This document shows, in pieces, positions 1-64,000 of a stretch of 64,000 nucleotides of DNA. The stretch's first letter is position 1. Each line of letters opens with the position of its first letter. The notes beneath the pieces were generated by a model. The model did not search any database and was not told the origin of the DNA. It saw only the letters and a program-made list of their open reading frames with translations. The position numbers were made by a program, and so were the translations under genes. The DNA is from Streptosporangium amethystogenes (lineage in GTDB: Bacteria; Actinomycetota; Actinomycetes; Streptosporangiales; Streptosporangiaceae): contig NZ_JOEQ01000015.1 in the NCBI RefSeq assembly GCF_000721075.1, positions 124,001 to 188,000 on the forward strand, given 5' to 3'.

Positions 1-1
1 C

Positions 2-1513
2 CCCTACAGCGTGCGTTCCCTGGGCACGGTCGGCGAGGCCAGGCACGCGGGCTGGCTCGGCGAGTTCCTCGGGGAGTTCGCCGGACGTGGTCCCGCGCCC
101 TGGCGGCCGGAGGGTGCCGAGGAGTTCGCACGGCTCACCGGGGTCACCGCGACGATGGCCAGGCTGGTCGTCGCCGGACTGCCGTACGTGGACACCTACC
201 AGCGCAACTTCCTGCCCTCCGACATGCGGACCGCGCTCGGCCTGAAGGCGGCGGAGGCCGCCGTCGCCAAGGACGAGCTGTGCCGGCTGGACGCCGACAT
301 CCGGCGCGAGGTCGTCGCCGCGCTGCTGCCCGAGAGCCCGGCCGCGCTGTGGACCGACGGTCCGGACGTCGTCGCCGCCGCGCGGGTGTGGAATGACAGG
401 GTGGGACGGCGTGCCGCCGTCCCGGAGTGGCTTCTCGGCGAGGCGGCCCGCGCGGTGCGCACCGGATGGGAGCCCGGCCGGGCGCTGCCCGCCCTGCTCG
501 ATCCGGCCTCGGCGCCGGAGCTCAGCACCGACCTGCGCTGGCGGGTGAAGGGGGACCGTGTCTCCCCGGCCGACGGTGCCGGCACCGGGTTCACCGAGGC
601 CACGCTGGTCTCCACGGTCGCGCTGACCGCGTGGCTGGCCCACCGGCTGCCCTCGGGCGATGCCGTGCGCGCCGTGCTGCCCGCCGTGCTGGCCGCGGTC
701 TCCGACCGGCTGGCGAATCCCGAGCTCCTGCTCGACCTGGGCCGCTACGTCGACCTCCCCGGATTCAGGAAGGTCGCCGGAGCCCCCACCGAGGTCGCCG
801 AGGGCTGGGAACGCTACGGCGCGGTGATCATGGCCACCCATGACGACCAGCCCGCACCAGGTCTGCGCGTCGCTCTGCTCGACGCGTCGGGGAGCGATCC
901 CTACCTGCCCGCCCTGCGGGCCCTGACCGGTGACCAGGAGCCGTTCCCGGTCGAGACGGCACTGCGCACCGCCCGCGACCCGCGTTTCGAAGCGTTTCTC
1001 GGCGACCCTGGAGACCCCGTGGCGGGGGAGCGCGCGGCCGACGGCACCTGGTGGCCGCAGAATCCCTCCCGTTCCGTGCCCGCGCTGCTCTCCGAGGTCG
1101 CGGAGCGGTACGGGCTGGGCCAGGACGCCGCCACGCTCTACCTGGCGCTGCTCGCGATGCCGGACCCCACGGACAAGAACGTCACCCGGTGGACCGGATG
1201 GAAGCCCGCGCGGTTCAAGGCTGCCCGCGCCGAGTTGGCCGCCACCGACCTGGTGGTCGAGGCCGGCCGCGCCCGAGCCGGTCGCTCCCTGTTCCTGCCG
1301 GGAGCCTGGACGGACCTCAAAACCCCGAACCTCCCGCTCGAACAGTGGAAGCTCCCCATGTTCGACCTGCTCAGCGCGGAGAGCGCGCCGCTCGGCGTGG
1401 TCGTTCCCACCGAACCCGCCGCCGACCTCTACGCCAGGGCCTGGCAGCGGGTCCGCGACGGCGACGTCCCTCGATTCGAGGAGCTTCGCGTGCGGCGCGG
1501 CAGGCGCCGCTGA
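2..1513 (+). CDS. C-terminal part of a protein of unknown family, upstream of the MoxR/VWA genes
   Basis: The reading frame is open to the left edge, so the gene is probably truncated by the window; a GTG at 11 could be a start but has no ribosome binding site in view. At least 500 residues are visible, rich in Ala, Leu and Arg, with no signal peptide or membrane segment. The C-terminal part around WWPQNPSRSVPALLSEVA and the later TRWTGWKPARFKAARAEL looks like a winged-helix or DUF4132-type tail often seen beside MoxR/VWA/SWIM genes in actinomycetes, but I cannot name the family with confidence. It precedes the AAA ATPase on the same strand, separated by 139 bp holding a strong hairpin, so it may be a separate transcription unit. 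Confidence 0.75.
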   Translation, partial: PYSVRSLGTVGEARHAGWLGEFLGEFAGRGPAPWRPEGAEEFARLTGVTATMARLVVAGLPYVDTYQRNFLPSDMRTALGLKAAEAAVAKDELCRLDADIRREVVAALLPESPAALWTDGPDVVAAARVWNDRVGRRAAVPEWLLGEAARAVRTGWEPGRALPALLDPASAPELSTDLRWRVKGDRVSPADGAGTGFTEATLVSTVALTAWLAHRLPSGDAVRAVLPAVLAAVSDRLANPELLLDLGRYVDLPGFRKVAGAPTEVAEGWERYGAVIMATHDDQPAPGLRVALLDASGSDPYLPALRALTGDQEPFPVETALRTARDPRFEAFLGDPGDPVAGERAADGTWWPQNPSRSVPALLSEVAERYGLGQDAATLYLALLAMPDPTDKNVTRWTGWKPARFKAARAELAATDLVVEAGRARAGRSLFLPGAWTDLKTPNLPLEQWKLPMFDLLSAESAPLGVVVPTEPAADLYARAWQRVRDGDVPRFEELRVRRGRRR

Positions 1514-1571
1514 GGAGAGGGGCTCCGCCTCCCCGCGGACCGCTCACCAGGAACCAGCAGTTCTCAACGGC

Positions 1572-1622
1572 CCGATCGGCCGGAACGCGCATGGGTTCGC
1601 CCCGTGCGTTCCGGCCGATCGG
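1572..1622. terminator. Intergenic hairpin with 17-bp perfect arms
   Basis: CCGATCGGCCGGAACGC at 1572-1588 pairs perfectly with its reverse complement at 1606-1622, with a 17-nt loop. There is no U-tract. It lies between the partial first gene and the MoxR ATPase, about 30 bp before the ATG. It could be a terminator-like attenuator or an RNA structure in the leader of the ATPase operon. Confidence 0.6.
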
Positions 1623-1652
1623 ACGGTACGACAGACAGAAGGATCTCTCTCG

Positions 1653-2840
1653 ATGACCATGACCGAACAGACGGTCCCCCCGGCTCCCTCCGGCCGGCAG
1701 ACGCTGCCGGCCGAGGAACGGCACGCCGCCGAGCTCGCCTTCCTCGCCGCCCATGACAACGGCTCCCGGCCCCCCGGCTGGTCGCTGACCCCGCGCGCGG
1801 TCGTCACGTTCGTCTGCGGCAGCGAGGGACAGGCCCTCGAACTGCCCGGATCGCGGCAGGCGAGCGAGGGCGAAGGCCTCGCTTCGCCCACCCGGCTCGT
1901 CATCGCTCCCAAGTTCGTCGGCGAGCGCTCCCTGGTGGAACGCTGCGTGGTCACCCTCGCCGGTGAGCGTGGCCTGCTGCTGGTCGGCGAGCCCGGCACC
2001 GCCAAGTCGATGCTCTCCGAGCTTCTCGCCGCCGCCGTCTGCGGCACGAGCGCGCTCACCGTGCAGGGCACCGCGGGTACCACCGAGGACGCCTTCCGCT
2101 ACGGCTGGAACTACGCCCTGCTCCTGGCCCAGGGGCCGAGCCGCCAGGCGCTGGTCGACTCCCCGGTGCTGTCCGCCATGCGATCTGGGCGGGTCGCCCG
2201 GATCGAGGAGATCACCCGCTGCCTGCCGGAGGTGCAGGACGCCCTGGTGTCGATTCTGTCCGACCGTCGCCTCAGCGTGCCCGAACTCGCCGGCACGCCC
2301 GACGCGCTGACGCCGGCGGCTCCGGGCTTCACCGTGATCGCCACGGCCAACCTGCGCGACCGTGGGGTCTCGGAGATGTCGGCGGCGCTCAAGCGCCGGT
2401 TCAACTTCGAGACGGTCGCCCCCATCGCCGACCCCGCCGCCGAGGCCGCCCTGGTGCGCGGACAGGCCACCGCCGTGGTGCGACGGGCCGGCGCGGCCTT
2501 CGGCGTCGATGACGCCGTGCTGGACGCCCTGGTCACGGTCTTCCGGGACCTGCGCTCCGGCCGTTCGGCCGAGGGCTGGGACGTGGAACGGCCGGGAACC
2601 GTGATGTCCACCGCCGAGGCGGTGCAGGTGGCGGCCTCCCTCGGGGTGGCGGCGGCCTACCTCCCCGGCGGGGACGTCCTCGACCTGATGCCCGGCCACC
2701 TGCTCGGCGTGGTCCGCAAGGACGATCCGGCCGACCACGCGCGGCTGCTCGGCTACTGGGACGGCCCGGTGCGACGCCGCGCCGAGGACGGTTCCGCGAT
2801 GTGGCGCCGCCTCTGGGACCTACGGGAGAACCTGCGTTGA
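1653..2840 (+). CDS. MoxR-like AAA ATPase (YehL-type)
   Basis: Predicted cytoplasmic AAA+ ATPase of 395 aa. Walker A GEPGTAKS is at about residues 112-119, a Walker B-like RIEEI near 183-187, and a sensor-1 region with TAN near 231-233 followed by the arginine pair of SAALKRRF near 248. The frame stays open upstream to 930, but that stretch overlaps the previous gene. ATG 1653 has AGAAGGA about 9 nt ahead and starts where homology-like sequence begins. MoxR ATPases typically act with VWA-domain partners to remodel or activate target proteins. Here the next gene carries the VWA domain and overlaps the stop of this one, as expected for a coupled complex. The order ATPase, DUF5682, VWA, SWIM matches E. 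coli yehL-yehM-yehP-yehQ. Confidence 0.9.
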   Translation: MTMTEQTVPPAPSGRQTLPAEERHAAELAFLAAHDNGSRPPGWSLTPRAVVTFVCGSEGQALELPGSRQASEGEGLASPTRLVIAPKFVGERSLVERCVVTLAGERGLLLVGEPGTAKSMLSELLAAAVCGTSALTVQGTAGTTEDAFRYGWNYALLLAQGPSRQALVDSPVLSAMRSGRVARIEEITRCLPEVQDALVSILSDRRLSVPELAGTPDALTPAAPGFTVIATANLRDRGVSEMSAALKRRFNFETVAPIADPAAEAALVRGQATAVVRRAGAAFGVDDAVLDALVTVFRDLRSGRSAEGWDVERPGTVMSTAEAVQVAASLGVAAAYLPGGDVLDLMPGHLLGVVRKDDPADHARLLGYWDGPVRRRAEDGSAMWRRLWDLRENLR

Positions 2841-5800
2841 CAGGCGATCGGCAGACGAGCGCGCAGGGTACGGGCGCGAGGGACGCGCATACCCGGGGAA
2901 CGGCGGGTCAGGGCTCCGAGGTTTCGGAGGCGGCCTCGTGGAAGGGCGGCACCGGGAGGACGGCCGGTCCCCACCCCCGGGAGGCGATCGATGCGCTGGC
3001 CGGGGCCACGCGTCCCTACCTGCTCGGCGTACGCCACCACAGCCCCGCGCTGGCGGCGGCGGTTCCGGCGCTGCTCGACGCCGCCGCCGCGGAGGTGGTC
3101 TGCGTCGAGCTGCCCGCCGACTTCCAGCCATGGCTGGTCCACCTGGCGGATCCGGCCACCCTCGCACCGGTCGCCCTCGCCGGGACGGGCGGCGACGGGC
3201 GGCTCGGGTTCTACCCGTTCGCCGACTTCTCGCCGGAGCTGGCCGCCATCCGCTGGGCACGCGAACGCGGGGTCGAGGTGCTCTGCTGCGACCTTTCGCT
3301 CTCCGACCCCGGCTGGCATACGAGCGATCCAACTCGGCCGGACGCCCGGCCGGACCCGGCGGAGGTGCCGCCGGTCAGGGCCTTCGCCGATGCCCTCACC
3401 GCCTCGGTCACGGGCAGGGCGGGAGACGACATGTGGGACCGTGCCGTCGAGGTGCTCGCCCCCGGGTGCCCGCCCGAGGCGGTACGCCGAGCGGCGCTGG
3501 GTGTCGGCTGGGCGCTGCGGCAGGACGCGGAGGCCTCGGGCGGAGTGCCGGCCGGTGACCTGGTCCGTGAGGCGCACATGCGCGGAGTGCTCGCGGAGGC
3601 CGCCGCCGGCGGCCGGCGGGTCGCCGCCGTGGTCGGCGCTTTCCACGCCCCCGCCCTGGTCACTCCCGATCGGGTGGTCCCTGGAAGCGGCACCGGCGCC
3701 CCTGGCGCGCCGGCGGCCAAGGACCCCTCGCCCGCCACGTCACTCGTCCCGTACGCCTTCGACCTGCTCGACTCCAGATCCGGCTACCCGGCGGGCATCC
3801 GTGACCCGCGCTGGCAGCAGGCGGTCCTCGCCGCGTGCGGCGATCCCGGGAAGATCAGGGACGCCGCCGCCCGTACGATCACCGAGCTCTGCCGCGAGCT
3901 GCGCGCCGCCGGGCACACGGCGGGCACCGGCGAGGCGGTGGAGACGCTCCGGCTGGCCTGTGACCTGGCCCGGTTGCGCGGTCTGCCCGCGCCGGGGCGC
4001 GGCGAGCTGCTGGAGGCGGTGACGACGGTGCTCGGCCAGGGCGAACCCCTCGGACGCGGCCGGGCGCTCGCCCGCGCCCTCGAGACGGTCCTTGTCGGCA
4101 CCGAGCGCGGCAGGATCGCGCCTGGCACACCCCGGTCCGGGCTCGGCCCCGCTGTCGAGGCCGAACTGGCGGAGCTGCGGCTGCCCCACCCCGGCGATCC
4201 AGGTCCCCGTGAGGTCCGCCTCGACCCGCTCCGCTCCGACCTGGACCGCCGCCGTGAGATCCTGCTGCAACGCCTGCTGGTGTGCGGAACCGGATACGGC
4301 CGGCCGGTCGAGGTGGCGGGTACGGGTGACGCGACGGCACTCACCACCCGCTGGTCGCTCTCCTGGACCCCCTCGGTCGCCGCCCTGCTGGACCTGGCGG
4401 GCATCCGAGGCGTCACCGCGGCTCTGGCCGCCGCGGGAACGCTGCGTGAGACCTTCCGCGGGGAGGCCGCCGAGGGCGGCCCCACCTGCGCGGCGATTCT
4501 CACCGGGCTGCGGGCCGCAGCCGTCTGCGATCTGCGGGACCTGGTCGCGGACCGCATCGAGGACGCCGTCGCCCTGCTCCCCGCCACCGCGGGGCTGCCC
4601 GACCTGCTCGGGGCCCTCGACCTGCTGGAGGCACTGCGCCGCGAGCATCTTCCAGGAACCACGCCGGAGAGCCGGAAGCGGGCCGCGGAGCTGTTCGGCA
4701 TCCTGCTGGAGGCCGCCGTACGGTCCCTGCCAGGGCTGGCCGGCAGTGACCGGCCCGAGGACGCGACCGCCCTGACAGCGCTCGCCACCCGCTCCGCCGA
4801 GCACCGGCTCGGCCTGCGTCTCGACGACGCGCTGAACACTCTCACGCGCACCGGCTCACCGCTCGTCCAGGGGGCCGCGCTCGCGGCCCGGATCCTGCTC
4901 GACCTGGACGCGCCCGGCACCCTCGGGGCCAGAATCGCGGGATGGGTCGACGGCGCCACGGGCACGGAGGGCCGACACCGCCTGTCCCGCGCGCTCGTCG
5001 GCCTGTTGGCCGCCGCGGGCCCGCTCCTGCAGTCGGCCGCCGGGGCCCTCGACCCGCTGCTCGATCGTGTCGACGGCCTCAGTGACCAGGGCTTCCTGGA
5101 CCGTCTTCCCGCACTGCGCGGTGGTTTCGACACGCTCACCCCGGCGGCACGGGACCGGTTGCTGCGAGCCGTGACCGACCGTCTCGGCGACCGGCTCGAC
5201 CTGGCGCTGAGCGCCCCGCCCGAGATGCTGGCCCTCTGGGCCGCCGCGGACGCCGCCGGGCTGGCCGCGCTGAACACCCTGCGGTTCCGCGTGCCCGGTC
5301 TCCTTCCGCCGGGCGAGGAGGTCACGGTCGCCGGGGAGCCGGACCTTCCGGCCGTTCCTGCGGAAAGGACGGGGCCGGTGCTCCCCGCCGTACCCGCGGC
5401 GGAGCGGGGGGCCGCCTCGCGGCGCCTCGCTCCGGCCGACCGGTGGCGGCTGCTCCTCGGCAGGGAGTCGGGGCGGCTGCCCGCCGACGCCAGGCGTTAC
5501 GCGCACGCCCTGGACGAGCTGTACGGGATGGGAAGGGGGGAGGGGGCAGCCGACCTCGGCTCCGGCGGCGACCGCGGCGGGCAGGGCGTCTCCTTCCCCT
5601 CCGCCCGCGAGTGGGCAGCGGAACTCGACGTACTGTTCGGAACCGAGGTGCGGGAGGAGGTGCTGGCCCGTGCGGCCGACAGCGGGCGGACCGACGTACT
5701 GTCCGAGCTCGACCCCGACACGGTACGTCCGTCGATCGAGCTGCTGACCTCTGTCCTGTCCCTGGCGGGCGGGCTGCCCGAGCAGCGGCTGGCCCGGCTC

Positions 5801-6538
5801 CGTCCGCTGGTCCGCCGCCTGGTCGCCGAGCTGGCCAGGGAGCTGGCCACCCGGATGCGCCCGGCGCTCGCCGGCCTGGCGACGCCGCGCCCCACCCGCC
5901 GCCCCGGCGGCCGGCTCAACCTGCCCGCCACGCTCCGGGCCAACCTGGCGCACACCCGCAGGACCGGCGACGGCAGGTTTCTCGTCGTCCCGGAGCGGCC
6001 GGTCTTCAGCACGCGGGTACGCGACGAGGCCGACTGGCGGCTGGTCTTCGTGGTCGACGTCTCGGGCTCGATGGAGGCCTCGGTGGTCTGGTCCGCGCTG
6101 ACCGCGGCCGTCCTGGGAGGTGTTCCCACCCTCTCCACCCATTTCCTGGCCTTCTCCACCCAGGTGATGGACCTGACCGACCGGGTCGCCGATCCGCTGT
6201 CCCTGTTGCTCGACGTGCGGGTCGGCGGTGGCACCCACATCGCCGCCGGGCTCGCCCACGCGCGCTCCCTGGTCACCGTGCCGAGTCGCACGCTCGTCGT
6301 GGTGGTCAGCGACTTCGAGGAGGGCTACCCGCTCGGAGGGCTGCTCGGTGAGGTCCGCTCCCTCGTCTCCTCCGGCGTGCACCTGCTGGGCTGCGCCGCC
6401 CTGGACGACACCGGGACCCCGCGCTACTCGGTGCCTGTCGCGCGGCAACTCGTCGCGGCCGGGATGCCCGTCGCGGCACTCAGTCCGCTCGCCCTCGCCC
6501 GCTGGGTGGGCGACCGCCTCCGAGGAGAGAACCGTTGA
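2837..6538 (+). CDS. DUF5682-VWA fusion protein (YehM-YehP-like)
   Basis: One continuous 1233-aa frame. The N-terminal two thirds (about residues 55-860) looks like DUF5682: it has the family-typical YLLGVRHHSPAL near the start and AAVVGAFHAPAL near residue 275. The C-terminal part after a Gly-rich linker (about 905-920) is a VWA domain with MIDAS residues DVSGS at about 1074-1078, GGGTH near 1131 and SDFEE near 1158. TTG 2837 overlaps the TGA of the ATPase (TTGA), which favours translational coupling; a GTG at 2801 would give a 40-nt overlap. In E. coli the equivalents yehM and yehP are separate genes, so this is a natural fusion, which argues that the two parts act together. The VWA part is the likely docking partner of the MoxR ATPase. 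The biochemical role is unknown. Confidence 0.88.
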   Translation: MTGDRQTSAQGTGARDAHTRGTAGQGSEVSEAASWKGGTGRTAGPHPREAIDALAGATRPYLLGVRHHSPALAAAVPALLDAAAAEVVCVELPADFQPWLVHLADPATLAPVALAGTGGDGRLGFYPFADFSPELAAIRWARERGVEVLCCDLSLSDPGWHTSDPTRPDARPDPAEVPPVRAFADALTASVTGRAGDDMWDRAVEVLAPGCPPEAVRRAALGVGWALRQDAEASGGVPAGDLVREAHMRGVLAEAAAGGRRVAAVVGAFHAPALVTPDRVVPGSGTGAPGAPAAKDPSPATSLVPYAFDLLDSRSGYPAGIRDPRWQQAVLAACGDPGKIRDAAARTITELCRELRAAGHTAGTGEAVETLRLACDLARLRGLPAPGRGELLEAVTTVLGQGEPLGRGRALARALETVLVGTERGRIAPGTPRSGLGPAVEAELAELRLPHPGDPGPREVRLDPLRSDLDRRREILLQRLLVCGTGYGRPVEVAGTGDATALTTRWSLSWTPSVAALLDLAGIRGVTAALAAAGTLRETFRGEAAEGGPTCAAILTGLRAAAVCDLRDLVADRIEDAVALLPATAGLPDLLGALDLLEALRREHLPGTTPESRKRAAELFGILLEAAVRSLPGLAGSDRPEDATALTALATRSAEHRLGLRLDDALNTLTRTGSPLVQGAALAARILLDLDAPGTLGARIAGWVDGATGTEGRHRLSRALVGLLAAAGPLLQSAAGALDPLLDRVDGLSDQGFLDRLPALRGGFDTLTPAARDRLLRAVTDRLGDRLDLALSAPPEMLALWAAADAAGLAALNTLRFRVPGLLPPGEEVTVAGEPDLPAVPAERTGPVLPAVPAAERGAASRRLAPADRWRLLLGRESGRLPADARRYAHALDELYGMGRGEGAADLGSGGDRGGQGVSFPSAREWAAELDVLFGTEVREEVLARAADSGRTDVLSELDPDTVRPSIELLTSVLSLAGGLPEQRLARLRPLVRRLVAELARELATRMRPALAGLATPRPTRRPGGRLNLPATLRANLAHTRRTGDGRFLVVPERPVFSTRVRDEADWRLVFVVDVSGSMEASVVWSALTAAVLGGVPTLSTHFLAFSTQVMDLTDRVADPLSLLLDVRVGGGTHIAAGLAHARSLVTVPSRTLVVVVSDFEEGYPLGGLLGEVRSLVSSGVHLLGCAALDDTGTPRYSVPVARQLVAAGMPVAALSPLALARWVGDRLRGENR

Positions 6539-8517
6539 ACCTTCCAGCCTCCGCCTCCCTCGCCGGGCAACTGCCACCGGTGGAGCCGCACGTGGTCGCC
6601 TCGGCGGTGGAGGAGCTCACCCCCAGGCTACGGAAGAAACTCGACGCGGCGATCGAGCGCTGCGCCGGGCTTGCCGCCACCGTCTCAGGGCAGACCGTCT
6701 CCATCAGCTGGGGCGAGGACGCGGTGGTCACCCTCACCCGGGGGCCTTCGGGCACGATCGCCGACCCCGATGCGGCCCGGTGCGGCTGCCTGCTCGCGCC
6801 CCGCTGCCTGCATCGCGCCGCCGTACTGAGCGCCTGCCCGGTCGCGGAAGCCGGCCTGCCGGCGACCGCCGAGCCGGTCGCCGACGCGTCGTCCGGTTCG
6901 GGCGCGGGTTCGGGTGCGCCCCTCGACCCGGTTCCCGGCCGGGAGACCGCACAGCACACGACCGGGAGAGCCGCCCCAAAGGCCGGGCCCGGATCCAGGC
7001 AGATGGCCGCCGCGGCCGGGTTGTGGGACGCTGCCACCGCGGTGCTCGTGGGCGGGGTGCCCGGTGCCGGAGCGGTACCCCAGGCGGAGCTGCTCCGCGC
7101 GGCCCACACCGCCAGGCTGGCGGGCCTGCACAGAGCCGAGGCCGCCGCCCTGCGCGTCGTGCGCGGCCTGCGTGCCGCTCGCGCACGCCATGACGGCCAC
7201 CGCCTGGCCGACCTGGTCTCCGCGCTCCGGGAACTTCTGCTGACCGCGGGCAGGCTCGCCGCGGCCGACCCCGATCCAGCCCTGGTGGGAACCGCGCGCC
7301 GCGCCTACCGGCAGGGTGAGGCACTGAAGGTGTACGGGGTCTGCCGGGAACCGGTGATCAGCGCCACCGGCTACGGAGGGGTGGTCACCCACCTCGTCGC
7401 CGAGGACGGCCGCTGGTTCTCCGTCGCCGACGTCAGGCCCGGAGGATCGGCACGTGCCCGTGGTGCGGCCACCGCCACGGTCGCGCTCGGCGCCGCGGCT
7501 CTCGACCACGCGGGGCTGGCGAGAGGAGGGCTGTTGATCTCCGGCGCGGAGATCTCCCCCGAGGGCCGTCTCGGCGCGGGTCGCGGCGTGCGGGCCAACC
7601 CCGTCGCCGGTCTGTCCTGGTCGGACTCGCCGCTGGCGGCCCTGTTCGCCAGGCCGCTCGCCGAGACCGCCGGGGTGACGTTCTCCGGGGACCCCTGGGA
7701 CGATCCGCAGGACGGCGGGGGAGCGGGGCGGCCGGTCGGATGCGACCTGGTGATCGTCGGCGCCGAGGGCGACCGGGTACTCGCCCGCGAGCTGACGCCC
7801 CGTGCGGAGCCGGGTGGCGGAGCGGGCACGTCCCCCGCGCCCGCCGGACGTTCCGGCGCCGACGGCTCCCTCCGCGGACCGCTGATCCGGCTCGCGCCGG
7901 CCGACTCACATCCCGATCTGGCCCATGTCGCCAACCTGCGGCAGCTCGCGTCCAGGCCGGGGCTGAGGGTACGGGTGATCGGCAGGTTGGACCCCGACAG
8001 GGCCGCCACCCTGCGCCCGCTCGCGATCGGGCCGGTTCCCGGAGCCGGCCCGACGTTGCGCCTGCCCGCCGAGTGGATGGACCGCGCCGATCTCGGATAC
8101 GACCGCCTGCGAGGTTCCCACCTCCCGTCTCGGGAGGACTGCCGGCCCCGGGAGGAGGCGGCCGAGGCCGGCCCCGACCCGGTGGCGGCCACACCCCTGT
8201 GGCGGGCGCGCCGCCTGGTGGAGCTGGCCGTCTCCGGTGGGCGGCGGACGGTCGCGGAGTCCGCGCGCGGCGACTCCCTCGCCCAGCGGGCCGCGCTCCG
8301 CCGCGCGGGCTTCGAGACCGCCGCCGACCTCGCCGACGCGCTCACCGCGGAGGCCGATCGCCGCACCCGCGATGTGTTCGGCCGCCTGGCCGACTCCGGC
8401 GGCGACCGGTACGCCTGGACGTGGCTCGCCGCCGCCGTCCATCTCGCGGCCACGGAACGGGCACTGGTCCGGGCGTCCTGGTACGACGCCCGCGCTACCG
8501 GGGAGCGGGCCGGATGA
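6535..8517 (+). CDS. SWIM zinc-finger protein (YehQ-like)
   Basis: A 660-aa protein with a SWIM motif CxC-x5-CxH: Cys83, Cys85, Cys91 and His93 in RCGCLLAPRCLH. SWIM fingers bind zinc and usually mediate DNA or protein contacts. The rest is Ala/Arg/Gly rich, with no membrane segments. The TTG start at 6535 overlaps the TGA of the DUF5682-VWA gene (TTGA), the same unusual junction as the previous gene pair. Being last in the operon and matching the E. coli yehLMPQ order, it is probably a substrate-recognition or accessory member of the MoxR/VWA complex. No enzymatic domain is visible outside the finger. Confidence 0.85.
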   Translation: MNLPASASLAGQLPPVEPHVVASAVEELTPRLRKKLDAAIERCAGLAATVSGQTVSISWGEDAVVTLTRGPSGTIADPDAARCGCLLAPRCLHRAAVLSACPVAEAGLPATAEPVADASSGSGAGSGAPLDPVPGRETAQHTTGRAAPKAGPGSRQMAAAAGLWDAATAVLVGGVPGAGAVPQAELLRAAHTARLAGLHRAEAAALRVVRGLRAARARHDGHRLADLVSALRELLLTAGRLAAADPDPALVGTARRAYRQGEALKVYGVCREPVISATGYGGVVTHLVAEDGRWFSVADVRPGGSARARGAATATVALGAAALDHAGLARGGLLISGAEISPEGRLGAGRGVRANPVAGLSWSDSPLAALFARPLAETAGVTFSGDPWDDPQDGGGAGRPVGCDLVIVGAEGDRVLARELTPRAEPGGGAGTSPAPAGRSGADGSLRGPLIRLAPADSHPDLAHVANLRQLASRPGLRVRVIGRLDPDRAATLRPLAIGPVPGAGPTLRLPAEWMDRADLGYDRLRGSHLPSREDCRPREEAAEAGPDPVAATPLWRARRLVELAVSGGRRTVAESARGDSLAQRAALRRAGFETAADLADALTAEADRRTRDVFGRLADSGGDRYAWTWLAAAVHLAATERALVRASWYDARATGERAG

Positions 8518-8638
8518 CATCCGTATCGGGATCCGTGGCGCTCCCCGGTGTTCGGCCGCCCCGGGCGACCGCCCTGGCGGGTGCGGACAGGAAGGACCGG
8601 ATCAAGAAATGTCACCGGTGGCCGATAGCGTGCGCGGC

Positions 8639-9067
8639 ATGAGCGATGAGATCACCGACTCTCCCACCGGTTGGGTCGCCAAGCACGCCCGCAGGTACGT
8701 CGAGTCGAACGGCGCGGAGGGCCACCTCTATCACGGCAGGCCGACGCTGCTGCTGACGACGGTCGGCCGCAGGTCCGGGGTGCGCCGTCGCACCCCGCTG
8801 ATCTACGGTCGTGACGGTGACGCCTACGTGATCGTCGCCTCCAACGGAGGGGCCGCAGGCCACCCGCTGTGGTATCACAATCTGCTGGTCCTGCCCCAGG
8901 TCGAGGTGCAGGTGGAAGCCGAGACGTTCACGGCCCTCGCGCGGACCGCGACCGCCGAGGAGAAGCCCGCGCTGTGGCGGCAGATGGTCGGCATTCACGC
9001 CGAGTACGCCGACTACCAGCGCAAGACCGACCGCGACATCCCGGTGGTGATCCTCACACCCGCCTGA
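8639..9067 (+). CDS. Ddn-like deazaflavin (F420)-dependent nitroreductase family protein
   Basis: A 142-aa single-domain split-barrel protein of the nitroreductase family deazaflavin-dependent group, the group of Mycobacterium Ddn. Recognisable parts are the N-terminal TGWVAKHARRYVESNGAEG, then LLLTTVGRRSGVRRRTPLIY and the WYHNLL block, which in this family contact the F420 phosphate tail and the nicotinamide-like ring. The frame extends upstream, but ATG 8639 begins the conserved region. The 121-bp gap from the SWIM gene suggests a separate promoter. F420 use is inferred from the family only. Confidence 0.85.
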   Translation: MSDEITDSPTGWVAKHARRYVESNGAEGHLYHGRPTLLLTTVGRRSGVRRRTPLIYGRDGDAYVIVASNGGAAGHPLWYHNLLVLPQVEVQVEAETFTALARTATAEEKPALWRQMVGIHAEYADYQRKTDRDIPVVILTPA

Positions 9068-9448
9068 GGCCCCAGGCCCGCCACCCGGTCATGACCGTGC
9101 CACCGGGACGGACCGGAGCACCGGGAGAATGCTCGCCGGCGCTGTCGATTCGTCCCGGCCGGCCGCCCTCACCGAGGCGGCGCGGGAAAGGGGGCAGGAA
9201 CAGCCGTGACCACCGGTCCGTGCGGGGATCTCGCGACGGAGTCAGAGGCGGGTCGCGACCGTTGTGGTCGCGCGCACGGCCGCGATCCGATGGCGGGGCC
9301 CAGCGAGGCCGTGAGCTGTTCGTGATCTCATTTGGACCGCGACAATGCTGGCCACCAAGGGCAGTACGATCTACTGTAATTGACAATAAACCGTGCGTAA
9401 GGAGTGGGGCGTGGATCTCATCGTGCCGCCGGCGGAACGGGTGTGCTG
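9068..9448. other. 381-bp intergenic region before the XRE regulator
   Basis: No convincing coding frame. A hairpin CGCGACC/GGTCGCG sits at 9254-9272 with a 5-nt loop and may end transcription of the upstream reductase gene. Two copies of GACAAT occur at 9341-9346 and 9382-9387, and a TTGACA at 9380-9385 lies about 65 bp ahead of the XRE start, but no good -10 box follows at normal spacing. The part from about 9330 is clearly AT-richer than its surroundings and is the likely promoter zone. Confidence 0.5.
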
Positions 9449-10828
9449 ATGGCCAGTCAAGCAAGCATCGGTGACCGCATCCGCAGATTGCGGTTGAGCA
9501 AGCACATGTCCCAGGCGCAGCTGGCCGGGCCCGACCTGTCTGACAGTTATGTCTCGCTCATCGAGTCAGGGAAGCGGAATCCCACTCCGAACGTCACGCG
9601 CCTGCTCGCTGAGCGGCTCGGCTGCGGCATCGAGTTCCTGCTTCACGGGATCGAGCCGCACCAGCGCGTCGACACCGGGCTCGCGCTGCGCCACGCCGAA
9701 CTGGAGCTGTGTCACGGGGATCCGGTCGTGGCGGCCGATCGTTTCGCGGAAACGGTCAGGGCCGCGGGTGACGACAACGCCGCTCTCGCCGCGCAGGCGA
9801 GGTTCGGCCAGGCTCGTGCGCTGGAGGCCCAGGGACACACGGCGCAGGCGGTCGAGGCGTACGAGCGGCTTCGCCGCGAGGCCGCGGCGCATCCCGAGCG
9901 CCTCGCCGACCTGCCGGTCGTCGTGGCACTCTGCCGCTGCTACCACCGAGCCGGTGACGCGCTCCGCGCCCGGGATCTCGGGCTGAACGCTCTGGCGCAG
10001 GCCGTTCGGCTCGGGCTCGACCAGGGCGCCCTGGCTCTCGACCTCGCCGTGGTGCTCGCCGAGACGGAGATCGACCTGGCATATGCCGAGCGGGTGCTGT
10101 CGGCGTCCGGAGTGCCCGAGGCCACAGGCCACGGTCCGGAGGTTCTCGGCCTGTGGCAGGCCAGCGCGGCCGCGGCGGAGAAGGACTCCGCGCTGGCCCT
10201 GCGGCTCGCGGAGGACGCCATCGCCGCCGGCCGGTCCACCCGGATGGCCTCCGACTATGCCCGGAGCGCGATGTGCTGGGCGTGGATCACCGCCGCGAGC
10301 CCCGAGGGGGCCGGCCTTGACCGGGCGGGCGAGTTCGCCGCCTCCGCGGCCGAGGTCCTCACGCGTCTGTCCCCCGGGGCGGTCGAACATGCCCGGAGCC
10401 TGATCGTGCTCTCTCGGGTGCGGCTGCACGCCGGCGACCTGGACGCCGCCGCCGACCTGGCGGACCGGGCTCTCGGCCTGCTCACCGGTGTGCGCGGGGC
10501 GGTGCCGGCCATGGCGTACGTGGTCCTGGCCGAGCTCGCCTTGGCACGCTCCAACGACGGCGGCCCGGCGTTGGCGGAGGCGCAGGAGGCGCTCGCCGAT
10601 CCGGCCTCCCGCACCGACAGGCAGTCGGCCAGGCTCTGGCGCGAGATCGGCGACCTCTGGGGGCGGGCCGGATCGCCGGAGAGGCAGACGAACGCCTATC
10701 GTCGGGCCCTCGAAAGCGTGGGGGTCTGCTCGCGGATGGAGACGCCACCCGGTTCGGCGTGGCGTGAGGTGATGACTCCCGTGATTCCGGCGCACCTCGG
10801 CACTTCGCGCGGGGCGGTGGCCGGGTAG
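9449..10828 (+). CDS. XRE-family helix-turn-helix regulator with TPR-like C-terminal region
   Basis: A 459-aa cytoplasmic regulator. Residues about 5-65 are a classical XRE helix-turn-helix (GDRIRRLRLSKHMSQAQLAG, then SYVSLIESGKRNPTP). The remainder is a long run of Ala/Leu-rich helical pairs with TPR character, such as QARALEAQGHTAQAVEAYERL. Such proteins in actinomycetes often sense a peptide or partner protein through the TPR part. ATG 9449 is chosen because it directly precedes the HTH; upstream in-frame codons from 9404 add only low-complexity sequence. No neighbouring gene is obviously co-transcribed, so its target is unknown. Confidence 0.85.
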   Translation: MASQASIGDRIRRLRLSKHMSQAQLAGPDLSDSYVSLIESGKRNPTPNVTRLLAERLGCGIEFLLHGIEPHQRVDTGLALRHAELELCHGDPVVAADRFAETVRAAGDDNAALAAQARFGQARALEAQGHTAQAVEAYERLRREAAAHPERLADLPVVVALCRCYHRAGDALRARDLGLNALAQAVRLGLDQGALALDLAVVLAETEIDLAYAERVLSASGVPEATGHGPEVLGLWQASAAAAEKDSALALRLAEDAIAAGRSTRMASDYARSAMCWAWITAASPEGAGLDRAGEFAASAAEVLTRLSPGAVEHARSLIVLSRVRLHAGDLDAAADLADRALGLLTGVRGAVPAMAYVVLAELALARSNDGGPALAEAQEALADPASRTDRQSARLWREIGDLWGRAGSPERQTNAYRRALESVGVCSRMETPPGSAWREVMTPVIPAHLGTSRGAVAG

Positions 10829-10852
10829 TTCGCCCACGGGGCCGGTTCTCGT

Positions 10853-10874
10853 CCCGCTCGGTGCGCCGAGCGGG
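10853..10874. terminator. Bidirectional hairpin between convergent XRE and GntR genes
   Basis: CCCGCTCGG (10853-10861) and its complement CCGAGCGGG (10866-10874) form a 9-bp stem with a 4-nt loop, extendable through an internal loop by CCGG pairs on either side. It is placed between two convergent stops. Confidence 0.65.
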
Positions 10875-10933
10875 GCGGAGCCGGTCGTGACGGCCGGTAA
10901 GGTCAAGTCGGCATCAGATGATCGACTGCCTCG

Positions 10934-11683
10934 TCAGGTCACGCTGCGCCGCAGGTTGGTGCGGTATGAGTAGTGCTCGGGCAGGAAGTAGCTGATCGCC
11001 AGTTCGACTGGTCGTTCGGCGGTGTCGAAGTAGAGGCGATCGATCCGTAGCAGGGGATGCCCTGCGGAGCAGCCGAGTTGCTGGGCGGTCGACTTGTCGG
11101 CCAGCGCGACCGTGATGCTTTGGTCCGCCTCGGCGATGGGCGCCTCGAGCCGGGTGTCCAGGAGTCCGATGATGGTCACTTCGCTGGTCGCCCCTTCGGC
11201 CGTGAGCTCCGGAACGGACGCCAAGGTGACGCCGACGGCGGGAGGAAGGAAAACCGTGGTCAGGCAGAACGGCGTGGTGTCATGAAGCCGGCGGAAGACG
11301 AGGTTGTAGACGAGATCGCTGGACAGTCGCAGCCTGCTCGCCGCGCCCACGTCGACCTGACGGTGCAACGGAACGGTGATGTCCATCCGCGTGTCGACGG
11401 AGAGGCCCATGAGGTCCTCGACGGATCCGAATTGTCGGATGTAGGTGCCGTCCTTGGGGGTGGCGAACGTGCCACGTCCCGGGATGCGGTAGACCATGCC
11501 CTCGGCGACCAGGTCCTGGAACGCGCGCCGCACCGTCTGCCGGCTCACTCGGTGGCGCTCGGCGAGCTCGGCCTCTGTCGGGAGGCGCCGTCCGTCCGCG
11601 TAGCGACCCTGCAGGATCTGGTTACGGACCTCCCGGGCGAGCACGCTGTAATTGCTCTCCCGGCGGCTGGTGCTCGCAGCCAT
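10934..11683 (-). CDS. GntR-family transcriptional regulator, HutC/UTRA type
   Basis: A 249-aa regulator. The N-terminal winged helix shows the GntR signature LPTEAELAERHRVSRQTVRR followed by a wing ending GRGTFATP. The C-terminal UTRA ligand-binding domain follows (about residues 85-245), with the typical LLRIDRLYFD and final EHYSYRTNL. ATG 11683 has GAGGTGG 4-6 nt upstream; an in-frame GTG at 11701 has no such site. It lies 150 bp downstream of the C5-dicarboxyl-CoA genes, on the same strand as the hydratase and lyase, so it is a good candidate regulator for them. UTRA domains bind small acids or sugars; the effector here is unknown. Confidence 0.88.
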   Translation of the reverse strand: MAASTSRRESNYSVLAREVRNQILQGRYADGRRLPTEAELAERHRVSRQTVRRAFQDLVAEGMVYRIPGRGTFATPKDGTYIRQFGSVEDLMGLSVDTRMDITVPLHRQVDVGAASRLRLSSDLVYNLVFRRLHDTTPFCLTTVFLPPAVGVTLASVPELTAEGATSEVTIIGLLDTRLEAPIAEADQSITVALADKSTAQQLGCSAGHPLLRIDRLYFDTAERPVELAISYFLPEHYSYRTNLRRSVT

Positions 11684-11833
11684 TGCCCACCTCGGTTTCA
11701 CTCGAGCAGCGCGTCACCATGGGGTCGGCGGGAAAGGACAACCGCGGGATCCCTGCCATCGCCACCATTGTCGACGAATTCCGTCATGCAGCCTATCCGG
11801 CCTCTTCGCCGGTGCGTAGCGCATGTCGAGCGC

Positions 11834-12850
11834 CTACGCCAGGACAGCGACGAAGCGCCAGTCGAGGACATCGATGGGTTCGGCGCCCGAGCCGGCTGCT
11901 CGGACTCGCGACCGTAAATGGGCGAGCCCGCCGTCGGACAGGGGCTCGAGCCGCTCCACCTCGATCGTGCTTCTGAGCGTGTCGTTCTCCCGGACCGGGC
12001 CGAGATGGTCACACCCGTGCCAGCCGACCACGGTGACGATGTTCGGCAAGGCGCGGACGGCCTGGTGCAGCGCGAGCCCGATGGTGTGGCCGCCGTACAC
12101 GAGACGGCCTGACCCGCTCGCGGACGCGTCATGGTGTACTTTGGCCAGGTTGAGAGTCAGCCGAGCCAGTTCGGGTGCCGAGGAGACGACGTCACCGCCC
12201 GCCACGTCGAAGACGGCCCCCGGCGAGAGGTCGGCGAGGTGCGGGCCGGACCGCTCCGTGCGGTACGCGGTCAGATCCCACTGCGAGGTCACCGCTGAGA
12301 GTTCTTCATCGGATGGCGAGGCGCCAATGCCGGACAGGTCGTCCGCGTGCCCGGTTTCCCGTTCGTCGTCGCGCAGCGGCAGCATTGCGCAGCGCCAGAA
12401 GTCGAGTACCGGGCGGCCGTTCTGATCCAGGGTGCTGATCCGCAGTGCGGCCAGTCCGGTCGCGGCCCGTCCAGGGCGGCGCGAATTCTGCCGCAGTCCG
12501 ACGACTTCAGTGACCGTGCTCAGGGTCTCTCCGAGCATGGGCGCCCGACGGAACACGACGCCTCGGTAGAAGAGGTTCGCCACCACGGTGTGCGTCGCGA
12601 TCGTCGACTGCCCGATGGCCACATCCCAGACGAGATTGGGTGCGGCTAGAACCCCCCTGGCACCGGTCACCCGCCGTGACAGGCTGTGGTTCAGCACCAG
12701 CGGAAGGCGGCATCCGACGATCGCCTGGTGCGCGGCCGTCAGCCCTTCGGTGAGCGTGACGGCGGGAGCGTTGTCGAACCGCTGGCCGATACGGAGGTCC
12801 TCGAAATAGGGGCCGTCCACCGGCACACGGCGCAGGTCGACGGAGTTCAT
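11834..12850 (-). CDS. mch: Double-hotdog MaoC-like hydratase, mesaconyl-CoA hydratase (Mch)-like
   Basis: A 338-aa protein made of two hotdog domains. The N-terminal block PYFEDLRIGQRFDNAPAVTL and the mid-protein LGETLSTVTEVVGLRQNS resemble mesaconyl-C1-CoA hydratases (beta-methylmalyl-CoA dehydratases), which have the same length. The C-terminal half has the hydratase-2 Asp/His pair in VHHDASASGSGRLVYGGH. The family reaction is reversible hydration of mesaconyl-CoA to beta-methylmalyl-CoA; itaconyl-CoA hydration is an alternative. Its ATG overlaps the TGA of the lyase gene (ATGA), giving a two-gene operon with a product-consuming lyase. Family assignment is from remembered sequence features, not a search. 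Confidence 0.75.
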   Translation of the reverse strand: MNSVDLRRVPVDGPYFEDLRIGQRFDNAPAVTLTEGLTAAHQAIVGCRLPLVLNHSLSRRVTGARGVLAAPNLVWDVAIGQSTIATHTVVANLFYRGVVFRRAPMLGETLSTVTEVVGLRQNSRRPGRAATGLAALRISTLDQNGRPVLDFWRCAMLPLRDDERETGHADDLSGIGASPSDEELSAVTSQWDLTAYRTERSGPHLADLSPGAVFDVAGGDVVSSAPELARLTLNLAKVHHDASASGSGRLVYGGHTIGLALHQAVRALPNIVTVVGWHGCDHLGPVRENDTLRSTIEVERLEPLSDGGLAHLRSRVRAAGSGAEPIDVLDWRFVAVLA

Positions 12851-13719
12851 CGCACGCCTCCCGTCCCAGCGCGGGACAGTGTCTGGCGGGCGGTGAGAGC
12901 CATGGCCGAATCGGCCATCTCGCCATTGACGGCGATGGCGCCGCTGCCGTCACGCTCTGTCCGCTCCAGCGCCGCGCAGACCGAGCGTGCCCGTTCCGCC
13001 TTCTCGTCCGACGGCGTGAACGCCTCGTTGACCGGGCCGATCTGACGCGGGTGGATCCCCCACTTGTCGTCGAACCCGAGGTCGCGCGCACGTTGGTTGA
13101 CCGCCGCAGAGCCCTCGGCGTCATTGAACGCCAGATATGGCCCGTCGATCGCGTGGAGCCCACGTCGTCGAGCGGCGAGCAGTACGGCGTGCTGCGCCGG
13201 CAACCAGACGGCCAGTGTCCGGGGCTCGTACGGCCGCCCTAGGACGGCGCCAAGATCGGCGTATCCGAGGATGAGTGTCCGCAGGCGCGGCGACGTGGCG
13301 GCTGTCTCGTCGACGCGGTGCATGCCCTTCGCCGTCTCTATCAGCGCCTGGATGCCGATCCGAAGCCCCGCACCGCCCGCTTCGACACCGGTCGGCAGCC
13401 GGTCCACGAACGCGATGTCATCTGGATGCTTCACCTTTGGGGTCACCAGAGACGCGAGTCCGGCGCCGTTCCCGACCAGGTGAAGGACGTCCTCGTGGCA
13501 CCATCGCGTGCCCACGGCGTTCACCCGTGCGGCGATGGTGGCCGGGGTCGGCGGGATCGCCAGCAGGCGCGCCGCCAGGTCGGCGCGTGCCCGCGGCTTC
13601 GCGTCGGGTGTGACGAAGTCCTCCAGGTCGATGACGATCTCATCGGCGCCCGGAGTGAGCACCTTCGCAGCGTCCGGCGCCGGGACGGACAGGCAGGAGC
13701 GGCGCACCACAGAATCCAC
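12847..13719 (-). CDS. HpcH/HpaI-CitE-type acyl-CoA lyase (malyl-/citramalyl-CoA lyase-like)
   Basis: A 290-aa TIM-barrel lyase of the CitE family. Conserved blocks are VIDLEDFV, the metal-binding glutamate of IQALIETAKGM, GYADLGA, AIDGPYL and the C-terminal GFDDKWGIHPRQI. Expected reactions are beta-methylmalyl-CoA to glyoxylate plus propionyl-CoA, or citramalyl-CoA to pyruvate plus acetyl-CoA. GTG 13719 is preferred because AAGG precedes it; the frame could start further upstream. It is the first gene of a minus-strand operon with the hydratase and is divergent from the CoA transferase. Confidence 0.85.
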   Translation of the reverse strand: MDSVVRRSCLSVPAPDAAKVLTPGADEIVIDLEDFVTPDAKPRARADLAARLLAIPPTPATIAARVNAVGTRWCHEDVLHLVGNGAGLASLVTPKVKHPDDIAFVDRLPTGVEAGGAGLRIGIQALIETAKGMHRVDETAATSPRLRTLILGYADLGAVLGRPYEPRTLAVWLPAQHAVLLAARRRGLHAIDGPYLAFNDAEGSAAVNQRARDLGFDDKWGIHPRQIGPVNEAFTPSDEKAERARSVCAALERTERDGSGAIAVNGEMADSAMALTARQTLSRAGTGGVR

Positions 13720-13795
13720 AGGCCACCTTCCCAGCGGGCGGATCTCAGGACAGGGCAGATCTAAATGTGCGGCCAAATTCTCATGTCTGACCAGC

Positions 13796-13823
13796 AGCTG
13801 TCAATGGGATGCCGTTGACAGCT
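13796..13823. promoter_or_regulatory. Perfect inverted repeat over two divergent -35 boxes
   Basis: AGCTGTCAA (13796-13804), a 10-nt spacer, then TTGACAGCT (13815-13823). Each arm contains TTGACA reading outward: plus strand 13815-13820 towards the transferase, minus strand 13804-13799 towards the lyase. About 18-19 nt beyond each box both sides carry the similar sequence AATWTGGCCG, so the whole divergent promoter is roughly mirror-symmetric. Probable -10 boxes are CAATAT (plus) and GAATTT (minus), both weak. This looks like an operator blocking both promoters. Confidence 0.7.
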
Positions 13824-13873
13824 ATGGGCGGCAAGACCAATATGGCCGTACAAATTGTGAAGGAAGGTGCTCG

Positions 13874-15151
13874 GTGATCGCCGCTCCAAGAACCGCCCCG
13901 GACGCCGACAAGCCGTTGGCCGGCATGCGGATCGTCGAGGTCTCATCGTTCGTCGCGGCGCCGCTCGGCGGCATGACGCTGGCACAGCTCGGGGCCGACG
14001 TGGTGCGGGTCGATCCGCTCGGCGGGGCGCCGGACCATTCCCGCTGGCCGCTCGCCCCCTCCGGGCAGAGTCTGTACTGGGCGGGTTTGAACAAGGCGAA
14101 GCGCTCGCTCTGCGTGGACCTGCGCTCGGCGGAAGGCCAGGAAATCGTCACGCGGCTCATCACCGACTCGGGACCGGGAGGCGGCATCGTGCTGACCAAC
14201 TCGGCCGGCCGGCCATGGCTGACCTTCGAGGCGCTCGCGGAGCGTCGGCCCGACGTGATCCACCTGCAGATCGAGGGCCACCACGACGGTGCGCCGGCGG
14301 TGGACTACACCGTCAACGCGGCCATCGGTTTCCCCATGGTGACCGGCCCGGAGGGACACGCGGATCCCGTCAACCACGTTCTGCCCGCGTGGGACATGGC
14401 CTGCGGGCTGTACGCGGCGATCGGCATCCTCGGCGCCGATCGCCGTCGGCAGGCGACCGGGCAGGGCCAGGCGATGAGCGTGGCACTGTACGACGTGGCC
14501 CTCGCCATGGTCGGCAATCTCGGATTCCTCGCCGAGGCGCAGGTCGGTGGGGTCACCCGTCCGCGGGTCGGCAACCACCTGTACGGCGGCTTCGGGCGGG
14601 ACTTCGTCTCACGCGACGGGAAGCAGGTGATGGTGGTGGCCCTGACGTCCCGGCACTGGCGGGACCTTCTCGCGGTGACCGGGTTCGCGGACACCGTCGC
14701 CGCGCTCGAACGCGGCCTAGGCGCCGACTTCTCGGTGGAGGGTGACCGCTTCGCCTACCGGGAGGTGCTGGCCGGGCTGCTTCAGCATTGGTTCGGCGCC
14801 CACGATCTGGCGCAGATCCGGGAACGGCTGGGCGGGACGTCAGTGCTGTGGTCGGCCTACGGGACGTTCGCCGATCTCATCGGCGAGCAGGCCGGCGACG
14901 TGCGCGCCAACCCGATGATGGACGTCATCGACCAGCCCGGTGTCGGCGAGCATCTCGCGCCGGGCTCGCCCATCGCCGTGCGCGCGACCCGCAGGAGGGA
15001 CGTCGTGCGGGCTCCGGTGCTCGGCGAGCACACCGATGAGATCCTGCGCGGCCTCGGCCTGCGGGATGACGAGATCCAGGACCTGCGCGCGCGCCGGGTC
15101 GTGTCCGCCTGGGCCGAGCGCCCCGCGGAGCGGCCCGGCCCCGCGAACTGA
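13874..15151 (+). CDS. mct: CaiB/BaiF CoA transferase resembling mesaconyl-CoA C1-C4 transferase (Mct)
   Basis: A 425-aa family III CoA transferase. Blocks FVAAPLGGMTLAQLGADV, DYTVNAAIGFPMVTGP, NHVLPAWDMACGLYA and NHLYGGFGRDF closely resemble the 2-methylfumaryl-CoA isomerase (Mct) of the Chloroflexus 3-hydroxypropionate bicycle, as I remember that sequence. Mct moves CoA within mesaconyl-CoA from C1 to C4. The frame is open from 13508, but GTG 13874 has GAAGGAAGG just ahead and lies beyond the divergent promoter. It pairs with the divergent mesaconyl-CoA hydratase-like and lyase genes. Alternatives are itaconate, citramalate or methylsuccinate CoA transfer. Confidence 0.78.
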   Translation: MIAAPRTAPDADKPLAGMRIVEVSSFVAAPLGGMTLAQLGADVVRVDPLGGAPDHSRWPLAPSGQSLYWAGLNKAKRSLCVDLRSAEGQEIVTRLITDSGPGGGIVLTNSAGRPWLTFEALAERRPDVIHLQIEGHHDGAPAVDYTVNAAIGFPMVTGPEGHADPVNHVLPAWDMACGLYAAIGILGADRRRQATGQGQAMSVALYDVALAMVGNLGFLAEAQVGGVTRPRVGNHLYGGFGRDFVSRDGKQVMVVALTSRHWRDLLAVTGFADTVAALERGLGADFSVEGDRFAYREVLAGLLQHWFGAHDLAQIRERLGGTSVLWSAYGTFADLIGEQAGDVRANPMMDVIDQPGVGEHLAPGSPIAVRATRRRDVVRAPVLGEHTDEILRGLGLRDDEIQDLRARRVVSAWAERPAERPGPAN

Positions 15152-15234
15152 CAGCGCGCTGGTTGCCCGACTCGCCCCTCCGTTCCGGAGGCGCTCCGCG
15201 AGATCGGAAAGACACGAAGGAAAGGAACCGACCG

Positions 15235-16431
15235 ATGGGCCGGCTTGCGCAGACCACAGGACTCACCGATGTCCAGCAGGAGATCCTCGACACTGTCCGT
15301 GACTTCGTCGACAAGGAGATCATCCCGGAGGCGCAGCGCCTTGAGCACGCCGACGAATATCCTCAGGCGATCGTCGACCGGATGCGGCAGATGGGCCTGT
15401 TCGGCTTGACCATCCCGGAGGAGTACGGCGGTCTCGGCGAGTCGTTGCTGACGTACGCCCTGGTCGTGGAGGAGATCTCGCGAGGCTGGATGAGCGTGTC
15501 GGGGATCGTCAACACGCACTTCATCGTCGCCTACATGCTGATGCGGCACGGAACCGATGAACAGAAGCGGCACTATCTGCCCCGGATGGCCACCGGTGAG
15601 GTGCGCGGAGCGTTCTCGATGTCCGAGCCGGGCTGTGGATCGGATGTGTCCGCCATCAAGACCCGTGCCGTGAGGGAGGGCGACGGGTACGTCATCGACG
15701 GCCAGAAGATGTGGCTCACGAACGGAGGTTCGGCGACCCTCGTCGCGGTGCTGGTGAAGACCGATGAGGGCGCCGAGTCCATCTACCGGAACATGACCAC
15801 GTTCCTCGTGGAGAAGAGGCAGGGCTTCGGCGAGGTCGAGCCGGGTCTCACGGTGCCCGGCAAGATCGAGAAGATGGGATACAAGGGTGTCGACACCACC
15901 GAACTCGTCTTCGATGGTTACCGCACCTCCGCCGCGCAGATCCTCGGTGAGGCTCCGGGGCGTGGTTTCTACCAGATGATGGACGGCGTCGAGGTCGGCC
16001 GGGTCAACGTCGCCGCCCGGGGGTGCGGCGTCGCGCTGCGCGCCTTCGAGCTCGGCGTCCGGTACGCGCAGCAGCGCGAGACCTTCGGCAAGCGCATCGC
16101 GGACCACCAGGCCGTGCTGTTCCGGCTCGCCGACATGGCCACCAAGGTCGAGGCCGCGCACCAGATGATGGTCATGGCCGCACGCAAGAAGGACTCCGGC
16201 GAGCGCAACGACCTTGAGGCCGGCATGGCCAAGTACCTGGCGTCGGAGTACTGCCGTGACGTCGTCGAGGAGTCGTTCCGCATCCACGGGGGTTACGGCT
16301 TCTCCAAGGAGTACGAGATCGAGCGCCTCTACCGCGAGGCTCCGATGTTGCTGATCGGCGAGGGCACCGCGGACATCCAGCAGATGATCATCGGTCGGCG
16401 TGTGCTGGAGGACTACAGGTTGCGCTCGTGA
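15235..16431 (+). CDS. Acyl-CoA dehydrogenase (short-chain type)
   Basis: A 398-aa FAD enzyme with the full family architecture: N-terminal helical domain, SMSEPGCGSD FAD/substrate motif, QKMWLTNG, and C-terminal helical domain ending IHGGYGFSKEYEIERLYREA. The catalytic glutamate is kept in LIGEGTADIQ. It lies 83 bp after the CoA transferase with GAAAGGAACC before ATG 15235. Context suggests a methylsuccinyl-CoA-like or other C5 acyl-CoA substrate; this is inference, because the sequence itself only gives the family. Confidence 0.88.
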   Translation: MGRLAQTTGLTDVQQEILDTVRDFVDKEIIPEAQRLEHADEYPQAIVDRMRQMGLFGLTIPEEYGGLGESLLTYALVVEEISRGWMSVSGIVNTHFIVAYMLMRHGTDEQKRHYLPRMATGEVRGAFSMSEPGCGSDVSAIKTRAVREGDGYVIDGQKMWLTNGGSATLVAVLVKTDEGAESIYRNMTTFLVEKRQGFGEVEPGLTVPGKIEKMGYKGVDTTELVFDGYRTSAAQILGEAPGRGFYQMMDGVEVGRVNVAARGCGVALRAFELGVRYAQQRETFGKRIADHQAVLFRLADMATKVEAAHQMMVMAARKKDSGERNDLEAGMAKYLASEYCRDVVEESFRIHGGYGFSKEYEIERLYREAPMLLIGEGTADIQQMIIGRRVLEDYRLRS

Positions 16432-16447
16432 CGCCCGGGTGCGGGCG
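16432..16447. terminator. Short GC hairpin after the acyl-CoA dehydrogenase
   Basis: CGCCCG (16432-16437) pairs with CGGGCG (16442-16447) around a 4-nt loop, immediately after the stop codon and followed by a few T residues. It may end the transferase-dehydrogenase operon. Confidence 0.5.
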
Positions 16448-16490
16448 CCTTGTTCCATGGACATCGCCTTCGATCACAAGTATCTTTGCT

Positions 16491-16505
16491 ATTCTAATAA
16501 TGATT
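16491..16505 (+). promoter_or_regulatory. AT-rich cluster element upstream of the amidohydrolase
   Basis: ATTCTAATAATGATT fits the shared element ATCTTA-N3-ATGATT in its right half. A TATTCT hexamer at 16490-16495 may be the -10 box. The element lies 17 bp ahead of the ATG in strongly GC-rich surroundings. Confidence 0.5.
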
Positions 16506-16521
16506 GAAGGTGAGGCGCTCG

Positions 16522-17400
16522 ATGTCCGACGTTCGCTTCGTGGATACTCACATGCATCTGTGGCATCTGACCGCGCACAAGTGGTATCCCGCGCTCGATC
16601 CGCCTGAAGGTGAGGACGACTTCGGCATCGGGGACATGGCCGGCCTCCGGAGGGACTACCTGCCCGCGGAATACCGCGCGGACGCCTCCGGCGCGGGGGT
16701 CGTCGTGGACAAGGTGGTCCACGTCTCGGCGGTGACCGCACCCGGGAGTCACCTGGACGAGGCCCGCTGGCTCGACGCCCTTGCCCCCGGTAGCGGTCTG
16801 GTGGGCGCGGTCATCGGCGCCGTCGAGCCGGGTTCGGACGCCGTCGCCGTCGCTCGGGACATCGCCGTTCAGGCGGAGAGCCCGTTGTTCCGGGGGATTC
16901 GGGTCCTGTACGGCTTCGACCCGGTGGACCCGGTGACCCGCACGCTGGTGGAACTGCTGGACGCGGGCGGCCATGTGCTCGACGTGGTCATCCGGCCCGC
17001 CGAGGTCGAGGGCTGGCTACCGCTGCTGCGCGACGTACCGGGGCTCTCGGTGGTCCTCGAACATGCCGGCTGGCCGGACAGCGCGGATCCGGCACACCTT
17101 GCCACATGGCGGGACGGCCTGGCGGACCTGGCCCGCCTGGACAACGTGAGCTGCAAGATTTCCGGCCTGCCGATGGCACTGCACACGCTCGACGGGACGG
17201 TTCTGCGCCCATGGATCGAGACATGCCTGGACGTCTTCGGCACGCACCGGACGTTCTTCGGCAGCAACTTCCCGGTCGACTCTCTGTTCGGGACGTACGC
17301 CCAGCTTGTCGACGCGTACCTGGGCGCGACGAGCGGGCTCACCGCGGCGGAGCGGGACCAGGTGTTCGCGGCCAATGCCGAGCGCTGCTACGGGATCTGA
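16522..17400 (+). CDS. Amidohydrolase-family protein (COG3618-like lactonase type)
   Basis: A 292-aa TIM-barrel metal hydrolase. The N-terminal VDTHMHLW holds the HxH metal site, and the C-terminal FFGSNFPVDS holds the conserved Asp of the 2-pyrone-4,6-dicarboxylate lactonase / rhamnonolactonase-like branch. It probably hydrolyses a lactone or a related cyclic intermediate. ATG 16522 has GAAGGTGAGG upstream and is preferred over the GTG-type extension to 16504. The luciferase-like gene begins 10 bp after its stop, so the two form an operon; ring oxidation followed by lactone hydrolysis would be a coherent pair. Confidence 0.82.
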   Translation: MSDVRFVDTHMHLWHLTAHKWYPALDPPEGEDDFGIGDMAGLRRDYLPAEYRADASGAGVVVDKVVHVSAVTAPGSHLDEARWLDALAPGSGLVGAVIGAVEPGSDAVAVARDIAVQAESPLFRGIRVLYGFDPVDPVTRTLVELLDAGGHVLDVVIRPAEVEGWLPLLRDVPGLSVVLEHAGWPDSADPAHLATWRDGLADLARLDNVSCKISGLPMALHTLDGTVLRPWIETCLDVFGTHRTFFGSNFPVDSLFGTYAQLVDAYLGATSGLTAAERDQVFAANAERCYGI

Positions 17401-17410
17401 GGAGATCGCC

Positions 17411-18412
17411 ATGAAGGTTGGGTTCACCATGGACCTGCGTAATCCACTGGGGCGGCCGTGGCGCGACCACTGGGAGGACTGCCTCCGTCTGATGTGCGAG
17501 TCGGAGGCGATGGGCTTCGACTACGTGATGGTGCAGGAGCACTTCTTCCAGCCGGACGGCTATGCACCGTCGGTGCCGGTCTTCCTGACACTGCTGGCTG
17601 AGCGCACCAGGACCATCCGAATCGGCTCCTACGTATACATCCTTCCGCTGCACCACGCGGCCATGCTGGCGCAGGAGACTGCGGTGCTGGACCATCTCTC
17701 GGAAGGGCGGCTCGACGTCACGGTCGGGTCGGGACACAGCGCCGCGGAATATCGCGCACTCGGCTATTCGCCGAAGACCCGGCCCTCCCGCATGCAGGAG
17801 GGCATCGAGGTGCTGAAGCGCGCTTGGACAGAGCGGCCGTTCAGCTACACGGGGCGTTACTATGACCTGCACGATGTCATGGTGCAGCCGGCACCGCTGC
17901 AACAGCCCCATCCGCCTCTGTGGGTCGCCGCCACCGCACCGCCGGCCGCCCGTCGCGCCGGCCAGGTCGGTGCCCATCTGCATGGCGCCTCCGTCGACCC
18001 GGCGTTCCACGAGGCGTACTTCGCCGGCCTGGCGGAGGCCGGCGTGCCACGCGATCAGGCCCGGATCTCGAACCCGTGGTCGATCACGGTCACGGATGAG
18101 AATCCGGACGCGGTGTGGGAGCGGCGTAAGGATCTCATCTTCGAGCGGTGGGACTTCTACCGGCGGATCCGCGACGACATGGGTGATCAGAACCTGCAAT
18201 ACGGCCTGCCGCCGTCGCCGGAGGCATACCGGGACTTCGAGCTGATCGGTGACGCGGACACGGTGATCGGGACGCTGAAGGGATTCGTCAGGTCGCTCCC
18301 GCTGACCGACATCGTCCATTCGGGGCCAGCCGGGGGGACACCACCGGACGAGGCGTACGCCGACCTCAAGCGCTTCGCCGATCAGGTCCTGCCGACACTC
18401 AAGAGCTGGTAG
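17411..18412 (+). CDS. Luciferase-like (LLM) flavin/F420-dependent monooxygenase
   Basis: A 333-aa bacterial-luciferase-fold protein. The N-terminal strand MKVGFTMDL, the EAMGFDYVMVQEHFF block, then LSEGRLDVTVGSGHSAAEY and PPLWVAATAP are typical of LLM-class oxidoreductases that use FMNH2 or F420H2. ATG 17411 follows a GGAGA site overlapping the stop of the amidohydrolase. Oxygenase versus F420 reductase cannot be decided from sequence. Transcription ends at the strong hairpin downstream. Confidence 0.87.
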   Translation: MKVGFTMDLRNPLGRPWRDHWEDCLRLMCESEAMGFDYVMVQEHFFQPDGYAPSVPVFLTLLAERTRTIRIGSYVYILPLHHAAMLAQETAVLDHLSEGRLDVTVGSGHSAAEYRALGYSPKTRPSRMQEGIEVLKRAWTERPFSYTGRYYDLHDVMVQPAPLQQPHPPLWVAATAPPAARRAGQVGAHLHGASVDPAFHEAYFAGLAEAGVPRDQARISNPWSITVTDENPDAVWERRKDLIFERWDFYRRIRDDMGDQNLQYGLPPSPEAYRDFELIGDADTVIGTLKGFVRSLPLTDIVHSGPAGGTPPDEAYADLKRFADQVLPTLKSW

Positions 18413-18472
18413 GGACGCGCAGGACGCCATATGGAGGTTCCTGCTCCACTGTGTGATCGGCGGAAGGCCACA

Positions 18473-18513
18473 GGGGTCCGGTCGCACCTGGCAGCCAGGT
18501 GCGACCGGACCCC
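18473..18513. terminator. Strong bidirectional terminator hairpin, 19-bp perfect stem
   Basis: GGGGTCCGGTCGCACCTGG (18473-18491) pairs perfectly with 18495-18513 around a 3-nt loop. It lies between the convergent luciferase-like gene and the MaoC gene. Confidence 0.85.
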
Positions 18514-18521
18514 GGCCGTCA

Positions 18522-18980
18522 TCACGGGCTTGCGTAGTAGCGGCTGACGGTCTCGGCGACGCAGGCCGGTTTCCGTCCGCCCTCGATCTCCATCGTCGAC
18601 CGCAGCACCGCTCCGACGCCGCCGGCGACGTCCTCCGCCTCCTGTAGCAGGGTGCTGACCCGCACGCGTGAGTTCACCGGCACCGGGCTCGGGAAACGCA
18701 CCCGGTTGAGACCGTAGTTGATCGACATTCGCACGCGGTCGATCCGGTAGATCTGACCGACCAGGACCGGCAGCAGCGACAGGGACAGGTGACCGTGCGC
18801 GATGGTCGTGCCGAAGGGGCCGTCCGCGGCCAGGACCGGATCGACGTGGATCCATTGGTGATCGCCGGTGGCTTCCGCGAACGCATTGATCCGCTCCTGG
18901 TCGATCGCCAGCCAGTCGCTCGTGCCGAGCGTCTCGCCGACGCAGGCCCTGAACTCGCCGAGATCTCTGAAGACGCGCAC
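18522..18980 (-). CDS. MaoC-like (R)-specific enoyl-CoA hydratase
   Basis: A 152-aa single hotdog domain. The hydratase-2 motif is well preserved: the catalytic Asp and His appear in GDHQWIHVDPVLA, followed by GPFGTTIAHGHLSLSL. It should hydrate trans-2-enoyl-CoA to the (R)-3-hydroxyacyl-CoA. The GTG start shares one base with the TAG stop of the upstream SDR gene, and GGAAGGAAC lies just ahead. It is the last gene of a six-gene minus-strand operon starting at 24175. Confidence 0.88.
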   Translation of the reverse strand: MRVFRDLGEFRACVGETLGTSDWLAIDQERINAFAEATGDHQWIHVDPVLAADGPFGTTIAHGHLSLSLLPVLVGQIYRIDRVRMSINYGLNRVRFPSPVPVNSRVRVSTLLQEAEDVAGGVGAVLRSTMEIEGGRKPACVAETVSRYYASP

Positions 18981-19723
18981 TACATGTTCCTTCCACCGGC
19001 GACCTCGGTCACGGTGCCGGTGATGAACCCGGACAGATCCGAGGAGAGAAACAGGACGGCCTTGGCGATGTCCTCGGGTTCGCCGATCCGGCCCAGCGGG
19101 ATGTCCGCGACCATCCTCGCGAGAACCTCGGGCGGCATGGCGGCCGTCATGGCTGTTCGGATCAGGCCCGGCTGGATCGCGTTGACCCGGACGTCGTACT
19201 TGGCCAGCTCGCGTGCGGCGGCCTTGGTGAGCCCGACGATGCCCGCCTTGGCGGCGCTGTAGTTGGTTTGCCCGAAATTGCCGACTTTTCCAGAAATCGA
19301 GGATATGTTCACGATGGAGCCGCGCCCCTGGGTCCTCATGGCCCGGCCGGCGGCGCGGGTGCCGAGCCAGGCCCCCGTCAGGTGAACGTCCACGACGGTC
19401 CTGAAGCTCTCCAGGGTCATTTTCGCCATTGTGGCGTCTCGGGTGATGCCCGCGTTGTTGACCATGACATCGACGGTTCCGAACGTTTCACGGCAGGTGT
19501 CGACCAGCGCGTCGACGGCGTGCTCATCGGTCACATCGCAGGGTACGGAGATGGCCTGGTGCCCCTGAGCCTTGAGGTCGGCGGCCGCCAGCCTGGCGCC
19601 TTCGGCGTTGATGTCGCTGACCACGACGGAGGCGCCATGCCGGGCCAGGACCGAGGCGATGGCCAGACCGATCCCCTGAGCGGACCCGGTGACAATGGCA
19701 TTGCGGCCCTCAAGAAGTTTCAC
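18980..19723 (-). CDS. FabG-like short-chain dehydrogenase/reductase
   Basis: A 247-aa classical SDR: cofactor motif GSAQGIG near residue 13, NNAG near 89, catalytic Ser in SSISG and YSAAK near 155. Expected role is NAD(P)-dependent oxidation of a 3-hydroxyacyl-CoA next to the MaoC hydratase. It is a close paralogue of the SDR at 53494-54237, sharing long stretches around the YxxxK site and [10 protein letters not shown]. Start is GTG 19723. Confidence 0.9.
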   Translation of the reverse strand: MKLLEGRNAIVTGSAQGIGLAIASVLARHGASVVVSDINAEGARLAAADLKAQGHQAISVPCDVTDEHAVDALVDTCRETFGTVDVMVNNAGITRDATMAKMTLESFRTVVDVHLTGAWLGTRAAGRAMRTQGRGSIVNISSISGKVGNFGQTNYSAAKAGIVGLTKAAARELAKYDVRVNAIQPGLIRTAMTAAMPPEVLARMVADIPLGRIGEPEDIAKAVLFLSSDLSGFITGTVTEVAGGRNM

Positions 19724-19765
19724 GTCTCATTCCGTTCATCAGTCGTCAGGTGAAAGCCGCAAGGT

Positions 19766-20572
19766 CTAGTCAACCCAGCGAGGTGCGCGCTTCTCGACGA
19801 AGGCGAGGGGGCCCTCGGTCTGGTCCGGGTGTCCCCACAGGCTGACGAGGTGTTGCGCGCCGACACGGCACGCATCCGTGAGTCCCAGCTCGAGAGCCGT
19901 CCACAGAGCCTTCTTGGTCGCTGCCATGGCGGCCGGGGAGTTGCGCGCGATCTTCTCCGCGAGCTCCTGCGCGGCCTCCCGCAGTTTCTCGGGCGGGTCG
20001 ACGATCTGGCTGATCATCCCGAGTTCGTAGGCACGCTGTGCCGTCATCCGCTCATGGGCACCGACGAGTGCCATCCGCATGACCGCCTCGAAGGGTATCT
20101 TCTTGGCCAGGCCGATCACTTCGATCGCGGTCACCTGGCCCACGCTGACGTGTGGGTCGAAGAACGTCGCGTCGGAGGCCGCGATGACGATGTCGGCGTC
20201 GGCGACGAAGTGCAGGCCGCCGCCCGCGCAGAGGCCGTTGACGGCCGCGACGACCGGCTTGGTGACGTTCTGGTGCCAGGATGTGAAATGGAGATCGAAG
20301 TCGATCAGGCTGTCCTGGTAGCGCTCCATGCCCACGCCGTCGGTGGCGATCTCGCTGAGGTCGGCTCCCGTCTGGAAGGCACGGCCCTCGCCGGTCTGCA
20401 CGATGACCCGTACGGCGGGGTCGCGGTCCAGTTCGAGCCAGGCGGCCGCCAGTTCCTCACGCATCGCGTTGTTCATGGCGTTGAGCACCTCGGGCCGGTT
20501 GTTGACCAGCCAGCCGACAGGGCCGTGGCGCTCCACCTTGATGGTCTCGTACGTAGTAGTCATGCCTGGCAT
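19766..20572 (-). CDS. Enoyl-CoA hydratase/isomerase (crotonase family)
   Basis: A 268-aa crotonase-fold protein. The oxyanion-hole region is AVNGLCAGGGLHFVADADI and the second catalytic region is DPHVSVGQVTAIEVIGLA. ATG 20572 sits close behind AGGAGAGG; GTG 20587, overlapping the previous stop, and ATG 20563 are alternatives. The sequence YETIKVERHGPVGWLV at the N-terminus is nearly shared with the divergent crotonase at 24254, so the two are recent paralogues on either side of one promoter region. Confidence 0.88.
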   Translation of the reverse strand: MPGMTTTYETIKVERHGPVGWLVNNRPEVLNAMNNAMREELAAAWLELDRDPAVRVIVQTGEGRAFQTGADLSEIATDGVGMERYQDSLIDFDLHFTSWHQNVTKPVVAAVNGLCAGGGLHFVADADIVIAASDATFFDPHVSVGQVTAIEVIGLAKKIPFEAVMRMALVGAHERMTAQRAYELGMISQIVDPPEKLREAAQELAEKIARNSPAAMAATKKALWTALELGLTDACRVGAQHLVSLWGHPDQTEGPLAFVEKRAPRWVD

Positions 20573-20583
20573 GTCCTCTCCTG

Positions 20584-21693
20584 TCACGCGACTTCGTGTT
20601 CAAGCAGCTCGCTCAGCGCGGCGACGTGCTCTTCGACCTGCCCGAGCAGGCGGGCACTCGTGCGCGCCCGCTTGTAGTACAGGTGTGCGTCGTGCTCCCA
20701 GGTGAAGCCGACGCCGCCGTGCAGCTGGATCGTCTGGGCGGTGACCCAGGTCGACGCCTTGGCCGCCATGAGCGCGGCCACGAGGGAGTTGCGTGAGAGC
20801 TCGGTGCCCGACGACCGCGTGGCGGTGTAGACGGCGGAGCGCGCGGACTCGACCTGGATGAGCGCGTCGGACAGTCGCTGCTTGACGACCTGGAACGATC
20901 CGATGGGCCGCGCGAACTGGATGCGCGTCTTAGCGTACGCGACGACCATGTCGAGACAGCGCTGGGCGACACCGGTCTGCTCGGCCGCGAGAAGCGCGCG
21001 CGAGACGTCGGCGGCCGTGGCCAGGGCGGCGTCGCAGCCCACCGGCCCGACGAGCTCGGCCTCCACACCGGTCAGCTGGAGCCGCGCCATCTTCCGTGTC
21101 TGGTCCAGCGTGACGAGTGGCTCCGCGCTGAGGCCGGCGGCGTCGCGCTCGACGGCGAAGACGCCGGGACCGTCCGGTGTCCGTGCCACCACCAGCAGGA
21201 GATCGGCGGTCGCGCCGTCGACCACGTGGTGCTTCGTTCCGTCGAGCCACCATCTGTCCCCCGCGCACCGTGCGGTGGTGCGCACGCCGGATACGTCCCA
21301 CCGGGCGCCGGCTTCGGCGAGGGCCACGGTCGCGGTGAGCTCGCCGTGGGCGATCCGGCGCCCGTGGCACTCCATCGCGCGCGGATCGTCCAGCGCGAGC
21401 AGCAAGGGGACGGCGAGCACTGAGGTCGCGAAGAGCGGCGTGCAGGCGAGCGAGGCACCGCACTCCTCGACGGCGACAGCCAACTCCGTGGGGCCGAGTC
21501 CGCCGCCGCCGTAACGCTCGGGCAGCATCAGGCCGGGCAGGTCGAGCCGCACCAGCAGCCGCCAGGTGGAATCGTCCCAGCCGCGCTCGGTCATCATGGC
21601 CGCGCGGACCCGGGCGGAGGTGCTGGCGCCGGACAGGGCGCTCCGTACGCTCTCGCGGAACTGATCGAGGTCCTCTTCCGAGGTGGTGGTCAT
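20584..21693 (-). CDS. Acyl-CoA dehydrogenase, divergent FadE type
   Basis: A 369-aa protein with acyl-CoA dehydrogenase domains: LMLPERYGGGGLGPTELAV, ARPIGSFQVVKQRLSD and QLHGGVGFTWEHDAHLYYKRA. There is no EGT catalytic motif at the C-terminus, as in the smaller partners of heterotetrameric FadE pairs of steroid-type pathways, where the catalytic base lies elsewhere. ATG 21693 has AGGAG upstream and is preferred over the 33-nt longer frame. It may form a complex with another FadE in the cluster, such as the one at 25003. Confidence 0.85.
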   Translation of the reverse strand: MTTTSEEDLDQFRESVRSALSGASTSARVRAAMMTERGWDDSTWRLLVRLDLPGLMLPERYGGGGLGPTELAVAVEECGASLACTPLFATSVLAVPLLLALDDPRAMECHGRRIAHGELTATVALAEAGARWDVSGVRTTARCAGDRWWLDGTKHHVVDGATADLLLVVARTPDGPGVFAVERDAAGLSAEPLVTLDQTRKMARLQLTGVEAELVGPVGCDAALATAADVSRALLAAEQTGVAQRCLDMVVAYAKTRIQFARPIGSFQVVKQRLSDALIQVESARSAVYTATRSSGTELSRNSLVAALMAAKASTWVTAQTIQLHGGVGFTWEHDAHLYYKRARTSARLLGQVEEHVAALSELLEHEVA

Positions 21694-21722
21694 GGCCGCT
21701 CCTAGATCTATACGGCGCCGAT

Positions 21723-22904
21723 TCATACGACGCCGTCGTGGTGCAGTCGGTGGATGGACGCGTCGTCGTACCCGAGCTCGCGGAGGATCGTGTCGGTGTG
21801 CTCGCCCAGGGCCGGGACGGGACCGGCGGGGGTCTTCCAGGCGGAGCTCACCGGAGGCGCGAGCGGGGTGGCGACCGGGCCGGCCGGCGCGGGCACGGTC
21901 AGCCAGCGGTCACGCGACACGAGCTGGGGGTGGTCGACGACCTCCGCCAGGCCGTTGACCAGGGCGCAGCCGATGCCGGCCCGGTGCAGCGCGGTGACGG
22001 CCTCGGAGCCGCCAAGGCGGCCGATGACCGAGGCGAGAAGCTCGTCGATGTCGGCTCGGTGAGTGACGCGCGCCTGGTTCGTGGCGTACCTGGGATCGCC
22101 GGCCAGGTCGGGCCTCTCCAGCACCGCCGTGGCGAGCTTCGCCCACTCGCGGTCGTTCTGGACGCTCACCGCCACGAGCTTGCCGTCGGCGGTCCGGTAG
22201 ACGTCGTACGGTGCGATGGACGGGTGGCTCATGCCGGACGCGAGGCCGGGTACCGAACCGTGCTTGTGCACGATGAGGGGGTAGCCCATCCAGTCGGCCA
22301 GGGCATCGAGCATCGACACCTCCAGCACGCAGCCCTCGCCCGTACGCTCGCGGCCGAGCAGCGCCGAGAGCACGGAGGAGAACCCGAACATTCCGGCCGC
22401 GATGTCGGCCACGGAGATGCCCGGCTTGATCGGGTGCTCCAGGCTCCCTGTGATCGTCGTCAGGCCGCCCTCGGCCTGGATGAGCAGGTCGTATGCCTTG
22501 CGGTCGTCGTACGGGCCGCCGGTGCCGTAGCCGGAGATCTCGCAGACGACGAGCCGCGGATGCCCGGCGAGCAGGGTCGCGCCGTCCAGGCCCAAGCGGG
22601 AGGTCGCCCCGGGTACGAGGTTGTGCACGAACACGTCGGCCCGCGCCAGCAGGGCCTCGAGAACGCGACGGCCCTGCGGCGCCTTGACGTCGAGCGCCAG
22701 CGACTCCTTGTTGCGGTTGGCCCAGGCGAAGTGCGCCCCGGTGCCGTTGGCGTGGGTGTCGAAGTGCCGGGCGAAGTCGCCGCCGTCGGGCCGCTCCACC
22801 TTGATGACGCGTGCTCCCAGGTCGGCGAGCTGGCGGGTCGCGTACGGCGCCGAGACGGCCTGCTCCATCGAGACGACCAGCAGGCCGTCGAGTGGTGCCG
22901 TCAT
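21723..22904 (-). CDS. CaiB/BaiF family CoA transferase
   Basis: A 393-aa family III CoA transferase. The N-terminal AVSAPYATRQLADLGARVIK and the catalytic Asp of LEVSMLDALADWM are clear, with the C-terminal PALGEHTDTILRELGYDD typical of the family. It would activate a carboxylic acid by moving CoA from another thioester, without ATP. ATG 22904 overlaps the stop of the double-hotdog gene (ATGA); the longer frame upstream is an artefact of overlapping reading frames. Confidence 0.9.
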   Translation of the reverse strand: MTAPLDGLLVVSMEQAVSAPYATRQLADLGARVIKVERPDGGDFARHFDTHANGTGAHFAWANRNKESLALDVKAPQGRRVLEALLARADVFVHNLVPGATSRLGLDGATLLAGHPRLVVCEISGYGTGGPYDDRKAYDLLIQAEGGLTTITGSLEHPIKPGISVADIAAGMFGFSSVLSALLGRERTGEGCVLEVSMLDALADWMGYPLIVHKHGSVPGLASGMSHPSIAPYDVYRTADGKLVAVSVQNDREWAKLATAVLERPDLAGDPRYATNQARVTHRADIDELLASVIGRLGGSEAVTALHRAGIGCALVNGLAEVVDHPQLVSRDRWLTVPAPAGPVATPLAPPVSSAWKTPAGPVPALGEHTDTILRELGYDDASIHRLHHDGVV

Positions 22905-24175
22905 GTGCGGGAGAAGTGCTCGATGGCGGCCTGCAGCGTGCCGTCGAGGGTGCTCGCACCGCCGATCGGCTCGGGCAGGACGACGGGTCCGTGCTCGCGG
23001 CTCGGCAGCAGGATGGTCGCCGTCCCCGGCGCCGTGACCTGGCCACGCTGGTTGGTCGCGGACAGTTCGAGGTCGACGGCCGGGTGGACGCCGTTGCCGT
23101 CCTCGACGAGGTGCTTGCGCACGACGGTGCCGGTGATCCACTGGGCGTCGCCGATGTAGTTGAACTGACGGAACTCCACGCGCAGCCGCCAGAGCCAGGC
23201 GTCGTCGCCCATCCAGTCGGTGCAGGCGTGGATCATCCAGGTCTCACGCATCCGCCCATAGTCGAAGGTCGTGGGGTTGCCGGAGCGGCGCGCGAACTCC
23301 GGGTCCCAGTGCACCCGCTGCATGGCGTCCCAGACCCCGAGTTCGTCGCGGTGGTAGAAGCGCGGGATGCGCCGGCGGTTCCGGTGCGCCAGACGCAGGG
23401 GCGCGACACCATAGACGCCCGTGCCCATGCCGGTGTGCCAGCAGACGATGTCGGTCACGGTGAGGGGGCCCTTGACGAGGGGGGTGATCGCGTCGCCTTC
23501 GTGAACGTCCTCGAACCATCGCGGCTCCGCGCCGCGGGGCCGCTCGGCGGTGTACCGGGCGTCGATCTCGGCGATCCGTTCCTCGGTCCAGGGCTCGATC
23601 GCGACGTCGTCGTACTTCTTGCGCTTGCGCGCCTCGGTGCGCTCGGTGCGGATCATCAGCCGGTACTGCCCGGCGAGCGGGGTGCCGTCGGCGTCGGCGA
23701 AGACGTTGGCGTTCCACTCGTGGACGGCGCGCCCACTGAACTCGCTGGGCTTGTCGAGCACGCCCACGAGGGCGTTGCGCCGGTGGACGGCCCGGTCGGC
23801 GTACAACGGCGACCACCACTCGCGTTCGCACGCGGAGTAGAAGGCGTGGACACCGCGCAGCGGGTCGCCCTTTAGCTCGTCCTGACGGGCCAGGTCGGCC
23901 TCGGTCAGCACGTCCTCGCCGATGACGCTGTCGCCGCCCACGAGCGGAAACGGGGCGATCGGGCGGCCCCAGCGCGAGCGCTCGGCGTAGCCGGGGTCGC
24001 ACCACAGCGGGTTGTCGTCGCCGTAGGAGCGGGCGGCGATGCGGAACGCGTCGGTACCGGGCCGCAGGTAGTGGGGCGGCACCGGGTTGGGCTGGGCGAT
24101 GCCGATGCGCGCACGCAGTGCCGCCACCCCCCCGTCCGTGATGCGGGGCTGGGTCTTCTCATCCGTCGGAGCCAT
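22901..24175 (-). CDS. FAS1-like/MaoC double-hotdog dehydratase
   Basis: A 424-aa protein with two hotdog regions, the first resembling the FAS1-like dehydratase N-terminal domain (RIAARSYGDDNPLWCDPGYA) and the second around VTDIVCWHTGMGTGVYGVAP and the C-terminal strand block. Large substrate pockets are typical of this group, which often acts on bulky cyclic acyl-CoAs. It is first in the six-gene operon down to 18522, 78 bp from the divergent crotonase with a palindrome in between. Confidence 0.82.
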   Translation of the reverse strand: MAPTDEKTQPRITDGGVAALRARIGIAQPNPVPPHYLRPGTDAFRIAARSYGDDNPLWCDPGYAERSRWGRPIAPFPLVGGDSVIGEDVLTEADLARQDELKGDPLRGVHAFYSACEREWWSPLYADRAVHRRNALVGVLDKPSEFSGRAVHEWNANVFADADGTPLAGQYRLMIRTERTEARKRKKYDDVAIEPWTEERIAEIDARYTAERPRGAEPRWFEDVHEGDAITPLVKGPLTVTDIVCWHTGMGTGVYGVAPLRLAHRNRRRIPRFYHRDELGVWDAMQRVHWDPEFARRSGNPTTFDYGRMRETWMIHACTDWMGDDAWLWRLRVEFRQFNYIGDAQWITGTVVRKHLVEDGNGVHPAVDLELSATNQRGQVTAPGTATILLPSREHGPVVLPEPIGGASTLDGTLQAAIEHFSRT

Positions 24176-24208
24176 GTTGCCTGGACGTCCTCTCGCCTTT
24201 TCTTTGCT

Positions 24209-24226
24209 ATCTTATAACTATAAGAT
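24209..24226. promoter_or_regulatory. AT-rich 18-bp perfect palindrome between divergent operons
   Basis: ATCTTATAACTATAAGAT is perfectly self-complementary apart from the central AC (8-2-8). It is preceded by TTTGCT. It sits between the operon reading left from 24175 and the crotonase reading right from 24254, so one bound repressor could control both. It shares ATCTTA with the other cluster elements. Confidence 0.7.
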
Positions 24227-24253
24227 TCGACATGTCGAGAAAGCGGGGGGCGC

Positions 24254-25006
24254 ATGGTGTACGAGACGTTGCTCGTCGAGCGTCACGGGCCGGTGGGCTG
24301 GCTTGTGTTCGACCGGCCGCACGCCGGCAACGCCATGGACGCCGTGATGATGGCCGAACTGCCGCGCGCCTGGCGCGAGCTCGACCGGGACGAGGACGTG
24401 CGCTGCATCGTCGTGTCCGGACGCGGCAAGGCGTTCCAGACCGGGCTGGACATGGCGGCCCTCGCCCGCGACCCTGCGAGCCTGCGGGAGTCGAGCCGGC
24501 GCACTCGTGACGCGGCGCTGGAGCTGACCGGCTGGCATCTCGGCGTCGGCGTGCCGGTCGTCGCCGCTGTCAACGGGGTGTGCGCCGGGGGAGGTCTGCA
24601 CTTCGTGGTCGACGCCGACGTCGTCCTCGCCGCGCGCCACGCCACCTTCGTCGACCCCCACGTCAGCGTCGGCCAGGTCAGCGCCTGGGAGGCCGTAGGC
24701 CTGGTGCGCCGGATACCTGCCACGGCCGCCGCCCGCCTCGCGCTCATCGGGGTGCACGAGCGCCTCGATGCCACGCGGGCGCGCCAGCTGGGACTGGTCG
24801 GCGAGGTGGTCGACGGCGAGGAGTTGCGAGACGCGGCGCAGCGTGTGGCCGAAGCGATCGCCCGCGGTCACCCCGTATCGGTACGGCGGATCAAGCAGGC
24901 GCTCTGGCGGTCGGAGGAACTCGGTCTGGCCGGAGCGCTCACAGCGGCCCGCGAAGCGGCGCCGCGGCCGATGCATCACCAGAGAGACGGAGAGGTTCAG
25001 CCATGA
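24254..25006 (+). CDS. Enoyl-CoA hydratase/isomerase (crotonase family)
   Basis: A 250-aa crotonase. The oxyanion-hole region AVNGVCAGGGLHFVVDADVV and FVDPHVSVGQVSAWEAVGLV align closely with the paralogue at 19766-20572. ATG 24254 has a purine-rich GGGGGG leader. Its stop overlaps the start of the acyl-CoA dehydrogenase (ATGA). Confidence 0.9.
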   Translation: MVYETLLVERHGPVGWLVFDRPHAGNAMDAVMMAELPRAWRELDRDEDVRCIVVSGRGKAFQTGLDMAALARDPASLRESSRRTRDAALELTGWHLGVGVPVVAAVNGVCAGGGLHFVVDADVVLAARHATFVDPHVSVGQVSAWEAVGLVRRIPATAAARLALIGVHERLDATRARQLGLVGEVVDGEELRDAAQRVAEAIARGHPVSVRRIKQALWRSEELGLAGALTAAREAAPRPMHHQRDGEVQP

Positions 25007-26307
25007 CAGAGCAGCAGCCGGCGTCCACTGAGGTGCCGGTCGGACCGGACGTGCGGCCCGATCTGGCCGTCGAGGCGGTCCGGGGGTGGATCGAGGCCCA
25101 CGTGCCCAGGCCGTGGCGCGAGGCGGGGGAGAGAGGCGGCGCGCGCGCGGTACGCGTGGTCAGGTCGCCCGAGGAGTACCAGGCGTGGTATCCCGTCTTC
25201 GGCGCCTCCGGCCTGGTCGCCCCGACCTGGGACGTCGAGCACGGTGGGCTCGGCTGGAGGCGGCCCGTCGCTGCGGCCGTCGAGAAGGTGCTGCGCCGGT
25301 ACCATCTCCCGAGGCTCAACCCCCTCGGGCTCAACCTCGTCGCCCCGGCGCTGTTCGCGCACGGGACTCCGGAACAGCGCCGCCGCTTCCTCGGCCCGAT
25401 CGTCCGGGCCGAGGAGTTCTGGTGTCAGCTGTTCAGCGAGCCCGGTTCCGGCAGCGACCTCGCCTCGCTGTCGACGAGGGCCGAGCGGGACGGCGACACA
25501 TGGGTGGTGACCGGTCAGAAGGTGTGGACGACGTGGGCCGATCGCGCCGACTTCGGCGTCCTGCTCGCCCGCACCGATCCGGACCTGCCCAAGCACCAGG
25601 GCATCGGCTATTTCCTCATGGAGATGCGGCAGCCCGGCGTCGAGGTCAGGCCGCTCCCTCACATCGGCGGGGAGACGGAGTTCTTTGAGGTGTTCTTCGA
25701 CGGTGCCAGGGTCCCGGACGGTCACAGAGTCGGCGAGGTCGGCGCCGGCTGGAGGGTCGCGCAGGCGACTCTCAGCGGGGAGCGGCAGATGGCGTCCGGG
25801 TCGGGATCGGGCGGCGTCGACCGGATCGGCGGTGTGAGCGCCTCCCATCTCGTACGCCTGGCTCGCCGGCGGAGCGCGGCCGGCCTGCCGGGCGGCTGGG
25901 ACGATCCGGTGACCCGAGAGCACATCGTCTGGCTGTGGTGCGAGGAGCAGGCTCGTACCTGGACGAACCAGCGCGTCCGGGACCGGCTCGCTGGCAACCT
26001 CCCGCCGGGACCGGAGAGCTCGATCGGCAAGGTGCACGGCTCCGAGCTCAACCAGCGTGTCCAGGAGATGGCCGCGGACCTGCTGGGCGAGGATGCCATG
26101 GCGTGGCGCGGATCGGCCTCGACGCCCGCCGAATACTGGGATGGCATGCCGGCGGAGATCCGTGGACTGCTCCGCAGCCGTGCCAACACCATCGAGGGCG
26201 GCACCACCGAGGTCAACAAGAACGTGATCGCCGAACGGGTCCTGGGACTACCGAAGGACTTCGACCCCTACCGGGGAAGGCCCTGGCGGGAACTGCCCCG
26301 GAGCTGA
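25003..26307 (+). CDS. Acyl-CoA dehydrogenase (long FadE type)
   Basis: A 434-aa FAD enzyme, longer than the canonical 380-400 aa. Motifs are CQLFSEPGSGSDLASL, TGQKVWTTWADRADFG and, at the C-terminus, NTIEGGTTEVNKNVIAERVLGLP, with the glutamate in the EGGT position. A frame open from 24580 overlaps the crotonase; ATG 25003 is the start because it overlaps the crotonase stop and follows GAGAGG. It is co-transcribed with the crotonase. Confidence 0.9.
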   Translation: MTEQQPASTEVPVGPDVRPDLAVEAVRGWIEAHVPRPWREAGERGGARAVRVVRSPEEYQAWYPVFGASGLVAPTWDVEHGGLGWRRPVAAAVEKVLRRYHLPRLNPLGLNLVAPALFAHGTPEQRRRFLGPIVRAEEFWCQLFSEPGSGSDLASLSTRAERDGDTWVVTGQKVWTTWADRADFGVLLARTDPDLPKHQGIGYFLMEMRQPGVEVRPLPHIGGETEFFEVFFDGARVPDGHRVGEVGAGWRVAQATLSGERQMASGSGSGGVDRIGGVSASHLVRLARRRSAAGLPGGWDDPVTREHIVWLWCEEQARTWTNQRVRDRLAGNLPPGPESSIGKVHGSELNQRVQEMAADLLGEDAMAWRGSASTPAEYWDGMPAEIRGLLRSRANTIEGGTTEVNKNVIAERVLGLPKDFDPYRGRPWRELPRS

Positions 26308-26314
26308 GCGGGAC

Positions 26315-27445
26315 TCATGCCAGGGGAAGCCCGAGCACCCGCTGCGCGACGATCTGGCGCTGGATCTGCTGAGTGCCGCCGTAGATCGACTGGGCGCGCG
26401 ACCACAGGTAATCCGAGAACGGACCCGGCGCGCCCAGTACGAAGGACGGCCCCGCGAGATCGCTGACCACGCGGTAGAGGTTCTGCTCGACACGTGTGGC
26501 CAGCAGCTTGTCGACCGAGCCGGCGGATCCGGTGGTGTCCGTGGTGCGGTTCGCCAGCGACCGTGCCACGTGCCACTGCATCACCTGGACCTCCACGGTG
26601 GCCTCCGCGAGGCGGCGGCGCAGGCCCGCGTCGGCGGCCACCCGGCCCGACCGGACGTCGTCACATGCGGTGGCCAGCACGCGGCCGAGCCGTCCGACCC
26701 ATCCCATATCGGCGGGTCCGCGCTCGTACGACAGCATGTGCATCGCGATCTGCCAGCCCTGACCGCGCTCGCCGATCAGGTTGGCCGCGGGCACGGTCAC
26801 GCCGTCGAAGAAGACCTCGGCGAACTCGCGGCTGCCGCTGGCAAGCACGATCTCACGGCGGTCCACGCCAGGGGACCGCATGTCGACGACGAGCATCGAC
26901 AGGCCGCGGTGGCGCGGCCGGTCCGGCTCCGTCCGCGCGAGCAGGAGACACCACCCCGACCACATCGCGCCGCTGGTCCAAATCTTCTGGCCGTTGACGA
27001 CGAACCGGCCGTCATCGAACGTCGCAGTGGTGGAGAGCCCGGCCAGGTCAGAGCCTGCCCCGGGTTCGCTGAAGCCCTGGCACCACACCTCAGTGCAGTC
27101 GAGAAGCCCGGGAAGCACCCGGGCTTTGAGCTCCTCGCCCGCGAAGTCCGCCACGGCGTGAGCGATGTGGCCGATGGGCGGCGACGGAGGCGCCCCCGCG
27201 GCCGCGAGTTCCTCGTTGAGAATGGCCTCGTAGGCATCCGGCAGGCCGCGCCCTCCGTAGGCGGCGGGCAGCGAGAGGCCCGCGTAGCCCGCCGCGGCCA
27301 GGGCGCGGTGCCAGCGCAGGGTCCGCTCGACGGCTGCGGCGGACTCGTATCCGGTGCCATCGCGGTGCTCGGCGAGATGGTCGCGCAACCAAGCGCGCAG
27401 ACCCGCCCGGAATTCGGCTTCGGCGGGATCGTCGGCGAAATCCAT
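26315..27445 (-). CDS. Acyl-CoA dehydrogenase, larger subunit type (YGGT motif)
   Basis: A 376-aa acyl-CoA dehydrogenase with GFSEPGAGSDLAGL, NGQKIWTSGAMW and the C-terminal SIYGGTQQIQRQIVAQRVLGLP. The usual EGT glutamate is replaced by Gly (YGGT), as in the FadE28-like members of heteromeric dehydrogenases. ATG 27445 has GAGGAGC upstream and follows the stop of the next gene by one base. With 27447-28478 it probably forms a two-gene heteromeric dehydrogenase of the ChsE1-ChsE2 type. Confidence 0.87.
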   Translation of the reverse strand: MDFADDPAEAEFRAGLRAWLRDHLAEHRDGTGYESAAAVERTLRWHRALAAAGYAGLSLPAAYGGRGLPDAYEAILNEELAAAGAPPSPPIGHIAHAVADFAGEELKARVLPGLLDCTEVWCQGFSEPGAGSDLAGLSTTATFDDGRFVVNGQKIWTSGAMWSGWCLLLARTEPDRPRHRGLSMLVVDMRSPGVDRREIVLASGSREFAEVFFDGVTVPAANLIGERGQGWQIAMHMLSYERGPADMGWVGRLGRVLATACDDVRSGRVAADAGLRRRLAEATVEVQVMQWHVARSLANRTTDTTGSAGSVDKLLATRVEQNLYRVVSDLAGPSFVLGAPGPFSDYLWSRAQSIYGGTQQIQRQIVAQRVLGLPLA

Positions 27446-27446
27446 G

Positions 27447-28478
27447 TCAGCTCCTCGAAAAGTCGTCGTCGGCGATGAAACTCTGATGGTGGTGCTCGTC
27501 GCCGAGCACCAAACGGCCGGCATGGGCACGGCGGAGCCAGATGTGCGCGGGGGCTTCCCACGTCATTCCGATGCCGCCGAAGACCTGGATGGCGCTCTCG
27601 CACACCTCCACCGCCGACCGGGACACGAATGCCTTAGCGACGCGTGCGGCGCGCAGGGCCTCACGGCCTGGAAGCGCGTCGACCGCCCACGCCGAGTAGT
27701 AGGACGCGCTCCGGCCGGCCTCCACGAGGACGTGGCTGTCGGCCAGGAGTTGCTGGACCGCCTGGAACGAGCCGATGGGAGCCCCGAACTGCGCACGCGT
27801 GCGGGCGTGCTCGATCGCGGCGTCGAGCGCGGCCTGCATCGTGCCCAGCAGGTCGGCGGTCAGAAGGCTCAGGGCGAACGCGTCGAGCCGCGCGGCCGCG
27901 TCGCCGTCGGGCGCGGTCGGCGCGAATGCGGGGATGCCCGCCGACGGTGCGCCCAGAGGGCGGACCGCGCGTGTCGGATCGGCGAAGGGCAGTGGGTCGC
28001 CGAGAGAGTGCGCGACACCGCTCGCCGGGATCACGGCCGCCTCGGCTCCCGCGGCGTCCCAGGCGAGGGCCCCGACGGCGGCGCAGGCGAGGCCGCGCAG
28101 GTTGGCGTCGAGCGCCGGTGCCAGGCGGATCCCGCCTTCCGCGATGTCCTGGAGCAGCCCGGAGGGAGCGCCCCACGCCTGAAGCTGCTCGGCCGCGAGG
28201 ATGATCCCGAGGACCGGGGCGGCCACCGTGTGGTGGCCGAGTTGCTCGGCGAGCACGGTCAAGTCGACGACGCCGGCGCCGGCGCCGCCGTTCTCCTCGC
28301 GAAGGCCGATCGCGAGCCAGCCGGTGTCGACGACGCGGGACCACGAGGCTTTGTCAGGGACGGGAGGGGCGATGTCGTGAGGGCCGCGGCCGCGGTTCCA
28401 CTGGGCCGCGAGGACGGCGGCCAGCTTGCCGCACGACTCGCGGAACGCCCGCTGCTCCGCGGTGAGCTCGATTACCAT
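27447..28478 (-). CDS. Acyl-CoA dehydrogenase, small subunit type
   Basis: A 343-aa acyl-CoA-dehydrogenase-fold protein with a degenerate central domain and a C-terminal FGAPIGSFQAVQQLLAD and QVFGGIGMTWEAPAHIWLRRA. No EGT catalytic motif is seen. It is first in the two-gene operon with the YGGT dehydrogenase. Start ATG 28478 has CGGAG upstream, 15 bp from the AT-rich element, so the leader is short. Confidence 0.85.
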   Translation of the reverse strand: MVIELTAEQRAFRESCGKLAAVLAAQWNRGRGPHDIAPPVPDKASWSRVVDTGWLAIGLREENGGAGAGVVDLTVLAEQLGHHTVAAPVLGIILAAEQLQAWGAPSGLLQDIAEGGIRLAPALDANLRGLACAAVGALAWDAAGAEAAVIPASGVAHSLGDPLPFADPTRAVRPLGAPSAGIPAFAPTAPDGDAAARLDAFALSLLTADLLGTMQAALDAAIEHARTRAQFGAPIGSFQAVQQLLADSHVLVEAGRSASYYSAWAVDALPGREALRAARVAKAFVSRSAVEVCESAIQVFGGIGMTWEAPAHIWLRRAHAGRLVLGDEHHHQSFIADDDFSRS

Positions 28479-28493
28479 GTCACTCCGAGAGCT

Positions 28494-28508
28494 ATCTTAT
28501 CTATTATT
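28494..28508 (+). promoter_or_regulatory. AT-rich cluster element in a divergent promoter region
   Basis: ATCTTATCTATTATT matches ATCTTA-N3-ATGATT at all but one of the fixed positions. On the minus strand TAAGAT (28499-28494) sits where a -10 box for the dehydrogenase operon would be. The following ATTATT-GA-AATAAT adds a second short dyad (28503-28516). Confidence 0.65.
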
Positions 28509-28591
28509 GAAATAATGACGCTATTCTAGGGCTCGTCCGCGACGTCGGCAACGGGCCCGTGTCCGAGGGCGTCCTGAGCAGGGAGAGAGCC

Positions 28592-29362
28592 ATGACCGAA
28601 CGCCGGGCCGTCACCGTGACCATGGAGGACAACGTCGCATGGATCACGCTGGACGATGTCGAACGGCGTAACAGCCTGAACCCCGTGCTGGTCAGGCAGC
28701 TGGCCGATGCCTGCGCCGAGGTCCGGCGGGATCCCGGCCTGAGGGCTGTCGTGCTCCGTGCCCGCGGTCCCGTCTTCTCGGCCGGCGGTGACATCGACGC
28801 GCTCGGCGAGCCGGTGGAGGATCCGACCGTCGTCTATGCCGGCTTCAGAGCCCTGTCGGCCCTCCCGGTGCCCGTCGTCGCGGCGGTGCACGCCCCCGCG
28901 ATCGGGGCGGGCGTGAACTTCGTCCTGGCATGCGACGTGGTCGTGGCCGCGCGAAGCGCCACCTTCGACCCCCGCTTCCTCGATGTCGCGATCCATCCCG
29001 GCGGTGGCCACCTGTGGCGCATGGAACAGCGCGTGGGCCGGCAGGGAGCCGCCGCGATGGTGCTCTTCGGCGAGGCCGTGACGGCGTTGGAAGCGGAGCG
29101 GTGCGGCCTCATCTGGCGCTGCGTCGAGGACGACGATCTCCTCGACGTGGTCCGCCGCATGACGGCGCGCGTCGTGGGGCGCTCGCCGGATCTGGTGCGA
29201 CGGACCAAGGCGACGATGCGGCTCAGCCGCTCCCTGACCGATCCCCGCATGGCGGCCGATCTCGAACAGGTCGCCCAGGACTGGTCGATGCGGCAGCCCA
29301 GCTTCACCGAGGCCGTCCGCCGGCTCCGCGAGCGGGTACGGCCGCGTGCCGGAAACTCCTGA
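28592..29362 (+). CDS. Enoyl-CoA hydratase/isomerase (crotonase family)
   Basis: A 256-aa crotonase with VHAPAIGAGVNFVLACDVV and IHPGGGHLWRMEQRVG. The second catalytic glutamate position is occupied by a GGGH-type sequence, so it may be an isomerase or a hydrolase rather than a hydratase. ATG 28592 has GGGAGAGAG upstream. It is a single-gene unit ending in a hairpin shared with the convergent ligase. Confidence 0.87.
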   Translation: MTERRAVTVTMEDNVAWITLDDVERRNSLNPVLVRQLADACAEVRRDPGLRAVVLRARGPVFSAGGDIDALGEPVEDPTVVYAGFRALSALPVPVVAAVHAPAIGAGVNFVLACDVVVAARSATFDPRFLDVAIHPGGGHLWRMEQRVGRQGAAAMVLFGEAVTALEAERCGLIWRCVEDDDLLDVVRRMTARVVGRSPDLVRRTKATMRLSRSLTDPRMAADLEQVAQDWSMRQPSFTEAVRRLRERVRPRAGNS

Positions 29363-29377
29363 CGGGCGTACCGTCAG
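29359..29377. terminator. Hairpin spanning two convergent stop codons
   Basis: CTGACGG (29359-29365) and CCGTCAG (29371-29377) form a 7-bp stem with a 5-nt loop. Both stop codons, of the crotonase and the convergent ligase, lie in the stem. Confidence 0.6.
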
Positions 29378-30939
29378 CCGGCCGGGCGCAGTAGTGTCCC
29401 GGCCAGCTCGTGGAGTTCGGCCTTGGCCACCTTCCCGACCGCTCCACGGGGCAGGTCGTCGACGAACCAGACGCGCCGCGGCACCTTGAAGTTCGCGAGC
29501 CGCTCCCGGCACCAGCCGATGAGCTCCTCTCCGGTGACATCACGGCCGCCGGTGCCGTCCTCGGGAACGACGAAGGCGGCCGTCACCTCGCCGAGGCGCT
29601 CGTCGGGCACCCCGATGACGGCGACCTCCCGCACCTGCGGGTGCTCGACCAGCGTGTGCTCGACCTCGGCAGGGTAGACGTTGAACCCACCCACGATGAC
29701 GAGGTCGCGCGCGCGGCCCGCGATGCGCACGTAGCCGTCGTCGCCGATCCAGCCGAGGTCTCCCGTACGCAGCCAGCCGTCGTGGATCACCTCGGCGGTG
29801 GCGACGGGATCGTCCAGGTAACCCGCCATGACGTTGTCGCCGGTGACCTCGATCTCGCCCACGAGCGGGTCGCCCGTCGCGTCAGGAGCCCAGACCCGGG
29901 CGCGTACGCCGTCGATGGGCCGGCCGATCGAGCCGCAGACCAGGTCGAACGGGTCTCCGGGCCGGGTCATCGTGCAGACGCCGGTGGCCTCGGTGAGCCC
30001 GTAGCCGATGATCACGTCATCGATTCCGAGGCCGTCGATGAGCCCCCGTACGAGGGCGGGCGGCACGATCGCCGAACCGATGACCGCCGTTCGAATGCCG
30101 AGCTCGCCCGGGATGTCGCCGGCCAGCCGGGCCGCGAGGACGTACTGCTGCACCGCGGGCGGGGCGTTGAGGACCGTGACCGGGTGGGTGCGCAAGACGT
30201 CGACGACGGACGTGGCGGACACCACGGGCACCAGCACGACGGTGGCCCGCGCGTGGAACGCGGAGATCAGACCGGTCTTGAACCCACCGATGTGCGCCAG
30301 CGGGTAGGTCACGGGGTAGATGTCGCCGCGCCTGAGGCCGACGACGTCGGACCAGGTGCGCGCCGTCGAGAGCATCGGCCCCTGCCGTAGCAACGCGCCC
30401 TTGGGGCGCCCCGTTGTGCCCGAGGTGAACTGGATGGCGGTGATGTCACCCGCGGGAACCGGGGAAACCGGCCTGCCGCCGGCCCGCTCGACCAGATCAC
30501 TCCAGCCCGCGCCGCCTTCCGGCACGTCCTCGCCGAGGGCCACCACAACGGCGCCACCGGCTATCGACAAGGCCTCCTCCGCCAGCCGGCGACCGAGGAA
30601 GTGGTCAGGCGCGACCACGAAGCCGCAGGCGGCTCGCGGCAGGATCTCGCCCACCTCCGATGGGGTGTAGCGAGGGTTGAGCGGCACGAGAACGCCGCCG
30701 GCGACGATCGCCGAGAGCATGGCGACGGTGCAGTCGATCGTGTTCACGGCCCAGGCCGCGACCCGGTCTCCGGGGCGCAGGCCCTGGCTCTGCCAGGCGG
30801 CGACACCCGCGCGGACGCACGCGTCGAGTTCGGCGTACGAGAGGGTGTGTCCCTCGCAGATCACAGCGGTGACATCGGCGGCGTCCTCGGCCGCGGTGGC
30901 GAGCAGCGCGTCGATCGAGTGGGGGAAGGTAGCGGTCAT
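29374..30939 (-). CDS. AMP-forming acyl-CoA ligase (FadD type)
   Basis: A 521-aa ANL-superfamily enzyme. AMP-binding motif FTSGTTGRPKGALL, IGYGLTEATG, the hinge DGWLRTGDLGWIGDDG, GRARDLVIVGGFNVYPAEVE, and the adenylation lysine in AVGKVAKAEL. It activates a carboxylic acid to its CoA thioester with ATP. Its ATG 30939 overlaps the stop of the VOC gene (ATGA), giving a two-gene operon divergent from a GntR regulator. Confidence 0.92.
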   Translation of the reverse strand: MTATFPHSIDALLATAAEDAADVTAVICEGHTLSYAELDACVRAGVAAWQSQGLRPGDRVAAWAVNTIDCTVAMLSAIVAGGVLVPLNPRYTPSEVGEILPRAACGFVVAPDHFLGRRLAEEALSIAGGAVVVALGEDVPEGGAGWSDLVERAGGRPVSPVPAGDITAIQFTSGTTGRPKGALLRQGPMLSTARTWSDVVGLRRGDIYPVTYPLAHIGGFKTGLISAFHARATVVLVPVVSATSVVDVLRTHPVTVLNAPPAVQQYVLAARLAGDIPGELGIRTAVIGSAIVPPALVRGLIDGLGIDDVIIGYGLTEATGVCTMTRPGDPFDLVCGSIGRPIDGVRARVWAPDATGDPLVGEIEVTGDNVMAGYLDDPVATAEVIHDGWLRTGDLGWIGDDGYVRIAGRARDLVIVGGFNVYPAEVEHTLVEHPQVREVAVIGVPDERLGEVTAAFVVPEDGTGGRDVTGEELIGWCRERLANFKVPRRVWFVDDLPRGAVGKVAKAELHELAGTLLRPAG

Positions 30940-31532
30940 GCCTGGTCCTCGTGGTGTGGTCGTGGATAGACGAGGTGGTCGCCGAAGGCGGCGCGCACGA
31001 CGTCCGTGCTACGCGCGTCGAGAAGCTCGAGACACCAGGGAACCCGTGCGTCGCGGGACTCGGTGTAAGCCCAGAAGCCCGGGTCGGTGGGCGTCGGGGC
31101 GAGGGGCATCGCTCCGCGTCCGCGAACTACTGCGGTCATCGGGAACATCGTGTCCGGGTGTCGCCCGACAGGGGAGTAGCTCACCTCGGCGCCGTCGCCG
31201 AGCGCGGAGACGGCCCGGTCGAGGTCGTCGACCCAGAAGGCGAGGTGGTGGATTCCGGGACCGCGCTCCTCGAGCCACGCCGATGTGCGGGTGCGGCCGC
31301 GGTGCGGCTCCACGAGCTCGATCGCGGTGTCGGCCAGGCGGGCGAAGGCCACCCGGCCCGAGGACGGCCCGAGGATCTCGCCGTGGAGCTGGAGCAGCCC
31401 GTCGGGATGGTCCACGTCGCGGACGAGCCAGTCTTCGATGCCCAGCAGGGCACCCCATGTGCAGCGGAACTCCTCGATGCTGTGCACGGCGAAGCCGATA
31501 TGACAGAGTCCCACGATTCCGGGAACGCTCAT
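30936..31532 (-). CDS. VOC/glyoxalase-family protein
   Basis: A 198-aa protein with paired beta-alpha-beta-beta-beta modules. Metal ligands are probable in LCHIGFAVHS and PGIHHLAFWVDDLDRAV, and the protein ends EDQA. Members include epimerases such as methylmalonyl-CoA epimerase and ring-cleaving dioxygenases. ATG 31532 starts the conserved part; the much longer open frame upstream (to 31763) overlaps the divergent regulator and is spurious. It lies upstream of the ligase in one operon. Confidence 0.8.
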   Translation of the reverse strand: MSVPGIVGLCHIGFAVHSIEEFRCTWGALLGIEDWLVRDVDHPDGLLQLHGEILGPSSGRVAFARLADTAIELVEPHRGRTRTSAWLEERGPGIHHLAFWVDDLDRAVSALGDGAEVSYSPVGRHPDTMFPMTAVVRGRGAMPLAPTPTDPGFWAYTESRDARVPWCLELLDARSTDVVRAAFGDHLVYPRPHHEDQA

Positions 31533-31585
31533 CGCCGCCCCAGCTCGCGCCGTCCGGGCCGCCGGGGGGGCCGCGGAGTGGGACT

Positions 31586-31594
31586 GTGTACACT
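31586..31594 (+). promoter_or_regulatory. GntR-type operator GTGTACAC over a -10 box
   Basis: GTGTACAC (31586-31593) is a perfect 8-bp palindrome of the FadR-subfamily GT-N-AC form. TACACT (31589-31594) fits a TANNNT -10 box, followed after 6 nt by GTG 31601, so the transcript would be leaderless and directly blocked by the bound regulator. Confidence 0.6.
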
Positions 31595-31600
31595 CTCTGG

Positions 31601-32365
31601 GTGCACGCCGAATCCGGTGCCGGCTCCACGCGTCGCCCGAAACTCTCGCTCGAGGTGGCCCGGCAGATCGTCCAGACGATGAGCGAGGCTGGCATGGGGC
31701 CGGGCGACCGCTACTTGCCGGAGGCGGAGGCGATGCGGCGCCACGGAGTGGGACGAGGTACATACCGCGAAGCGCTTCGTTTCCTGGAGCACCAGGGCCT
31801 GATCATCATGCGTCCCGGGCCGAACGGTGGGCCGGAGATCGTCCAACCGGGCTGGCCCAATCTCGCCTCGACCATCGCCTTGCTGCTGCAGTTCGCCGGG
31901 GCGCCCCTGCGATCGGTGCTGGACGCCAGGGTCGTCATCGAGCCGGGCATGGCCGAACTCGCCGCGCGGAACGCGACGGAGGAGGAGCTGGCCCTGATGG
32001 CCGACGACCTCGACGCCATCGAACGCGCGCTGGGCTCCTATCGGGCGTTCGCGACGGCCTACGAGGCCTATTGGCAGCACCTTGCCGAAAGTAGCCATAA
32101 CGAGTTGTTCGCCTTCCTCAGTCCGGCGCTGCGTGCCATCGTCAACAGCGCCGGATTCGTACCGGATGAACCGTATCGGAGCGAAGTGCTGGCCCGGCTT
32201 CGTACCGTGCACGCTGCCGTGGTCGCGCGTGACCCGGCTCGGGCCCGTGAGGTCATGCGCGCACTCGAGGAGGAGTTCGGGCGGCGGCTCAGGCAGGGGT
32301 ATCCCCGGCAGATCGCACGGGTGATGACCTGGTCGGATGTGCGCCAGCCCGGTGACCCCGCGTAG
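31601..32365 (+). CDS. GntR-family regulator, FadR/FCD type
   Basis: A 254-aa regulator with an N-terminal winged helix (YLPEAEAMRRHGVGRGTYREAL) and an all-helical FCD ligand domain with histidine candidates for metal or acid binding. GTG 31601 is preferred; the frame is open far upstream (30677) but that overlaps the divergent ligase and VOC genes. It probably represses itself and the divergent VOC-ligase operon through the GTGTACAC site. Confidence 0.85.
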   Translation: MHAESGAGSTRRPKLSLEVARQIVQTMSEAGMGPGDRYLPEAEAMRRHGVGRGTYREALRFLEHQGLIIMRPGPNGGPEIVQPGWPNLASTIALLLQFAGAPLRSVLDARVVIEPGMAELAARNATEEELALMADDLDAIERALGSYRAFATAYEAYWQHLAESSHNELFAFLSPALRAIVNSAGFVPDEPYRSEVLARLRTVHAAVVARDPARAREVMRALEEEFGRRLRQGYPRQIARVMTWSDVRQPGDPA

Positions 32366-32374
32366 CCGCCGACG

Positions 32375-32392
32375 GGACGCCGCCGAGCGTCC
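32375..32392. terminator. Hairpin between convergent GntR and SnoaL-like genes
   Basis: GGACGC (32375-32380) pairs with GCGTCC (32387-32392) around a 6-nt loop just after the GntR stop. The stem is short, so this is a modest candidate. Confidence 0.4.
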
Positions 32393-32427
32393 GAGTGTGA
32401 CACCGAGCGCGGTCCGCGGCGGCGCGG

Positions 32428-32835
32428 TCATCCGACGCGGCTCACGCGCCGGTAGATGCGCCAGCCTCCGGGCGTGCGGGTGAGCTCGTCGGCGTAGACG
32501 CCGAACACGCGGACCACGGGCGCTGAGGTGGTGTCGCCGAAGAAGAGGAAATATGACACCGCGTCGGCCGTGTCTCCGTCGACGGTCACGTGCAGGGGGA
32601 CCACGAGGTGGCGGGTCGCCGTTCCCGGTCCGCTGACCCCTTCCGCACGCCGTTGCCGGGTGGCGGCGACGATCTCCTCGATGCCGTTCTGCGTGCTCGC
32701 GCCGAAGGTCCAGGTGGCGTCGTGAGTGTAGAGCGTGCGGTAGTCGTCGGGCGTGCCCTCGTCGGCGAGGTGCGCGGCGCGCCCGACGAGATCCCGGATG
32801 AGTGCGTGGTCGTGCGCGGGGCTGGCGTCGGACAT
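32428..32835 (-). CDS. SnoaL/NTF2-like protein
   Basis: A 135-aa cone-shaped NTF2-fold protein: an N-terminal helix-rich segment (LIRDLVGRAAHLADEG, DDYRTLYTHDATWTFG) and a beta-sheet end (DGDTADAVSYFLFFGD, GGWRIYRRVSRVG). Members are polyketide cyclases, ketosteroid isomerases or binding proteins. ATG 32835 is preceded by a TATGTT -10-like box 12 nt away, so the leader is very short. No catalytic pair can be assigned. Confidence 0.8.
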   Translation of the reverse strand: MSDASPAHDHALIRDLVGRAAHLADEGTPDDYRTLYTHDATWTFGASTQNGIEEIVAATRQRRAEGVSGPGTATRHLVVPLHVTVDGDTADAVSYFLFFGDTTSAPVVRVFGVYADELTRTPGGWRIYRRVSRVG

Positions 32836-32846
32836 TGTGTCACTCT

Positions 32847-32861
32847 AACATATTAATGATG
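32847..32861 (+). promoter_or_regulatory. AT-rich cluster element upstream of the SnoaL-like and UGSC operons
   Basis: AACATATTAATGATG is a weaker match to the shared element and carries the dyad ACAT-N7-ATGT (32848-32862). It lies in the region between the divergent SnoaL-like gene and the NifU-like gene. Confidence 0.4.
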
Positions 32862-32932
32862 TAAATCATAGGAAGACGGACGTCGCGCAGTCGCCAAATT
32901 GAGGTACCTGATTTCAGTGATCCGTACATCCA

Positions 32933-32961
32933 TTGACGATGTTGCGACTAAAGACTAGGTT
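32933..32961 (+). promoter_or_regulatory. Promoter of the NifU-like/UGSC operon
   Basis: TTGACG (32933-32938), a 17-nt spacer and TAGGTT (32956-32961) give a good sigma-70-type promoter. A transcript start near 32968 would leave a leader of about 37 nt with GGAGG before ATG 33005. Confidence 0.65.
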
Positions 32962-33004
32962 CCTGGATTGCTCAGAGATGGCATCGGGAATGGAGGATGC
33001 GGTC

Positions 33005-33256
33005 ATGGCAGTGATGTCGATCGGTGCACAGCTCGTCGCCGAATTCGACCGGATGGTCCGCCGGGACGGCGGCGAGGTCACCCTCCTGGCGGAGGACGGT
33101 GACGTGATCCGCGTTGGTTACCGGCCCGGGAACGCCGGCCCCGATTGTCGCGACGATGTCTGCATTCTGCCGCAGCAGGAGCTGTGGCAGCTCATGGCCG
33201 AGACACTGCGCCGGCGTGGCCCGCACATCGAGCTCGTGATGGAGGTACTCCCGTGA
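33005..33256 (+). CDS. Small NifU C-terminal-domain-like protein
   Basis: An 83-aa protein. VRRDGGEVTLLAEDGDVIRV resembles the start of the NifU C-terminal (Nfu) domain, a one-domain iron-sulfur scaffold, but the two cysteines are spaced C48-x4-C53 (DCRDDVC) rather than CxxC. ATG 33005 has GGAGG 8 nt ahead; longer starts from 32933 have none. Its stop overlaps the GTG of the UGSC gene (GTGA), so the proteins are probably made in equal amounts and may work together. Confidence 0.7.
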   Translation: MAVMSIGAQLVAEFDRMVRRDGGEVTLLAEDGDVIRVGYRPGNAGPDCRDDVCILPQQELWQLMAETLRRRGPHIELVMEVLP

Positions 33257-34965
33257 ACACGCGGCTGACCATTGTCAACCCGGTTGCGACGCCCCGGTCA
33301 CACGCCGACGGTGACCGCTTCCCACCCGCGGCGCGGCCGTCGACGCTGGACGGCGCGACCGTGGCGCTGTACTGGAACGGCAAGCAGAACGGCCTGGACG
33401 CGCTGGCGCGGGCCAGGGAGCTCATCGACGCGAGATTCCGTGGAGTCACCTTCATCGAGATGACGGGCGCGCTCGGAGGCACGACGCGTTACCTCTCCGA
33501 GGAGCAGCTCGCGCTGATCGAGAAGCGGGTCGACGCCATGGTCGCCTCCACGGCGGACTGCGGCAGCTGCTGCTCCTGGCTCATGCGCGACCTCTGCGAG
33601 GTCGAGCGCCGCGGCGTCCCCGCCGTGGGCTACACCGCGGAGATCTTCGATGAGGACGCCCAATTCAGCGCCAAGACTTTCGGTGTGCCGGAGGCGTGCC
33701 CGGTGATCGTCCCGGAGTGCTTCTCCAACAAGAGTACGGAGGAGATCCACCGCATGGTGGACGAGTCCTTCGCGGAGGTGGTCACCTGCCTGACGTCCGA
33801 GCGGGCCGTGTACGACGTCCTGCCCGAGTTCGCCTCGATGGTGCTCGAGGGGGCGCCCGAACTCCACTTTGACGGTGAGGACCAGCTCGACGCCTTCGAC
33901 GAGATGCAGCGCCGGTTCGTGGCCAACGGCTGGAGTGACGGGATGCCCCTGGTGCCGCCGACCCGTCGCAAGGTCGCGGAGATGGTGGCGGCGTCCGGGC
34001 TGGACGGTGACCACGTGATGGGCGACTTCGCGCCGGGCTTCGGCATCGGCACAGTGGAGAAGATCGCCGCGAACGCGGTCATGGCAGGGTGCCGGCCGGA
34101 GGCCATGCCCGTGGTTCTCGCGATCATGGAATGCATCCTCGACCCGTCCATAGGGCTGCGCACCTGGGCGATGTCCACCGGTCCGCAAGCCCCGCTCGTG
34201 CTCGTCTCGGGCCCTATCGCCGACCAGATCGGCATGAACCGCGGTATCTGCGCGCTCGGCCCGGGCTCGATCTCCGCGGTCAACGTCGGCATCGGGCGAG
34301 CGCTGCGGCTCATCATGATGAACGTGGGCCTGTCGTACCCGGGCATCACCGACATGGACACGATCGGTACCCCGATGAAGTTCTCGGCCTGCGTCGCCGA
34401 GAACGAGGAGCGAACGCCATGGGATCCCTGGCGTGTCCAGCAGGGCTTCTCGGCAGAGGAGTCGACGGTGACCGTGAACGTCCCCTATGGCATGACCGAG
34501 TTCTTCGACTTCCAGAACTCCAATCCGGAACTGCTCATCGAGAGCTGGTCGACACTCACCTCCCAGGCCGTCGGCACGCCGGCTGCGGGCGCCTGGTTGA
34601 TCAAGCAGGACGCTCCGCTGTCCGCCGGGTATCCGTTCCACGGGAAGTTCTCCAACATGCTGCTGATGGCGCCGGACCACGCTGCGGCCTTCGCCGCGGC
34701 CGGCTGGACACCGGACGACATCCGTGAGGCGATCCACCGGCGGACGAAGGTGCCGTTCCGCCAGCTGATGTTGAACCAGTCGATGGCCGCCTTCGAGACG
34801 TCCCACCCGGAGCTGCGGTGGTTGCTCGACGCCCCGGAGACGATGGTCACGGTCAACCCCTCCGCCGACTGCTTCGAGTTCTTCGTCGTCGGCGCCAAGG
34901 CCGGGCGCAGCCAGTTCTGCTTCGGAGGCACGAACTCGGTGACCAAGCCCGTCGTCGTCCCCTGA
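33253..34965 (+). CDS. UGSC-family protein with Cys in place of selenocysteine
   Basis: A 570-aa protein whose N-terminal third carries the UGSC-type motif as DCGSC (Cys103-Gly-Ser-Cys106), followed by another Cys107. In other members the first Cys is selenocysteine; here the codon is TGC. The C-terminal part (about 230-570) has the conserved blocks MPLVPPTRRKVAEM, GFGIGTVEKIAANAVMAGC and MDTIGTPMKFSAC. A redox or thiol-transfer role is likely but the biochemistry of the family is not known to me. GTG 33253 overlaps the stop of the NifU-like gene. The neighbouring crotonase starts 16 bp after it. Confidence 0.8.
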   Translation: MNTRLTIVNPVATPRSHADGDRFPPAARPSTLDGATVALYWNGKQNGLDALARARELIDARFRGVTFIEMTGALGGTTRYLSEEQLALIEKRVDAMVASTADCGSCCSWLMRDLCEVERRGVPAVGYTAEIFDEDAQFSAKTFGVPEACPVIVPECFSNKSTEEIHRMVDESFAEVVTCLTSERAVYDVLPEFASMVLEGAPELHFDGEDQLDAFDEMQRRFVANGWSDGMPLVPPTRRKVAEMVAASGLDGDHVMGDFAPGFGIGTVEKIAANAVMAGCRPEAMPVVLAIMECILDPSIGLRTWAMSTGPQAPLVLVSGPIADQIGMNRGICALGPGSISAVNVGIGRALRLIMMNVGLSYPGITDMDTIGTPMKFSACVAENEERTPWDPWRVQQGFSAEESTVTVNVPYGMTEFFDFQNSNPELLIESWSTLTSQAVGTPAAGAWLIKQDAPLSAGYPFHGKFSNMLLMAPDHAAAFAAAGWTPDDIREAIHRRTKVPFRQLMLNQSMAAFETSHPELRWLLDAPETMVTVNPSADCFEFFVVGAKAGRSQFCFGGTNSVTKPVVVP

Positions 34966-34981
34966 GATGCCTGGAGAATCG

Positions 34982-35719
34982 ATGATCGATCTGAGCGAAC
35001 CCCGTCCGCATGTCGCCCTCGTCACCCTTGACCGGCCCGCGCGCCGTAACGCCCTGGACCTGGCCGGCTTCCGAGAGCTCGCGGCGACGTGGCGCGAGGT
35101 CGCGGCGGGTGGGGCGCGGGTCGCCGTGGTCACCGGGGGAGCGGACTTCTCCTCCGGCGCGGACCTGGCGACGTTCTCCGATGACGTCGCCGCGGCGCTT
35201 CGCGGCGGCGAGTCGGCGACCGATCTCTGGGCCGAGGTGCACTTCGCGCTCCTGCGCGACGCCGTGCTGACGGTACCGGTGGTGGCCGCGATCGAGGGCA
35301 TCTGCTTTGGCGCCGGCATGGAGCTCGTCGGCGCGACGGACATCCGCGTCGCCGCCGAATCGGCCCGCTTCTGCCTGCCGGAGGTGCGGCACGGATTCAT
35401 CGCTAGCGGAGGGTCGGTCGCGCGGTTGCCCCGCCAGATCGGCTACCCGGCGGCGATGCAGGTGCTGCTCACCGGAGAACGCTTCGACGCCACCCGGATG
35501 CGCGAGTGGGGGTTCGTTGGAGAGGTCGTACCGGACGGGTCGGCGATCGAACGCGCTCTTGAGATCGCCGAGCGGATAGCCGCGAACGCCTCCGAGGCGG
35601 TGAGAGGGGTCAAGCGCGCGGTCGGCGAGGGCCTGCGCGGCACTTTGGCGCAGGCGTTCGAGATCGAGTCGCGGGTGTCGGAGGAGGTGCTGGCTGTGTC
35701 TCGTGGTCCGGCGTCGTGA
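34982..35719 (+). CDS. Enoyl-CoA hydratase/isomerase (crotonase family)
   Basis: A 245-aa crotonase-fold protein. IEGICFGAGMELVGATDIRV is the oxyanion-hole region and LPEVRHGFIASGGSVARLP the second region; a strong catalytic glutamate is not evident there. ATG 34982 has CTGGAG upstream and is preferred over ATG 34967. It is the third gene of the NifU-like/UGSC operon and ends in a hairpin. Confidence 0.85.
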   Translation: MIDLSEPRPHVALVTLDRPARRNALDLAGFRELAATWREVAAGGARVAVVTGGADFSSGADLATFSDDVAAALRGGESATDLWAEVHFALLRDAVLTVPVVAAIEGICFGAGMELVGATDIRVAAESARFCLPEVRHGFIASGGSVARLPRQIGYPAAMQVLLTGERFDATRMREWGFVGEVVPDGSAIERALEIAERIAANASEAVRGVKRAVGEGLRGTLAQAFEIESRVSEEVLAVSRGPAS

Positions 35720-35726
35720 TGAGCGG

Positions 35727-35757
35727 CCACGGGGCCTTCGCCGAGAAGGTCCCGTGG
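35727..35757. terminator. Hairpin after the UGSC operon
   Basis: CCACGGGGCCTTC (35727-35739) pairs with GAAGGTCCCGTGG (35745-35757) with one G-U pair and a 5-nt loop, 8 bp after the stop. Confidence 0.75.
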
Positions 35758-35858
35758 GCGCGGGCGATCTCGGTGACCGTCCCGCGTTGTCCGCCGGGAA
35801 CGTCGCCGCACTTGAGCGCTGGTCCATGCACCCTTGTTTCGGCCGTGTTATCTATGTA

Positions 35859-35883
35859 TCTTATAAATCATTGATTTATAAGA
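35859..35883. promoter_or_regulatory. 25-bp perfect AT-rich palindrome upstream of the SsuABC-like importer
   Basis: TCTTATAAATC and GATTTATAAGA are perfect complements separated by ATT (11-3-11). With the preceding A it contains ATCTTATAAATCATT, a match to the shared element. It lies about 40 bp ahead of the ATPase start and probably covers its -10 region. This is the most symmetric copy in the window. Confidence 0.8.
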
Positions 35884-35922
35884 CTCCACCGTAGAGTGGC
35901 GGTCGCAGAGAGGTGCTTCGTG

Positions 35923-36723
35923 ATGCCACCACTTCCGCTCGAAGGCGCCGCCGAGGCCGGCGTGAAGATCGCGGTCCGGGCGGTGGGCAAGGTGTTCCCC
36001 TCCGGCGCCGACTCGGTGCAGGCCCTCGCGGATATCTCACTTGACGTGTACGACGGCGAGTTCCTGTGTCTCCTGGGGCCCTCAGGATGCGGGAAGACCA
36101 CGCTGCTGAGGGTCATGGCACAGCTCGAGCGTCCATCGAGCGGTGTGATCGAGATGCGTCACGACGATCCGTCCCGGCCCTTGTCGGCCGTCGTTTTCCA
36201 AGACTACTCAGTGTTCCCGTGGAAGACGATCCGGGACAACGTGATCTTTCCGCTGCTCCAGACCGGGATGCGCCGGGCACGGGCACGCGAGGTCGCCGAC
36301 CACTGGCTCGCCCAGCTCGATCTCGCCGGGTTCGAGCGGGCCTATCCCGACACCGTCTCCGGCGGCATGAAGCAACGTGTCGCGATCGCCCGCGCGCTCG
36401 CCGTGCAGCCCGAACTGCTGCTCATGGACGAGCCGCTCGCCGCGCTCGACGCCCAGCTTCGCCTGCTCCTGCAGGAGAAGCTGCTGGCGCTCTGGCAGGC
36501 GAACCAGAACACCGTCGTCTTCGTCACCCATTCCATCGACGAGGCGCTCCTGCTCGGTGACCGCATCGCGGTGATGAGCGCCCGCCCGGGTCGTATCGCC
36601 ACGGTGATCGACGTACCGTTCGAGCGGCCCCGCCATCCGGACGAGATCCGCGCCTCTCCCGACTTCGCGGCTCTGCGTGACGAGATCTGGCACCGACTGC
36701 GAAGGGAACTCCAGCCCGCATGA
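35923..36723 (+). CDS. ABC transporter ATPase, SsuB/TauB-like
   Basis: A 266-aa nucleotide-binding subunit. Walker A GPSGCGKTT, Q-loop VFQDYSVFPWKT, signature VSGGMKQRVAIARAL, Walker B LLLMDEPLAALD and the switch His in VTHSIDEA are all present. It powers import with the permease and lipoprotein that follow. ATG 35923 has AGAGAGG upstream; a GTG at 35920 and an earlier GTG at 35896 are possible. Substrates of the family are sulfonates, taurine, nitrate or aromatic acids; context favours an organic acid. Confidence 0.93.
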   Translation: MPPLPLEGAAEAGVKIAVRAVGKVFPSGADSVQALADISLDVYDGEFLCLLGPSGCGKTTLLRVMAQLERPSSGVIEMRHDDPSRPLSAVVFQDYSVFPWKTIRDNVIFPLLQTGMRRARAREVADHWLAQLDLAGFERAYPDTVSGGMKQRVAIARALAVQPELLLMDEPLAALDAQLRLLLQEKLLALWQANQNTVVFVTHSIDEALLLGDRIAVMSARPGRIATVIDVPFERPRHPDEIRASPDFAALRDEIWHRLRRELQPA

Positions 36724-37598
36724 TCCCCGTGACCCGCGATTCCGGCGCCGCGACGGCGCCGCGCGCCGACAGCGCGGCAGGCGGCACCACCTGGCGGTCG
36801 ATCACCCCCGGGTCGGCCGAGCTCGACCCGCGCGGGTACGCGAGGCGTCGGCGCCTCCTGGAACGGGGCCTCGCGATCCTTGTGCCCGTCGGACTCATCG
36901 GTCTGTGGCAGCTCCTGGCGAGCAGTGGGGCGCTGGAAGGCAACTACTTCCCGGCGCCTTCGACCATCGGGTCGGCCTGGGCCGAGCTCGTGGAGAGCGG
37001 CGTCTACCAGGATTCCGTTGTCGCGAGCATGCGACGCATCGTCATCGGTTACCTGACCGGCGGCCTCAGCGCGATCGTTCTCGGGCTCGTCATCGGCTCG
37101 GTACGGCTGCTACGTGTGGCCCTTGAGCCGATGATCTCCGCCCTTTACACGATTCCGAAGCTGGCGATCCTCCCGCTGCTCCTCCTCATCTTCGGGCTGG
37201 GCGAGACGAGCAAGGTCCTCCTGGTGGCCCTCACCTGCTTCTTCGTCGTGCTCATCAACACGATCGACGCGGTCGTCAGTGTGTCCCCCCGCTATGGCGA
37301 CGTCGGCCGATCGTGCGGAGCGTCACGCTGGGCGACCCTGTGGCACATCACCCTTCCGGCCGCGCTGCCCCAGACACTCACCGGGATGCGGCTCGCCTCC
37401 GGCCTCGCTGTCATCGTCATCGTGGGTGCCGAGTTCGTGGCCGCGGACGTGGGCCTCGGGTTCCTGGTATGGAACTCGTGGAACCTCGGCGTCCCGGAGC
37501 ACATGTACGTGGGCATCGTCTCGATCTCGGTGATCGGCGTCATGGCCAACATGATCCTTCGAGGTGTCGAGTGGCTGCTCACCCCCTGGAACCGATGA
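36720..37598 (+). CDS. ABC transporter permease, SsuC/TauC-like
   Basis: A 292-aa membrane protein with six predicted hydrophobic segments, starting about residue 50 (GLAILVPVGLIGLWQLLASS). The EAA-type loop that docks the ATPase is GASRWATLWHITLPAALP. ATG 36720 overlaps the ATPase stop (ATGA). It forms the channel of the importer. Confidence 0.93.
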   Translation: MIPVTRDSGAATAPRADSAAGGTTWRSITPGSAELDPRGYARRRRLLERGLAILVPVGLIGLWQLLASSGALEGNYFPAPSTIGSAWAELVESGVYQDSVVASMRRIVIGYLTGGLSAIVLGLVIGSVRLLRVALEPMISALYTIPKLAILPLLLLIFGLGETSKVLLVALTCFFVVLINTIDAVVSVSPRYGDVGRSCGASRWATLWHITLPAALPQTLTGMRLASGLAVIVIVGAEFVAADVGLGFLVWNSWNLGVPEHMYVGIVSISVIGVMANMILRGVEWLLTPWNR

Positions 37599-37670
37599 TC
37601 AACTGAGTACGGTACCTGCCGTCGGCAGATGTCCGGCGGACCTGTGCCGATCGATTGAAAGGAACACCAC

Positions 37671-38705
37671 GTGACCGCACGGCTCTCGCCGCGGAGTCGC
37701 GCCATGGCCGCGTTCGCCCTCTCGACCCTCGTCCTCGGCGTACTCGCCGCCTGTGGCGACGGTGATGAGCGGGACGCGTCCGCAGGCGGATCCAGCGCCC
37801 TCAAGGTCGGTTACATCTCTGGAGCCTCGCTGGCACCGGCGTTCGTCGCGGATGCCCTCGGCTGTTACCAGAAGGAGGGCCTGACGGTCGAGTTCCAACC
37901 GATCAGGAACCCGGCGGACGCGATCGCCTTCCTGTCGTCCGACAAGATCGACGCCTACGTCGGCTCGCCGTCGGCTGGAATGTTCAACCAGGTCGCCAAG
38001 GGCGCCGAGCTCAAGATGGTCGCGTCGCTGGGCTCGGTCAACACGCCCGACGGTGAGGACGCGCCGAGTGGTTTGTTCGGCGCCAAGAGCGTCGAGGAGG
38101 TCCAGGATCTCAAGGGCAAACGCGTGGGCGTCCTCGGCACCGTGGGCACCGCCACGTCCTACCTGCTCGGCAAGTCCCTGGAGGCCGGTGGTCTCACCTT
38201 CGGCGACGTCGAACTGGTCTCTCTCGCGCTCTCCGACATGGTCCCCGCGCTGAAGAACGGCGGTATCGAAGGGGCACTCCTCATCGCCCCGGAAACGCAG
38301 AAAGCCCTCGACCAGGACATCGCCCACGCGCTCGTCGACTCCAAGAAGGCATACGGGACGAGCACGACCGCCGGCATCATGTACGGTCCCGGTCTCCTCA
38401 AGGACGATCGGGCCACCGGTGGGAAGTTCATCAAGGCGGCCGCCTGCGCGACACGGCAGATGCAGGGGGACTGGCGAAAGGACACCAAGATCGTCTCGGC
38501 GCTGGCGAGCTTCATGAAGGTGCCGGAGACGACGATCAGCGGGGGCGGCCTCTACGTCTTCGAACCGACCCTCGCGGTGAACGCGAACACCTTGAGAGAA
38601 ATGCAGGAGATGTTCATGAAGGTGAAGGGGACGCTCACCTATGACCAGATCATCCCGTCCGAGAAGCTCATCGACGACGGCATCCGCGTCGAGGCCGTCG
38701 GCTAG
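37671..38705 (+). CDS. ABC transporter substrate-binding lipoprotein, SsuA/NMT1-like
   Basis: A 344-aa protein with a signal peptide and lipobox LAAC (Cys28), so it is anchored to the outer face of the membrane. The mature part begins LKVGYISGASLAPAFVADAL and has the NMT1/THI5-like fold with KIDAYVGSPSAGMFNQV. GTG 37671 has GAAAGGAA upstream. It gives specificity to the SsuBC-like importer. Confidence 0.92.
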   Translation: MTARLSPRSRAMAAFALSTLVLGVLAACGDGDERDASAGGSSALKVGYISGASLAPAFVADALGCYQKEGLTVEFQPIRNPADAIAFLSSDKIDAYVGSPSAGMFNQVAKGAELKMVASLGSVNTPDGEDAPSGLFGAKSVEEVQDLKGKRVGVLGTVGTATSYLLGKSLEAGGLTFGDVELVSLALSDMVPALKNGGIEGALLIAPETQKALDQDIAHALVDSKKAYGTSTTAGIMYGPGLLKDDRATGGKFIKAAACATRQMQGDWRKDTKIVSALASFMKVPETTISGGGLYVFEPTLAVNANTLREMQEMFMKVKGTLTYDQIIPSEKLIDDGIRVEAVG

Positions 38706-38745
38706 AGGCTCCGTACACGGGCGGGGGTGACAGGATCGAGGGCTT

Positions 38746-39513
38746 TCACGGCTCGGTGCCGCGGGCGAAACCGCGGCACCGACCCAGACTCGATCGCCTC
38801 GTCGCCGCCAGGTGGGCACTCGCCAGCTTGACGGCGCGCGCTCCGTCTCCGGCCTCGATCGCGTCGACGAGCTTCTCATGGTCGCGAAGCGCCGCCCGGC
38901 GCGACTTGCGGGCCATCGGCGAATCCGGGTCGGTCTCCCCGTCGACGGACACCTCGGACCACACGGTGGACTCATGGGCGGTCCAGATGATCTCAAGGGA
39001 TCCGATAATGACGATCATCGTCTCGTTGCCGCACGTCTCGACGAGCTTCTCGTGGAAGCGCCGGGCCCGGATGGGGAACTGCTCGGGATCGTCGAAGGCC
39101 TCGTGCTGCTCCTCGATGACGCGGCGCAGTTCCGGCACGGTCGTCTCGGCGCGATCGGTACGCGCGGCGCAGAGCGCGACGCACGTGGGCTCGATGTGGA
39201 GCAGGGCACCGCTCACATCGGCCATGTTCGTGCGCCGCGTCTGCAGGACCATGCTGATCGTGCGTGCGATGCGCTGCGGCGTGGGCAGGTGTACGACGGC
39301 GCCTCCGACGTTGCCGCGCCTGACGGAGACGAGCCCCTCGGTCTCAAGGATCCGCATGGCCTCGCGCACGGCGGGCAGGCTGACCCGGAACTCGGTGAAG
39401 AGGTGCTCCTGACGAGGCAGGCTGTCACCCTCTGTCAGCCGGCCAGAAAGGATGTCGTCGCGCAGCTTCGCGGCGACGATCTCGGCGAGACGCGGCTGTC
39501 GTAGCTGTCGCAC
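38746..39513 (-). CDS. GntR-family regulator, FadR/FCD type
   Basis: A 255-aa regulator. N-terminal winged helix with SLPAVREAMRILETEGLVSVRRG and a following FCD domain. GTG 39513 has GGAGAGGGG a few nt upstream and is preferred over TTG 39528. It lies convergent to the importer and directly downstream of the ligase. Cluster AT-rich half-sites occur upstream at 39592-39610, which makes it a candidate regulator of the shared element. Confidence 0.87.
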   Translation of the reverse strand: MRQLRQPRLAEIVAAKLRDDILSGRLTEGDSLPRQEHLFTEFRVSLPAVREAMRILETEGLVSVRRGNVGGAVVHLPTPQRIARTISMVLQTRRTNMADVSGALLHIEPTCVALCAARTDRAETTVPELRRVIEEQHEAFDDPEQFPIRARRFHEKLVETCGNETMIVIIGSLEIIWTAHESTVWSEVSVDGETDPDSPMARKSRRAALRDHEKLVDAIEAGDGARAVKLASAHLAATRRSSLGRCRGFARGTEP

Positions 39514-39591
39514 AGGACCCCTCTCCAATTAAACTCCGACACGGACGGGTCTCAGACTGTCCCTGTCAATGTTGCGTATGACCCCGTCGTC

Positions 39592-39610
39592 AATCATACA
39601 ATCATTATGA
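39592..39610 (-). promoter_or_regulatory. AT-rich repeated half-sites upstream of the GntR gene
   Basis: AATCAT occurs at 39592-39597 and 39600-39605, 8 bp apart, and TCATA/TATGA form a dyad (39594-39598, 39606-39610). AATCAT is the right half of the shared element read on the other strand. The site is about 80 bp ahead of GTG 39513. Confidence 0.5.
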
Positions 39611-41197
39611 CTACAGCGTAACTTCCCGTGGAGGAATGGTGCAGCTCAACTCACGGCGGAGTAGCTTGCCGACGTCGGATCGGGGCATCGTCTCGACCGT
39701 GACGAAGGCCACCGGCACCTTGTAGGGAGCCAGGTGTTCACGACACCAGGCTTCGAGCACCAGGGCGTCGACGGATCCCGACTTAGGCACGATCCAGGCA
39801 TAGGGCACCTCGCCGAGGCGGCTGTCGGGCACCCCCGCGACCGCGACGTCGCGCACCGAAGAGTGACGCCGTAGCACCTCCTCGACCTCGTCGGGGAAGA
39901 TCTTGAGCCCGCCGCGGTTGATCATATCGCTGACTCTGCCCTCGATCCACAGGAATCCGTCACCGTCGAGGCGGCCGATGTCACCGGTGCGCAGGAAGTC
40001 GTCCACGATCCTGTCGTCGCCCGGCGGCGACGTTTCATTGGCGGCGGCGGCGTATCCCCGCATGCGAAAAGGCGACCGGATGTGAATGTGGCCGAGCTCG
40101 TTCGTCGCGACCTCCTGGTCGTCCTCGTCCAAAATCCGCACGTCGACGTCGTCATAGGGGCGGCCGGTGGCGCCGAGCTTCTCGGCCCCGAACCCGCGGA
40201 TGTCCTCGATCGTCCAGCCGACGACCTCGCCTCCGAGCTCTGTCTGCCCGTAGGAGTTGAGTACGAGGACGCCGAACCGTTCGTGGAAGCGCCGCGCGGT
40301 GGCCGGAGAGAGCGGCGCCGTGATGGATCGGACGATCTCCAGCGGCTCCAGTGTGTCGATCTCGTCGCTGTCGCACAGCATTGTGATCATGGCGGGCGCG
40401 AGCACCGTGGAGTTGAGGCGGTGCGTGCGGACCGCTACAGCGAACTCCGCCGGGGTGAACCTGTCGAGCAGGACGACGCCGAACCCCGCGCGGAGTGAGA
40501 ACAAGGTGTTGAATATGCCCGCCCAGAGTGCGAGCGACAGCGGGATCAGATTGACCCGTATCGACTTTCGAGGCTCCCGCGTGTCGGGGCCACGCCGGCG
40601 CAGCTTTCGCAGGCTCGAGTCCAAGGCGTCGATCGTGCTGCGATGGCGTAGCAGGACGGCCTTGGGCTTGCCCGTCGTTCCGGAGGTGCGCAGGATGAGG
40701 GCGGTGTCGCCGTCGTAGGTCGTTACCGGGACTGTCATCGGCCGCCGGACCTTCGCGCTCCACGCCGTCTCGTCGAGCTCGATCATGCCGATGTCGACGA
40801 TCTGGCGGTCAAGGTCCTCGGCTGTGCCGAGGAGAAGACCGACCGGTGTGTCGGCGACGAGATTCGCCACTTCGCGACCGGTGCTGCGACAGTTGATCGG
40901 CATGTACACGGCGCCTACCGTCCAGACTGCGAACATGGCGACGACCCCGGTCATCCCCGGCCCGACGAGCGCGCCGACGGGGTGGCCCGGTTCCACACCG
41001 GCCCGGGTCAGCTCGGCCGCCACCCGCGACACGGCCGTGCGCAGCTCCATGAAGGTCAGAGTGCCTCCGGTCGAATGCACGACAACGGTCTCGTCGAGCG
41101 CCGGAAGGTCATCCAGAAGCTCGACCAACGACCGATCGGGCGGTTGGATCGAAGACCGGTCGGATGACCCGTCCTCGCTGGGAACGCTCGTGCTCAT
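39611..41197 (-). CDS. AMP-forming acyl-CoA ligase (FadD type)
   Basis: A 528-aa ANL enzyme. ILRTSGTTGKPKAVLL, LNSYGQTELGG, DDFLRTGDIGRLDGDGFLW, NRGGLKIFPDEVEEVL and the lysine in SDVGKLLRREL are the standard motifs. It activates an acid to acyl-CoA. ATG 41197 has GAGAGGAC upstream, and the gene is divergent from a crotonase, with two AT-rich elements between them. The GntR regulator lies immediately downstream, possibly co-transcribed. Confidence 0.92.
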   Translation of the reverse strand: MSTSVPSEDGSSDRSSIQPPDRSLVELLDDLPALDETVVVHSTGGTLTFMELRTAVSRVAAELTRAGVEPGHPVGALVGPGMTGVVAMFAVWTVGAVYMPINCRSTGREVANLVADTPVGLLLGTAEDLDRQIVDIGMIELDETAWSAKVRRPMTVPVTTYDGDTALILRTSGTTGKPKAVLLRHRSTIDALDSSLRKLRRRGPDTREPRKSIRVNLIPLSLALWAGIFNTLFSLRAGFGVVLLDRFTPAEFAVAVRTHRLNSTVLAPAMITMLCDSDEIDTLEPLEIVRSITAPLSPATARRFHERFGVLVLNSYGQTELGGEVVGWTIEDIRGFGAEKLGATGRPYDDVDVRILDEDDQEVATNELGHIHIRSPFRMRGYAAAANETSPPGDDRIVDDFLRTGDIGRLDGDGFLWIEGRVSDMINRGGLKIFPDEVEEVLRRHSSVRDVAVAGVPDSRLGEVPYAWIVPKSGSVDALVLEAWCREHLAPYKVPVAFVTVETMPRSDVGKLLRRELSCTIPPREVTL

Positions 41198-41224
41198 GTC
41201 CGTCCTCTCGATGGCGTGAAACCT

Positions 41225-41239
41225 TATTATTATAAAGAT
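41225..41239 (-). promoter_or_regulatory. AT-rich cluster element nearer the ligase
   Basis: ATCTTTATAATAATA on the minus strand, with TATAAT (41234-41229) as a consensus -10 box. The leader before ATG 41197 is about 25 nt. It is the first of two copies in this divergent region. Confidence 0.65.
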
Positions 41240-41278
41240 AGCAATATCACGAAGGCTAGGCTGGCGCCCTAAGAGTTC

Positions 41279-41293
41279 ATCTTTATAATGCTT
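41279..41293 (+). promoter_or_regulatory. AT-rich cluster element and -10 box of a leaderless crotonase
   Basis: ATCTTTATAATGCTT includes TATAAT at 41284-41289, six nt before ATG 41296. A transcript starting about seven nt after the -10 box would begin at the start codon, so the gene is probably leaderless. Confidence 0.7.
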
Positions 41294-41295
41294 GC

Positions 41296-42111
41296 ATGCT
41301 AAGCGAATATCCTGCCGCCGACGGAGTCGAGATCGACCTGACCGGTGGTGTCCTGGCCCTGCGCCTGAACGACCCGCGCCGGCGCAACGCGCTGCACGAC
41401 CGATCGCTGCGCGCCCTCATCGACGCCCTCGAACTCGCCCAGAACGACGAGCGGGTCCGTGCCGTACTTCTGTCCGGAGCAGGTGCTGACTTCTGCAGCG
41501 GCTTCGACATCGTCGGGCGCAATGCCGGTGGCTCGGCCGAGCGCCCCCGGCCGGGGGCGATCCAGCGCCGTCTCCCGTCCCAGGCCCATCGTCTGATCCC
41601 CCAGCTGTGCGAACTGCAGGTGCCGGTCGTGTGCGCTGTGACGGGATACGCGGTCGGGATCGGGTTCCAACTCGCCCTCGCGAGCGACTTCGTGGTCGCG
41701 GATATTTCGGCCACCTTCTGGCAGCCGTTCATCACTCGGGGAATGACGCCGGACAGCGGTGCGACCTGGCTGACGACGCGGGCCGTCGGGTCGCAGCGAG
41801 CTCGTCGCCTTCTCCTGCTCGGTGACCGTCTCGACGCCCGGACGGCCCATGACTGGGGCATCGTGTACGAGGTCACCGAACAGGGGGCGGCCGACGAGAG
41901 GGCCCGCGCGCTCGCGGTCAGACTCGCCGGCGGACCGACGGTGGCGCTCGGTCTCACGAAGGCCCTCATCAACCAGGCCGCCGACGCCGCCCTGCGCGAG
42001 CAGCTCCCCGCCGAGGCGTTCTCGCTCGAGATCTCGTCACGGAGCCAGGACTTCCGGGAGGGACTCACCGCCTTCGTCGAGAAGCGCGAGCCGAGGTTCG
42101 CCGGCCGATGA
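41296..42111 (+). CDS. Enoyl-CoA hydratase/isomerase (crotonase family)
   Basis: A 271-aa crotonase-fold protein. VTGYAVGIGFQLALASDFVV is the oxyanion region and FITRGMTPDSGATWLTTRAVG the second region. No ribosome binding site precedes ATG 41296, in line with a leaderless mRNA. It heads an operon with the ligase and thioesterase that follow. Confidence 0.88.
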   Translation: MLSEYPAADGVEIDLTGGVLALRLNDPRRRNALHDRSLRALIDALELAQNDERVRAVLLSGAGADFCSGFDIVGRNAGGSAERPRPGAIQRRLPSQAHRLIPQLCELQVPVVCAVTGYAVGIGFQLALASDFVVADISATFWQPFITRGMTPDSGATWLTTRAVGSQRARRLLLLGDRLDARTAHDWGIVYEVTEQGAADERARALAVRLAGGPTVALGLTKALINQAADAALREQLPAEAFSLEISSRSQDFREGLTAFVEKREPRFAGR

Positions 42112-42152
42112 GCGGACGTGCCCCAGTGGCAGGCGCCTCAGGAGGAATCGGG

Positions 42153-43811
42153 ATGACGGGCACATGGTCGGGAGGACCAATGGAAAGTGATCACGTGGCG
42201 GAGCGGACGGTCCCGCGGATGCTGATGGGCAGTGCCGAGCGCTTCGGCGACCGGCTCGCCGTCATCGACGGCGAGACCAGGTTCACCTTCCGTGAACTGC
42301 TCGACGCGGCGATGGAGGTCGCTCGCGGCGCCATCGCGCTTGGGATCGAACGCGGTGACCGGGTGAGCGTCTGGGCCCCCAACTCTCACCGCTGGATCAT
42401 CGTGTCGCTCGGCCTGCACTGCGCCGGAGCGACCGTCGTCCCCATCAACACGCGCTACCGTGGCCGTGAGGCGCGCGAGATCCTGGCTCGGGTCCGCGCG
42501 AAGGCGGTCTTCGTCGACGGCGGCTTTCTCGGCTACGACTACGCCGGCGCCGTACGCGATCCGGGCGAGGACGGCGAGGGCCTCGAAGGCGTCGACGCGT
42601 CTTTGACGGATCTGGTCGTCGTGGACATGCTGGCCGGTGCGGCGGCGGGTGATCCGCGCCTGCTGGGCTGGGACGACTTCCTCGCACGGGCGAAGGAGGT
42701 GTCCGCCGAGGCCGCCCGTGACGCGGCGATGGCGGTGCAACCGGCCGATCTCGCTGACGTGATCTTCACCTCCGGCACCACCGGACGGGCCAAGGGGGTG
42801 ACGCTCCCGCACGGCCCCTCGCTGGATCTGTACGCGACGTATGGCCGTATCTGGGGCCTGCGGCCCGGTGACCGTTACCTGGTCACGCTGCCGTTCTTCC
42901 ACACGGGTGGCAACAAGGCGGGAATGATCACGAGCCTCATGCACGGTCTGACGATCGTGCCGATGGCGGTTTTCGACCCCGTCGAGGCGATGCGGCTCGT
43001 CGAGTCCTACGAGGTCTCGGTCATGAACGGCCCGCCCACGATCTACTACTCGCTCATGGAGAGCGCCGAACGGGAGTCGTACGACCTCGGCTCCCTGCGC
43101 GTGGCGGCGACGGGAGCGGCGGTCGTTCCGGTGGCGTTGGTCGAGCGCGCGCGCTCGGAACTGCCGTTCGAGCACTTCATCACCGCGTACGGGATGACCG
43201 AGTGCTTCGGCACCGCCACGATGTGCCGCATGGGCGACTCCGCGGATGTGATCGCGGGCACGAACGGCCGGGCTCTGCCGGGCATCGAACTCAGGGTCGT
43301 GGACTCCGAAGGTCAGGACCTCCCTTCAGGCGAGCCGGGGGAGGTGCTGATCCGCGCCGCCACCATCACGCCCGGCTACTGGGAGGATCCGCAGGCCACC
43401 GCGGAGGCGATCGACGCGGACGGCTGGCTGCACTCGGGTGACATCGGGACGCTGGACGCGGACGGCAACCTCAAGATCACCGATCGGCTCAAGGACCTCT
43501 TCTTCGTCGGCGGTTTCAATGTGTCACCGGCCGAGGTGGAGCAGGTCCTCGCCCGTCACCCGGCGGTGGCGGAGGTCGCCGTGGTCGGGGTGCCGGACCA
43601 GCGGCTGGGCGAGGTGCCCAAGGCCTATATCGTGCCGCGCAGGGGGGCCGAGGCCACCGCCGAGGAGATCATCGCCTGGGCGCGTGAGAGGGTGGCGAAC
43701 TTCAAGGTCCCGCGGACCGTCGAACTCGTCTCCACACTGCCGCGCAATGCCAGCGGCAAGGTGCTGAAGGGCGACCTGCGCGGCCCCGCGGCCAGGCGAG
43801 CGACAGCGTGA
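42153..43811 (+). CDS. AMP-forming acyl-CoA ligase (FadD type)
   Basis: A 552-aa ANL enzyme: FTSGTTGRAKGVTLP, TAYGMTECFG, DGWLHSGDIGTLDADG, KDLFFVGGFNVSPAEVE and the lysine in ASGKVLKGDL. ATG 42153 has a perfect AGGAGGA about 7 nt upstream; ATG 42108, overlapping the crotonase stop, and ATG 42180 with GGGAGGA are alternatives. It is the third AMP-forming ligase of the window. Its stop overlaps the thioesterase start (GTGA). Confidence 0.9.
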   Translation: MTGTWSGGPMESDHVAERTVPRMLMGSAERFGDRLAVIDGETRFTFRELLDAAMEVARGAIALGIERGDRVSVWAPNSHRWIIVSLGLHCAGATVVPINTRYRGREAREILARVRAKAVFVDGGFLGYDYAGAVRDPGEDGEGLEGVDASLTDLVVVDMLAGAAAGDPRLLGWDDFLARAKEVSAEAARDAAMAVQPADLADVIFTSGTTGRAKGVTLPHGPSLDLYATYGRIWGLRPGDRYLVTLPFFHTGGNKAGMITSLMHGLTIVPMAVFDPVEAMRLVESYEVSVMNGPPTIYYSLMESAERESYDLGSLRVAATGAAVVPVALVERARSELPFEHFITAYGMTECFGTATMCRMGDSADVIAGTNGRALPGIELRVVDSEGQDLPSGEPGEVLIRAATITPGYWEDPQATAEAIDADGWLHSGDIGTLDADGNLKITDRLKDLFFVGGFNVSPAEVEQVLARHPAVAEVAVVGVPDQRLGEVPKAYIVPRRGAEATAEEIIAWARERVANFKVPRTVELVSTLPRNASGKVLKGDLRGPAARRATA

Positions 43812-44569
43812 CCGCCGCCCTCTGGCCCCGCGGCGGCCTAGGCTCCGGTTCCAGCGTGCCGGTGGGCTCCGAGATCTGCAGCGCCACCGGCACGCTCTTC
43901 GGCGGCTGGGGGCTCGGGTTGCTCGCGGACGTCGCCCAGCGGTCGACCGGACGGCGGTTGAGCGACCTCTCCGTGAGCTACCTGCGCCCGGTCATCGAGG
44001 GAAGCCGGCTCGACGTGGCCTGCGAACTGCTCGTGGCGGGACGGTCGCTGGGTCACTACAGGCTCACGGCGACGGACGGCGGGCTGCCGGCCTTCGCGGG
44101 CACGGCGGTGGTCGGTCCGGCGCCGGGGCCGGTGGACTACGGGGGCGGCCCACCTCGGGTCCCACCGCCTTGGGACTGTCCAGAGCGCTCGTACGGCTCC
44201 GGACCCGGCACCGGGACATCAGTGCTCCTCGACGTCCGTTGCGCCCGGGAGGAGGCCGGAGTCGGCGTCGCCGGATCGGCGCTGCTGTGGGCCCGCGTGC
44301 GTTGCGACGCGGCCGATGAGGTGCGGCTGGCGGTGGTCAGCGACCATGTGCCCTACCTGCTGCGCCGATCCTTTCCCCGGTTGGCCCGGGTCACCACGGT
44401 CAGTGCCTCGCTGCGCGTACTGGGCGGGCCGGTAGCCGACTGGATCCTTCTCGATGTGAGCCTGGTGGCGTGCGCCGAGCGCACCGCCGTCGGCAGGGTC
44501 GCCATGTGGTCGGGAGGAACCGCACTGGTGGCGGTCGCAGAGCAGACCGCGCGGCTGACTCAAGGTTGA
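43808..44569 (+). CDS. Acyl-CoA thioesterase-like double-hotdog protein
   Basis: A 253-aa protein with two hotdog halves resembling the TesB/4HBT_3 group. The first half holds SATGTLFGGWGLGLLADV, where the Gly-Gly-Trp stretch packs on the acyl-CoA, and the sheet LSDLSVSYLRPV. It probably hydrolyses a CoA ester made by the upstream ligase. GTG 43808 overlaps the ligase stop (GTGA). Confidence 0.75.
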   Translation: MTAALWPRGGLGSGSSVPVGSEICSATGTLFGGWGLGLLADVAQRSTGRRLSDLSVSYLRPVIEGSRLDVACELLVAGRSLGHYRLTATDGGLPAFAGTAVVGPAPGPVDYGGGPPRVPPPWDCPERSYGSGPGTGTSVLLDVRCAREEAGVGVAGSALLWARVRCDAADEVRLAVVSDHVPYLLRRSFPRLARVTTVSASLRVLGGPVADWILLDVSLVACAERTAVGRVAMWSGGTALVAVAEQTARLTQG

Positions 44570-44649
44570 TCAGGCGGTAGGCCAGGGAATTCTCTCCTGA
44601 CTCATTGCCAGCGGGCCTCTCTCGTGCCAGCCTTTAGCGCATAGGATTC

Positions 44650-44664
44650 AATCATAGCTAAGAT
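44650..44664 (-). promoter_or_regulatory. AT-rich cluster element upstream of the Liv-type importer
   Basis: The minus strand reads ATCTTAGCTATGATT, identical to the copy at 59682-59696 at 13 of 15 positions. On the plus strand TAAGAT (44659-44664) is a plausible -10 box, 12 nt before ATG 44677. Confidence 0.75.
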
Positions 44665-44676
44665 AGGCAGGATCCG

Positions 44677-45879
44677 ATGAAGGTTCGACAGGCTCGGTGG
44701 GCGGCGTTGGCGGCCGCGGTGCTGATACTCCCCGCGTGCGGCGCGCCAGACGACGGGGGATCGAACAAGGCGAGCGAACCATTCGTGATCATGATCAGCG
44801 GCGGTGCCGACGCGGGACCGGTCACCGATCAGCTGCGGACCGCGCTGACCGCGGCGAGAGCGGGCGTCGCGACGGTCAACGAGGAGGGCGGCATCAACGG
44901 GCGCGAGGTGAAGCTCCTCGAGTCGCCCGACAACGCCAACCCGACGAAGGCGCTGAGCGCGCTACGCGCGCAGATCGCGAAGAAGAAACCCGACGCCTAT
45001 CTGGTGGGCGCGGGCTCGAACGTCAGCGCCGCCATCGCGCCGATCCTGAACCAAAACAAGATCCTTTTTGTGAACGCCGCCAACATCGCGGCGACAGGAG
45101 ATCCGAAGCAGCACCCGCTGGCGTTCAACCTCGCGGCGTCCACCCAGGTGGTGGTTGAGGGCTATCTGCCAATGTTCGAGGCCAACGGCTACAAGAAGAT
45201 CGGCGTCCTGCACGGCAACTCGGCGTACGCGAAGACGTTCGGCAAGCTCGCCGAGTCGGTCTTCAAAGGCGCCGGCTACGACGTGGCCGGGGTGGAGGAG
45301 TACGACTCGACCGCGCTCGACATGACCGCCCAGATCTCCACCCTGCGGGCTGCCGGCCCCGACGTCGTCGTCTTCAACGCCTACGGCGCCCCGGCCGGCT
45401 ACGTGCTCAAGGGCATCACCAAACTGGGATGGGACGTGCCGCTGCTGGGCGACACCTCGGTATCCTCCACGCCGCTGATCACACAGGAGCCGCCCGTTGG
45501 CCTGCTGGGATCGCCGGACCTCAAGCACCTCAAGCTCGAGGTGACCAAGAGCACCGTGTACGACCCGTCGGCGGAGGCCACCAACAAGGCAGTCAAGGCG
45601 ATGACGTCGATCGGCCAGATCAAGGGCTCGATGAACAACTGCCTCGGCTACGACGCGATCCTGCTCGTCGCCGCCGCGGCGAAGAGCGCGAACAGCACCG
45701 AACCGGAGGCCATGGCCAAGGCACTTGAGGATCCGAGCGTCACGAGCGCTGCGGGAACGGCGGTCTATCCGACCTATCCGTTCTCGGCGGACTCGCATGA
45801 ACCGAAGCTCCCGCTCGACACGCACTCCTTCGCCGAGCCCGGCCCCATCGTCAACGGCCAGCTGAACTCGCCGAAATGA
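44677..45879 (+). CDS. livK: Branched-chain amino acid-type ABC substrate-binding lipoprotein
   Basis: A 400-aa lipoprotein with signal peptide and lipobox LPAC (Cys21). The mature part is a type I periplasmic-binding fold of the LivJ/LivK family, with REVKLLESPDNANPTKALSA and KIGVLHGNSAYAKTFGKLAE. Such proteins in catabolic clusters often bind aromatic or cyclic acids rather than amino acids. Its stop overlaps the LivH start (ATGA). Confidence 0.9.
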   Translation: MKVRQARWAALAAAVLILPACGAPDDGGSNKASEPFVIMISGGADAGPVTDQLRTALTAARAGVATVNEEGGINGREVKLLESPDNANPTKALSALRAQIAKKKPDAYLVGAGSNVSAAIAPILNQNKILFVNAANIAATGDPKQHPLAFNLAASTQVVVEGYLPMFEANGYKKIGVLHGNSAYAKTFGKLAESVFKGAGYDVAGVEEYDSTALDMTAQISTLRAAGPDVVVFNAYGAPAGYVLKGITKLGWDVPLLGDTSVSSTPLITQEPPVGLLGSPDLKHLKLEVTKSTVYDPSAEATNKAVKAMTSIGQIKGSMNNCLGYDAILLVAAAAKSANSTEPEAMAKALEDPSVTSAAGTAVYPTYPFSADSHEPKLPLDTHSFAEPGPIVNGQLNSPK

Positions 45880-46733
45880 CGCTCATCTACGCAGGACTGT
45901 CCCTGGGCGCGGTGTACGCGCTGGTGGCGATCGGCTACAACATCGTCTTCGTGGCGTCGCGCTCGTTCAACTTCGCGCAGGCGCAGCTGATGACGATCGG
46001 CGCCTTCGTCGCGTACACCGGTCACGTGACGTTCGGGCTGCCCGCGATCGCCGTCGTCCTGCTGGCGATGATCGCGGTCATGCTCATCGCCTCGATCGAG
46101 GAGAGGATCGCGGTCCGCCCGGTCGCGGACCACCAGACGCAGCTGATCACGACGCTGGGCTTCGGCACCATGCTCACGGGCATCGCCCAGCTCGTCTGGG
46201 GGTCGCAGCCCCTGGACGTCCCGTTCGTCGGCGCCAAGGGAGCGATAACGCTCCTTGGCGGCCGCCTGTACACCTTCGAGCTCGGTTTGATCGTGCTCGC
46301 CATCGTGCTCGTCGTCGTCATCCACCTGTACAACCGCAGGATGATGAGCGGTCTGGCCCTCGTCGCCATGTCGCAGGACGACGAGGCGGCACTGCTGCGG
46401 GGGATCAATGTGCGCAAGCTCGCGTTCGCGGCCTTCGCGGTCACCGGCCTGCTCGCGGGGCTGATGGGCTTTTTCATCGGCCCCAAGACATTCGCCGTGG
46501 CGACACTCGGATCGGCGCTCGCGCTCAAGGGGTTTGTGGCCCTCGCCATAGGCGGGTTCGGCAGCTTCTACGGCGGCCTGGCCGGCGGCTTCGCGGTCGG
46601 CCTCGTCGAAGCGCACGCCGCGCGTTACCTCGGCTCTGAGTTCAGCAACCTGAGTGTCTTCCTGATCCTCATCCTGGTGCTGATGATTCGCCCGACGGGC
46701 TTGTTCGGCCAGCTCCAGGAACGGACGGTGTGA
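45876..46733 (+). CDS. livH: ABC transporter permease, LivH-like
   Basis: A 285-aa membrane protein with about eight hydrophobic segments. It starts MTLIYAGLSLGAVYALVAIG and ends IRPTGLFGQLQERTV, both standard for LivH. ATG 45876 overlaps the stop of the binding protein, and the stop overlaps the next GTG. Confidence 0.93.
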   Translation: MTLIYAGLSLGAVYALVAIGYNIVFVASRSFNFAQAQLMTIGAFVAYTGHVTFGLPAIAVVLLAMIAVMLIASIEERIAVRPVADHQTQLITTLGFGTMLTGIAQLVWGSQPLDVPFVGAKGAITLLGGRLYTFELGLIVLAIVLVVVIHLYNRRMMSGLALVAMSQDDEAALLRGINVRKLAFAAFAVTGLLAGLMGFFIGPKTFAVATLGSALALKGFVALAIGGFGSFYGGLAGGFAVGLVEAHAARYLGSEFSNLSVFLILILVLMIRPTGLFGQLQERTV

Positions 46734-48583
46734 CAACTGTGAAATGGTGGAAGACGCTCAGGGCGGTGCCGTCGTGGGCGTACGCCGCGATGCTGGGAGT
46801 GTTCCTCCTGGTGCTTCCCGCCCTGCAACCGGGCTATTCGGTGACCAGGCAGGTGCAGCTGACGCTCATCCTCGCGCTCGTCGTCAGCGGGCTCAACCTC
46901 TCGCTCGGATACGCCGGGCAGCTCGCGATCGGCCAGGTGGCCATGTACGCGGCGGGCGCCTACACCGCGGGCATCATCTCGGTCGCGGGCGTGACGGACC
47001 TCCTCGTCCAGCTGCTCGCCGCGGGGACGGCCGCGCTGGTTGTCGGGATCATCACCGGGATACCCGGCCTGCGGCTCGGTTCCTGGTCACTGGCCATGAC
47101 ATCGTTCTTTCTCGTGCTGCTCGTGCCGGACGTCGTGTCGATCTTCGAAGAGCACACGGGCGGCCAGCTGGGGCTTACGGGTATCCAAGGCGCGACCCTG
47201 TTCGGGTACCAGCTCACGCCGACCGACTTCTACCTGAGCGTCGTGGTCGTGGCGATCCTGTGGTTCGCCGCGTTCCGCAACATCATCGTGTCCCGCCACG
47301 GGATCGCGTTCCAGATGCTCAAGCACAGCCCGGTGCTGGCGTCCTCGGTCGGCATGTCCGTCTTTCGCGTCAAGCTCACCGGCTACGCGACCGGCGCCAT
47401 CCCCGCCGGGCTCGCCGGCGCCCTCTTCGCCAACCTGGACCTGTTCGTGTCGCTCGACGCGTTCGGCTTCACTGTCGCCACCGGCGCGCTGGCGGCCTCC
47501 ATCCTCGGGGGCTCGGTCAGCGTCTACGGCGCACTTCTCGGTGCGGCGGTCGTGGAGTTCGCCAGCTCCCGGTCGGACAGCTTCCAGGAGTACTCGCTGG
47601 TTTTCTTCGGGCTGTTCCTCCTCGTTGGAGGCGTACTGCTCAGCGGTGGAGTCGCGGGCGCGGTGCGCCCGCTCGTCGCCCGCCTCGACAGGGCCGCCGG
47701 CCTCATCGGTGCCGATCGCAGGTCATCGGGCGCGGGGGAGGGCGAGGCGGTCCACCGCATCGACGGCGGCCTGCTCGAGGTCACCGGAGTGTCCAAGGCA
47801 TTCGGCGGGAACCGGGTGCTCACCGGCGTGTCGCTGCGTGCGGAACCCGGCCGCGTCACCGCGCTGATCGGCCCCAACGGGTCCGGCAAGACGACAATGC
47901 TTAACCTCATCTGTGGTTACTACCGCCGGGACGTGGGCGAGATCACCATGGACGGGAAGCCGATCAAGACGGCCGCGACCCATCTCATCGCGAGGCTGGG
48001 GGTGGCACGGACGTTCCAGACGCCGCTGATCCCGCGGTCCGTCACGGTCCGGGACGTCGTGGCCTCGGGACGCTACACAGTGGAGCGCGCGTCGTTCGCA
48101 GGGGCGATCCTGAGGACCCCCCGGTTCCGGGCGGTCCGACGGCGGGACCGGCAGCGAGCCGACGAGATACTCGGGCTCGTCGGCCTCGGCCACCTGGCCG
48201 GCACCGAGGCGGCCACGCTGCCGCTCGGCATGCGGAGGATGCTGGAGGTCGCGCGGGGACTGGCGGCCGAGCCCAAGGTCCTGCTCCTCGACGAGGCGGC
48301 GTCCGGCCTGGACGAGGCCGAGGTGGAGACCCTGGCCGAGGTGATCCGCCGGATCCGCGACGCGGGGTGCACCATCATCCTGGTCGAGCACAACTTCGGT
48401 CTGGTGCTGTCGCTCGCGGACGAGATAGTCGTCCTGGCGCGCGGGTCCGTGCTGGCGGTCGGCCCCCCGTCCAAGATCGCAAATGATCCACGGGTGCGCG
48501 ACGAATACCTGGGCACGAGTGACGAGGGTGCTCGGCCGGACGAACCGGTCATCACGGCGGCCGGACAGGAGAGCACATCGTGA
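46730..48583 (+). CDS. livM: LivM-LivG fusion: permease joined to ABC ATPase
   Basis: A single 617-aa frame. Residues 1 to about 315 form a LivM-type permease with repeated hydrophobic segments (NLSLGYAGQLAIGQVAMYAAG). After a hydrophilic linker, about 345-600 is a LivG-type ATPase: Walker A GPNGSGKTT near 381, a variant signature LPLGMRRMLEVARGL near 497, and Walker B LLLDEAASGLDEAE near 518. In most bacteria these are separate genes. GTG 46730 overlaps the LivH stop. The fused chain ties one ATPase to one permease half. Confidence 0.92.
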   Translation: MTTVKWWKTLRAVPSWAYAAMLGVFLLVLPALQPGYSVTRQVQLTLILALVVSGLNLSLGYAGQLAIGQVAMYAAGAYTAGIISVAGVTDLLVQLLAAGTAALVVGIITGIPGLRLGSWSLAMTSFFLVLLVPDVVSIFEEHTGGQLGLTGIQGATLFGYQLTPTDFYLSVVVVAILWFAAFRNIIVSRHGIAFQMLKHSPVLASSVGMSVFRVKLTGYATGAIPAGLAGALFANLDLFVSLDAFGFTVATGALAASILGGSVSVYGALLGAAVVEFASSRSDSFQEYSLVFFGLFLLVGGVLLSGGVAGAVRPLVARLDRAAGLIGADRRSSGAGEGEAVHRIDGGLLEVTGVSKAFGGNRVLTGVSLRAEPGRVTALIGPNGSGKTTMLNLICGYYRRDVGEITMDGKPIKTAATHLIARLGVARTFQTPLIPRSVTVRDVVASGRYTVERASFAGAILRTPRFRAVRRRDRQRADEILGLVGLGHLAGTEAATLPLGMRRMLEVARGLAAEPKVLLLDEAASGLDEAEVETLAEVIRRIRDAGCTIILVEHNFGLVLSLADEIVVLARGSVLAVGPPSKIANDPRVRDEYLGTSDEGARPDEPVITAAGQESTS

Positions 48584-49299
48584 CCGACCCCCTGCTCACA
48601 GTGGAGCACCTGGCGACCGGTTACGGCGATCTCCGTGCCGTATGGGACGTCTCGTTCCGGGTGTGGTCCGGTCGCATCACCGCTCTTCTCGGCCGTAACG
48701 GCTCGGGTAAGACCACCTCACTGCGGGCCGTCGCGGGGCTCAACCCGGTGCACGGCGGCACGATGACCTACGACGGCCGGCCGCTGGAGAGCGTCGCCGC
48801 CCACCGCCGGGTGGCTCTGGGCGTCAGCTACGTCCAGGAGGGCAAGCGGGTCTTCCGCGCACAGTCCGTACGGGAGAACCTGCTCCTCGGCGGCTACAGC
48901 CTGAAGCTGCGCCGCAAAGCGCTGGAAAGCGAGCTCGCGAGGATCTACGACCTCTTCCCGATCCTGCACGCCAAGCGCGACGATCCGGCAGGGTCGCTGT
49001 CCGGCGGCCAACAGCAGATGGTGGCCATCGGCCAGGCCCTGATGGCGAAGCCGCGCTTGCTCATGCTCGACGAGCCGTCGGGCGGCCTCGCGCCGTCGGT
49101 CGTCGCCGAGGTCATGGCGCGCGTTTCGGAGCTCAAGGAGTCGGGCCTGGCCATCCTGCTGGTCGAGCAGGCCGTCGAGGCGGCGATGGACGTCGCCGAC
49201 CATGTGACGGTGATCGACATCGGCAAGGTCGTGGTGAACTCACCGGTCCACGAGATCGACGACCTCGAAAAGATCAAGGACGCCTGCATAGGCAGGTGA
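48580..49299 (+). CDS. livF: ABC transporter ATPase, LivF-like
   Basis: A 239-aa ATPase: Walker A GRNGSGKTT, signature LSGGQQQMVAIGQAL, Walker B LLMLDEPSGGLAPSV. GTG 48580 overlaps the stop of the LivM-LivG gene. It is the second nucleotide-binding subunit of the importer, and the operon ends in the strong hairpin that follows. Confidence 0.93.
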   Translation: MTDPLLTVEHLATGYGDLRAVWDVSFRVWSGRITALLGRNGSGKTTSLRAVAGLNPVHGGTMTYDGRPLESVAAHRRVALGVSYVQEGKRVFRAQSVRENLLLGGYSLKLRRKALESELARIYDLFPILHAKRDDPAGSLSGGQQQMVAIGQALMAKPRLLMLDEPSGGLAPSVVAEVMARVSELKESGLAILLVEQAVEAAMDVADHVTVIDIGKVVVNSPVHEIDDLEKIKDACIGR

Positions 49300-49333
49300 T
49301 CCCTGGGCCTGTCTTTCCGCATGTCGGCTGGTT

Positions 49334-49389
49334 GTGACCCGCTCGCCCGTCCGCCGGCCACACGACCGGCGGACGGGCGAGCGGGTCAC
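49334..49389. terminator. Very strong bidirectional hairpin, 24-bp perfect stem
   Basis: Arms 49334-49357 and 49366-49389 are perfect complements with an 8-nt loop; the stem begins GTGACCCGCTCG. The right arm includes the stop codon of the convergent flavin reductase. It separates the Liv operon from the monooxygenase operon. Confidence 0.85.
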
Positions 49390-49943
49390 TGCCACTCGGT
49401 GAGAGGCCACCATTCGGCGTGCGCGAGCGGTTCACGCGAGAGGCTGCGGAACCTTGAGCCGTGGAATACGACAGGCTCGGCCTCGGCGCACGCTTGCGCC
49501 CGCTCGATCAGGAGGAACACGATCTCGTGGTCACCGGCGGGTGCGGTCCCGGCGATGGAGCAGGTCATCGTCACGGCCGCACCCACCACGAACACCTCGC
49601 CCGAGGCCTCGGCCGACAGGTCGATTCCGGTGAACTTGTCCGGCGCGTGCGACGCCAGCCGCCGCGCGATGTGGCTCTGGGCGCGTTCGAGGACGCTGAT
49701 CCCGAGCCGTCCGCAGCCGCGCAGTCGCGCCCACGTCGTCGACCCGGTCCGAACGCACACACTCACCAGCGGCGGATCGAGCGAGACGGGAACGAACGAG
49801 CTGGCGACGAAGGACACGTTCTCGCCGTCGACGGTCGCGCAGAGGGCGGCCACCGGCGCGGGCACGCCGGCGAAGATCCTCTTCAGCTCAGCGGCGGATC
49901 CGAGTGGTCGCGTCCAGGTCAGGTGGTCGCTGTCGTCGGCCAC
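49386..49943 (-). CDS. Flavin reductase-like FMN-binding protein
   Basis: A 185-aa split-barrel protein of the flavin reductase domain family (HpaC/HsaB-like). The N-terminal FAGVPAPVAALCATVDGENV, SFVPVSLDPPLVSVCVR and GRLGISVLERAQ are conserved. It supplies reduced flavin to the monooxygenase encoded just upstream, whose stop is 2 nt before GTG 49943. Confidence 0.87.
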   Translation of the reverse strand: MADDSDHLTWTRPLGSAAELKRIFAGVPAPVAALCATVDGENVSFVASSFVPVSLDPPLVSVCVRTGSTTWARLRGCGRLGISVLERAQSHIARRLASHAPDKFTGIDLSAEASGEVFVVGAAVTMTCSIAGTAPAGDHEIVFLLIERAQACAEAEPVVFHGSRFRSLSREPLAHAEWWPLTEWQ

Positions 49944-49945
49944 GG

Positions 49946-51196
49946 TCAGTCCATCAGGGGCGGCGCGAAGGTGTACGTCATGACCTCGCTGTGCAGCGGC
50001 GTCAGCCCCGGCGTGCCAAGGTAGATCCGCCCGGCGTCGACGTAGGTGTGCTCGGCGGTGAACAGGTGCTGGCTCGCCGCGTGGGCGTCGCGGAAGCAGC
50101 GCTGGATGATGTGACCGTTACGCAGCCCCTCGCTGCCGGAGGCGAGGTAGACGTCGCGGGTCACCTCGGCGGCCATGTAGACGGCGTGGGTGGCGGCCAC
50201 GCGGCAGTCCGCCTGCATCTCGGGCGTGCGCCGTCCGCCGTCCCGCGTGGCCCGGTAGAGCCGGGTGAACGCGTCGTGGGCGAACGCGCGGGCCGCCTTG
50301 TACCGCGCGGTCCACTGGGCGACGTCGCGCTGCACGGCGACGTTCTTGTTCAGCACGCCCGACGGTGGCCGTTTTTTCTGCGCGGCCAGCGCGGCGAACT
50401 CCTCCAGCGCGCGCTGGGCCACGCCGAGCGCGAAGGCGGCGTGGCCCACACCCGGAAGGGACTTCAGGCCCATGGTGTAGAGAGGACCGCCCCGCAGCGC
50501 GTCCATCCCGTCGACCCGCAGGAACTTCTCCTCGACGAACTGCGGCTTGACCTCGTAGTCGTAGCTGCCGGTGGCGACGAGCCCCATGACGTCCCAGCAA
50601 CCGAGCAACTCGACGCCGCCGCGTGGGACGACGCCGATCGCGGTCGAGGGCCGACCGGTGGCGTCGAGCACCGGTTCGCCCGACTCGTCGAGGATCCGGT
50701 AGCCCCCGAGGAACCAGCCGGCGTGCGCCGATCCGCTCGCGAACGAGAACAGGCCCCGCACCTCGAACCCGCCCGGGACGCGGCGTGCGGTCCCCGTCGG
50801 GGGAGCCTGGCCGGCACATGTCGGGTCCGGGCTTTCGGCGATCGCGCGGGCGCCGCCTTCGGGCAGGAGGGTGAGCATCGTGCCGGTGCCGCTCATGCAG
50901 GCCATGATCGCCCAGCCGGTGGAGCCGTCGGCTCTGGAGAGCTCCTGGATGACGTCGATGAGGACGGACGGCTCGGCCTCGGCGCCGCCGTACTTCCGCG
51001 GTGCCATGAGCATCATCGTGCCCGCGGCGACGAGCCGGTTCATGACCTCGTCGTCGACACGGATGTCCCGCTCGGCCTGGTCGGCGCGCTCGATCACGAG
51101 CGGCACGATCTTCCGTACCGCATCGAGCGGGCCGCCGGGATGTTCGGCGGCCGGCACTGTGCCGGCTAGGGTGGCGGTCGGTTGTGACGCGGTCAT
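49946..51196 (-). CDS. Acyl-CoA dehydrogenase-fold flavin monooxygenase (HsaA/HpaB-like)
   Basis: A 416-aa protein of the group D flavin monooxygenase type: acyl-CoA dehydrogenase fold with LMAPRKYGGAEAEPSVLIDV, a SRADGSTGWAIMACM block and a C-terminal HTYVDAGRIYLG. It lacks the EGT dehydrogenase motif. With the reductase it makes a two-component hydroxylase for an aromatic or cyclic substrate. ATG 51196 has AAGGAGC upstream, and a tandem repeat array lies in its leader. Confidence 0.85.
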   Translation of the reverse strand: MTASQPTATLAGTVPAAEHPGGPLDAVRKIVPLVIERADQAERDIRVDDEVMNRLVAAGTMMLMAPRKYGGAEAEPSVLIDVIQELSRADGSTGWAIMACMSGTGTMLTLLPEGGARAIAESPDPTCAGQAPPTGTARRVPGGFEVRGLFSFASGSAHAGWFLGGYRILDESGEPVLDATGRPSTAIGVVPRGGVELLGCWDVMGLVATGSYDYEVKPQFVEEKFLRVDGMDALRGGPLYTMGLKSLPGVGHAAFALGVAQRALEEFAALAAQKKRPPSGVLNKNVAVQRDVAQWTARYKAARAFAHDAFTRLYRATRDGGRRTPEMQADCRVAATHAVYMAAEVTRDVYLASGSEGLRNGHIIQRCFRDAHAASQHLFTAEHTYVDAGRIYLGTPGLTPLHSEVMTYTFAPPLMD

Positions 51197-51205
51197 CGCT
51201 GCTCC

Positions 51206-51275
51206 TTCTGAACGTCGACTTCTGAACGTCGACTTCTGAACGTCGACTTCTGAACGTCGACTTCTGAACGTCGGC
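51206..51275. repeat. Five tandem copies of a 14-bp unit in a gene leader
   Basis: The unit TTCTGAACGTCGAC repeats at 51206, 51220, 51234 and 51248 exactly, with a fifth copy at 51262 differing at one base. Each unit contains the palindrome GTCGAC. It sits 10 bp ahead of the monooxygenase start, on the 5' side. The Shine-Dalgarno AAGGAG is at its gene-proximal end. Copy number may vary and could tune translation or bind a regulator. Confidence 0.95.
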
Positions 51276-51298
51276 CGGAATGGTCGGCCCGGTTCGTG

Positions 51299-52243
51299 TC
51301 ACGCTGCGCCCAGCAGCCGATGCGCCGCCGCCAGGAAGTCCGCGCGAGCGCGCCTGGTGACGGCCGTGTCCGGGAACGTGCTGACCGCGCCGTGGAAGGT
51401 GCCCGGGTAGAGCCGCAGCTCGGTGGGGACTCCGGCGTCCGTGAGACTCTGCGCGTAGGCGATGCCCTCGTCGCGCAGCGGGTCCCGCGCGCACACCGAG
51501 ATGTACGCCGGTGGAAGCCCGGAGAGGTCCACGGCCCGAGCGGGCGCGGCGTAGGACGGAACCGCCTCGGCCTCCGGGAGGTCGCGAAGGTAGTGGCGCC
51601 AACTGTCGAGCACGTTCGCGCGATTCCACAGCGGGCTGTCCTCCAGCCGGGATGACGGCGTGATCGCCCGATCGTCCAGCACGGGGATGTCGAGCAGTTG
51701 TGCGGCGATCCGCGGACCTCCCGCATCGCGAGCTCGCAGGGCGAGGGCGGCGGCGACACAGGCGCCCGCACTCGCCCCCGCCACGGCGACGCGTGCCGGG
51801 TCCACGCCGAGGGGCGCCGCGTGATCGAACACCCATCGCAGTACGGCCCAGCCGTCGTCCACCGCCGCCGGGTACGGGTGTTCGGGGGCGAGCCGGTAGT
51901 CGACCGACAGTACGAAGGCACCGGCGGCCCCGGCTAGCTGCGCCGGCAGTACCGGGTCGCCGTCGGCGTCACCCATGACGAATCCGCCGCCATGCAGGTA
52001 GACGATCACCGGCTTCGCCGCGATCTCGACTGCCGGCCGGAACGTCAGGCAGCGGACCGGGAGGCACCGCCCGCTCGCCGGCACCGTCAGGTCATCCCGG
52101 ACCAGTCCGGGGGGTGTCACGAACTCCGGGCGCGTGGCACGGGTCCGGGCGAGTCGTTCGCGTGCCGCGACCGGATCGCCGACATCGGCCGGGACCAGTG
52201 ACCGGACGAGTTCCGTGAGTTCGGGATCGAGGTAGCGATACAT
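51299..52243 (-). CDS. Alpha/beta hydrolase, HSL-type esterase
   Basis: A 314-aa esterase. The HGGG oxyanion motif is in VYLHGGGFVMGD, the nucleophile Ser is in GASAGA, the acid is in CARDPLRDEG and the His in GTFHGA. It may open ester or lactone links in the pathway substrate. ATG 52243 is preferred; GTG 52255 is possible. It is divergent from an acyl-CoA dehydrogenase across an AT-rich region. Confidence 0.87.
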   Translation of the reverse strand: MYRYLDPELTELVRSLVPADVGDPVAARERLARTRATRPEFVTPPGLVRDDLTVPASGRCLPVRCLTFRPAVEIAAKPVIVYLHGGGFVMGDADGDPVLPAQLAGAAGAFVLSVDYRLAPEHPYPAAVDDGWAVLRWVFDHAAPLGVDPARVAVAGASAGACVAAALALRARDAGGPRIAAQLLDIPVLDDRAITPSSRLEDSPLWNRANVLDSWRHYLRDLPEAEAVPSYAAPARAVDLSGLPPAYISVCARDPLRDEGIAYAQSLTDAGVPTELRLYPGTFHGAVSTFPDTAVTRRARADFLAAAHRLLGAA

Positions 52244-52288
52244 GCTCTGTCCCACCTGCAGGTTCCGGCGGCCACTTCGAGGCCCGAA

Positions 52289-52320
52289 ATCTTGTTTATG
52301 CTATGATTACTATTATTACC
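52289..52320 (+). promoter_or_regulatory. AT-rich cluster element (split halves) between divergent genes
   Basis: ATCTTG (52289-52294) and ATGATT (52303-52308) correspond to the two halves of the shared element with a longer spacer, followed by TATTATT and, at 52321, TATAAG. The region separates the esterase and the dehydrogenase operon. Confidence 0.45.
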
Positions 52321-52351
52321 TATAAGGGACGTCGCAGGGAAGGGTGTCTGG

Positions 52352-53497
52352 ATGGACAGCGGGGACTTCGCCTCCGTTCTCAACACAGTCCGGAGCTTCG
52401 TGCGTGAGGTCGTCGTGCCCGCGGAGGATCTCATCGAGGAGACCGATGAGATTCCCGAGGCGATCCGGCGGAGCGCCGCGGAGATGGGGCTGTTCGGCTA
52501 CGCGCTACCGCAGGAGTACGGCGGTCTGGGGTTCAGCGCGCTGGAGGACGCGAGGCTGGCGCTGGAGGTCGGCTACACGACCCCGGCCTTCCGGTCGATG
52601 TTCGGCACGAACAACGGCATCGCGGGACAGGTCCTGGTCAACTTCGGCACCGAACGCCAGAAGCGGGAGTTCCTGCCGCGCATGGCGGAAGGCGAGTGTG
52701 TCGCGGCCTTCGCGCTCACCGAGTCCGAGGCCGGGTCCGACCCCAGCGGCCTGCGCACCCGTGCCGTCGCCGAGGGCGGCGACTACGTCATCAACGGCCA
52801 GAAGCGCTTCATCACCAACGCGAACTGGTCGGACATCCTCCTGGTCTTCGCCCGTACCGGCGGACCCGGCGCCGAGGGCATCTCCGTCTTCGTGGTGGAC
52901 ACCGACACGCCAGGTGTGACCGTGGGACCGCGGGACAAGAAGATGGGTCAGCGCGGCTCGACCACGGCCGAGATCTTCTTCGAGGATGTCCGGGTGCCGG
53001 CCTCCCGCCTCGTCGGCGAGATCGAGAACGAGGGCTTCGCCGCCGCGATGCGCTCACTCGCCAAGGGGCGGCTGCACATCGCGGCCTGCTGTGTCGGCAT
53101 GGCGCAGCGGCTCGTCGACGAGAGTGTGTCCTATGCCGCCACGGCGAAGCAAGGCGGTACCACCATCGGTGACTTCCAGCAGGTCCAGGCCATGCTCGCG
53201 GAGTCGCAGACCGATCTGCTGGCAGGTCGGGCCCTCGTCCTCGCGGCGGCCAGGGCCTACGACGACGAGACCGACCGTCGGATCGCGCCGTCCAGCGCGA
53301 AGCTCTTCTGTAGCGAGATGGTGGGGCGCGTCGCCGACCGGGCGGTGCAGATCCACGGTGGCAGCGGCTACGTCCACGGAGTACCGGCTGAGCGCTTCTA
53401 CCGCGACGCCCGCCTGTACCGCATCTACGAGGGCACCAGCGAGGTTCAGAAGGCGATCATCGCCAGGCAGCTCCTCCGCGCCGCGGCGCAGCGGTGA
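52352..53497 (+). CDS. Acyl-CoA dehydrogenase
   Basis: A 381-aa dehydrogenase of standard length. [31 protein letters not shown] and the catalytic glutamate in [17 protein letters not shown] are intact. ATG 52352 has GGGAAGGG upstream. It heads an operon with an SDR and a thiolase, completing a beta-oxidation set. Confidence 0.92.
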
Positions 53498-54237
53498 CGG
53501 GCCTGCTCGGCGGGCGCACCGCCGTCGTCACGGGCGGGGCCCAGGGGATCGGGCTGGCCATCGCGAGGATGTTCGTGTCGCACGGGGCCAGGGTCGTCGT
53601 CGGTGACCTCGACGAGGCACGCCTCGACGCCGCGGTCGAGGAGCTGGGCGGGTCGTCCGTCGCCCGCGCGGCGGTCTGCGACGTCCGCAGGGGCGAGCAG
53701 GTCGAGCGACTCCTGAGGTGCGCCCTCGACGCCTTCGGCGCCGTGGATGTGCTGGTGAACAACGCGGGGATCACCCGCGACGCCACCCTGCGGACGATGA
53801 CCGAACAGCAGTTCGACGACGTCATCGACGTTCACCTCAAAGGCTGCTGGAACGGGCTGCGCGCGGCGGTCCCGATCATGCGGGAACAGGGGCGCGGGTC
53901 GATCGTCAACATGTCGTCCCTGTCGGCGAAGGTCGGCAACATCGGCCAGACCAACTATTCGGCGGCCAAGGCGGGCATCGTCGGCATGACCAAGGCGGCC
54001 GCCAAGGAGCTCGCGCCGCGCGGTGTGCGCGTCAACGCCGTACAGCCGGGGCTCATCCGCACGGCGATGACCGAGGCCATGCCGCAACGTGTCTGGGACG
54101 CCAAGATGAGCGAGATCCCGCTGGGCCGTGCGGGCGAGCCGGAGGAGGTCGCCGCGGTTGTGCTTTTCCTCGCCTCCGACCTGGCGAGCTACCTCACCGG
54201 CACGGTGATCGAGGTGACCGGCGGGCGATCGATGTGA
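53494..54237 (+). CDS. FabG-like short-chain dehydrogenase/reductase
   Basis: A 247-aa SDR with [19 protein letters not shown] and YSAAK all intact. It is a close paralogue of 18980-19723 and probably oxidises a 3-hydroxyacyl-CoA for the thiolase. GTG 53494 overlaps the dehydrogenase stop (GTGA). Confidence 0.92.
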
Positions 54238-54291
54238 TCGCCATGTCTCCGTCGTCCACGCCGCGTGGACCACATCAAGCAGGAGTACATC

Positions 54292-55503
54292 GTGCGTGAC
54301 GCTGTGATCTGTGAGCCCGTACGGACGCCGATCGGACGCTACGGGGGATCGCTCAGGGGGCTGTCCGTGGCGGAGCTCGGCGCCCAGGCGATGCGCGGGC
54401 TGCTCGACCGCACGGGCATCGAACCGGACGCGATCGACGACGTGGTTCTCGGGCACTGTTATCCGACGAGTGAGGCACCGGCCATCGGACGCGTGGTGGC
54501 GCTGGACGCCGGTCTGCCGGTCACGGTGCCCGGCCTCACCATAGATCGGCGCTGCGGATCCGGTCTCCAGTCCATCCTGTACGCCGCACAGCAGGTCATG
54601 GCCGGTGACGCCCGGCTGGTGATCGCCGGCGGCGTGGAGAGCATGAGCAACGCCGCACATTTCTCCGGCGACATGCGGTGGGGCGCCCGCCAGGGCGGGG
54701 TCGTGTTCCACGACAGCCTGGAGCGCGGCCGGGTCACCGCCGGCGGCCACCGCCACCCCGTTCCCGGTGGCATGCTGGAGACTGCGGAGAACCTCCGCCG
54801 CGAGTATGCGATCCCGCGCTCGGAGCAGGACGCTCTCGCGGTCCTGTCCCATGCGCGGGCCGTCGAGGCGCAGCGCAGTGGCGCGTCCGCGGAGGAGATC
54901 GTTCCTGTGACCGTTCCCGCCAAGGGCGGCGACGTGATCGTCGGCCACGACGAGCATCCTCGCGCCGACACCACGATGGAAGCGCTCGCCCGCCTCCGTC
55001 CGATGCGGGCGGCGATCGATCCCGAGTCGACGGTGACCGCCGGCAACGCGAGTGGCCAGAACGACGCCGCGGCCCTGTGCGTCGTCACGACGACGCGGCG
55101 GGCCGAGGAACTCGGGCTGCGGCCGCTGGTACGGCTGGTTTCGACGGGCCTCGCGGCCGTCGAGCCGCACCGCATGGGCATCGGCCCCGTCCCGGCCACC
55201 GAGATCGCCCTCGCACGCGCCGGAATCACGTTGTCGGACGTCGACGTCATCGAACTGAACGAGGCCTTCGCGGCACAGGCCATCGCGGTGATGCGCGAGT
55301 GGGGCTTCGGCCAGAAGGATCTCGAACGCACCAATCCGCGCGGGTCCGGGATCTCGCTCGGCCATCCGGTCGGCGCCACCGGGACGCGCATGGTCGGCGC
55401 CCTCGCCCGCGAACTGCAACGCCGTGAACAGCGGTACGGCCTGGCCACGTTGTGCATCGGCGGTGGCCAGGGCATCGCGGCGGTCTTCGAGCGGGTCGGC
55501 TGA
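54292..55503 (+). CDS. Acetyl-CoA C-acyltransferase (thiolase)
   Basis: A 403-aa thiolase. The nucleophilic Cys88 is in DRRCGSGLQS, the His in GHPVGATGTR, and the second Cys in CIGGGQG. It cleaves 3-oxoacyl-CoA to acetyl- or propionyl-CoA. GTG 54292 has AGCAGGAG upstream; the longer frame from 54265 lacks a site. Confidence 0.92.
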   Translation: MRDAVICEPVRTPIGRYGGSLRGLSVAELGAQAMRGLLDRTGIEPDAIDDVVLGHCYPTSEAPAIGRVVALDAGLPVTVPGLTIDRRCGSGLQSILYAAQQVMAGDARLVIAGGVESMSNAAHFSGDMRWGARQGGVVFHDSLERGRVTAGGHRHPVPGGMLETAENLRREYAIPRSEQDALAVLSHARAVEAQRSGASAEEIVPVTVPAKGGDVIVGHDEHPRADTTMEALARLRPMRAAIDPESTVTAGNASGQNDAAALCVVTTTRRAEELGLRPLVRLVSTGLAAVEPHRMGIGPVPATEIALARAGITLSDVDVIELNEAFAAQAIAVMREWGFGQKDLERTNPRGSGISLGHPVGATGTRMVGALARELQRREQRYGLATLCIGGGQGIAAVFERVG

Positions 55504-55511
55504 GCGCCGCC

Positions 55512-56546
55512 ATGAGCGATCTCAAGCTTGGACTCGCGCTGGGCTACTGGGGAGCAGGGCCGCCGCCCGGACTCGCCGAGCTGGTCACGGCCGCCGAGCG
55601 ACTCGGGTACGACTCGATGTGGGCCGCCGAGGCGTACGGTTCGGACGCGCTCACACCGCTCGCCTGGCTGGGCGGCCGGACCGGGCGGATGAGGCTCGGC
55701 ACGTCCATCATGCAGATGTCCGCGCGGACGCCGGTGGCCACGGCGATGGCGGCGATGACGCTTGATCACCTGTCGGGAGGCAGGTTCGTACTCGGGCTCG
55801 GTGCCTCCGGTCCGCAGGTCGTCGAGGGCTGGTACGGCCAGCCGTACTCCAAGCCGCTCGCGCGCGCGCGGGAGTACGTCGCGATCCTGCGCCAGGTGAT
55901 GGCGCGCGAGAAGATGGCCTTCGACGGTGAGCACTATCGCCTGCCGTATCCGGGCGGCAGCGGGCTCGGAAAGCCGCTGCGCTCGACCGTCCATCCGCTC
56001 CGCGCCGACCTGCCGATCCTCCTCGCCGCAGAGGGGCCGAAGAACGTGGCTCTCGCGGCCGAGATCGCCGATGGTTGGCTGGCGATGTTCTATTCCCCCT
56101 ACGACGACGCGCACTACCGGGCGTCCCTTGATGAGGGGTTCGCCCGACGGGAGGCGCGCAGTATCCGGGAGACGTTCGAGGTGACGTGCCGGGTGAACGT
56201 CGAGATCGACGACGACGTCGAAGCCGCGGCCGATCGCGTCCGGCCGATGCTCGCACTCTACGTCGGAGGCATGGGCGCCAGGGGCGCCAACTTCCACTTC
56301 GAGGCCTTCGCGCGCATGGGCTTCGAGGCGGAGTGCGCCCGGGTCCAGGAGCTCTACCTGGAGGGACACAAGGAAGCGGCCGCGGCCGCGATACCGCTGG
56401 CGATGGTGGAGAAGGTCGCGCTGGTCGGGCCGCGATCGAAGATCGCCGAGGAACTCGACGTCTGGCGGTCGTCGCTGGTCACGACGATGTTGGTCTCCGG
56501 TGACCCCACGCGGCTGGCCGCGATCGCCGAGCTCGTCCACGGCTGA
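55512..56546 (+). CDS. LLM-class oxidoreductase, Rv3520c-like
   Basis: A 344-aa luciferase-fold protein, with LKLGLALGYWGAGPPPG, TLDHLSGGRFVLGLGASGPQVVEGWYG and LPILLAAEGPKNV typical of the F420-dependent Rv3520c family. ATG 55512 is 8 bp after the thiolase stop, so it is part of that operon. It may oxidise an alcohol or ring position; F420 use is by family only. Confidence 0.87.
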   Translation: MSDLKLGLALGYWGAGPPPGLAELVTAAERLGYDSMWAAEAYGSDALTPLAWLGGRTGRMRLGTSIMQMSARTPVATAMAAMTLDHLSGGRFVLGLGASGPQVVEGWYGQPYSKPLARAREYVAILRQVMAREKMAFDGEHYRLPYPGGSGLGKPLRSTVHPLRADLPILLAAEGPKNVALAAEIADGWLAMFYSPYDDAHYRASLDEGFARREARSIRETFEVTCRVNVEIDDDVEAAADRVRPMLALYVGGMGARGANFHFEAFARMGFEAECARVQELYLEGHKEAAAAAIPLAMVEKVALVGPRSKIAEELDVWRSSLVTTMLVSGDPTRLAAIAELVHG

Positions 56547-56602
56547 GCCGCCGGCCGCCCGGCTGCGGTGCGCCGGCCCCTACGAGATCTGGAGGCACGT
56601 CC

Positions 56603-57340
56603 ATCAACGACAAGATCTACATCCACGAGTTCATCACCATCACCAAGCAGAGCCGGGCGCGGTACATGCAGCACATGACCGCGAACTTCAGCCCGATCGC
56701 GCAGGAGGAGCGCGACCAGCTCTGCTACGGCGTCTGGGGGATCGTGGGGTCCACGGCGTGGTGGCCCGGCGTGGTGAACATCTGGGAGGAGAACGGGTTC
56801 ACCGGGCTCGCGTCCTCGTTCCGCCACGAACTCGGCCATCCCACTCTGCAGGACCCCAAGCTGGCGGATTGGTGGGCGGCGGCCGCGGACCTGCGCTCCG
56901 GCGGCGTCGACCGGCTGATGCTGCCGGCGCCGTGGACGCGCACGATCGAGGAACTGTGCGCGGACGGTGTCAGCGGCGAGGTGTACGCGCACGAGCAGGT
57001 CACGGTGCCGCCGGGGCAAGCGGCCGACTTCCTGGAACGGGTCCGCGAGCAGGCGGTCCCGTACTACGAGCGGTTCGGCTGGGTGCTGGTCGGCGCCTGG
57101 CGGACCGCGCTCGGCGGCGACTCGGAGTGCGTCCTGCTCTGGGCGATGCCCAGCTACGAACGGTGGGCCGAGTTCGAGATGGCCTGGGACGCGGACCGGA
57201 CCGCCGGCGGGTGGCGGTCCCGGCTGCGGGAGTCTGCCCGGTCGTTCCAGCGGATCCTGCTGGTCGACGCCCCGTTGTCCCCGATGCGGATCGGCCGCCA
57301 GCCCAGCCGGACGGACCGCACCGAGGACTGGCAGGACTGA
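56603..57340 (+). CDS. NIPSNAP/dimeric alpha-beta barrel-like protein with probable ATC start
   Basis: A 245-aa protein, two repeats of a ferredoxin-like alpha-beta unit: KIYIHEFITITKQSRARYMQ and VYAHEQVTVPPGQAADFLER. Coding-like sequence extends upstream of the first ATG (56666) and no ATG, GTG or TTG is in frame there. GGAGG at 56591-56595 lies exactly 7 nt before ATC 56603, which opens (M)NDKIYIHEF. Either ATC is used as a start, a base change has hit an ATG, or the sequence has an error. It follows the LLM gene, in the same operon. Role unknown. Confidence 0.7.
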   Translation: MNDKIYIHEFITITKQSRARYMQHMTANFSPIAQEERDQLCYGVWGIVGSTAWWPGVVNIWEENGFTGLASSFRHELGHPTLQDPKLADWWAAAADLRSGGVDRLMLPAPWTRTIEELCADGVSGEVYAHEQVTVPPGQAADFLERVREQAVPYYERFGWVLVGAWRTALGGDSECVLLWAMPSYERWAEFEMAWDADRTAGGWRSRLRESARSFQRILLVDAPLSPMRIGRQPSRTDRTEDWQD

Positions 57341-57387
57341 CGCGCTCCCCGGCCGACGGCCGGAGGGCGTCACCCATGAGGCACGCC

Positions 57388-57456
57388 GAAGCCGGCATGT
57401 CGAAGCCGGCATGTCGAAGCCGGTTCGCCGTCACGGCGAACCGGCTTCGACATGCC
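57388..57456. terminator. Hairpin with 23-bp perfect stem preceded by tandem copies of its own arm
   Basis: Arms 57408-57430 and 57434-57456 are perfect complements with a 3-nt loop TCA. The upstream side repeats GAAGCCGGCATGTC at 57388 and 57402, with a partial third copy at 57416, so the left arm has been duplicated. It lies between convergent operons. Confidence 0.85.
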
Positions 57457-57523
57457 GCGAGGGGAGGGGCCGCTTCCACCCCGGGCCTACGGGCCGCGAC
57501 ACCACGGGACTTCGGTGGTGCGG

Positions 57524-59656
57524 TCAGGCGGTGACCACCAGGGCGTCGACCGCCACCACGCCGCTTCCGCGCGGGCGTACCAGCAGCGGGTTGACGTCCA
57601 GCTCCAGCACCGCGTCACCAAGCTCCAAGGCCAGCGTCTGCAGCCGCATCACCGTGTCGACGAGCGCGTCGAGGTCACCCGCCGGTCGGCCGCGGACGCC
57701 GCCGAGCACGGTCATCGCCCGGGTCTCCCCGATCATGCACAGCGCCTCGGACCGGGAGAACGGCGGCACCCGAAACGATACGTCCCGCATCACCTCGGTG
57801 AACACCCCGCCCAGCCCGAAGGTGATGGTCGGGCCGAAGGGCGGCTGGTGGCTGACGCCGAGGATGACCTCGGCCACCGCGTCGGTGATCTGCGGCTGGA
57901 CCACGACGCCGGTCAACCGCAGCCCGGGGGCGCCGGCCGTGATCCGCCGGTAGGCCTCGCGGACCTGGGCCGGATCGCCGAGCCCGACATGCACCAGCCC
58001 GAGGTCCGACTTGTGGACGAGGTCGTCGGCGAGCGCCTTGAGCACCACCGGGTAGCCGAACCGATCCGCCGCCGCGACCGCCTCGTCCGCGGAGCCGGCA
58101 ACGACCTCCGGCACCACCGGGATGCCGTACTCGCCCAGGAACCGCTTGGCGGCCACCTCGTCCAGAGTGGACCCGGCGGTGAGATGTCCGCGCGCGGCCG
58201 CGGCGGCAGGGGACGGCACCCGCGGCACGTCGGCGAACGGGCTGCGGTAGGCGCGGTGCAGCGCCCAGAAGTCCGCCATCGCCCGGATGCCGCGCACCGC
58301 GGTGCGGAAGGAGTGGAAGACCGGGATACCGGCCTCGCAGAGCGCCCGGTGGTCCGCGTCGCGGATCGGCGACGTCCAGGCGACCACGATCGGCTTGCCG
58401 CCCTGGGCGTGCAGCGCGATGAGGTCCCTGGTGATGGCGTCGCTCATCCCGGGGAAAACCCCGGTGATCGGGCAGAGCAGGATGTCGGTGTTGGCGTCCT
58501 CCATCAGCGCCTCGAGCACCTTACGGCCCTCGGGGCGGGCCGTCGCGACGCCGCCGGTGTCGACGGGGTTGTCGACGTGCAGGTACCCCGGCAGCAGTTC
58601 TCGCAGCCGGGCGAGGGTGTGCTCCTCCAGTCGAGGCAGTGGCACGCCGGCCATCCCGCACAGGTCCGCGACGTGCGAGCCCGTCCCGCCGGACATGACG
58701 CACAGTGCCACCCGGTCGCCCGCGACCGGCGGGGTGTGGCAGAACGCCCCGGAGATCTCGATGGCCTCGTCGATGTCGTCCACGCGGATAACGCCGGACT
58801 GGCGGAACACTGCGTCCTGCACGGCGTCCGAGCCGGTGAGGTGTCCGGTGTGCGCCTTGGCCATCGCCTGGCCCTGGTCGGAACGTCCGACCTTGATGCA
58901 CACGATCGGCACGCCGGCCCGCACGGCCTCGCCGGCCGCCAGGCGCATGGTTCGGCCGTCGACGAAACCCTCGACGTACGACGCGATCGCGCCGACGCCC
59001 GGTGTGTTGGCGAAGTGCGCGACGAAGTCGGCGAACTCCAGGTCCACCTCGTTGCCGAGCGTCGCCCAGGCGTGGATGCCGATGCCGAGTTCCTCGCCTT
59101 GCACGATCGGGCGGCCCTGGTTTCCGGATTGGGTGACCACGGCCAGCTTGCGCCCGGGCTGTCCCTCCCGCCAGGGTTCGAGGAGGTTGAGGTTGGTGTT
59201 CGGCCCGATGATGCGCATCTCGCCCTTCGCGAGCTCCTCAAGTCGCTGTTGCGCGAGCCGACCCTCGGCCGTGCCCAGCTCGGCGAAGCCTGCCGCGAAG
59301 ACGATCGCGAAGCGCACACCCTTGGCGGCGCACTCCTCGAGCACCGGCAACGGATCGCGGACGAGCACGATGGCCACGTCGATGTCCTCGGGGATGTCCA
59401 GCACAGTGCGGTATGTGGGGACCCCGTCGATGGCCGGCTTGCCGGGATGCACGGGATGAACGGCCCGTACCCCCCGGGACAGCAGGCGTTCACGGGCCTG
59501 GCGCCACTGTGCCCGCTGGGGACTGCCCTCGGTATCGGTGGCCCCGATGACCGCGACGGCGTTCGGGGTGAACAGAGTTTGCCAGTCGATGCTCCGCAGG
59601 GCTAGTGGGCGCCCGCTGACGTCGACTTCCGCCTCGCTGCGATCGGGTGAGCTCAT
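57524..59656 (-). CDS. NDP-forming acyl-CoA synthetase (acetate-CoA ligase ADP-forming type)
   Basis: A 710-aa fused synthetase: CoA-binding domain at the N-terminus (AVAVIGATDTEGSP), succinyl-CoA-ligase-like middle, and ATP-grasp domain at the C-terminus (GYPVVLKALADDLVHKSDLG). The phospho-His is probable in KAHTGHLTGSDAV. It converts acid plus CoA plus ATP to acyl-CoA, ADP and phosphate, or the reverse to save energy. ATG 59656 is divergent from the SDR-HyuAB operon. Confidence 0.9.
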   Translation of the reverse strand: MSSPDRSEAEVDVSGRPLALRSIDWQTLFTPNAVAVIGATDTEGSPQRAQWRQARERLLSRGVRAVHPVHPGKPAIDGVPTYRTVLDIPEDIDVAIVLVRDPLPVLEECAAKGVRFAIVFAAGFAELGTAEGRLAQQRLEELAKGEMRIIGPNTNLNLLEPWREGQPGRKLAVVTQSGNQGRPIVQGEELGIGIHAWATLGNEVDLEFADFVAHFANTPGVGAIASYVEGFVDGRTMRLAAGEAVRAGVPIVCIKVGRSDQGQAMAKAHTGHLTGSDAVQDAVFRQSGVIRVDDIDEAIEISGAFCHTPPVAGDRVALCVMSGGTGSHVADLCGMAGVPLPRLEEHTLARLRELLPGYLHVDNPVDTGGVATARPEGRKVLEALMEDANTDILLCPITGVFPGMSDAITRDLIALHAQGGKPIVVAWTSPIRDADHRALCEAGIPVFHSFRTAVRGIRAMADFWALHRAYRSPFADVPRVPSPAAAAARGHLTAGSTLDEVAAKRFLGEYGIPVVPEVVAGSADEAVAAADRFGYPVVLKALADDLVHKSDLGLVHVGLGDPAQVREAYRRITAGAPGLRLTGVVVQPQITDAVAEVILGVSHQPPFGPTITFGLGGVFTEVMRDVSFRVPPFSRSEALCMIGETRAMTVLGGVRGRPAGDLDALVDTVMRLQTLALELGDAVLELDVNPLLVRPRGSGVVAVDALVVTA

Positions 59657-59681
59657 GACCGGAGCCTAGCTCAAAGAATAT

Positions 59682-59696
59682 AATCATGACTAAGAT
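59682..59696 (-). promoter_or_regulatory. AT-rich cluster element in the synthetase/SDR divergent region
   Basis: The minus strand reads ATCTTAGTCATGATT, 13 of 15 bases equal to the copy at 44650-44664. On the plus strand TAAGAT (59691-59696) may be a -10 box. On the minus strand TATATT (59681-59676) may serve the synthetase. Confidence 0.75.
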
Positions 59697-59726
59697 TGCT
59701 AAGAAAAGATTAAGCCTGGAGGTGTG

Positions 59727-60569
59727 ATGGACCTGAGCTCCAAGGCGGTGCTGGTGGTCGGAGCGGCCCGCCCGCCCGGAATCGGCCGAGCCACCGCGGT
59801 ACGGCTGGCCAGAGCCGGCGCGCGGCTGGTTCTGGCCGACGCGGTCGCGCCCGCCGACGGCGGCGGGGCCGACGGCGGGACGGGCCGGGCCGACGGCGCC
59901 GCGCTGCGCGCGGTCGCCGACGAGGTCGCGGCGGCCGGTGGACGCCCCGTCCCGGTGTACGACGTCGACCCGACTGATCCGGCGTCGGTGGCCGAGCTGG
60001 TGGCCTCGGCCGAGCGGGAACTGGGCCGCCTGGACGCCTGCTGCAACCTCGTCGGCGCCACCGGGGCCGCGCTGGGCGACGGGCTGCTGGCCGAGGTGGA
60101 CCCGAGCGCCTGGCAGCGCGGCCTGGACTGGAACCTGACCACCGCGTGGCTGATCGCCCGCGCCTGCGTGCCCGCGCTCACCTCGGCCGGCGGGGGCTCC
60201 ATCGTGACGCTCTCCTCCTACGCGGGCATGACCCCGGTCATCGGCTCCGGGGTGGTCGGCGTGGCACGGGCCGCGGTCAACCACCTCACCACGGTGCTCG
60301 CCCGCGAACTGGGCCCGCTCGGCATCCGCTGCAATACCGTCTGCCCACTGGGCGTGCACCCCGGCGACCCGAGGTTTCCGAATCCGGGCCTGGTGAAGAT
60401 CGCCGAACGCGAGGGCACCCCGCTGAGCGACTGGCTGGCCAGGACCATCCCGCTGGGGCGCGGCCAGTCCGCGGACGAGGTCGCCGCCGTTGTGCAGTTC
60501 CTCGTCTCCGACGCGGCCTCCTTCGTCAGCGGAGTGAACGTGCCGGTGGCCGGCGGAGCGCCGGTGTGA
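59727..60569 (+). CDS. SDR-fold protein lacking the catalytic Tyr and Lys
   Basis: A 280-aa Rossmann protein with VGAARPPGIGRATAV as cofactor motif and TLSSYAGM for the Ser position. At the place of YxxxK the sequence is SGVVGVARAAV, so Tyr is Val and Lys is Arg, and NNAG is replaced by CNLVGATG. It is either a pseudo-enzyme, a binding partner or a divergent reductase. ATG 59727 has GGAGG 4 nt ahead. Its stop overlaps the HyuA start. Confidence 0.78.
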   Translation: MDLSSKAVLVVGAARPPGIGRATAVRLARAGARLVLADAVAPADGGGADGGTGRADGAALRAVADEVAAAGGRPVPVYDVDPTDPASVAELVASAERELGRLDACCNLVGATGAALGDGLLAEVDPSAWQRGLDWNLTTAWLIARACVPALTSAGGGSIVTLSSYAGMTPVIGSGVVGVARAAVNHLTTVLARELGPLGIRCNTVCPLGVHPGDPRFPNPGLVKIAEREGTPLSDWLARTIPLGRGQSADEVAAVVQFLVSDAASFVSGVNVPVAGGAPV

Positions 60570-62653
60570 CCGCCGGCGGCCCACGGGCCCTCATCGGCGT
60601 GGACACCGGTGGCACCTTCACCGACACCGTCGTCACCCTCGCCGACGGCCGGCTCGGCCTTGGTAAGGCGCTGAGCACGCCCGGCCGGGTCGAGCAGGGC
60701 GTGCTCGACTCCATCGGCCGCGCCGCCGCGGGGCTCGGCCTCACGCTGCCGGAGCTGCTCCGCCACACCGTGATCCTCACCCACGGCACCACGGTCGGGC
60801 TGAACGCGTTGCTGACCGGCACCGGCGCCCGGGTCGGCCTGCTCACCACGGCTGGCTTCGAGTCGACGCTGCCGATCGCCAAGGCCAACAAGACCCACGG
60901 CCTGGACGAGTTGGACCTGACGATGCCGACCCGCTGGCGTAAGCCGGACCCGCTGGTCGCCCGGTCCGACATCGCCGGGGTCAGCGAACGCGTCGACGTG
61001 ACCGGCACGGTGGTCCGGCCGCTCGATGAGGCCCAGGCCCGCACGGCGATCCGCCGCCTCGCCGCCCGCGGCGTCGACGCCGTGGCCGTCTCCCTGCTGT
61101 GGTCACCGGTGAACCCCGAGCACGAGCGGAGACTGGCCGCCCTGGTGGCGGAGGAGATGCCAGGCGTGCACGTGTCCTCCTCGGCCGCCATCGCCCCGGT
61201 GGTGGGCGAGTACGAGCGCACCTCCACCGTGGTGCTCGACGCCTACGTGGCGCCGAAAGTCACCGCATACCTGCACGCGCTGCAGGAGCGGCTGCGCGAG
61301 CACGGCTTCGGTGGCGTGCTGATGATCCTGCGCACCGGCGGCGGCGCGGAGCCCGTGGTACAGACGCTGCGCGCGCCGGTGAACACGCTGCGCTCCGGGC
61401 CGGTGGCCGGACTCGCCGCGACGGCGGCCCTGGCCGCGAAGCTCGGGCACGCCAACGTCATAGCCACGGACGTGGGCGGCACGAGCTTCGACGTCGGGCT
61501 GGTCATCGGCGGCGCCATGCAGCGCGCGGGCACGCCGATGGTGCACCGCCACGCCCTGGCGATCCCGGTTGTGGAGGTGGAGTCGATCGGCACAGGAGGC
61601 GGCAGCCTGGCCTGGCTGGACCACGGCCTGGGCGCGCTGCGGGTCGGCCCGCGCAGCGCCGGCGCCGAGCCGGGGCCGGCCTGCTACGGCAGGGGCGGCA
61701 CCCGGCCGACGCTCACCGACGCGTCCGCGGTGCTGGGCTACCTGAACCGGCTGGGGGACGTGGTGGAACTGGACGTGGAGGCCGCCCGGGCGGCCATCCG
61801 CACGCACATCGCCGAACCGCTCGGGATCAGCGTGGTGGCGGCCGCCGAGGGCATCGTCCGGATCGCCACCGACCAGATGCGCGATCTGATCCGCCGCACG
61901 ACGATCCAGCGTGGCCACGATCCGTCGGCGTTCGCGCTGGTCGCCTTCGGCGGGGCCGGTCCGCAGTACGCGAGCTGGTACTCCCAGGGACTCGGCGCGG
62001 TGGATGTGGTGATCCCGGATCTGGCCGCCGAACTCTCCGCCTACGGTGCGGTGGCCAGCGACCTGAACATCGGCGCGGAGCGCGGGCTCGTCCCCACACC
62101 CGTGCCCGAGGCGGGTACCGCCGTCACCGCCGCGCTGGCGGAGCTGACCGAGCGGATCGAGGCCGGGCTGCCCGGCGCGGTGGACGACGTCGTGGCGGCG
62201 TCCGGCAGGAGCCGGGTCCTGCACCGCAGCGTGGCACTGCGCTTCTACCGCCAGCAGCGCCGCATCGAGCTGCCGGTGTCCCTCCCGGTCGGCGCCGTGG
62301 AACTCGCCAGGCTGGAGGCGGAATTCCGCGAGCGGTATGAGCGAATCGTCGGAGTGGGCGCCGCCTCGAAGGAGACACCGGTTGAGGTGGTGAGCGTTCG
62401 GGTCGACCTCATGGTCGCGGTGCCGGTGCCGTCCCCGGTCGTCCGGGCGCCTGGCGTCGCCGAACCGGCCGGCACGCGGATGGCGTGGTTCGACGGCGTC
62501 GGGCACCGCTGCGCCGTCTACGACTGGGGGCGACTGCCCGCCGATCTTGATATCAACGGACCGGCGTTCGTCGAGTCCGAGCAGACGACCGTGGTGCTGC
62601 CGCCGCTGCGCACGGCGCGCATGGACACCAGTGGCCATCTCCACCTGGGCTGA
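60566..62653 (+). CDS. hyuA: Hydantoinase/oxoprolinase family protein HyuA
   Basis: A 695-aa ATP-binding subunit with LIGVDTGGTFTDTVV at the N-terminus and ATDVGGTSFDVGLV in the middle, standard for HyuA / acetone carboxylase beta relatives. GTG 60566 overlaps the SDR stop (GTGA); the frame open from 60146 overlaps the SDR and is rejected. With HyuB it forms an ATP-dependent lactamase, hydrolase or carboxylase. Confidence 0.93.
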   Translation: MTAGGPRALIGVDTGGTFTDTVVTLADGRLGLGKALSTPGRVEQGVLDSIGRAAAGLGLTLPELLRHTVILTHGTTVGLNALLTGTGARVGLLTTAGFESTLPIAKANKTHGLDELDLTMPTRWRKPDPLVARSDIAGVSERVDVTGTVVRPLDEAQARTAIRRLAARGVDAVAVSLLWSPVNPEHERRLAALVAEEMPGVHVSSSAAIAPVVGEYERTSTVVLDAYVAPKVTAYLHALQERLREHGFGGVLMILRTGGGAEPVVQTLRAPVNTLRSGPVAGLAATAALAAKLGHANVIATDVGGTSFDVGLVIGGAMQRAGTPMVHRHALAIPVVEVESIGTGGGSLAWLDHGLGALRVGPRSAGAEPGPACYGRGGTRPTLTDASAVLGYLNRLGDVVELDVEAARAAIRTHIAEPLGISVVAAAEGIVRIATDQMRDLIRRTTIQRGHDPSAFALVAFGGAGPQYASWYSQGLGAVDVVIPDLAAELSAYGAVASDLNIGAERGLVPTPVPEAGTAVTAALAELTERIEAGLPGAVDDVVAASGRSRVLHRSVALRFYRQQRRIELPVSLPVGAVELARLEAEFRERYERIVGVGAASKETPVEVVSVRVDLMVAVPVPSPVVRAPGVAEPAGTRMAWFDGVGHRCAVYDWGRLPADLDINGPAFVESEQTTVVLPPLRTARMDTSGHLHLG

Positions 62654-62668
62654 CAGGAAAGGATCGCG

Positions 62669-64000
62669 ATGATCGACGAGATCACCTTCGAAGTGCTCCG
62701 GCACCGGCTCGACGCCATCAACGACGACGCCGCCCTGGTGCTGGCCCGGCTCTCCGGCTCCCAGCTGGCGGCCGAGGCCCGGGACCTGAACACCGTGATC
62801 ATGGCGCCGGACGGGCGGGTCGTCTGCTGTGGCCGGTACGTGCTCGCCCAGGTTGTCTCGATGCACCTGGTCGTGCGCGACATCCTGGAGAACTACTCCG
62901 ACAACCCGGGCTTCGGGCCCGGGGACCAGTTCATCACCAACGACCCGTACATCGGGACGCTACATCAGCCCGACGTCGTCGTGGTGGCGCCGATCTTCGT
63001 GGACGGTCGGCTCATGGGCTGGTGCGGCTCCACCGCGCACCAGCCCGACGTGGGCGGCCCCAACCCGGGTGGCATCACCTACGACGCCAGGTCCATCTTC
63101 GACGAGGCGGTGCCGATGCCGCCGGTGCGGATCGTCGAGGGCGGCCGGCTGCGCCGGGACATCGAACGGGAGTACCTGATCCGGTCCCGGACCGCGGAGT
63201 TGAACCGGCTGGACCTGCTCGGCCAGGTGGTGGCGAACCGCAGCGTCGTCGAGCAGGTGACCGGGCTGTGCGCCCAGTACGGGGCCGGCACCGTCGGCGC
63301 GGTGCTGGACCGCCTGCTGGAGCGGACCGAGGCGCTGTTGCGCGAGCGGCTGCGCGTACTGCCGGACGGGCGCTGGCGGCACGTGAGCTACGTGGAGTAC
63401 CGGCCCTACGGCAGTACTGCGGAAGAGCCCGAGACCGTCTACGCCGTCCGGCTGACCATGACCAAGCGGGACGACGACCTGGAACTGGACTTCACCGACA
63501 GCGACCCGCAGGCGCCCGGTGCCATCAACGCGGCCTACCCGGCGCTGGCCAACTTCGCCATCGGCAGTGTGCTGATCTACCTGTGCGGCGGGCTGCCCTG
63601 GGTGCCCGGTGGCGTGTGGCCGGTGGTGCGGATCCTCAGCCGGGAGGGCACGGTGGTGCACGCCCGGTGGCCCGCCGGCGTGGCGATGAGCACGGCCGCC
63701 ACCTGCCAGGCGATCCGGGTGTCGGTCAACGCCTGCGTCGTCCGGATGCTGGAGGTGGCCGAGGAGTTGGCGCCGCTGGTGATGGCCAGCTGCCAGGCCG
63801 CCGGCGGCGGTGGCGGGACGGTGCACGGCCTGCGCGCCGACGGCTCCGCCTACGCCACCATGACCCTGGACGAGATAAGTGGCGGCGGCGGGGCGACCTG
63901 GGCAGGCGATGGCGCCGACTCCTCGGGGTACACCACGTCACCCGGGGCGTCCTGCGTCAACGTGGAGGTCAACGAGGCGTACCTGCCGCTGCTGTACGAG
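62669..64000 (+). CDS. hyuB: Hydantoinase B family protein HyuB (cut by the right edge)
   Basis: 444 residues are visible with no stop before the window end. MIDEITFEVLRHRLDAIND, DQFITNDPYIGTLHQPDVVVV and LELDFTDSDPQAPGAINAAY are HyuB hallmarks. ATG 62669 has AGGAAAGG upstream, 15 bp after the HyuA stop. It is the partner of HyuA. Confidence 0.93.
   Translation, partial: MIDEITFEVLRHRLDAINDDAALVLARLSGSQLAAEARDLNTVIMAPDGRVVCCGRYVLAQVVSMHLVVRDILENYSDNPGFGPGDQFITNDPYIGTLHQPDVVVVAPIFVDGRLMGWCGSTAHQPDVGGPNPGGITYDARSIFDEAVPMPPVRIVEGGRLRRDIEREYLIRSRTAELNRLDLLGQVVANRSVVEQVTGLCAQYGAGTVGAVLDRLLERTEALLRERLRVLPDGRWRHVSYVEYRPYGSTAEEPETVYAVRLTMTKRDDDLELDFTDSDPQAPGAINAAYPALANFAIGSVLIYLCGGLPWVPGGVWPVVRILSREGTVVHARWPAGVAMSTAATCQAIRVSVNACVVRMLEVAEELAPLVMASCQAAGGGGGTVHGLRADGSAYATMTLDEISGGGGATWAGDGADSSGYTTSPGASCVNVEVNEAYLPLLYE

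Follow-up and report, generated by a model that had tools for sequence, protein, structure and literature searches.

The locus analysed here, a 64,000-nucleotide stretch of Streptosporangium amethystogenes DNA (the window), raises the question of whether the AT-rich element recurring before the operons of its acyl-CoA degradation cluster is a true regulatory site and, if so, which protein reads it. The initial annotation described the element as ATCTTA-N3-ATGATT at eleven places. With up to three mismatches this string was found at nine of them (16491, 28494, 32847, 35858, 41225, 41279, 44650, 52289 and 59682), and the window gave 15 strand hits against a mean of 3.19 and a maximum of 9 in 100 dinucleotide shuffles. 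The element is real. The two other places, 24209 and 39592, had five mismatches each at best; they carry related AT-rich elements whose half-sites are those of the other operators, with a pitch of 9 bp and 8 bp, respectively. The same scan also returned two places that have three mismatches and stay below 8 bits with the matrix described below: 39921, which lies within a called gene, and 56602, which falls between the called genes 55452-56546 and 56666-57340. As had been noted, the copies at 44650 and 59682 are identical at 13 of 15 bases when the sequences are compared, and the reported absence of sites upstream of the genes in 1-16 kb agrees with the matrix scan, which gave no hit of 8 bits or more in 1-16.4 kb.

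In the whole genome, the string with at most one mismatch occurs at five places, four of them in the window, which makes up 0.68% of the genome; with up to two mismatches there were 62 strand hits versus 19 for a reversed control pattern. The palindromic pattern WATSWTWNNWAWSATW with at most one mismatch has 11 genomic places, 7 of them within the window and 8 when its whole contig is counted. Its reversed control had 10 places genome-wide, about as many, so that the clustering of these places and not their total is notable. Such window counts are partly circular, because the patterns were derived from the window, and the unbiased evidence therefore comes from other genomes.

The element is better written as a palindrome with the consensus CWATSWTWNNWAWSATWG, composed of half-sites WATSWTW that lie 9 bp apart. 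A palindromic model beat the non-palindromic one for ten 5' regions at all six widths compared, between 12 and 20, judged by a BIC-like score of our own making; without its penalty the non-palindromic models fit better owing to their larger number of parameters. ATCTTA-N3-ATGATT was set aside as the form of the motif on this ground. A further pattern, ATNWTNNNNAWNAT, was too loose, and the places it listed seem dominated by in-frame ATC and ATG codons. The half-site grammar also takes in 24209 and 39592, which fall outside the earlier string. An extra half-site at a pitch of 8-9 bp accompanies 26 of 46 operators, compared with 0-7 at eight control offset pairs. The operators and the regulator gene of the window are listed below, with (.) for no assigned strand and L numbers for the loci compared; all operators except 24199..24227 and 39592..39606 are based on the consensus scan, the matrix scan and half-site analysis.

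16481..16505 (.), operator with three half-sites at 9 bp pitch, before amidohydrolase/LLM oxidoreductase genes
24199..24227 (.), operator variant with two half-sites at 9 bp pitch followed by TATAAGAT, in the divergent promoter of 22901-24175 (-) and the ECH gene 24254 (+); the corresponding promoter contains TATCTTATACAAGAAA in L061 and L063, the loci from Trujillonella and Blastococcus
28493..28517 (.), operator with three half-sites, in the divergent promoter of an acyl-CoA dehydrogenase pair (-) and the ECH gene 28559 (+); counterpart promoter also with a site in L059, L060, L062 and L067
32846..32870 (.), operator with three half-sites, before a SnoaL-like gene (-) and a UGSC gene (+); the SnoaL gene is preceded by a site in L056, L058, L059, L060 and L067
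35849..35885 (.), operator array before the ABC transporter ATPase operon 35896-38705; counterpart with a site in L056, L059, L062 and L067
38746..39528 (-), gene of an FCD-domain GntR (FadR-subfamily) regulator in the middle of the cluster, 260 aa, TTG start, Pfam GntR and FCD
39592..39606 (-), proposed self-operator of the regulator, an ATGATT direct repeat at 8 bp pitch
41220..41240 (.), operator before the AMP-ligase gene 39611-41197 (-)
41270..41293 (.), second operator in the divergent promoter shared with 41220..41240, before the ECH gene 41296 (+); this promoter has two sites in L056, L059, L060 and L067 as well
44642..44665 (.), operator before the branched-chain-type ABC transporter operon 44677-49299; counterpart with a site in L056, L059, L060 and L067
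52288..52317 (.), two operators 14 bp apart, in the divergent promoter of an alpha/beta hydrolase gene (-) and an acyl-CoA dehydrogenase-SDR-thiolase operon (+)
59673..59706 (.), operator array in the divergent promoter of an ATP-grasp CoA ligase gene (-) and SDR-hydantoinase genes (+); counterpart with a site in L058

Sites were found at corresponding promoters across species, even where gene order was rearranged. The proposed self-operator AATGATTGTATGATT is identical in the window, L056, L057 and L059; it has one change in L060 and reads AAAGATTGTAAGATT in L067, with the same change in both repeats. It is thus kept in six of the seven aligned loci and not in L062. As a palindrome it scores poorly (4.5 in the 14-wide model). 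In the 20 kb past the window (L002) there were three further matrix hits at two places, so the set extends beyond 59.7 kb, and these 20 kb taken alone were not significant against permuted matrices.

The initial annotation had allowed that some of the similarity could come from AT-rich -10 boxes. The half-sites TATCTT, TAAGAT and TATAAT indeed fit TANNNT, the actinobacterial -10 consensus, and the sites lie directly before genes. However, -10 boxes, or simply AT-rich promoters within a GC-rich genome, are a most improbable sole source of the similarity. A matrix built from eight window sites, at our main threshold of 8 bits, gave 14 hits in the window and a single hit in 360 kb of the same genome, sampled by position as 18 stretches. 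In 12 held-out loci of other species, selected by the regulator gene only, it gave 55 hits, whereas symmetric column-permuted matrices of unchanged base content averaged 4.8 and none of 200 reached 55. Extra half-sites at a specific 8-9 bp pitch also speak against the -10 box explanation. The sites may nevertheless overlap -10 boxes. In six loci, all 41 hits lay outside homologous coding sequence.

The same evidence, together with the conserved promoters and the co-occurrence with one regulator gene, supports well the earlier suggestion that a single regulator probably serves the whole set. Of the GntR proteins, which the initial annotation proposed to test for binding, our candidate is the FCD-domain protein encoded at 38746-39528, and not the UTRA-domain GntR at 10934-11701, for which none of the ten related loci in our tabulation (L064 and L065 being outside it) has a counterpart. 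In L056, L058, L059 and L060, 92-94% of the spanned part is covered by window homologues, which include no regulator other than the FCD-GntR. In mycobacteria, 50 of 54 regulator genes are preceded within 1 kb by a site of at least 6 bits, whereas permuted matrices average 2.6 and 1 of 300 reaches 50; the 8-bit count of this set is also reached by 2 of 200 permuted matrices. A search blind to the regulator gave 13 perfect palindromes. Eight of them have an FCD-GntR of the group within 10 kb, two more have one on the same contig, about 17 and 19 kb away, and three have none in reach, two of these on short contigs. None of the 18 background stretches from the window's own genome carried such a gene. 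A Novosphingobium plasmid encodes a regulator of 48% identity and has sites of 16.4 and 18.3 bits. There are exceptions to the co-occurrence: no site of 8 bits or more was found in 20 kb at L043 (50% identity), L048 (47%) and the more distant relatives L052-L054; the Mycobacterium branderi plasmid locus L181 (46%) had no site of 7 bits; L061 and L063-L065 had one or two hits of at least 8 bits, none near the regulator; and 20 of 80 regulators lacked a 6-bit site in the 1 kb before the gene.

A real operator could have another reader, such as the UTRA-GntR (10934), an HTH_3 protein (9404), a TetR encoded in the 20 kb beyond the window or a regulator encoded elsewhere. Such genes exist, and the co-occurrence with the FCD-GntR could reflect inheritance of the cluster only. 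We consider this unlikely, since the UTRA-GntR, the one of the three named proteins that was among our queries, lacks a counterpart in the tabulated loci, since the blind palindromes led to FCD-GntR genes of 40-63% identity even where neighbouring genes differ, and since the mycobacterial loci keep both site and regulator though their remaining genes are for the most part no more than 26-49% alike (the exception being an SDR/thiolase/acyl-CoA dehydrogenase set at about 70%). Judged from sequence comparison, the element is thus very probably an operator read by a FadR-subfamily regulator that is specific to the pathway and whose gene lies mid-cluster.

The candidate protein matches Pfam GntR (9.5e-18) and FCD (4.9e-18), the domains of the FadR subfamily; its AlphaFold model has a mean pLDDT of 86.8 and its top Foldseek matches include FadR-subfamily structures. 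A protein search returned 2669 relatives at E <= 1e-40, and the names shown among the best 120 of them are general family names or a pyruvate-dehydrogenase-repressor label. In 15 genomes of the same genus, the best regulator match was only 3e-16 and there was no UGSC match at 1e-30, which left no basis for a comparison within the genus. Arg is usual, not universal, in the FadR subfamily at the G-contacting position of the HTH, which we take to be that of FadR Arg35, contacting a conserved G. In this group, 80 of 81 aligned regulators have an acidic residue in the column, Glu in 65 and Asp in 15. The rare Asp at this position also prefers G/C, according to one study (PMC4494728).

In E. coli NanR, three dimers bind adjacent to each other and cooperatively. 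NanR is the closest solved structure to the candidate by sequence (6on4, E 6.6e-17) and by Foldseek E-value, although TM-scores were higher for 6az6 and 2di3, and the NanR model was the only NCBIfam model at 1e-20, though under its cut-off. The repeats of the E. coli nan operator have pitches of 9 and 8 bp, and the half-sites of the present regulon likewise stand 8-9 bp apart. However, NanR uses GGTATA direct repeats, (GGTATA)3 in its operator, whereas the WATSWTW half-sites can mostly be read as inverted with 9 bp pitch, and as direct with 8 bp at the self-operator. NanR also has Arg (LPSEREL) in the HTH column where the candidate group has Glu or Asp. In a pairwise alignment, the N-terminal extension of NanR was absent from the candidate with its start as called; this extension, of 32 residues, is needed for NanR cooperativity (PMC8012715).

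An AT-rich palindrome with extra half-sites nearby resembles FadR-subfamily operators, for which PMC4494728 gives weaker extra half-sites 7-12 nt from the site centre and the consensus TKGT/ACMA. This core was not seen in symmetrised counts of 47 operators from selected loci, and the mycobacterial CTATCTTGTACAAGATAG has GTAC at its centre without a 2-3 nt spacer. BioR, the alphaproteobacterial biotin regulator (PMC4554459), is a FadR-subfamily protein that also uses an AT-rich palindrome without TKGT/ACMA (TTATMKATAA; PMC4494728); its operator is shorter than CWATSWTWNNWAWSATWG, and BioR is set beside the candidate by description, not by protein sequence. A literature search for the exact string ATCTTGTACAAGAT gave no paper, and in those parts of the literature on described regulators of this kind that were covered none was recognised as this FCD-GntR or its operator, which is no proof of absence.

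In our best reading, the FCD-GntR acts locally on all these promoters, probably repressing them, and they belong to an accessory catabolic regulon reaching past the end of the window; binding, repression, cooperativity and effector we infer as follows. A dimer would bind the palindrome CWATSWTWNNWAWSATWG. Because many operators have a third or fourth half-site at 8-9 bp pitch, several dimers may bind them side by side and cooperatively. Protein bound about 6 to 43 bp before the start codons would block transcription, until an acid or CoA thioester of the pathway fills the FCD pocket and binding is lost, which would switch on about ten promoters together. The FadR subfamily includes activators and dual regulators as well as repressors, and extra half-sites could position activator dimers. 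Nevertheless, activation or dual regulation seems rather improbable here, given that in the window the distance from operator centre to the nearest start codon as called is about 6 to 43 bp, the regulator's own gene (72 bp) excepted, and that an operator so close is more usual for repression. The substrate may be a cyclic acid: family scans found CoA ligases, enoyl-CoA hydratases, acyl-CoA dehydrogenases, an HsaA-like monooxygenase and two ABC transporters, a set that fits such an acid and names no specific one.

These results turn a hint from raw sequence into a testable regulon with a named candidate regulator and putative target promoters, of which the window has about ten and the DNA past it has more. 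Many other bacteria share the apparent pairing of site and regulator. Tentatively, and with somewhat less than even confidence, we suggest that a widespread FadR-subfamily clade, in which Glu or Asp replaces the Arg that reads G, has a DNA code of its own, namely WATSWTW arrays at 8-9 bp pitch, inverted at targets and direct at the self-promoter, read by chains of dimers; regulator and operators would travel as a module controlling different accessory acyl-CoA catabolic clusters across Actinomycetota and on at least one alphaproteobacterial plasmid. The operator can be scanned in other genomes and used to delimit and compare catabolic clusters of undefined substrate, and the pair offers a clean case for changes of DNA specificity and spacing in FadR-subfamily proteins.

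The initial annotation had described variants of ATCTTA-N3-ATGATT at eleven places in 5' regions (16491-59682) and suggested one regulator for them. Nine of the eleven places fit this 15-mer at no more than 3 mismatches and those at 24209 and 39592 do not, and the window (positions 124001-188000 of contig C15; 70% GC) holds 15 strand matches at this tolerance compared with 3.2 in shuffles. In the whole 9.44 Mb genome, four of the five places with 0-1 mismatch lie inside the window. An expectation-maximisation motif search was run at six widths (12 to 20) on ten 5' regions holding these sites, and palindromic models were better than non-palindromic models by a BIC-like score at all six. The consensus of 47 aligned operators, taken from the window, the 20 kb beyond its end (L002) and 15 related loci selected for clear sites (L067 left out), was CWATSWTWNNWAWSATWG, each half of which reads WATSWTW with the halves 9 bp apart. 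The 15-mer reads the same palindrome off centre. In 26 of 46 operators (same selected loci, L067 again left out) one flank or both carried an extra half-site at a distance of 8 or 9 bp from the palindrome; eight control offset pairs gave 0 to 7. In the window, all eleven places, including 24209 and 39592, coincide with runs of two to four half-sites at a pitch of 8-9 bp; one more pair at 40376, inside a gene, is probably chance. PMC4494728 also describes extra, weaker half-sites close to the sites of GntR-family proteins.

The proposed reader of the operator, its self-operator and two operators beyond the window:
38746-39528 (window), minus strand: FCD-GntR, FadR-subfamily regulator gene
upstream of FCD-GntR: proposed self-operator AATGATTGTATGATT, identical in the window and in related loci L056, L057 and L059
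L002:2273: operator between a CoA-transferase and an ABC operon
L002:17376-17400: operator before a 2-hydroxyacid dehydrogenase / hydrolase / CoA-ligase set

The initial annotation had allowed that some of the similarity could stem from AT-rich -10 boxes. A scoring matrix built from eight window sites gave, at a threshold of 8 bits, 14 matches in the window, compared with a single match in 18 other 20-kb stretches of this genome that were picked by position. Because the window itself supplied the matrix, its count is circular, and loci without a part in the matrix were therefore tested. Twelve held-out loci of other species (Nonomuraea, Spongiactinospora, Sphaerimonospora, Rhizocola, Actinophytocola, Blastococcus, Trujillonella and one Streptosporangiales MAG), picked solely for encoding close orthologues of FCD-GntR, gave 55 matches, some overlapping, whereas column-permuted symmetric matrices averaged 4.8 and none of 200 reached 55; such loci are interrelated (two of them, L059 and L067, come from Nonomuraea), and their sites therefore cannot be counted as independent events. 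The 54 mycobacterial loci gave 37 matches (permuted mean 4.6; 2 of 200 reached this) and the remaining 14 loci gave 39 (permuted mean 6.7; 0 of 200). L002, which follows the window on its contig, held 3 matches, not significant alone (5 of 200). The background stretches and the permuted matrices in held-out loci speak strongly against AT content, and against -10 boxes, as the sole source of the operator signal, although the sites may overlap such boxes.

Homologues of window genes make up 92-94% of the span in four orthologous loci (L056, L058, L059 and L060), and FCD-GntR is the sole regulator among these homologues. Of the 54 mycobacterial regulators (about 60% identity), 50 have a site scoring 6 bits or more in the 1 kb upstream (permuted mean 2.6; 1 of 300 reached this); the commonest such site is CTATCTTGTACAAGATAG, in 13. 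When all 80 loci are taken together, the count is 60 (permuted mean 4.6; 0 of 300). To avoid selecting by regulator, genomes were also scanned for the perfect palindrome: CTATCTTNNNNAAGATAG was found in 5 of 394 genomes of the class and CTATCWTNNNNAWGATAG in 8 of 345 of the order, overlapping sets, giving 13 places in total. Eight of these have an FCD-GntR of this group at a distance of 10 kb or less (7 of 12 fetched, plus genome G043), and two more have one on the same contig at ~17 and 19 kb; the other three, two of them on short contigs, lack such a neighbour. The 18 background stretches, which all come from the genome of the window, contain no gene of this kind. On a Novosphingobium plasmid whose regulator has 48% identity there are sites of 16.4 and 18.3 bits, a Mycobacterium branderi plasmid (46%) has no site of 7 bits, and several other relatives have no detectable site nearby. 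Judged by comparison of loci, FCD-GntR very probably reads the operator; it is probably a repressor, and may bind cooperatively and respond to an effector. A UTRA-type GntR (10934-11701) and an HTH_3 protein (9404-10828) lie in the operator-free part of the window and are probably unrelated to the regulon. The Actinophytocola locus encodes a second FCD-GntR (L062:4736-5476; 60% identity, 4.5 kb from the first), possibly a paralogue with its own operators.

In six of the 12 held-out loci (L056, L058, L059, L060, L062 and L067; the other six left out), none of the 41 matches falls within sequence that is homologous to window proteins, although such homologous sequence leaves only 6-27% of the span free. 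Operators in related loci occupy promoters equivalent to those of the window. L058 is rearranged, its thioesterase gene now adjoining the NIPSNAP gene and its UGSC gene adjoining the regulator, and the gaps before them keep sites; the match before NIPSNAP has 8.6 bits, and the corresponding window gap holds a weak copy of the 15-mer with 3 mismatches (56602-56616). In the window, ~6 to 43 bp separate the operator centres from the nearest following start codon, as called mechanically; for the regulator gene itself the distance is 72 bp. At no more than 1 mismatch, WATSWTWNNWAWSATW occurs at 11 places in the whole genome compared with 10 for the reversed control, which is no excess, but 7 of those 11 are inside the window. 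Among the genomes listed, its places cluster on the contig that carries the regulator (5 of 9 in G149, 9 of 14 in G152 and 6 of 13 in G153); mycobacterial G156 and G157 have 1 and 2 such places, none of which is at the regulator. A further near-perfect operator (1 mismatch) is at G000:C15:58630-58645, 65 kb before the window on the same contig.

The self-operator is a direct repeat at 8 bp, in contrast to the inverted 9 bp operators elsewhere. It differs by one base in L060, and in L067 it is AAAGATTGTAAGATT, where both repeats carry the same change; in L062, the seventh aligned sequence, AATGATTGTATGATT is not kept upstream of the regulator. The protein has GntR and FCD Pfam domains, and NanR is its nearest solved structure both by sequence and by Foldseek E-value, but it scores far under the cut-off of the NCBIfam NanR model (96.7 of 260 bits). 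NanR has Arg in LPSEREL where 80 of 81 members of this group have Glu or Asp, a column that we take, from FadR numbering, to be the position 28 of PMC4494728. At position 28, Arg is tied to G/C in the TKGT box and the rarer Asp likewise prefers G/C, according to PMC4494728. The preference of Asp does not simply fit the Glu/Asp of this group. The replacement of Arg goes with a missing TKGT/ACMA core in the sequences compared, and is a candidate cause of it. The E. coli NanR operator has GGTATA repeats at pitch 9 and 8 (measured on MG1655), resembling the 8-9 bp pitch of the window half-sites. Three NanR dimers bind that operator cooperatively (PMC8012715).

The window regulon comprises enoyl-CoA hydratases, CoA ligases, acyl-CoA dehydrogenases, SDRs, a thiolase, two ABC transporters, and oxygenases of the LLM and HsaA-like kinds. 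Past the end of the window there is also a TetR gene (L002:19134-19787). In two Nonomuraea genomes, other contigs carry strong operators in pairs with 9 bp between them (G152:C124:24216 and G155:C64:115540), which perhaps mark a second target cluster. Two window genes (22901-24175 and 24997-26037) have homologues in several operator-bearing loci and no Pfam match at 0.001 or NCBIfam match at 1e-20. The UGSC-family frame (33145-34965) is open throughout; homologues in G037, G066, G073 and G078 have internal TGA, some TAG, codons, and the TGA might be as expected of (seleno)proteins. Our guess is that the substrate is a cyclic carboxylic acid processed as a CoA thioester. Neither the regulator nor the UGSC gene has a close relative in the 15 same-genus genomes searched, so the catabolic cluster is probably an accessory acquisition.
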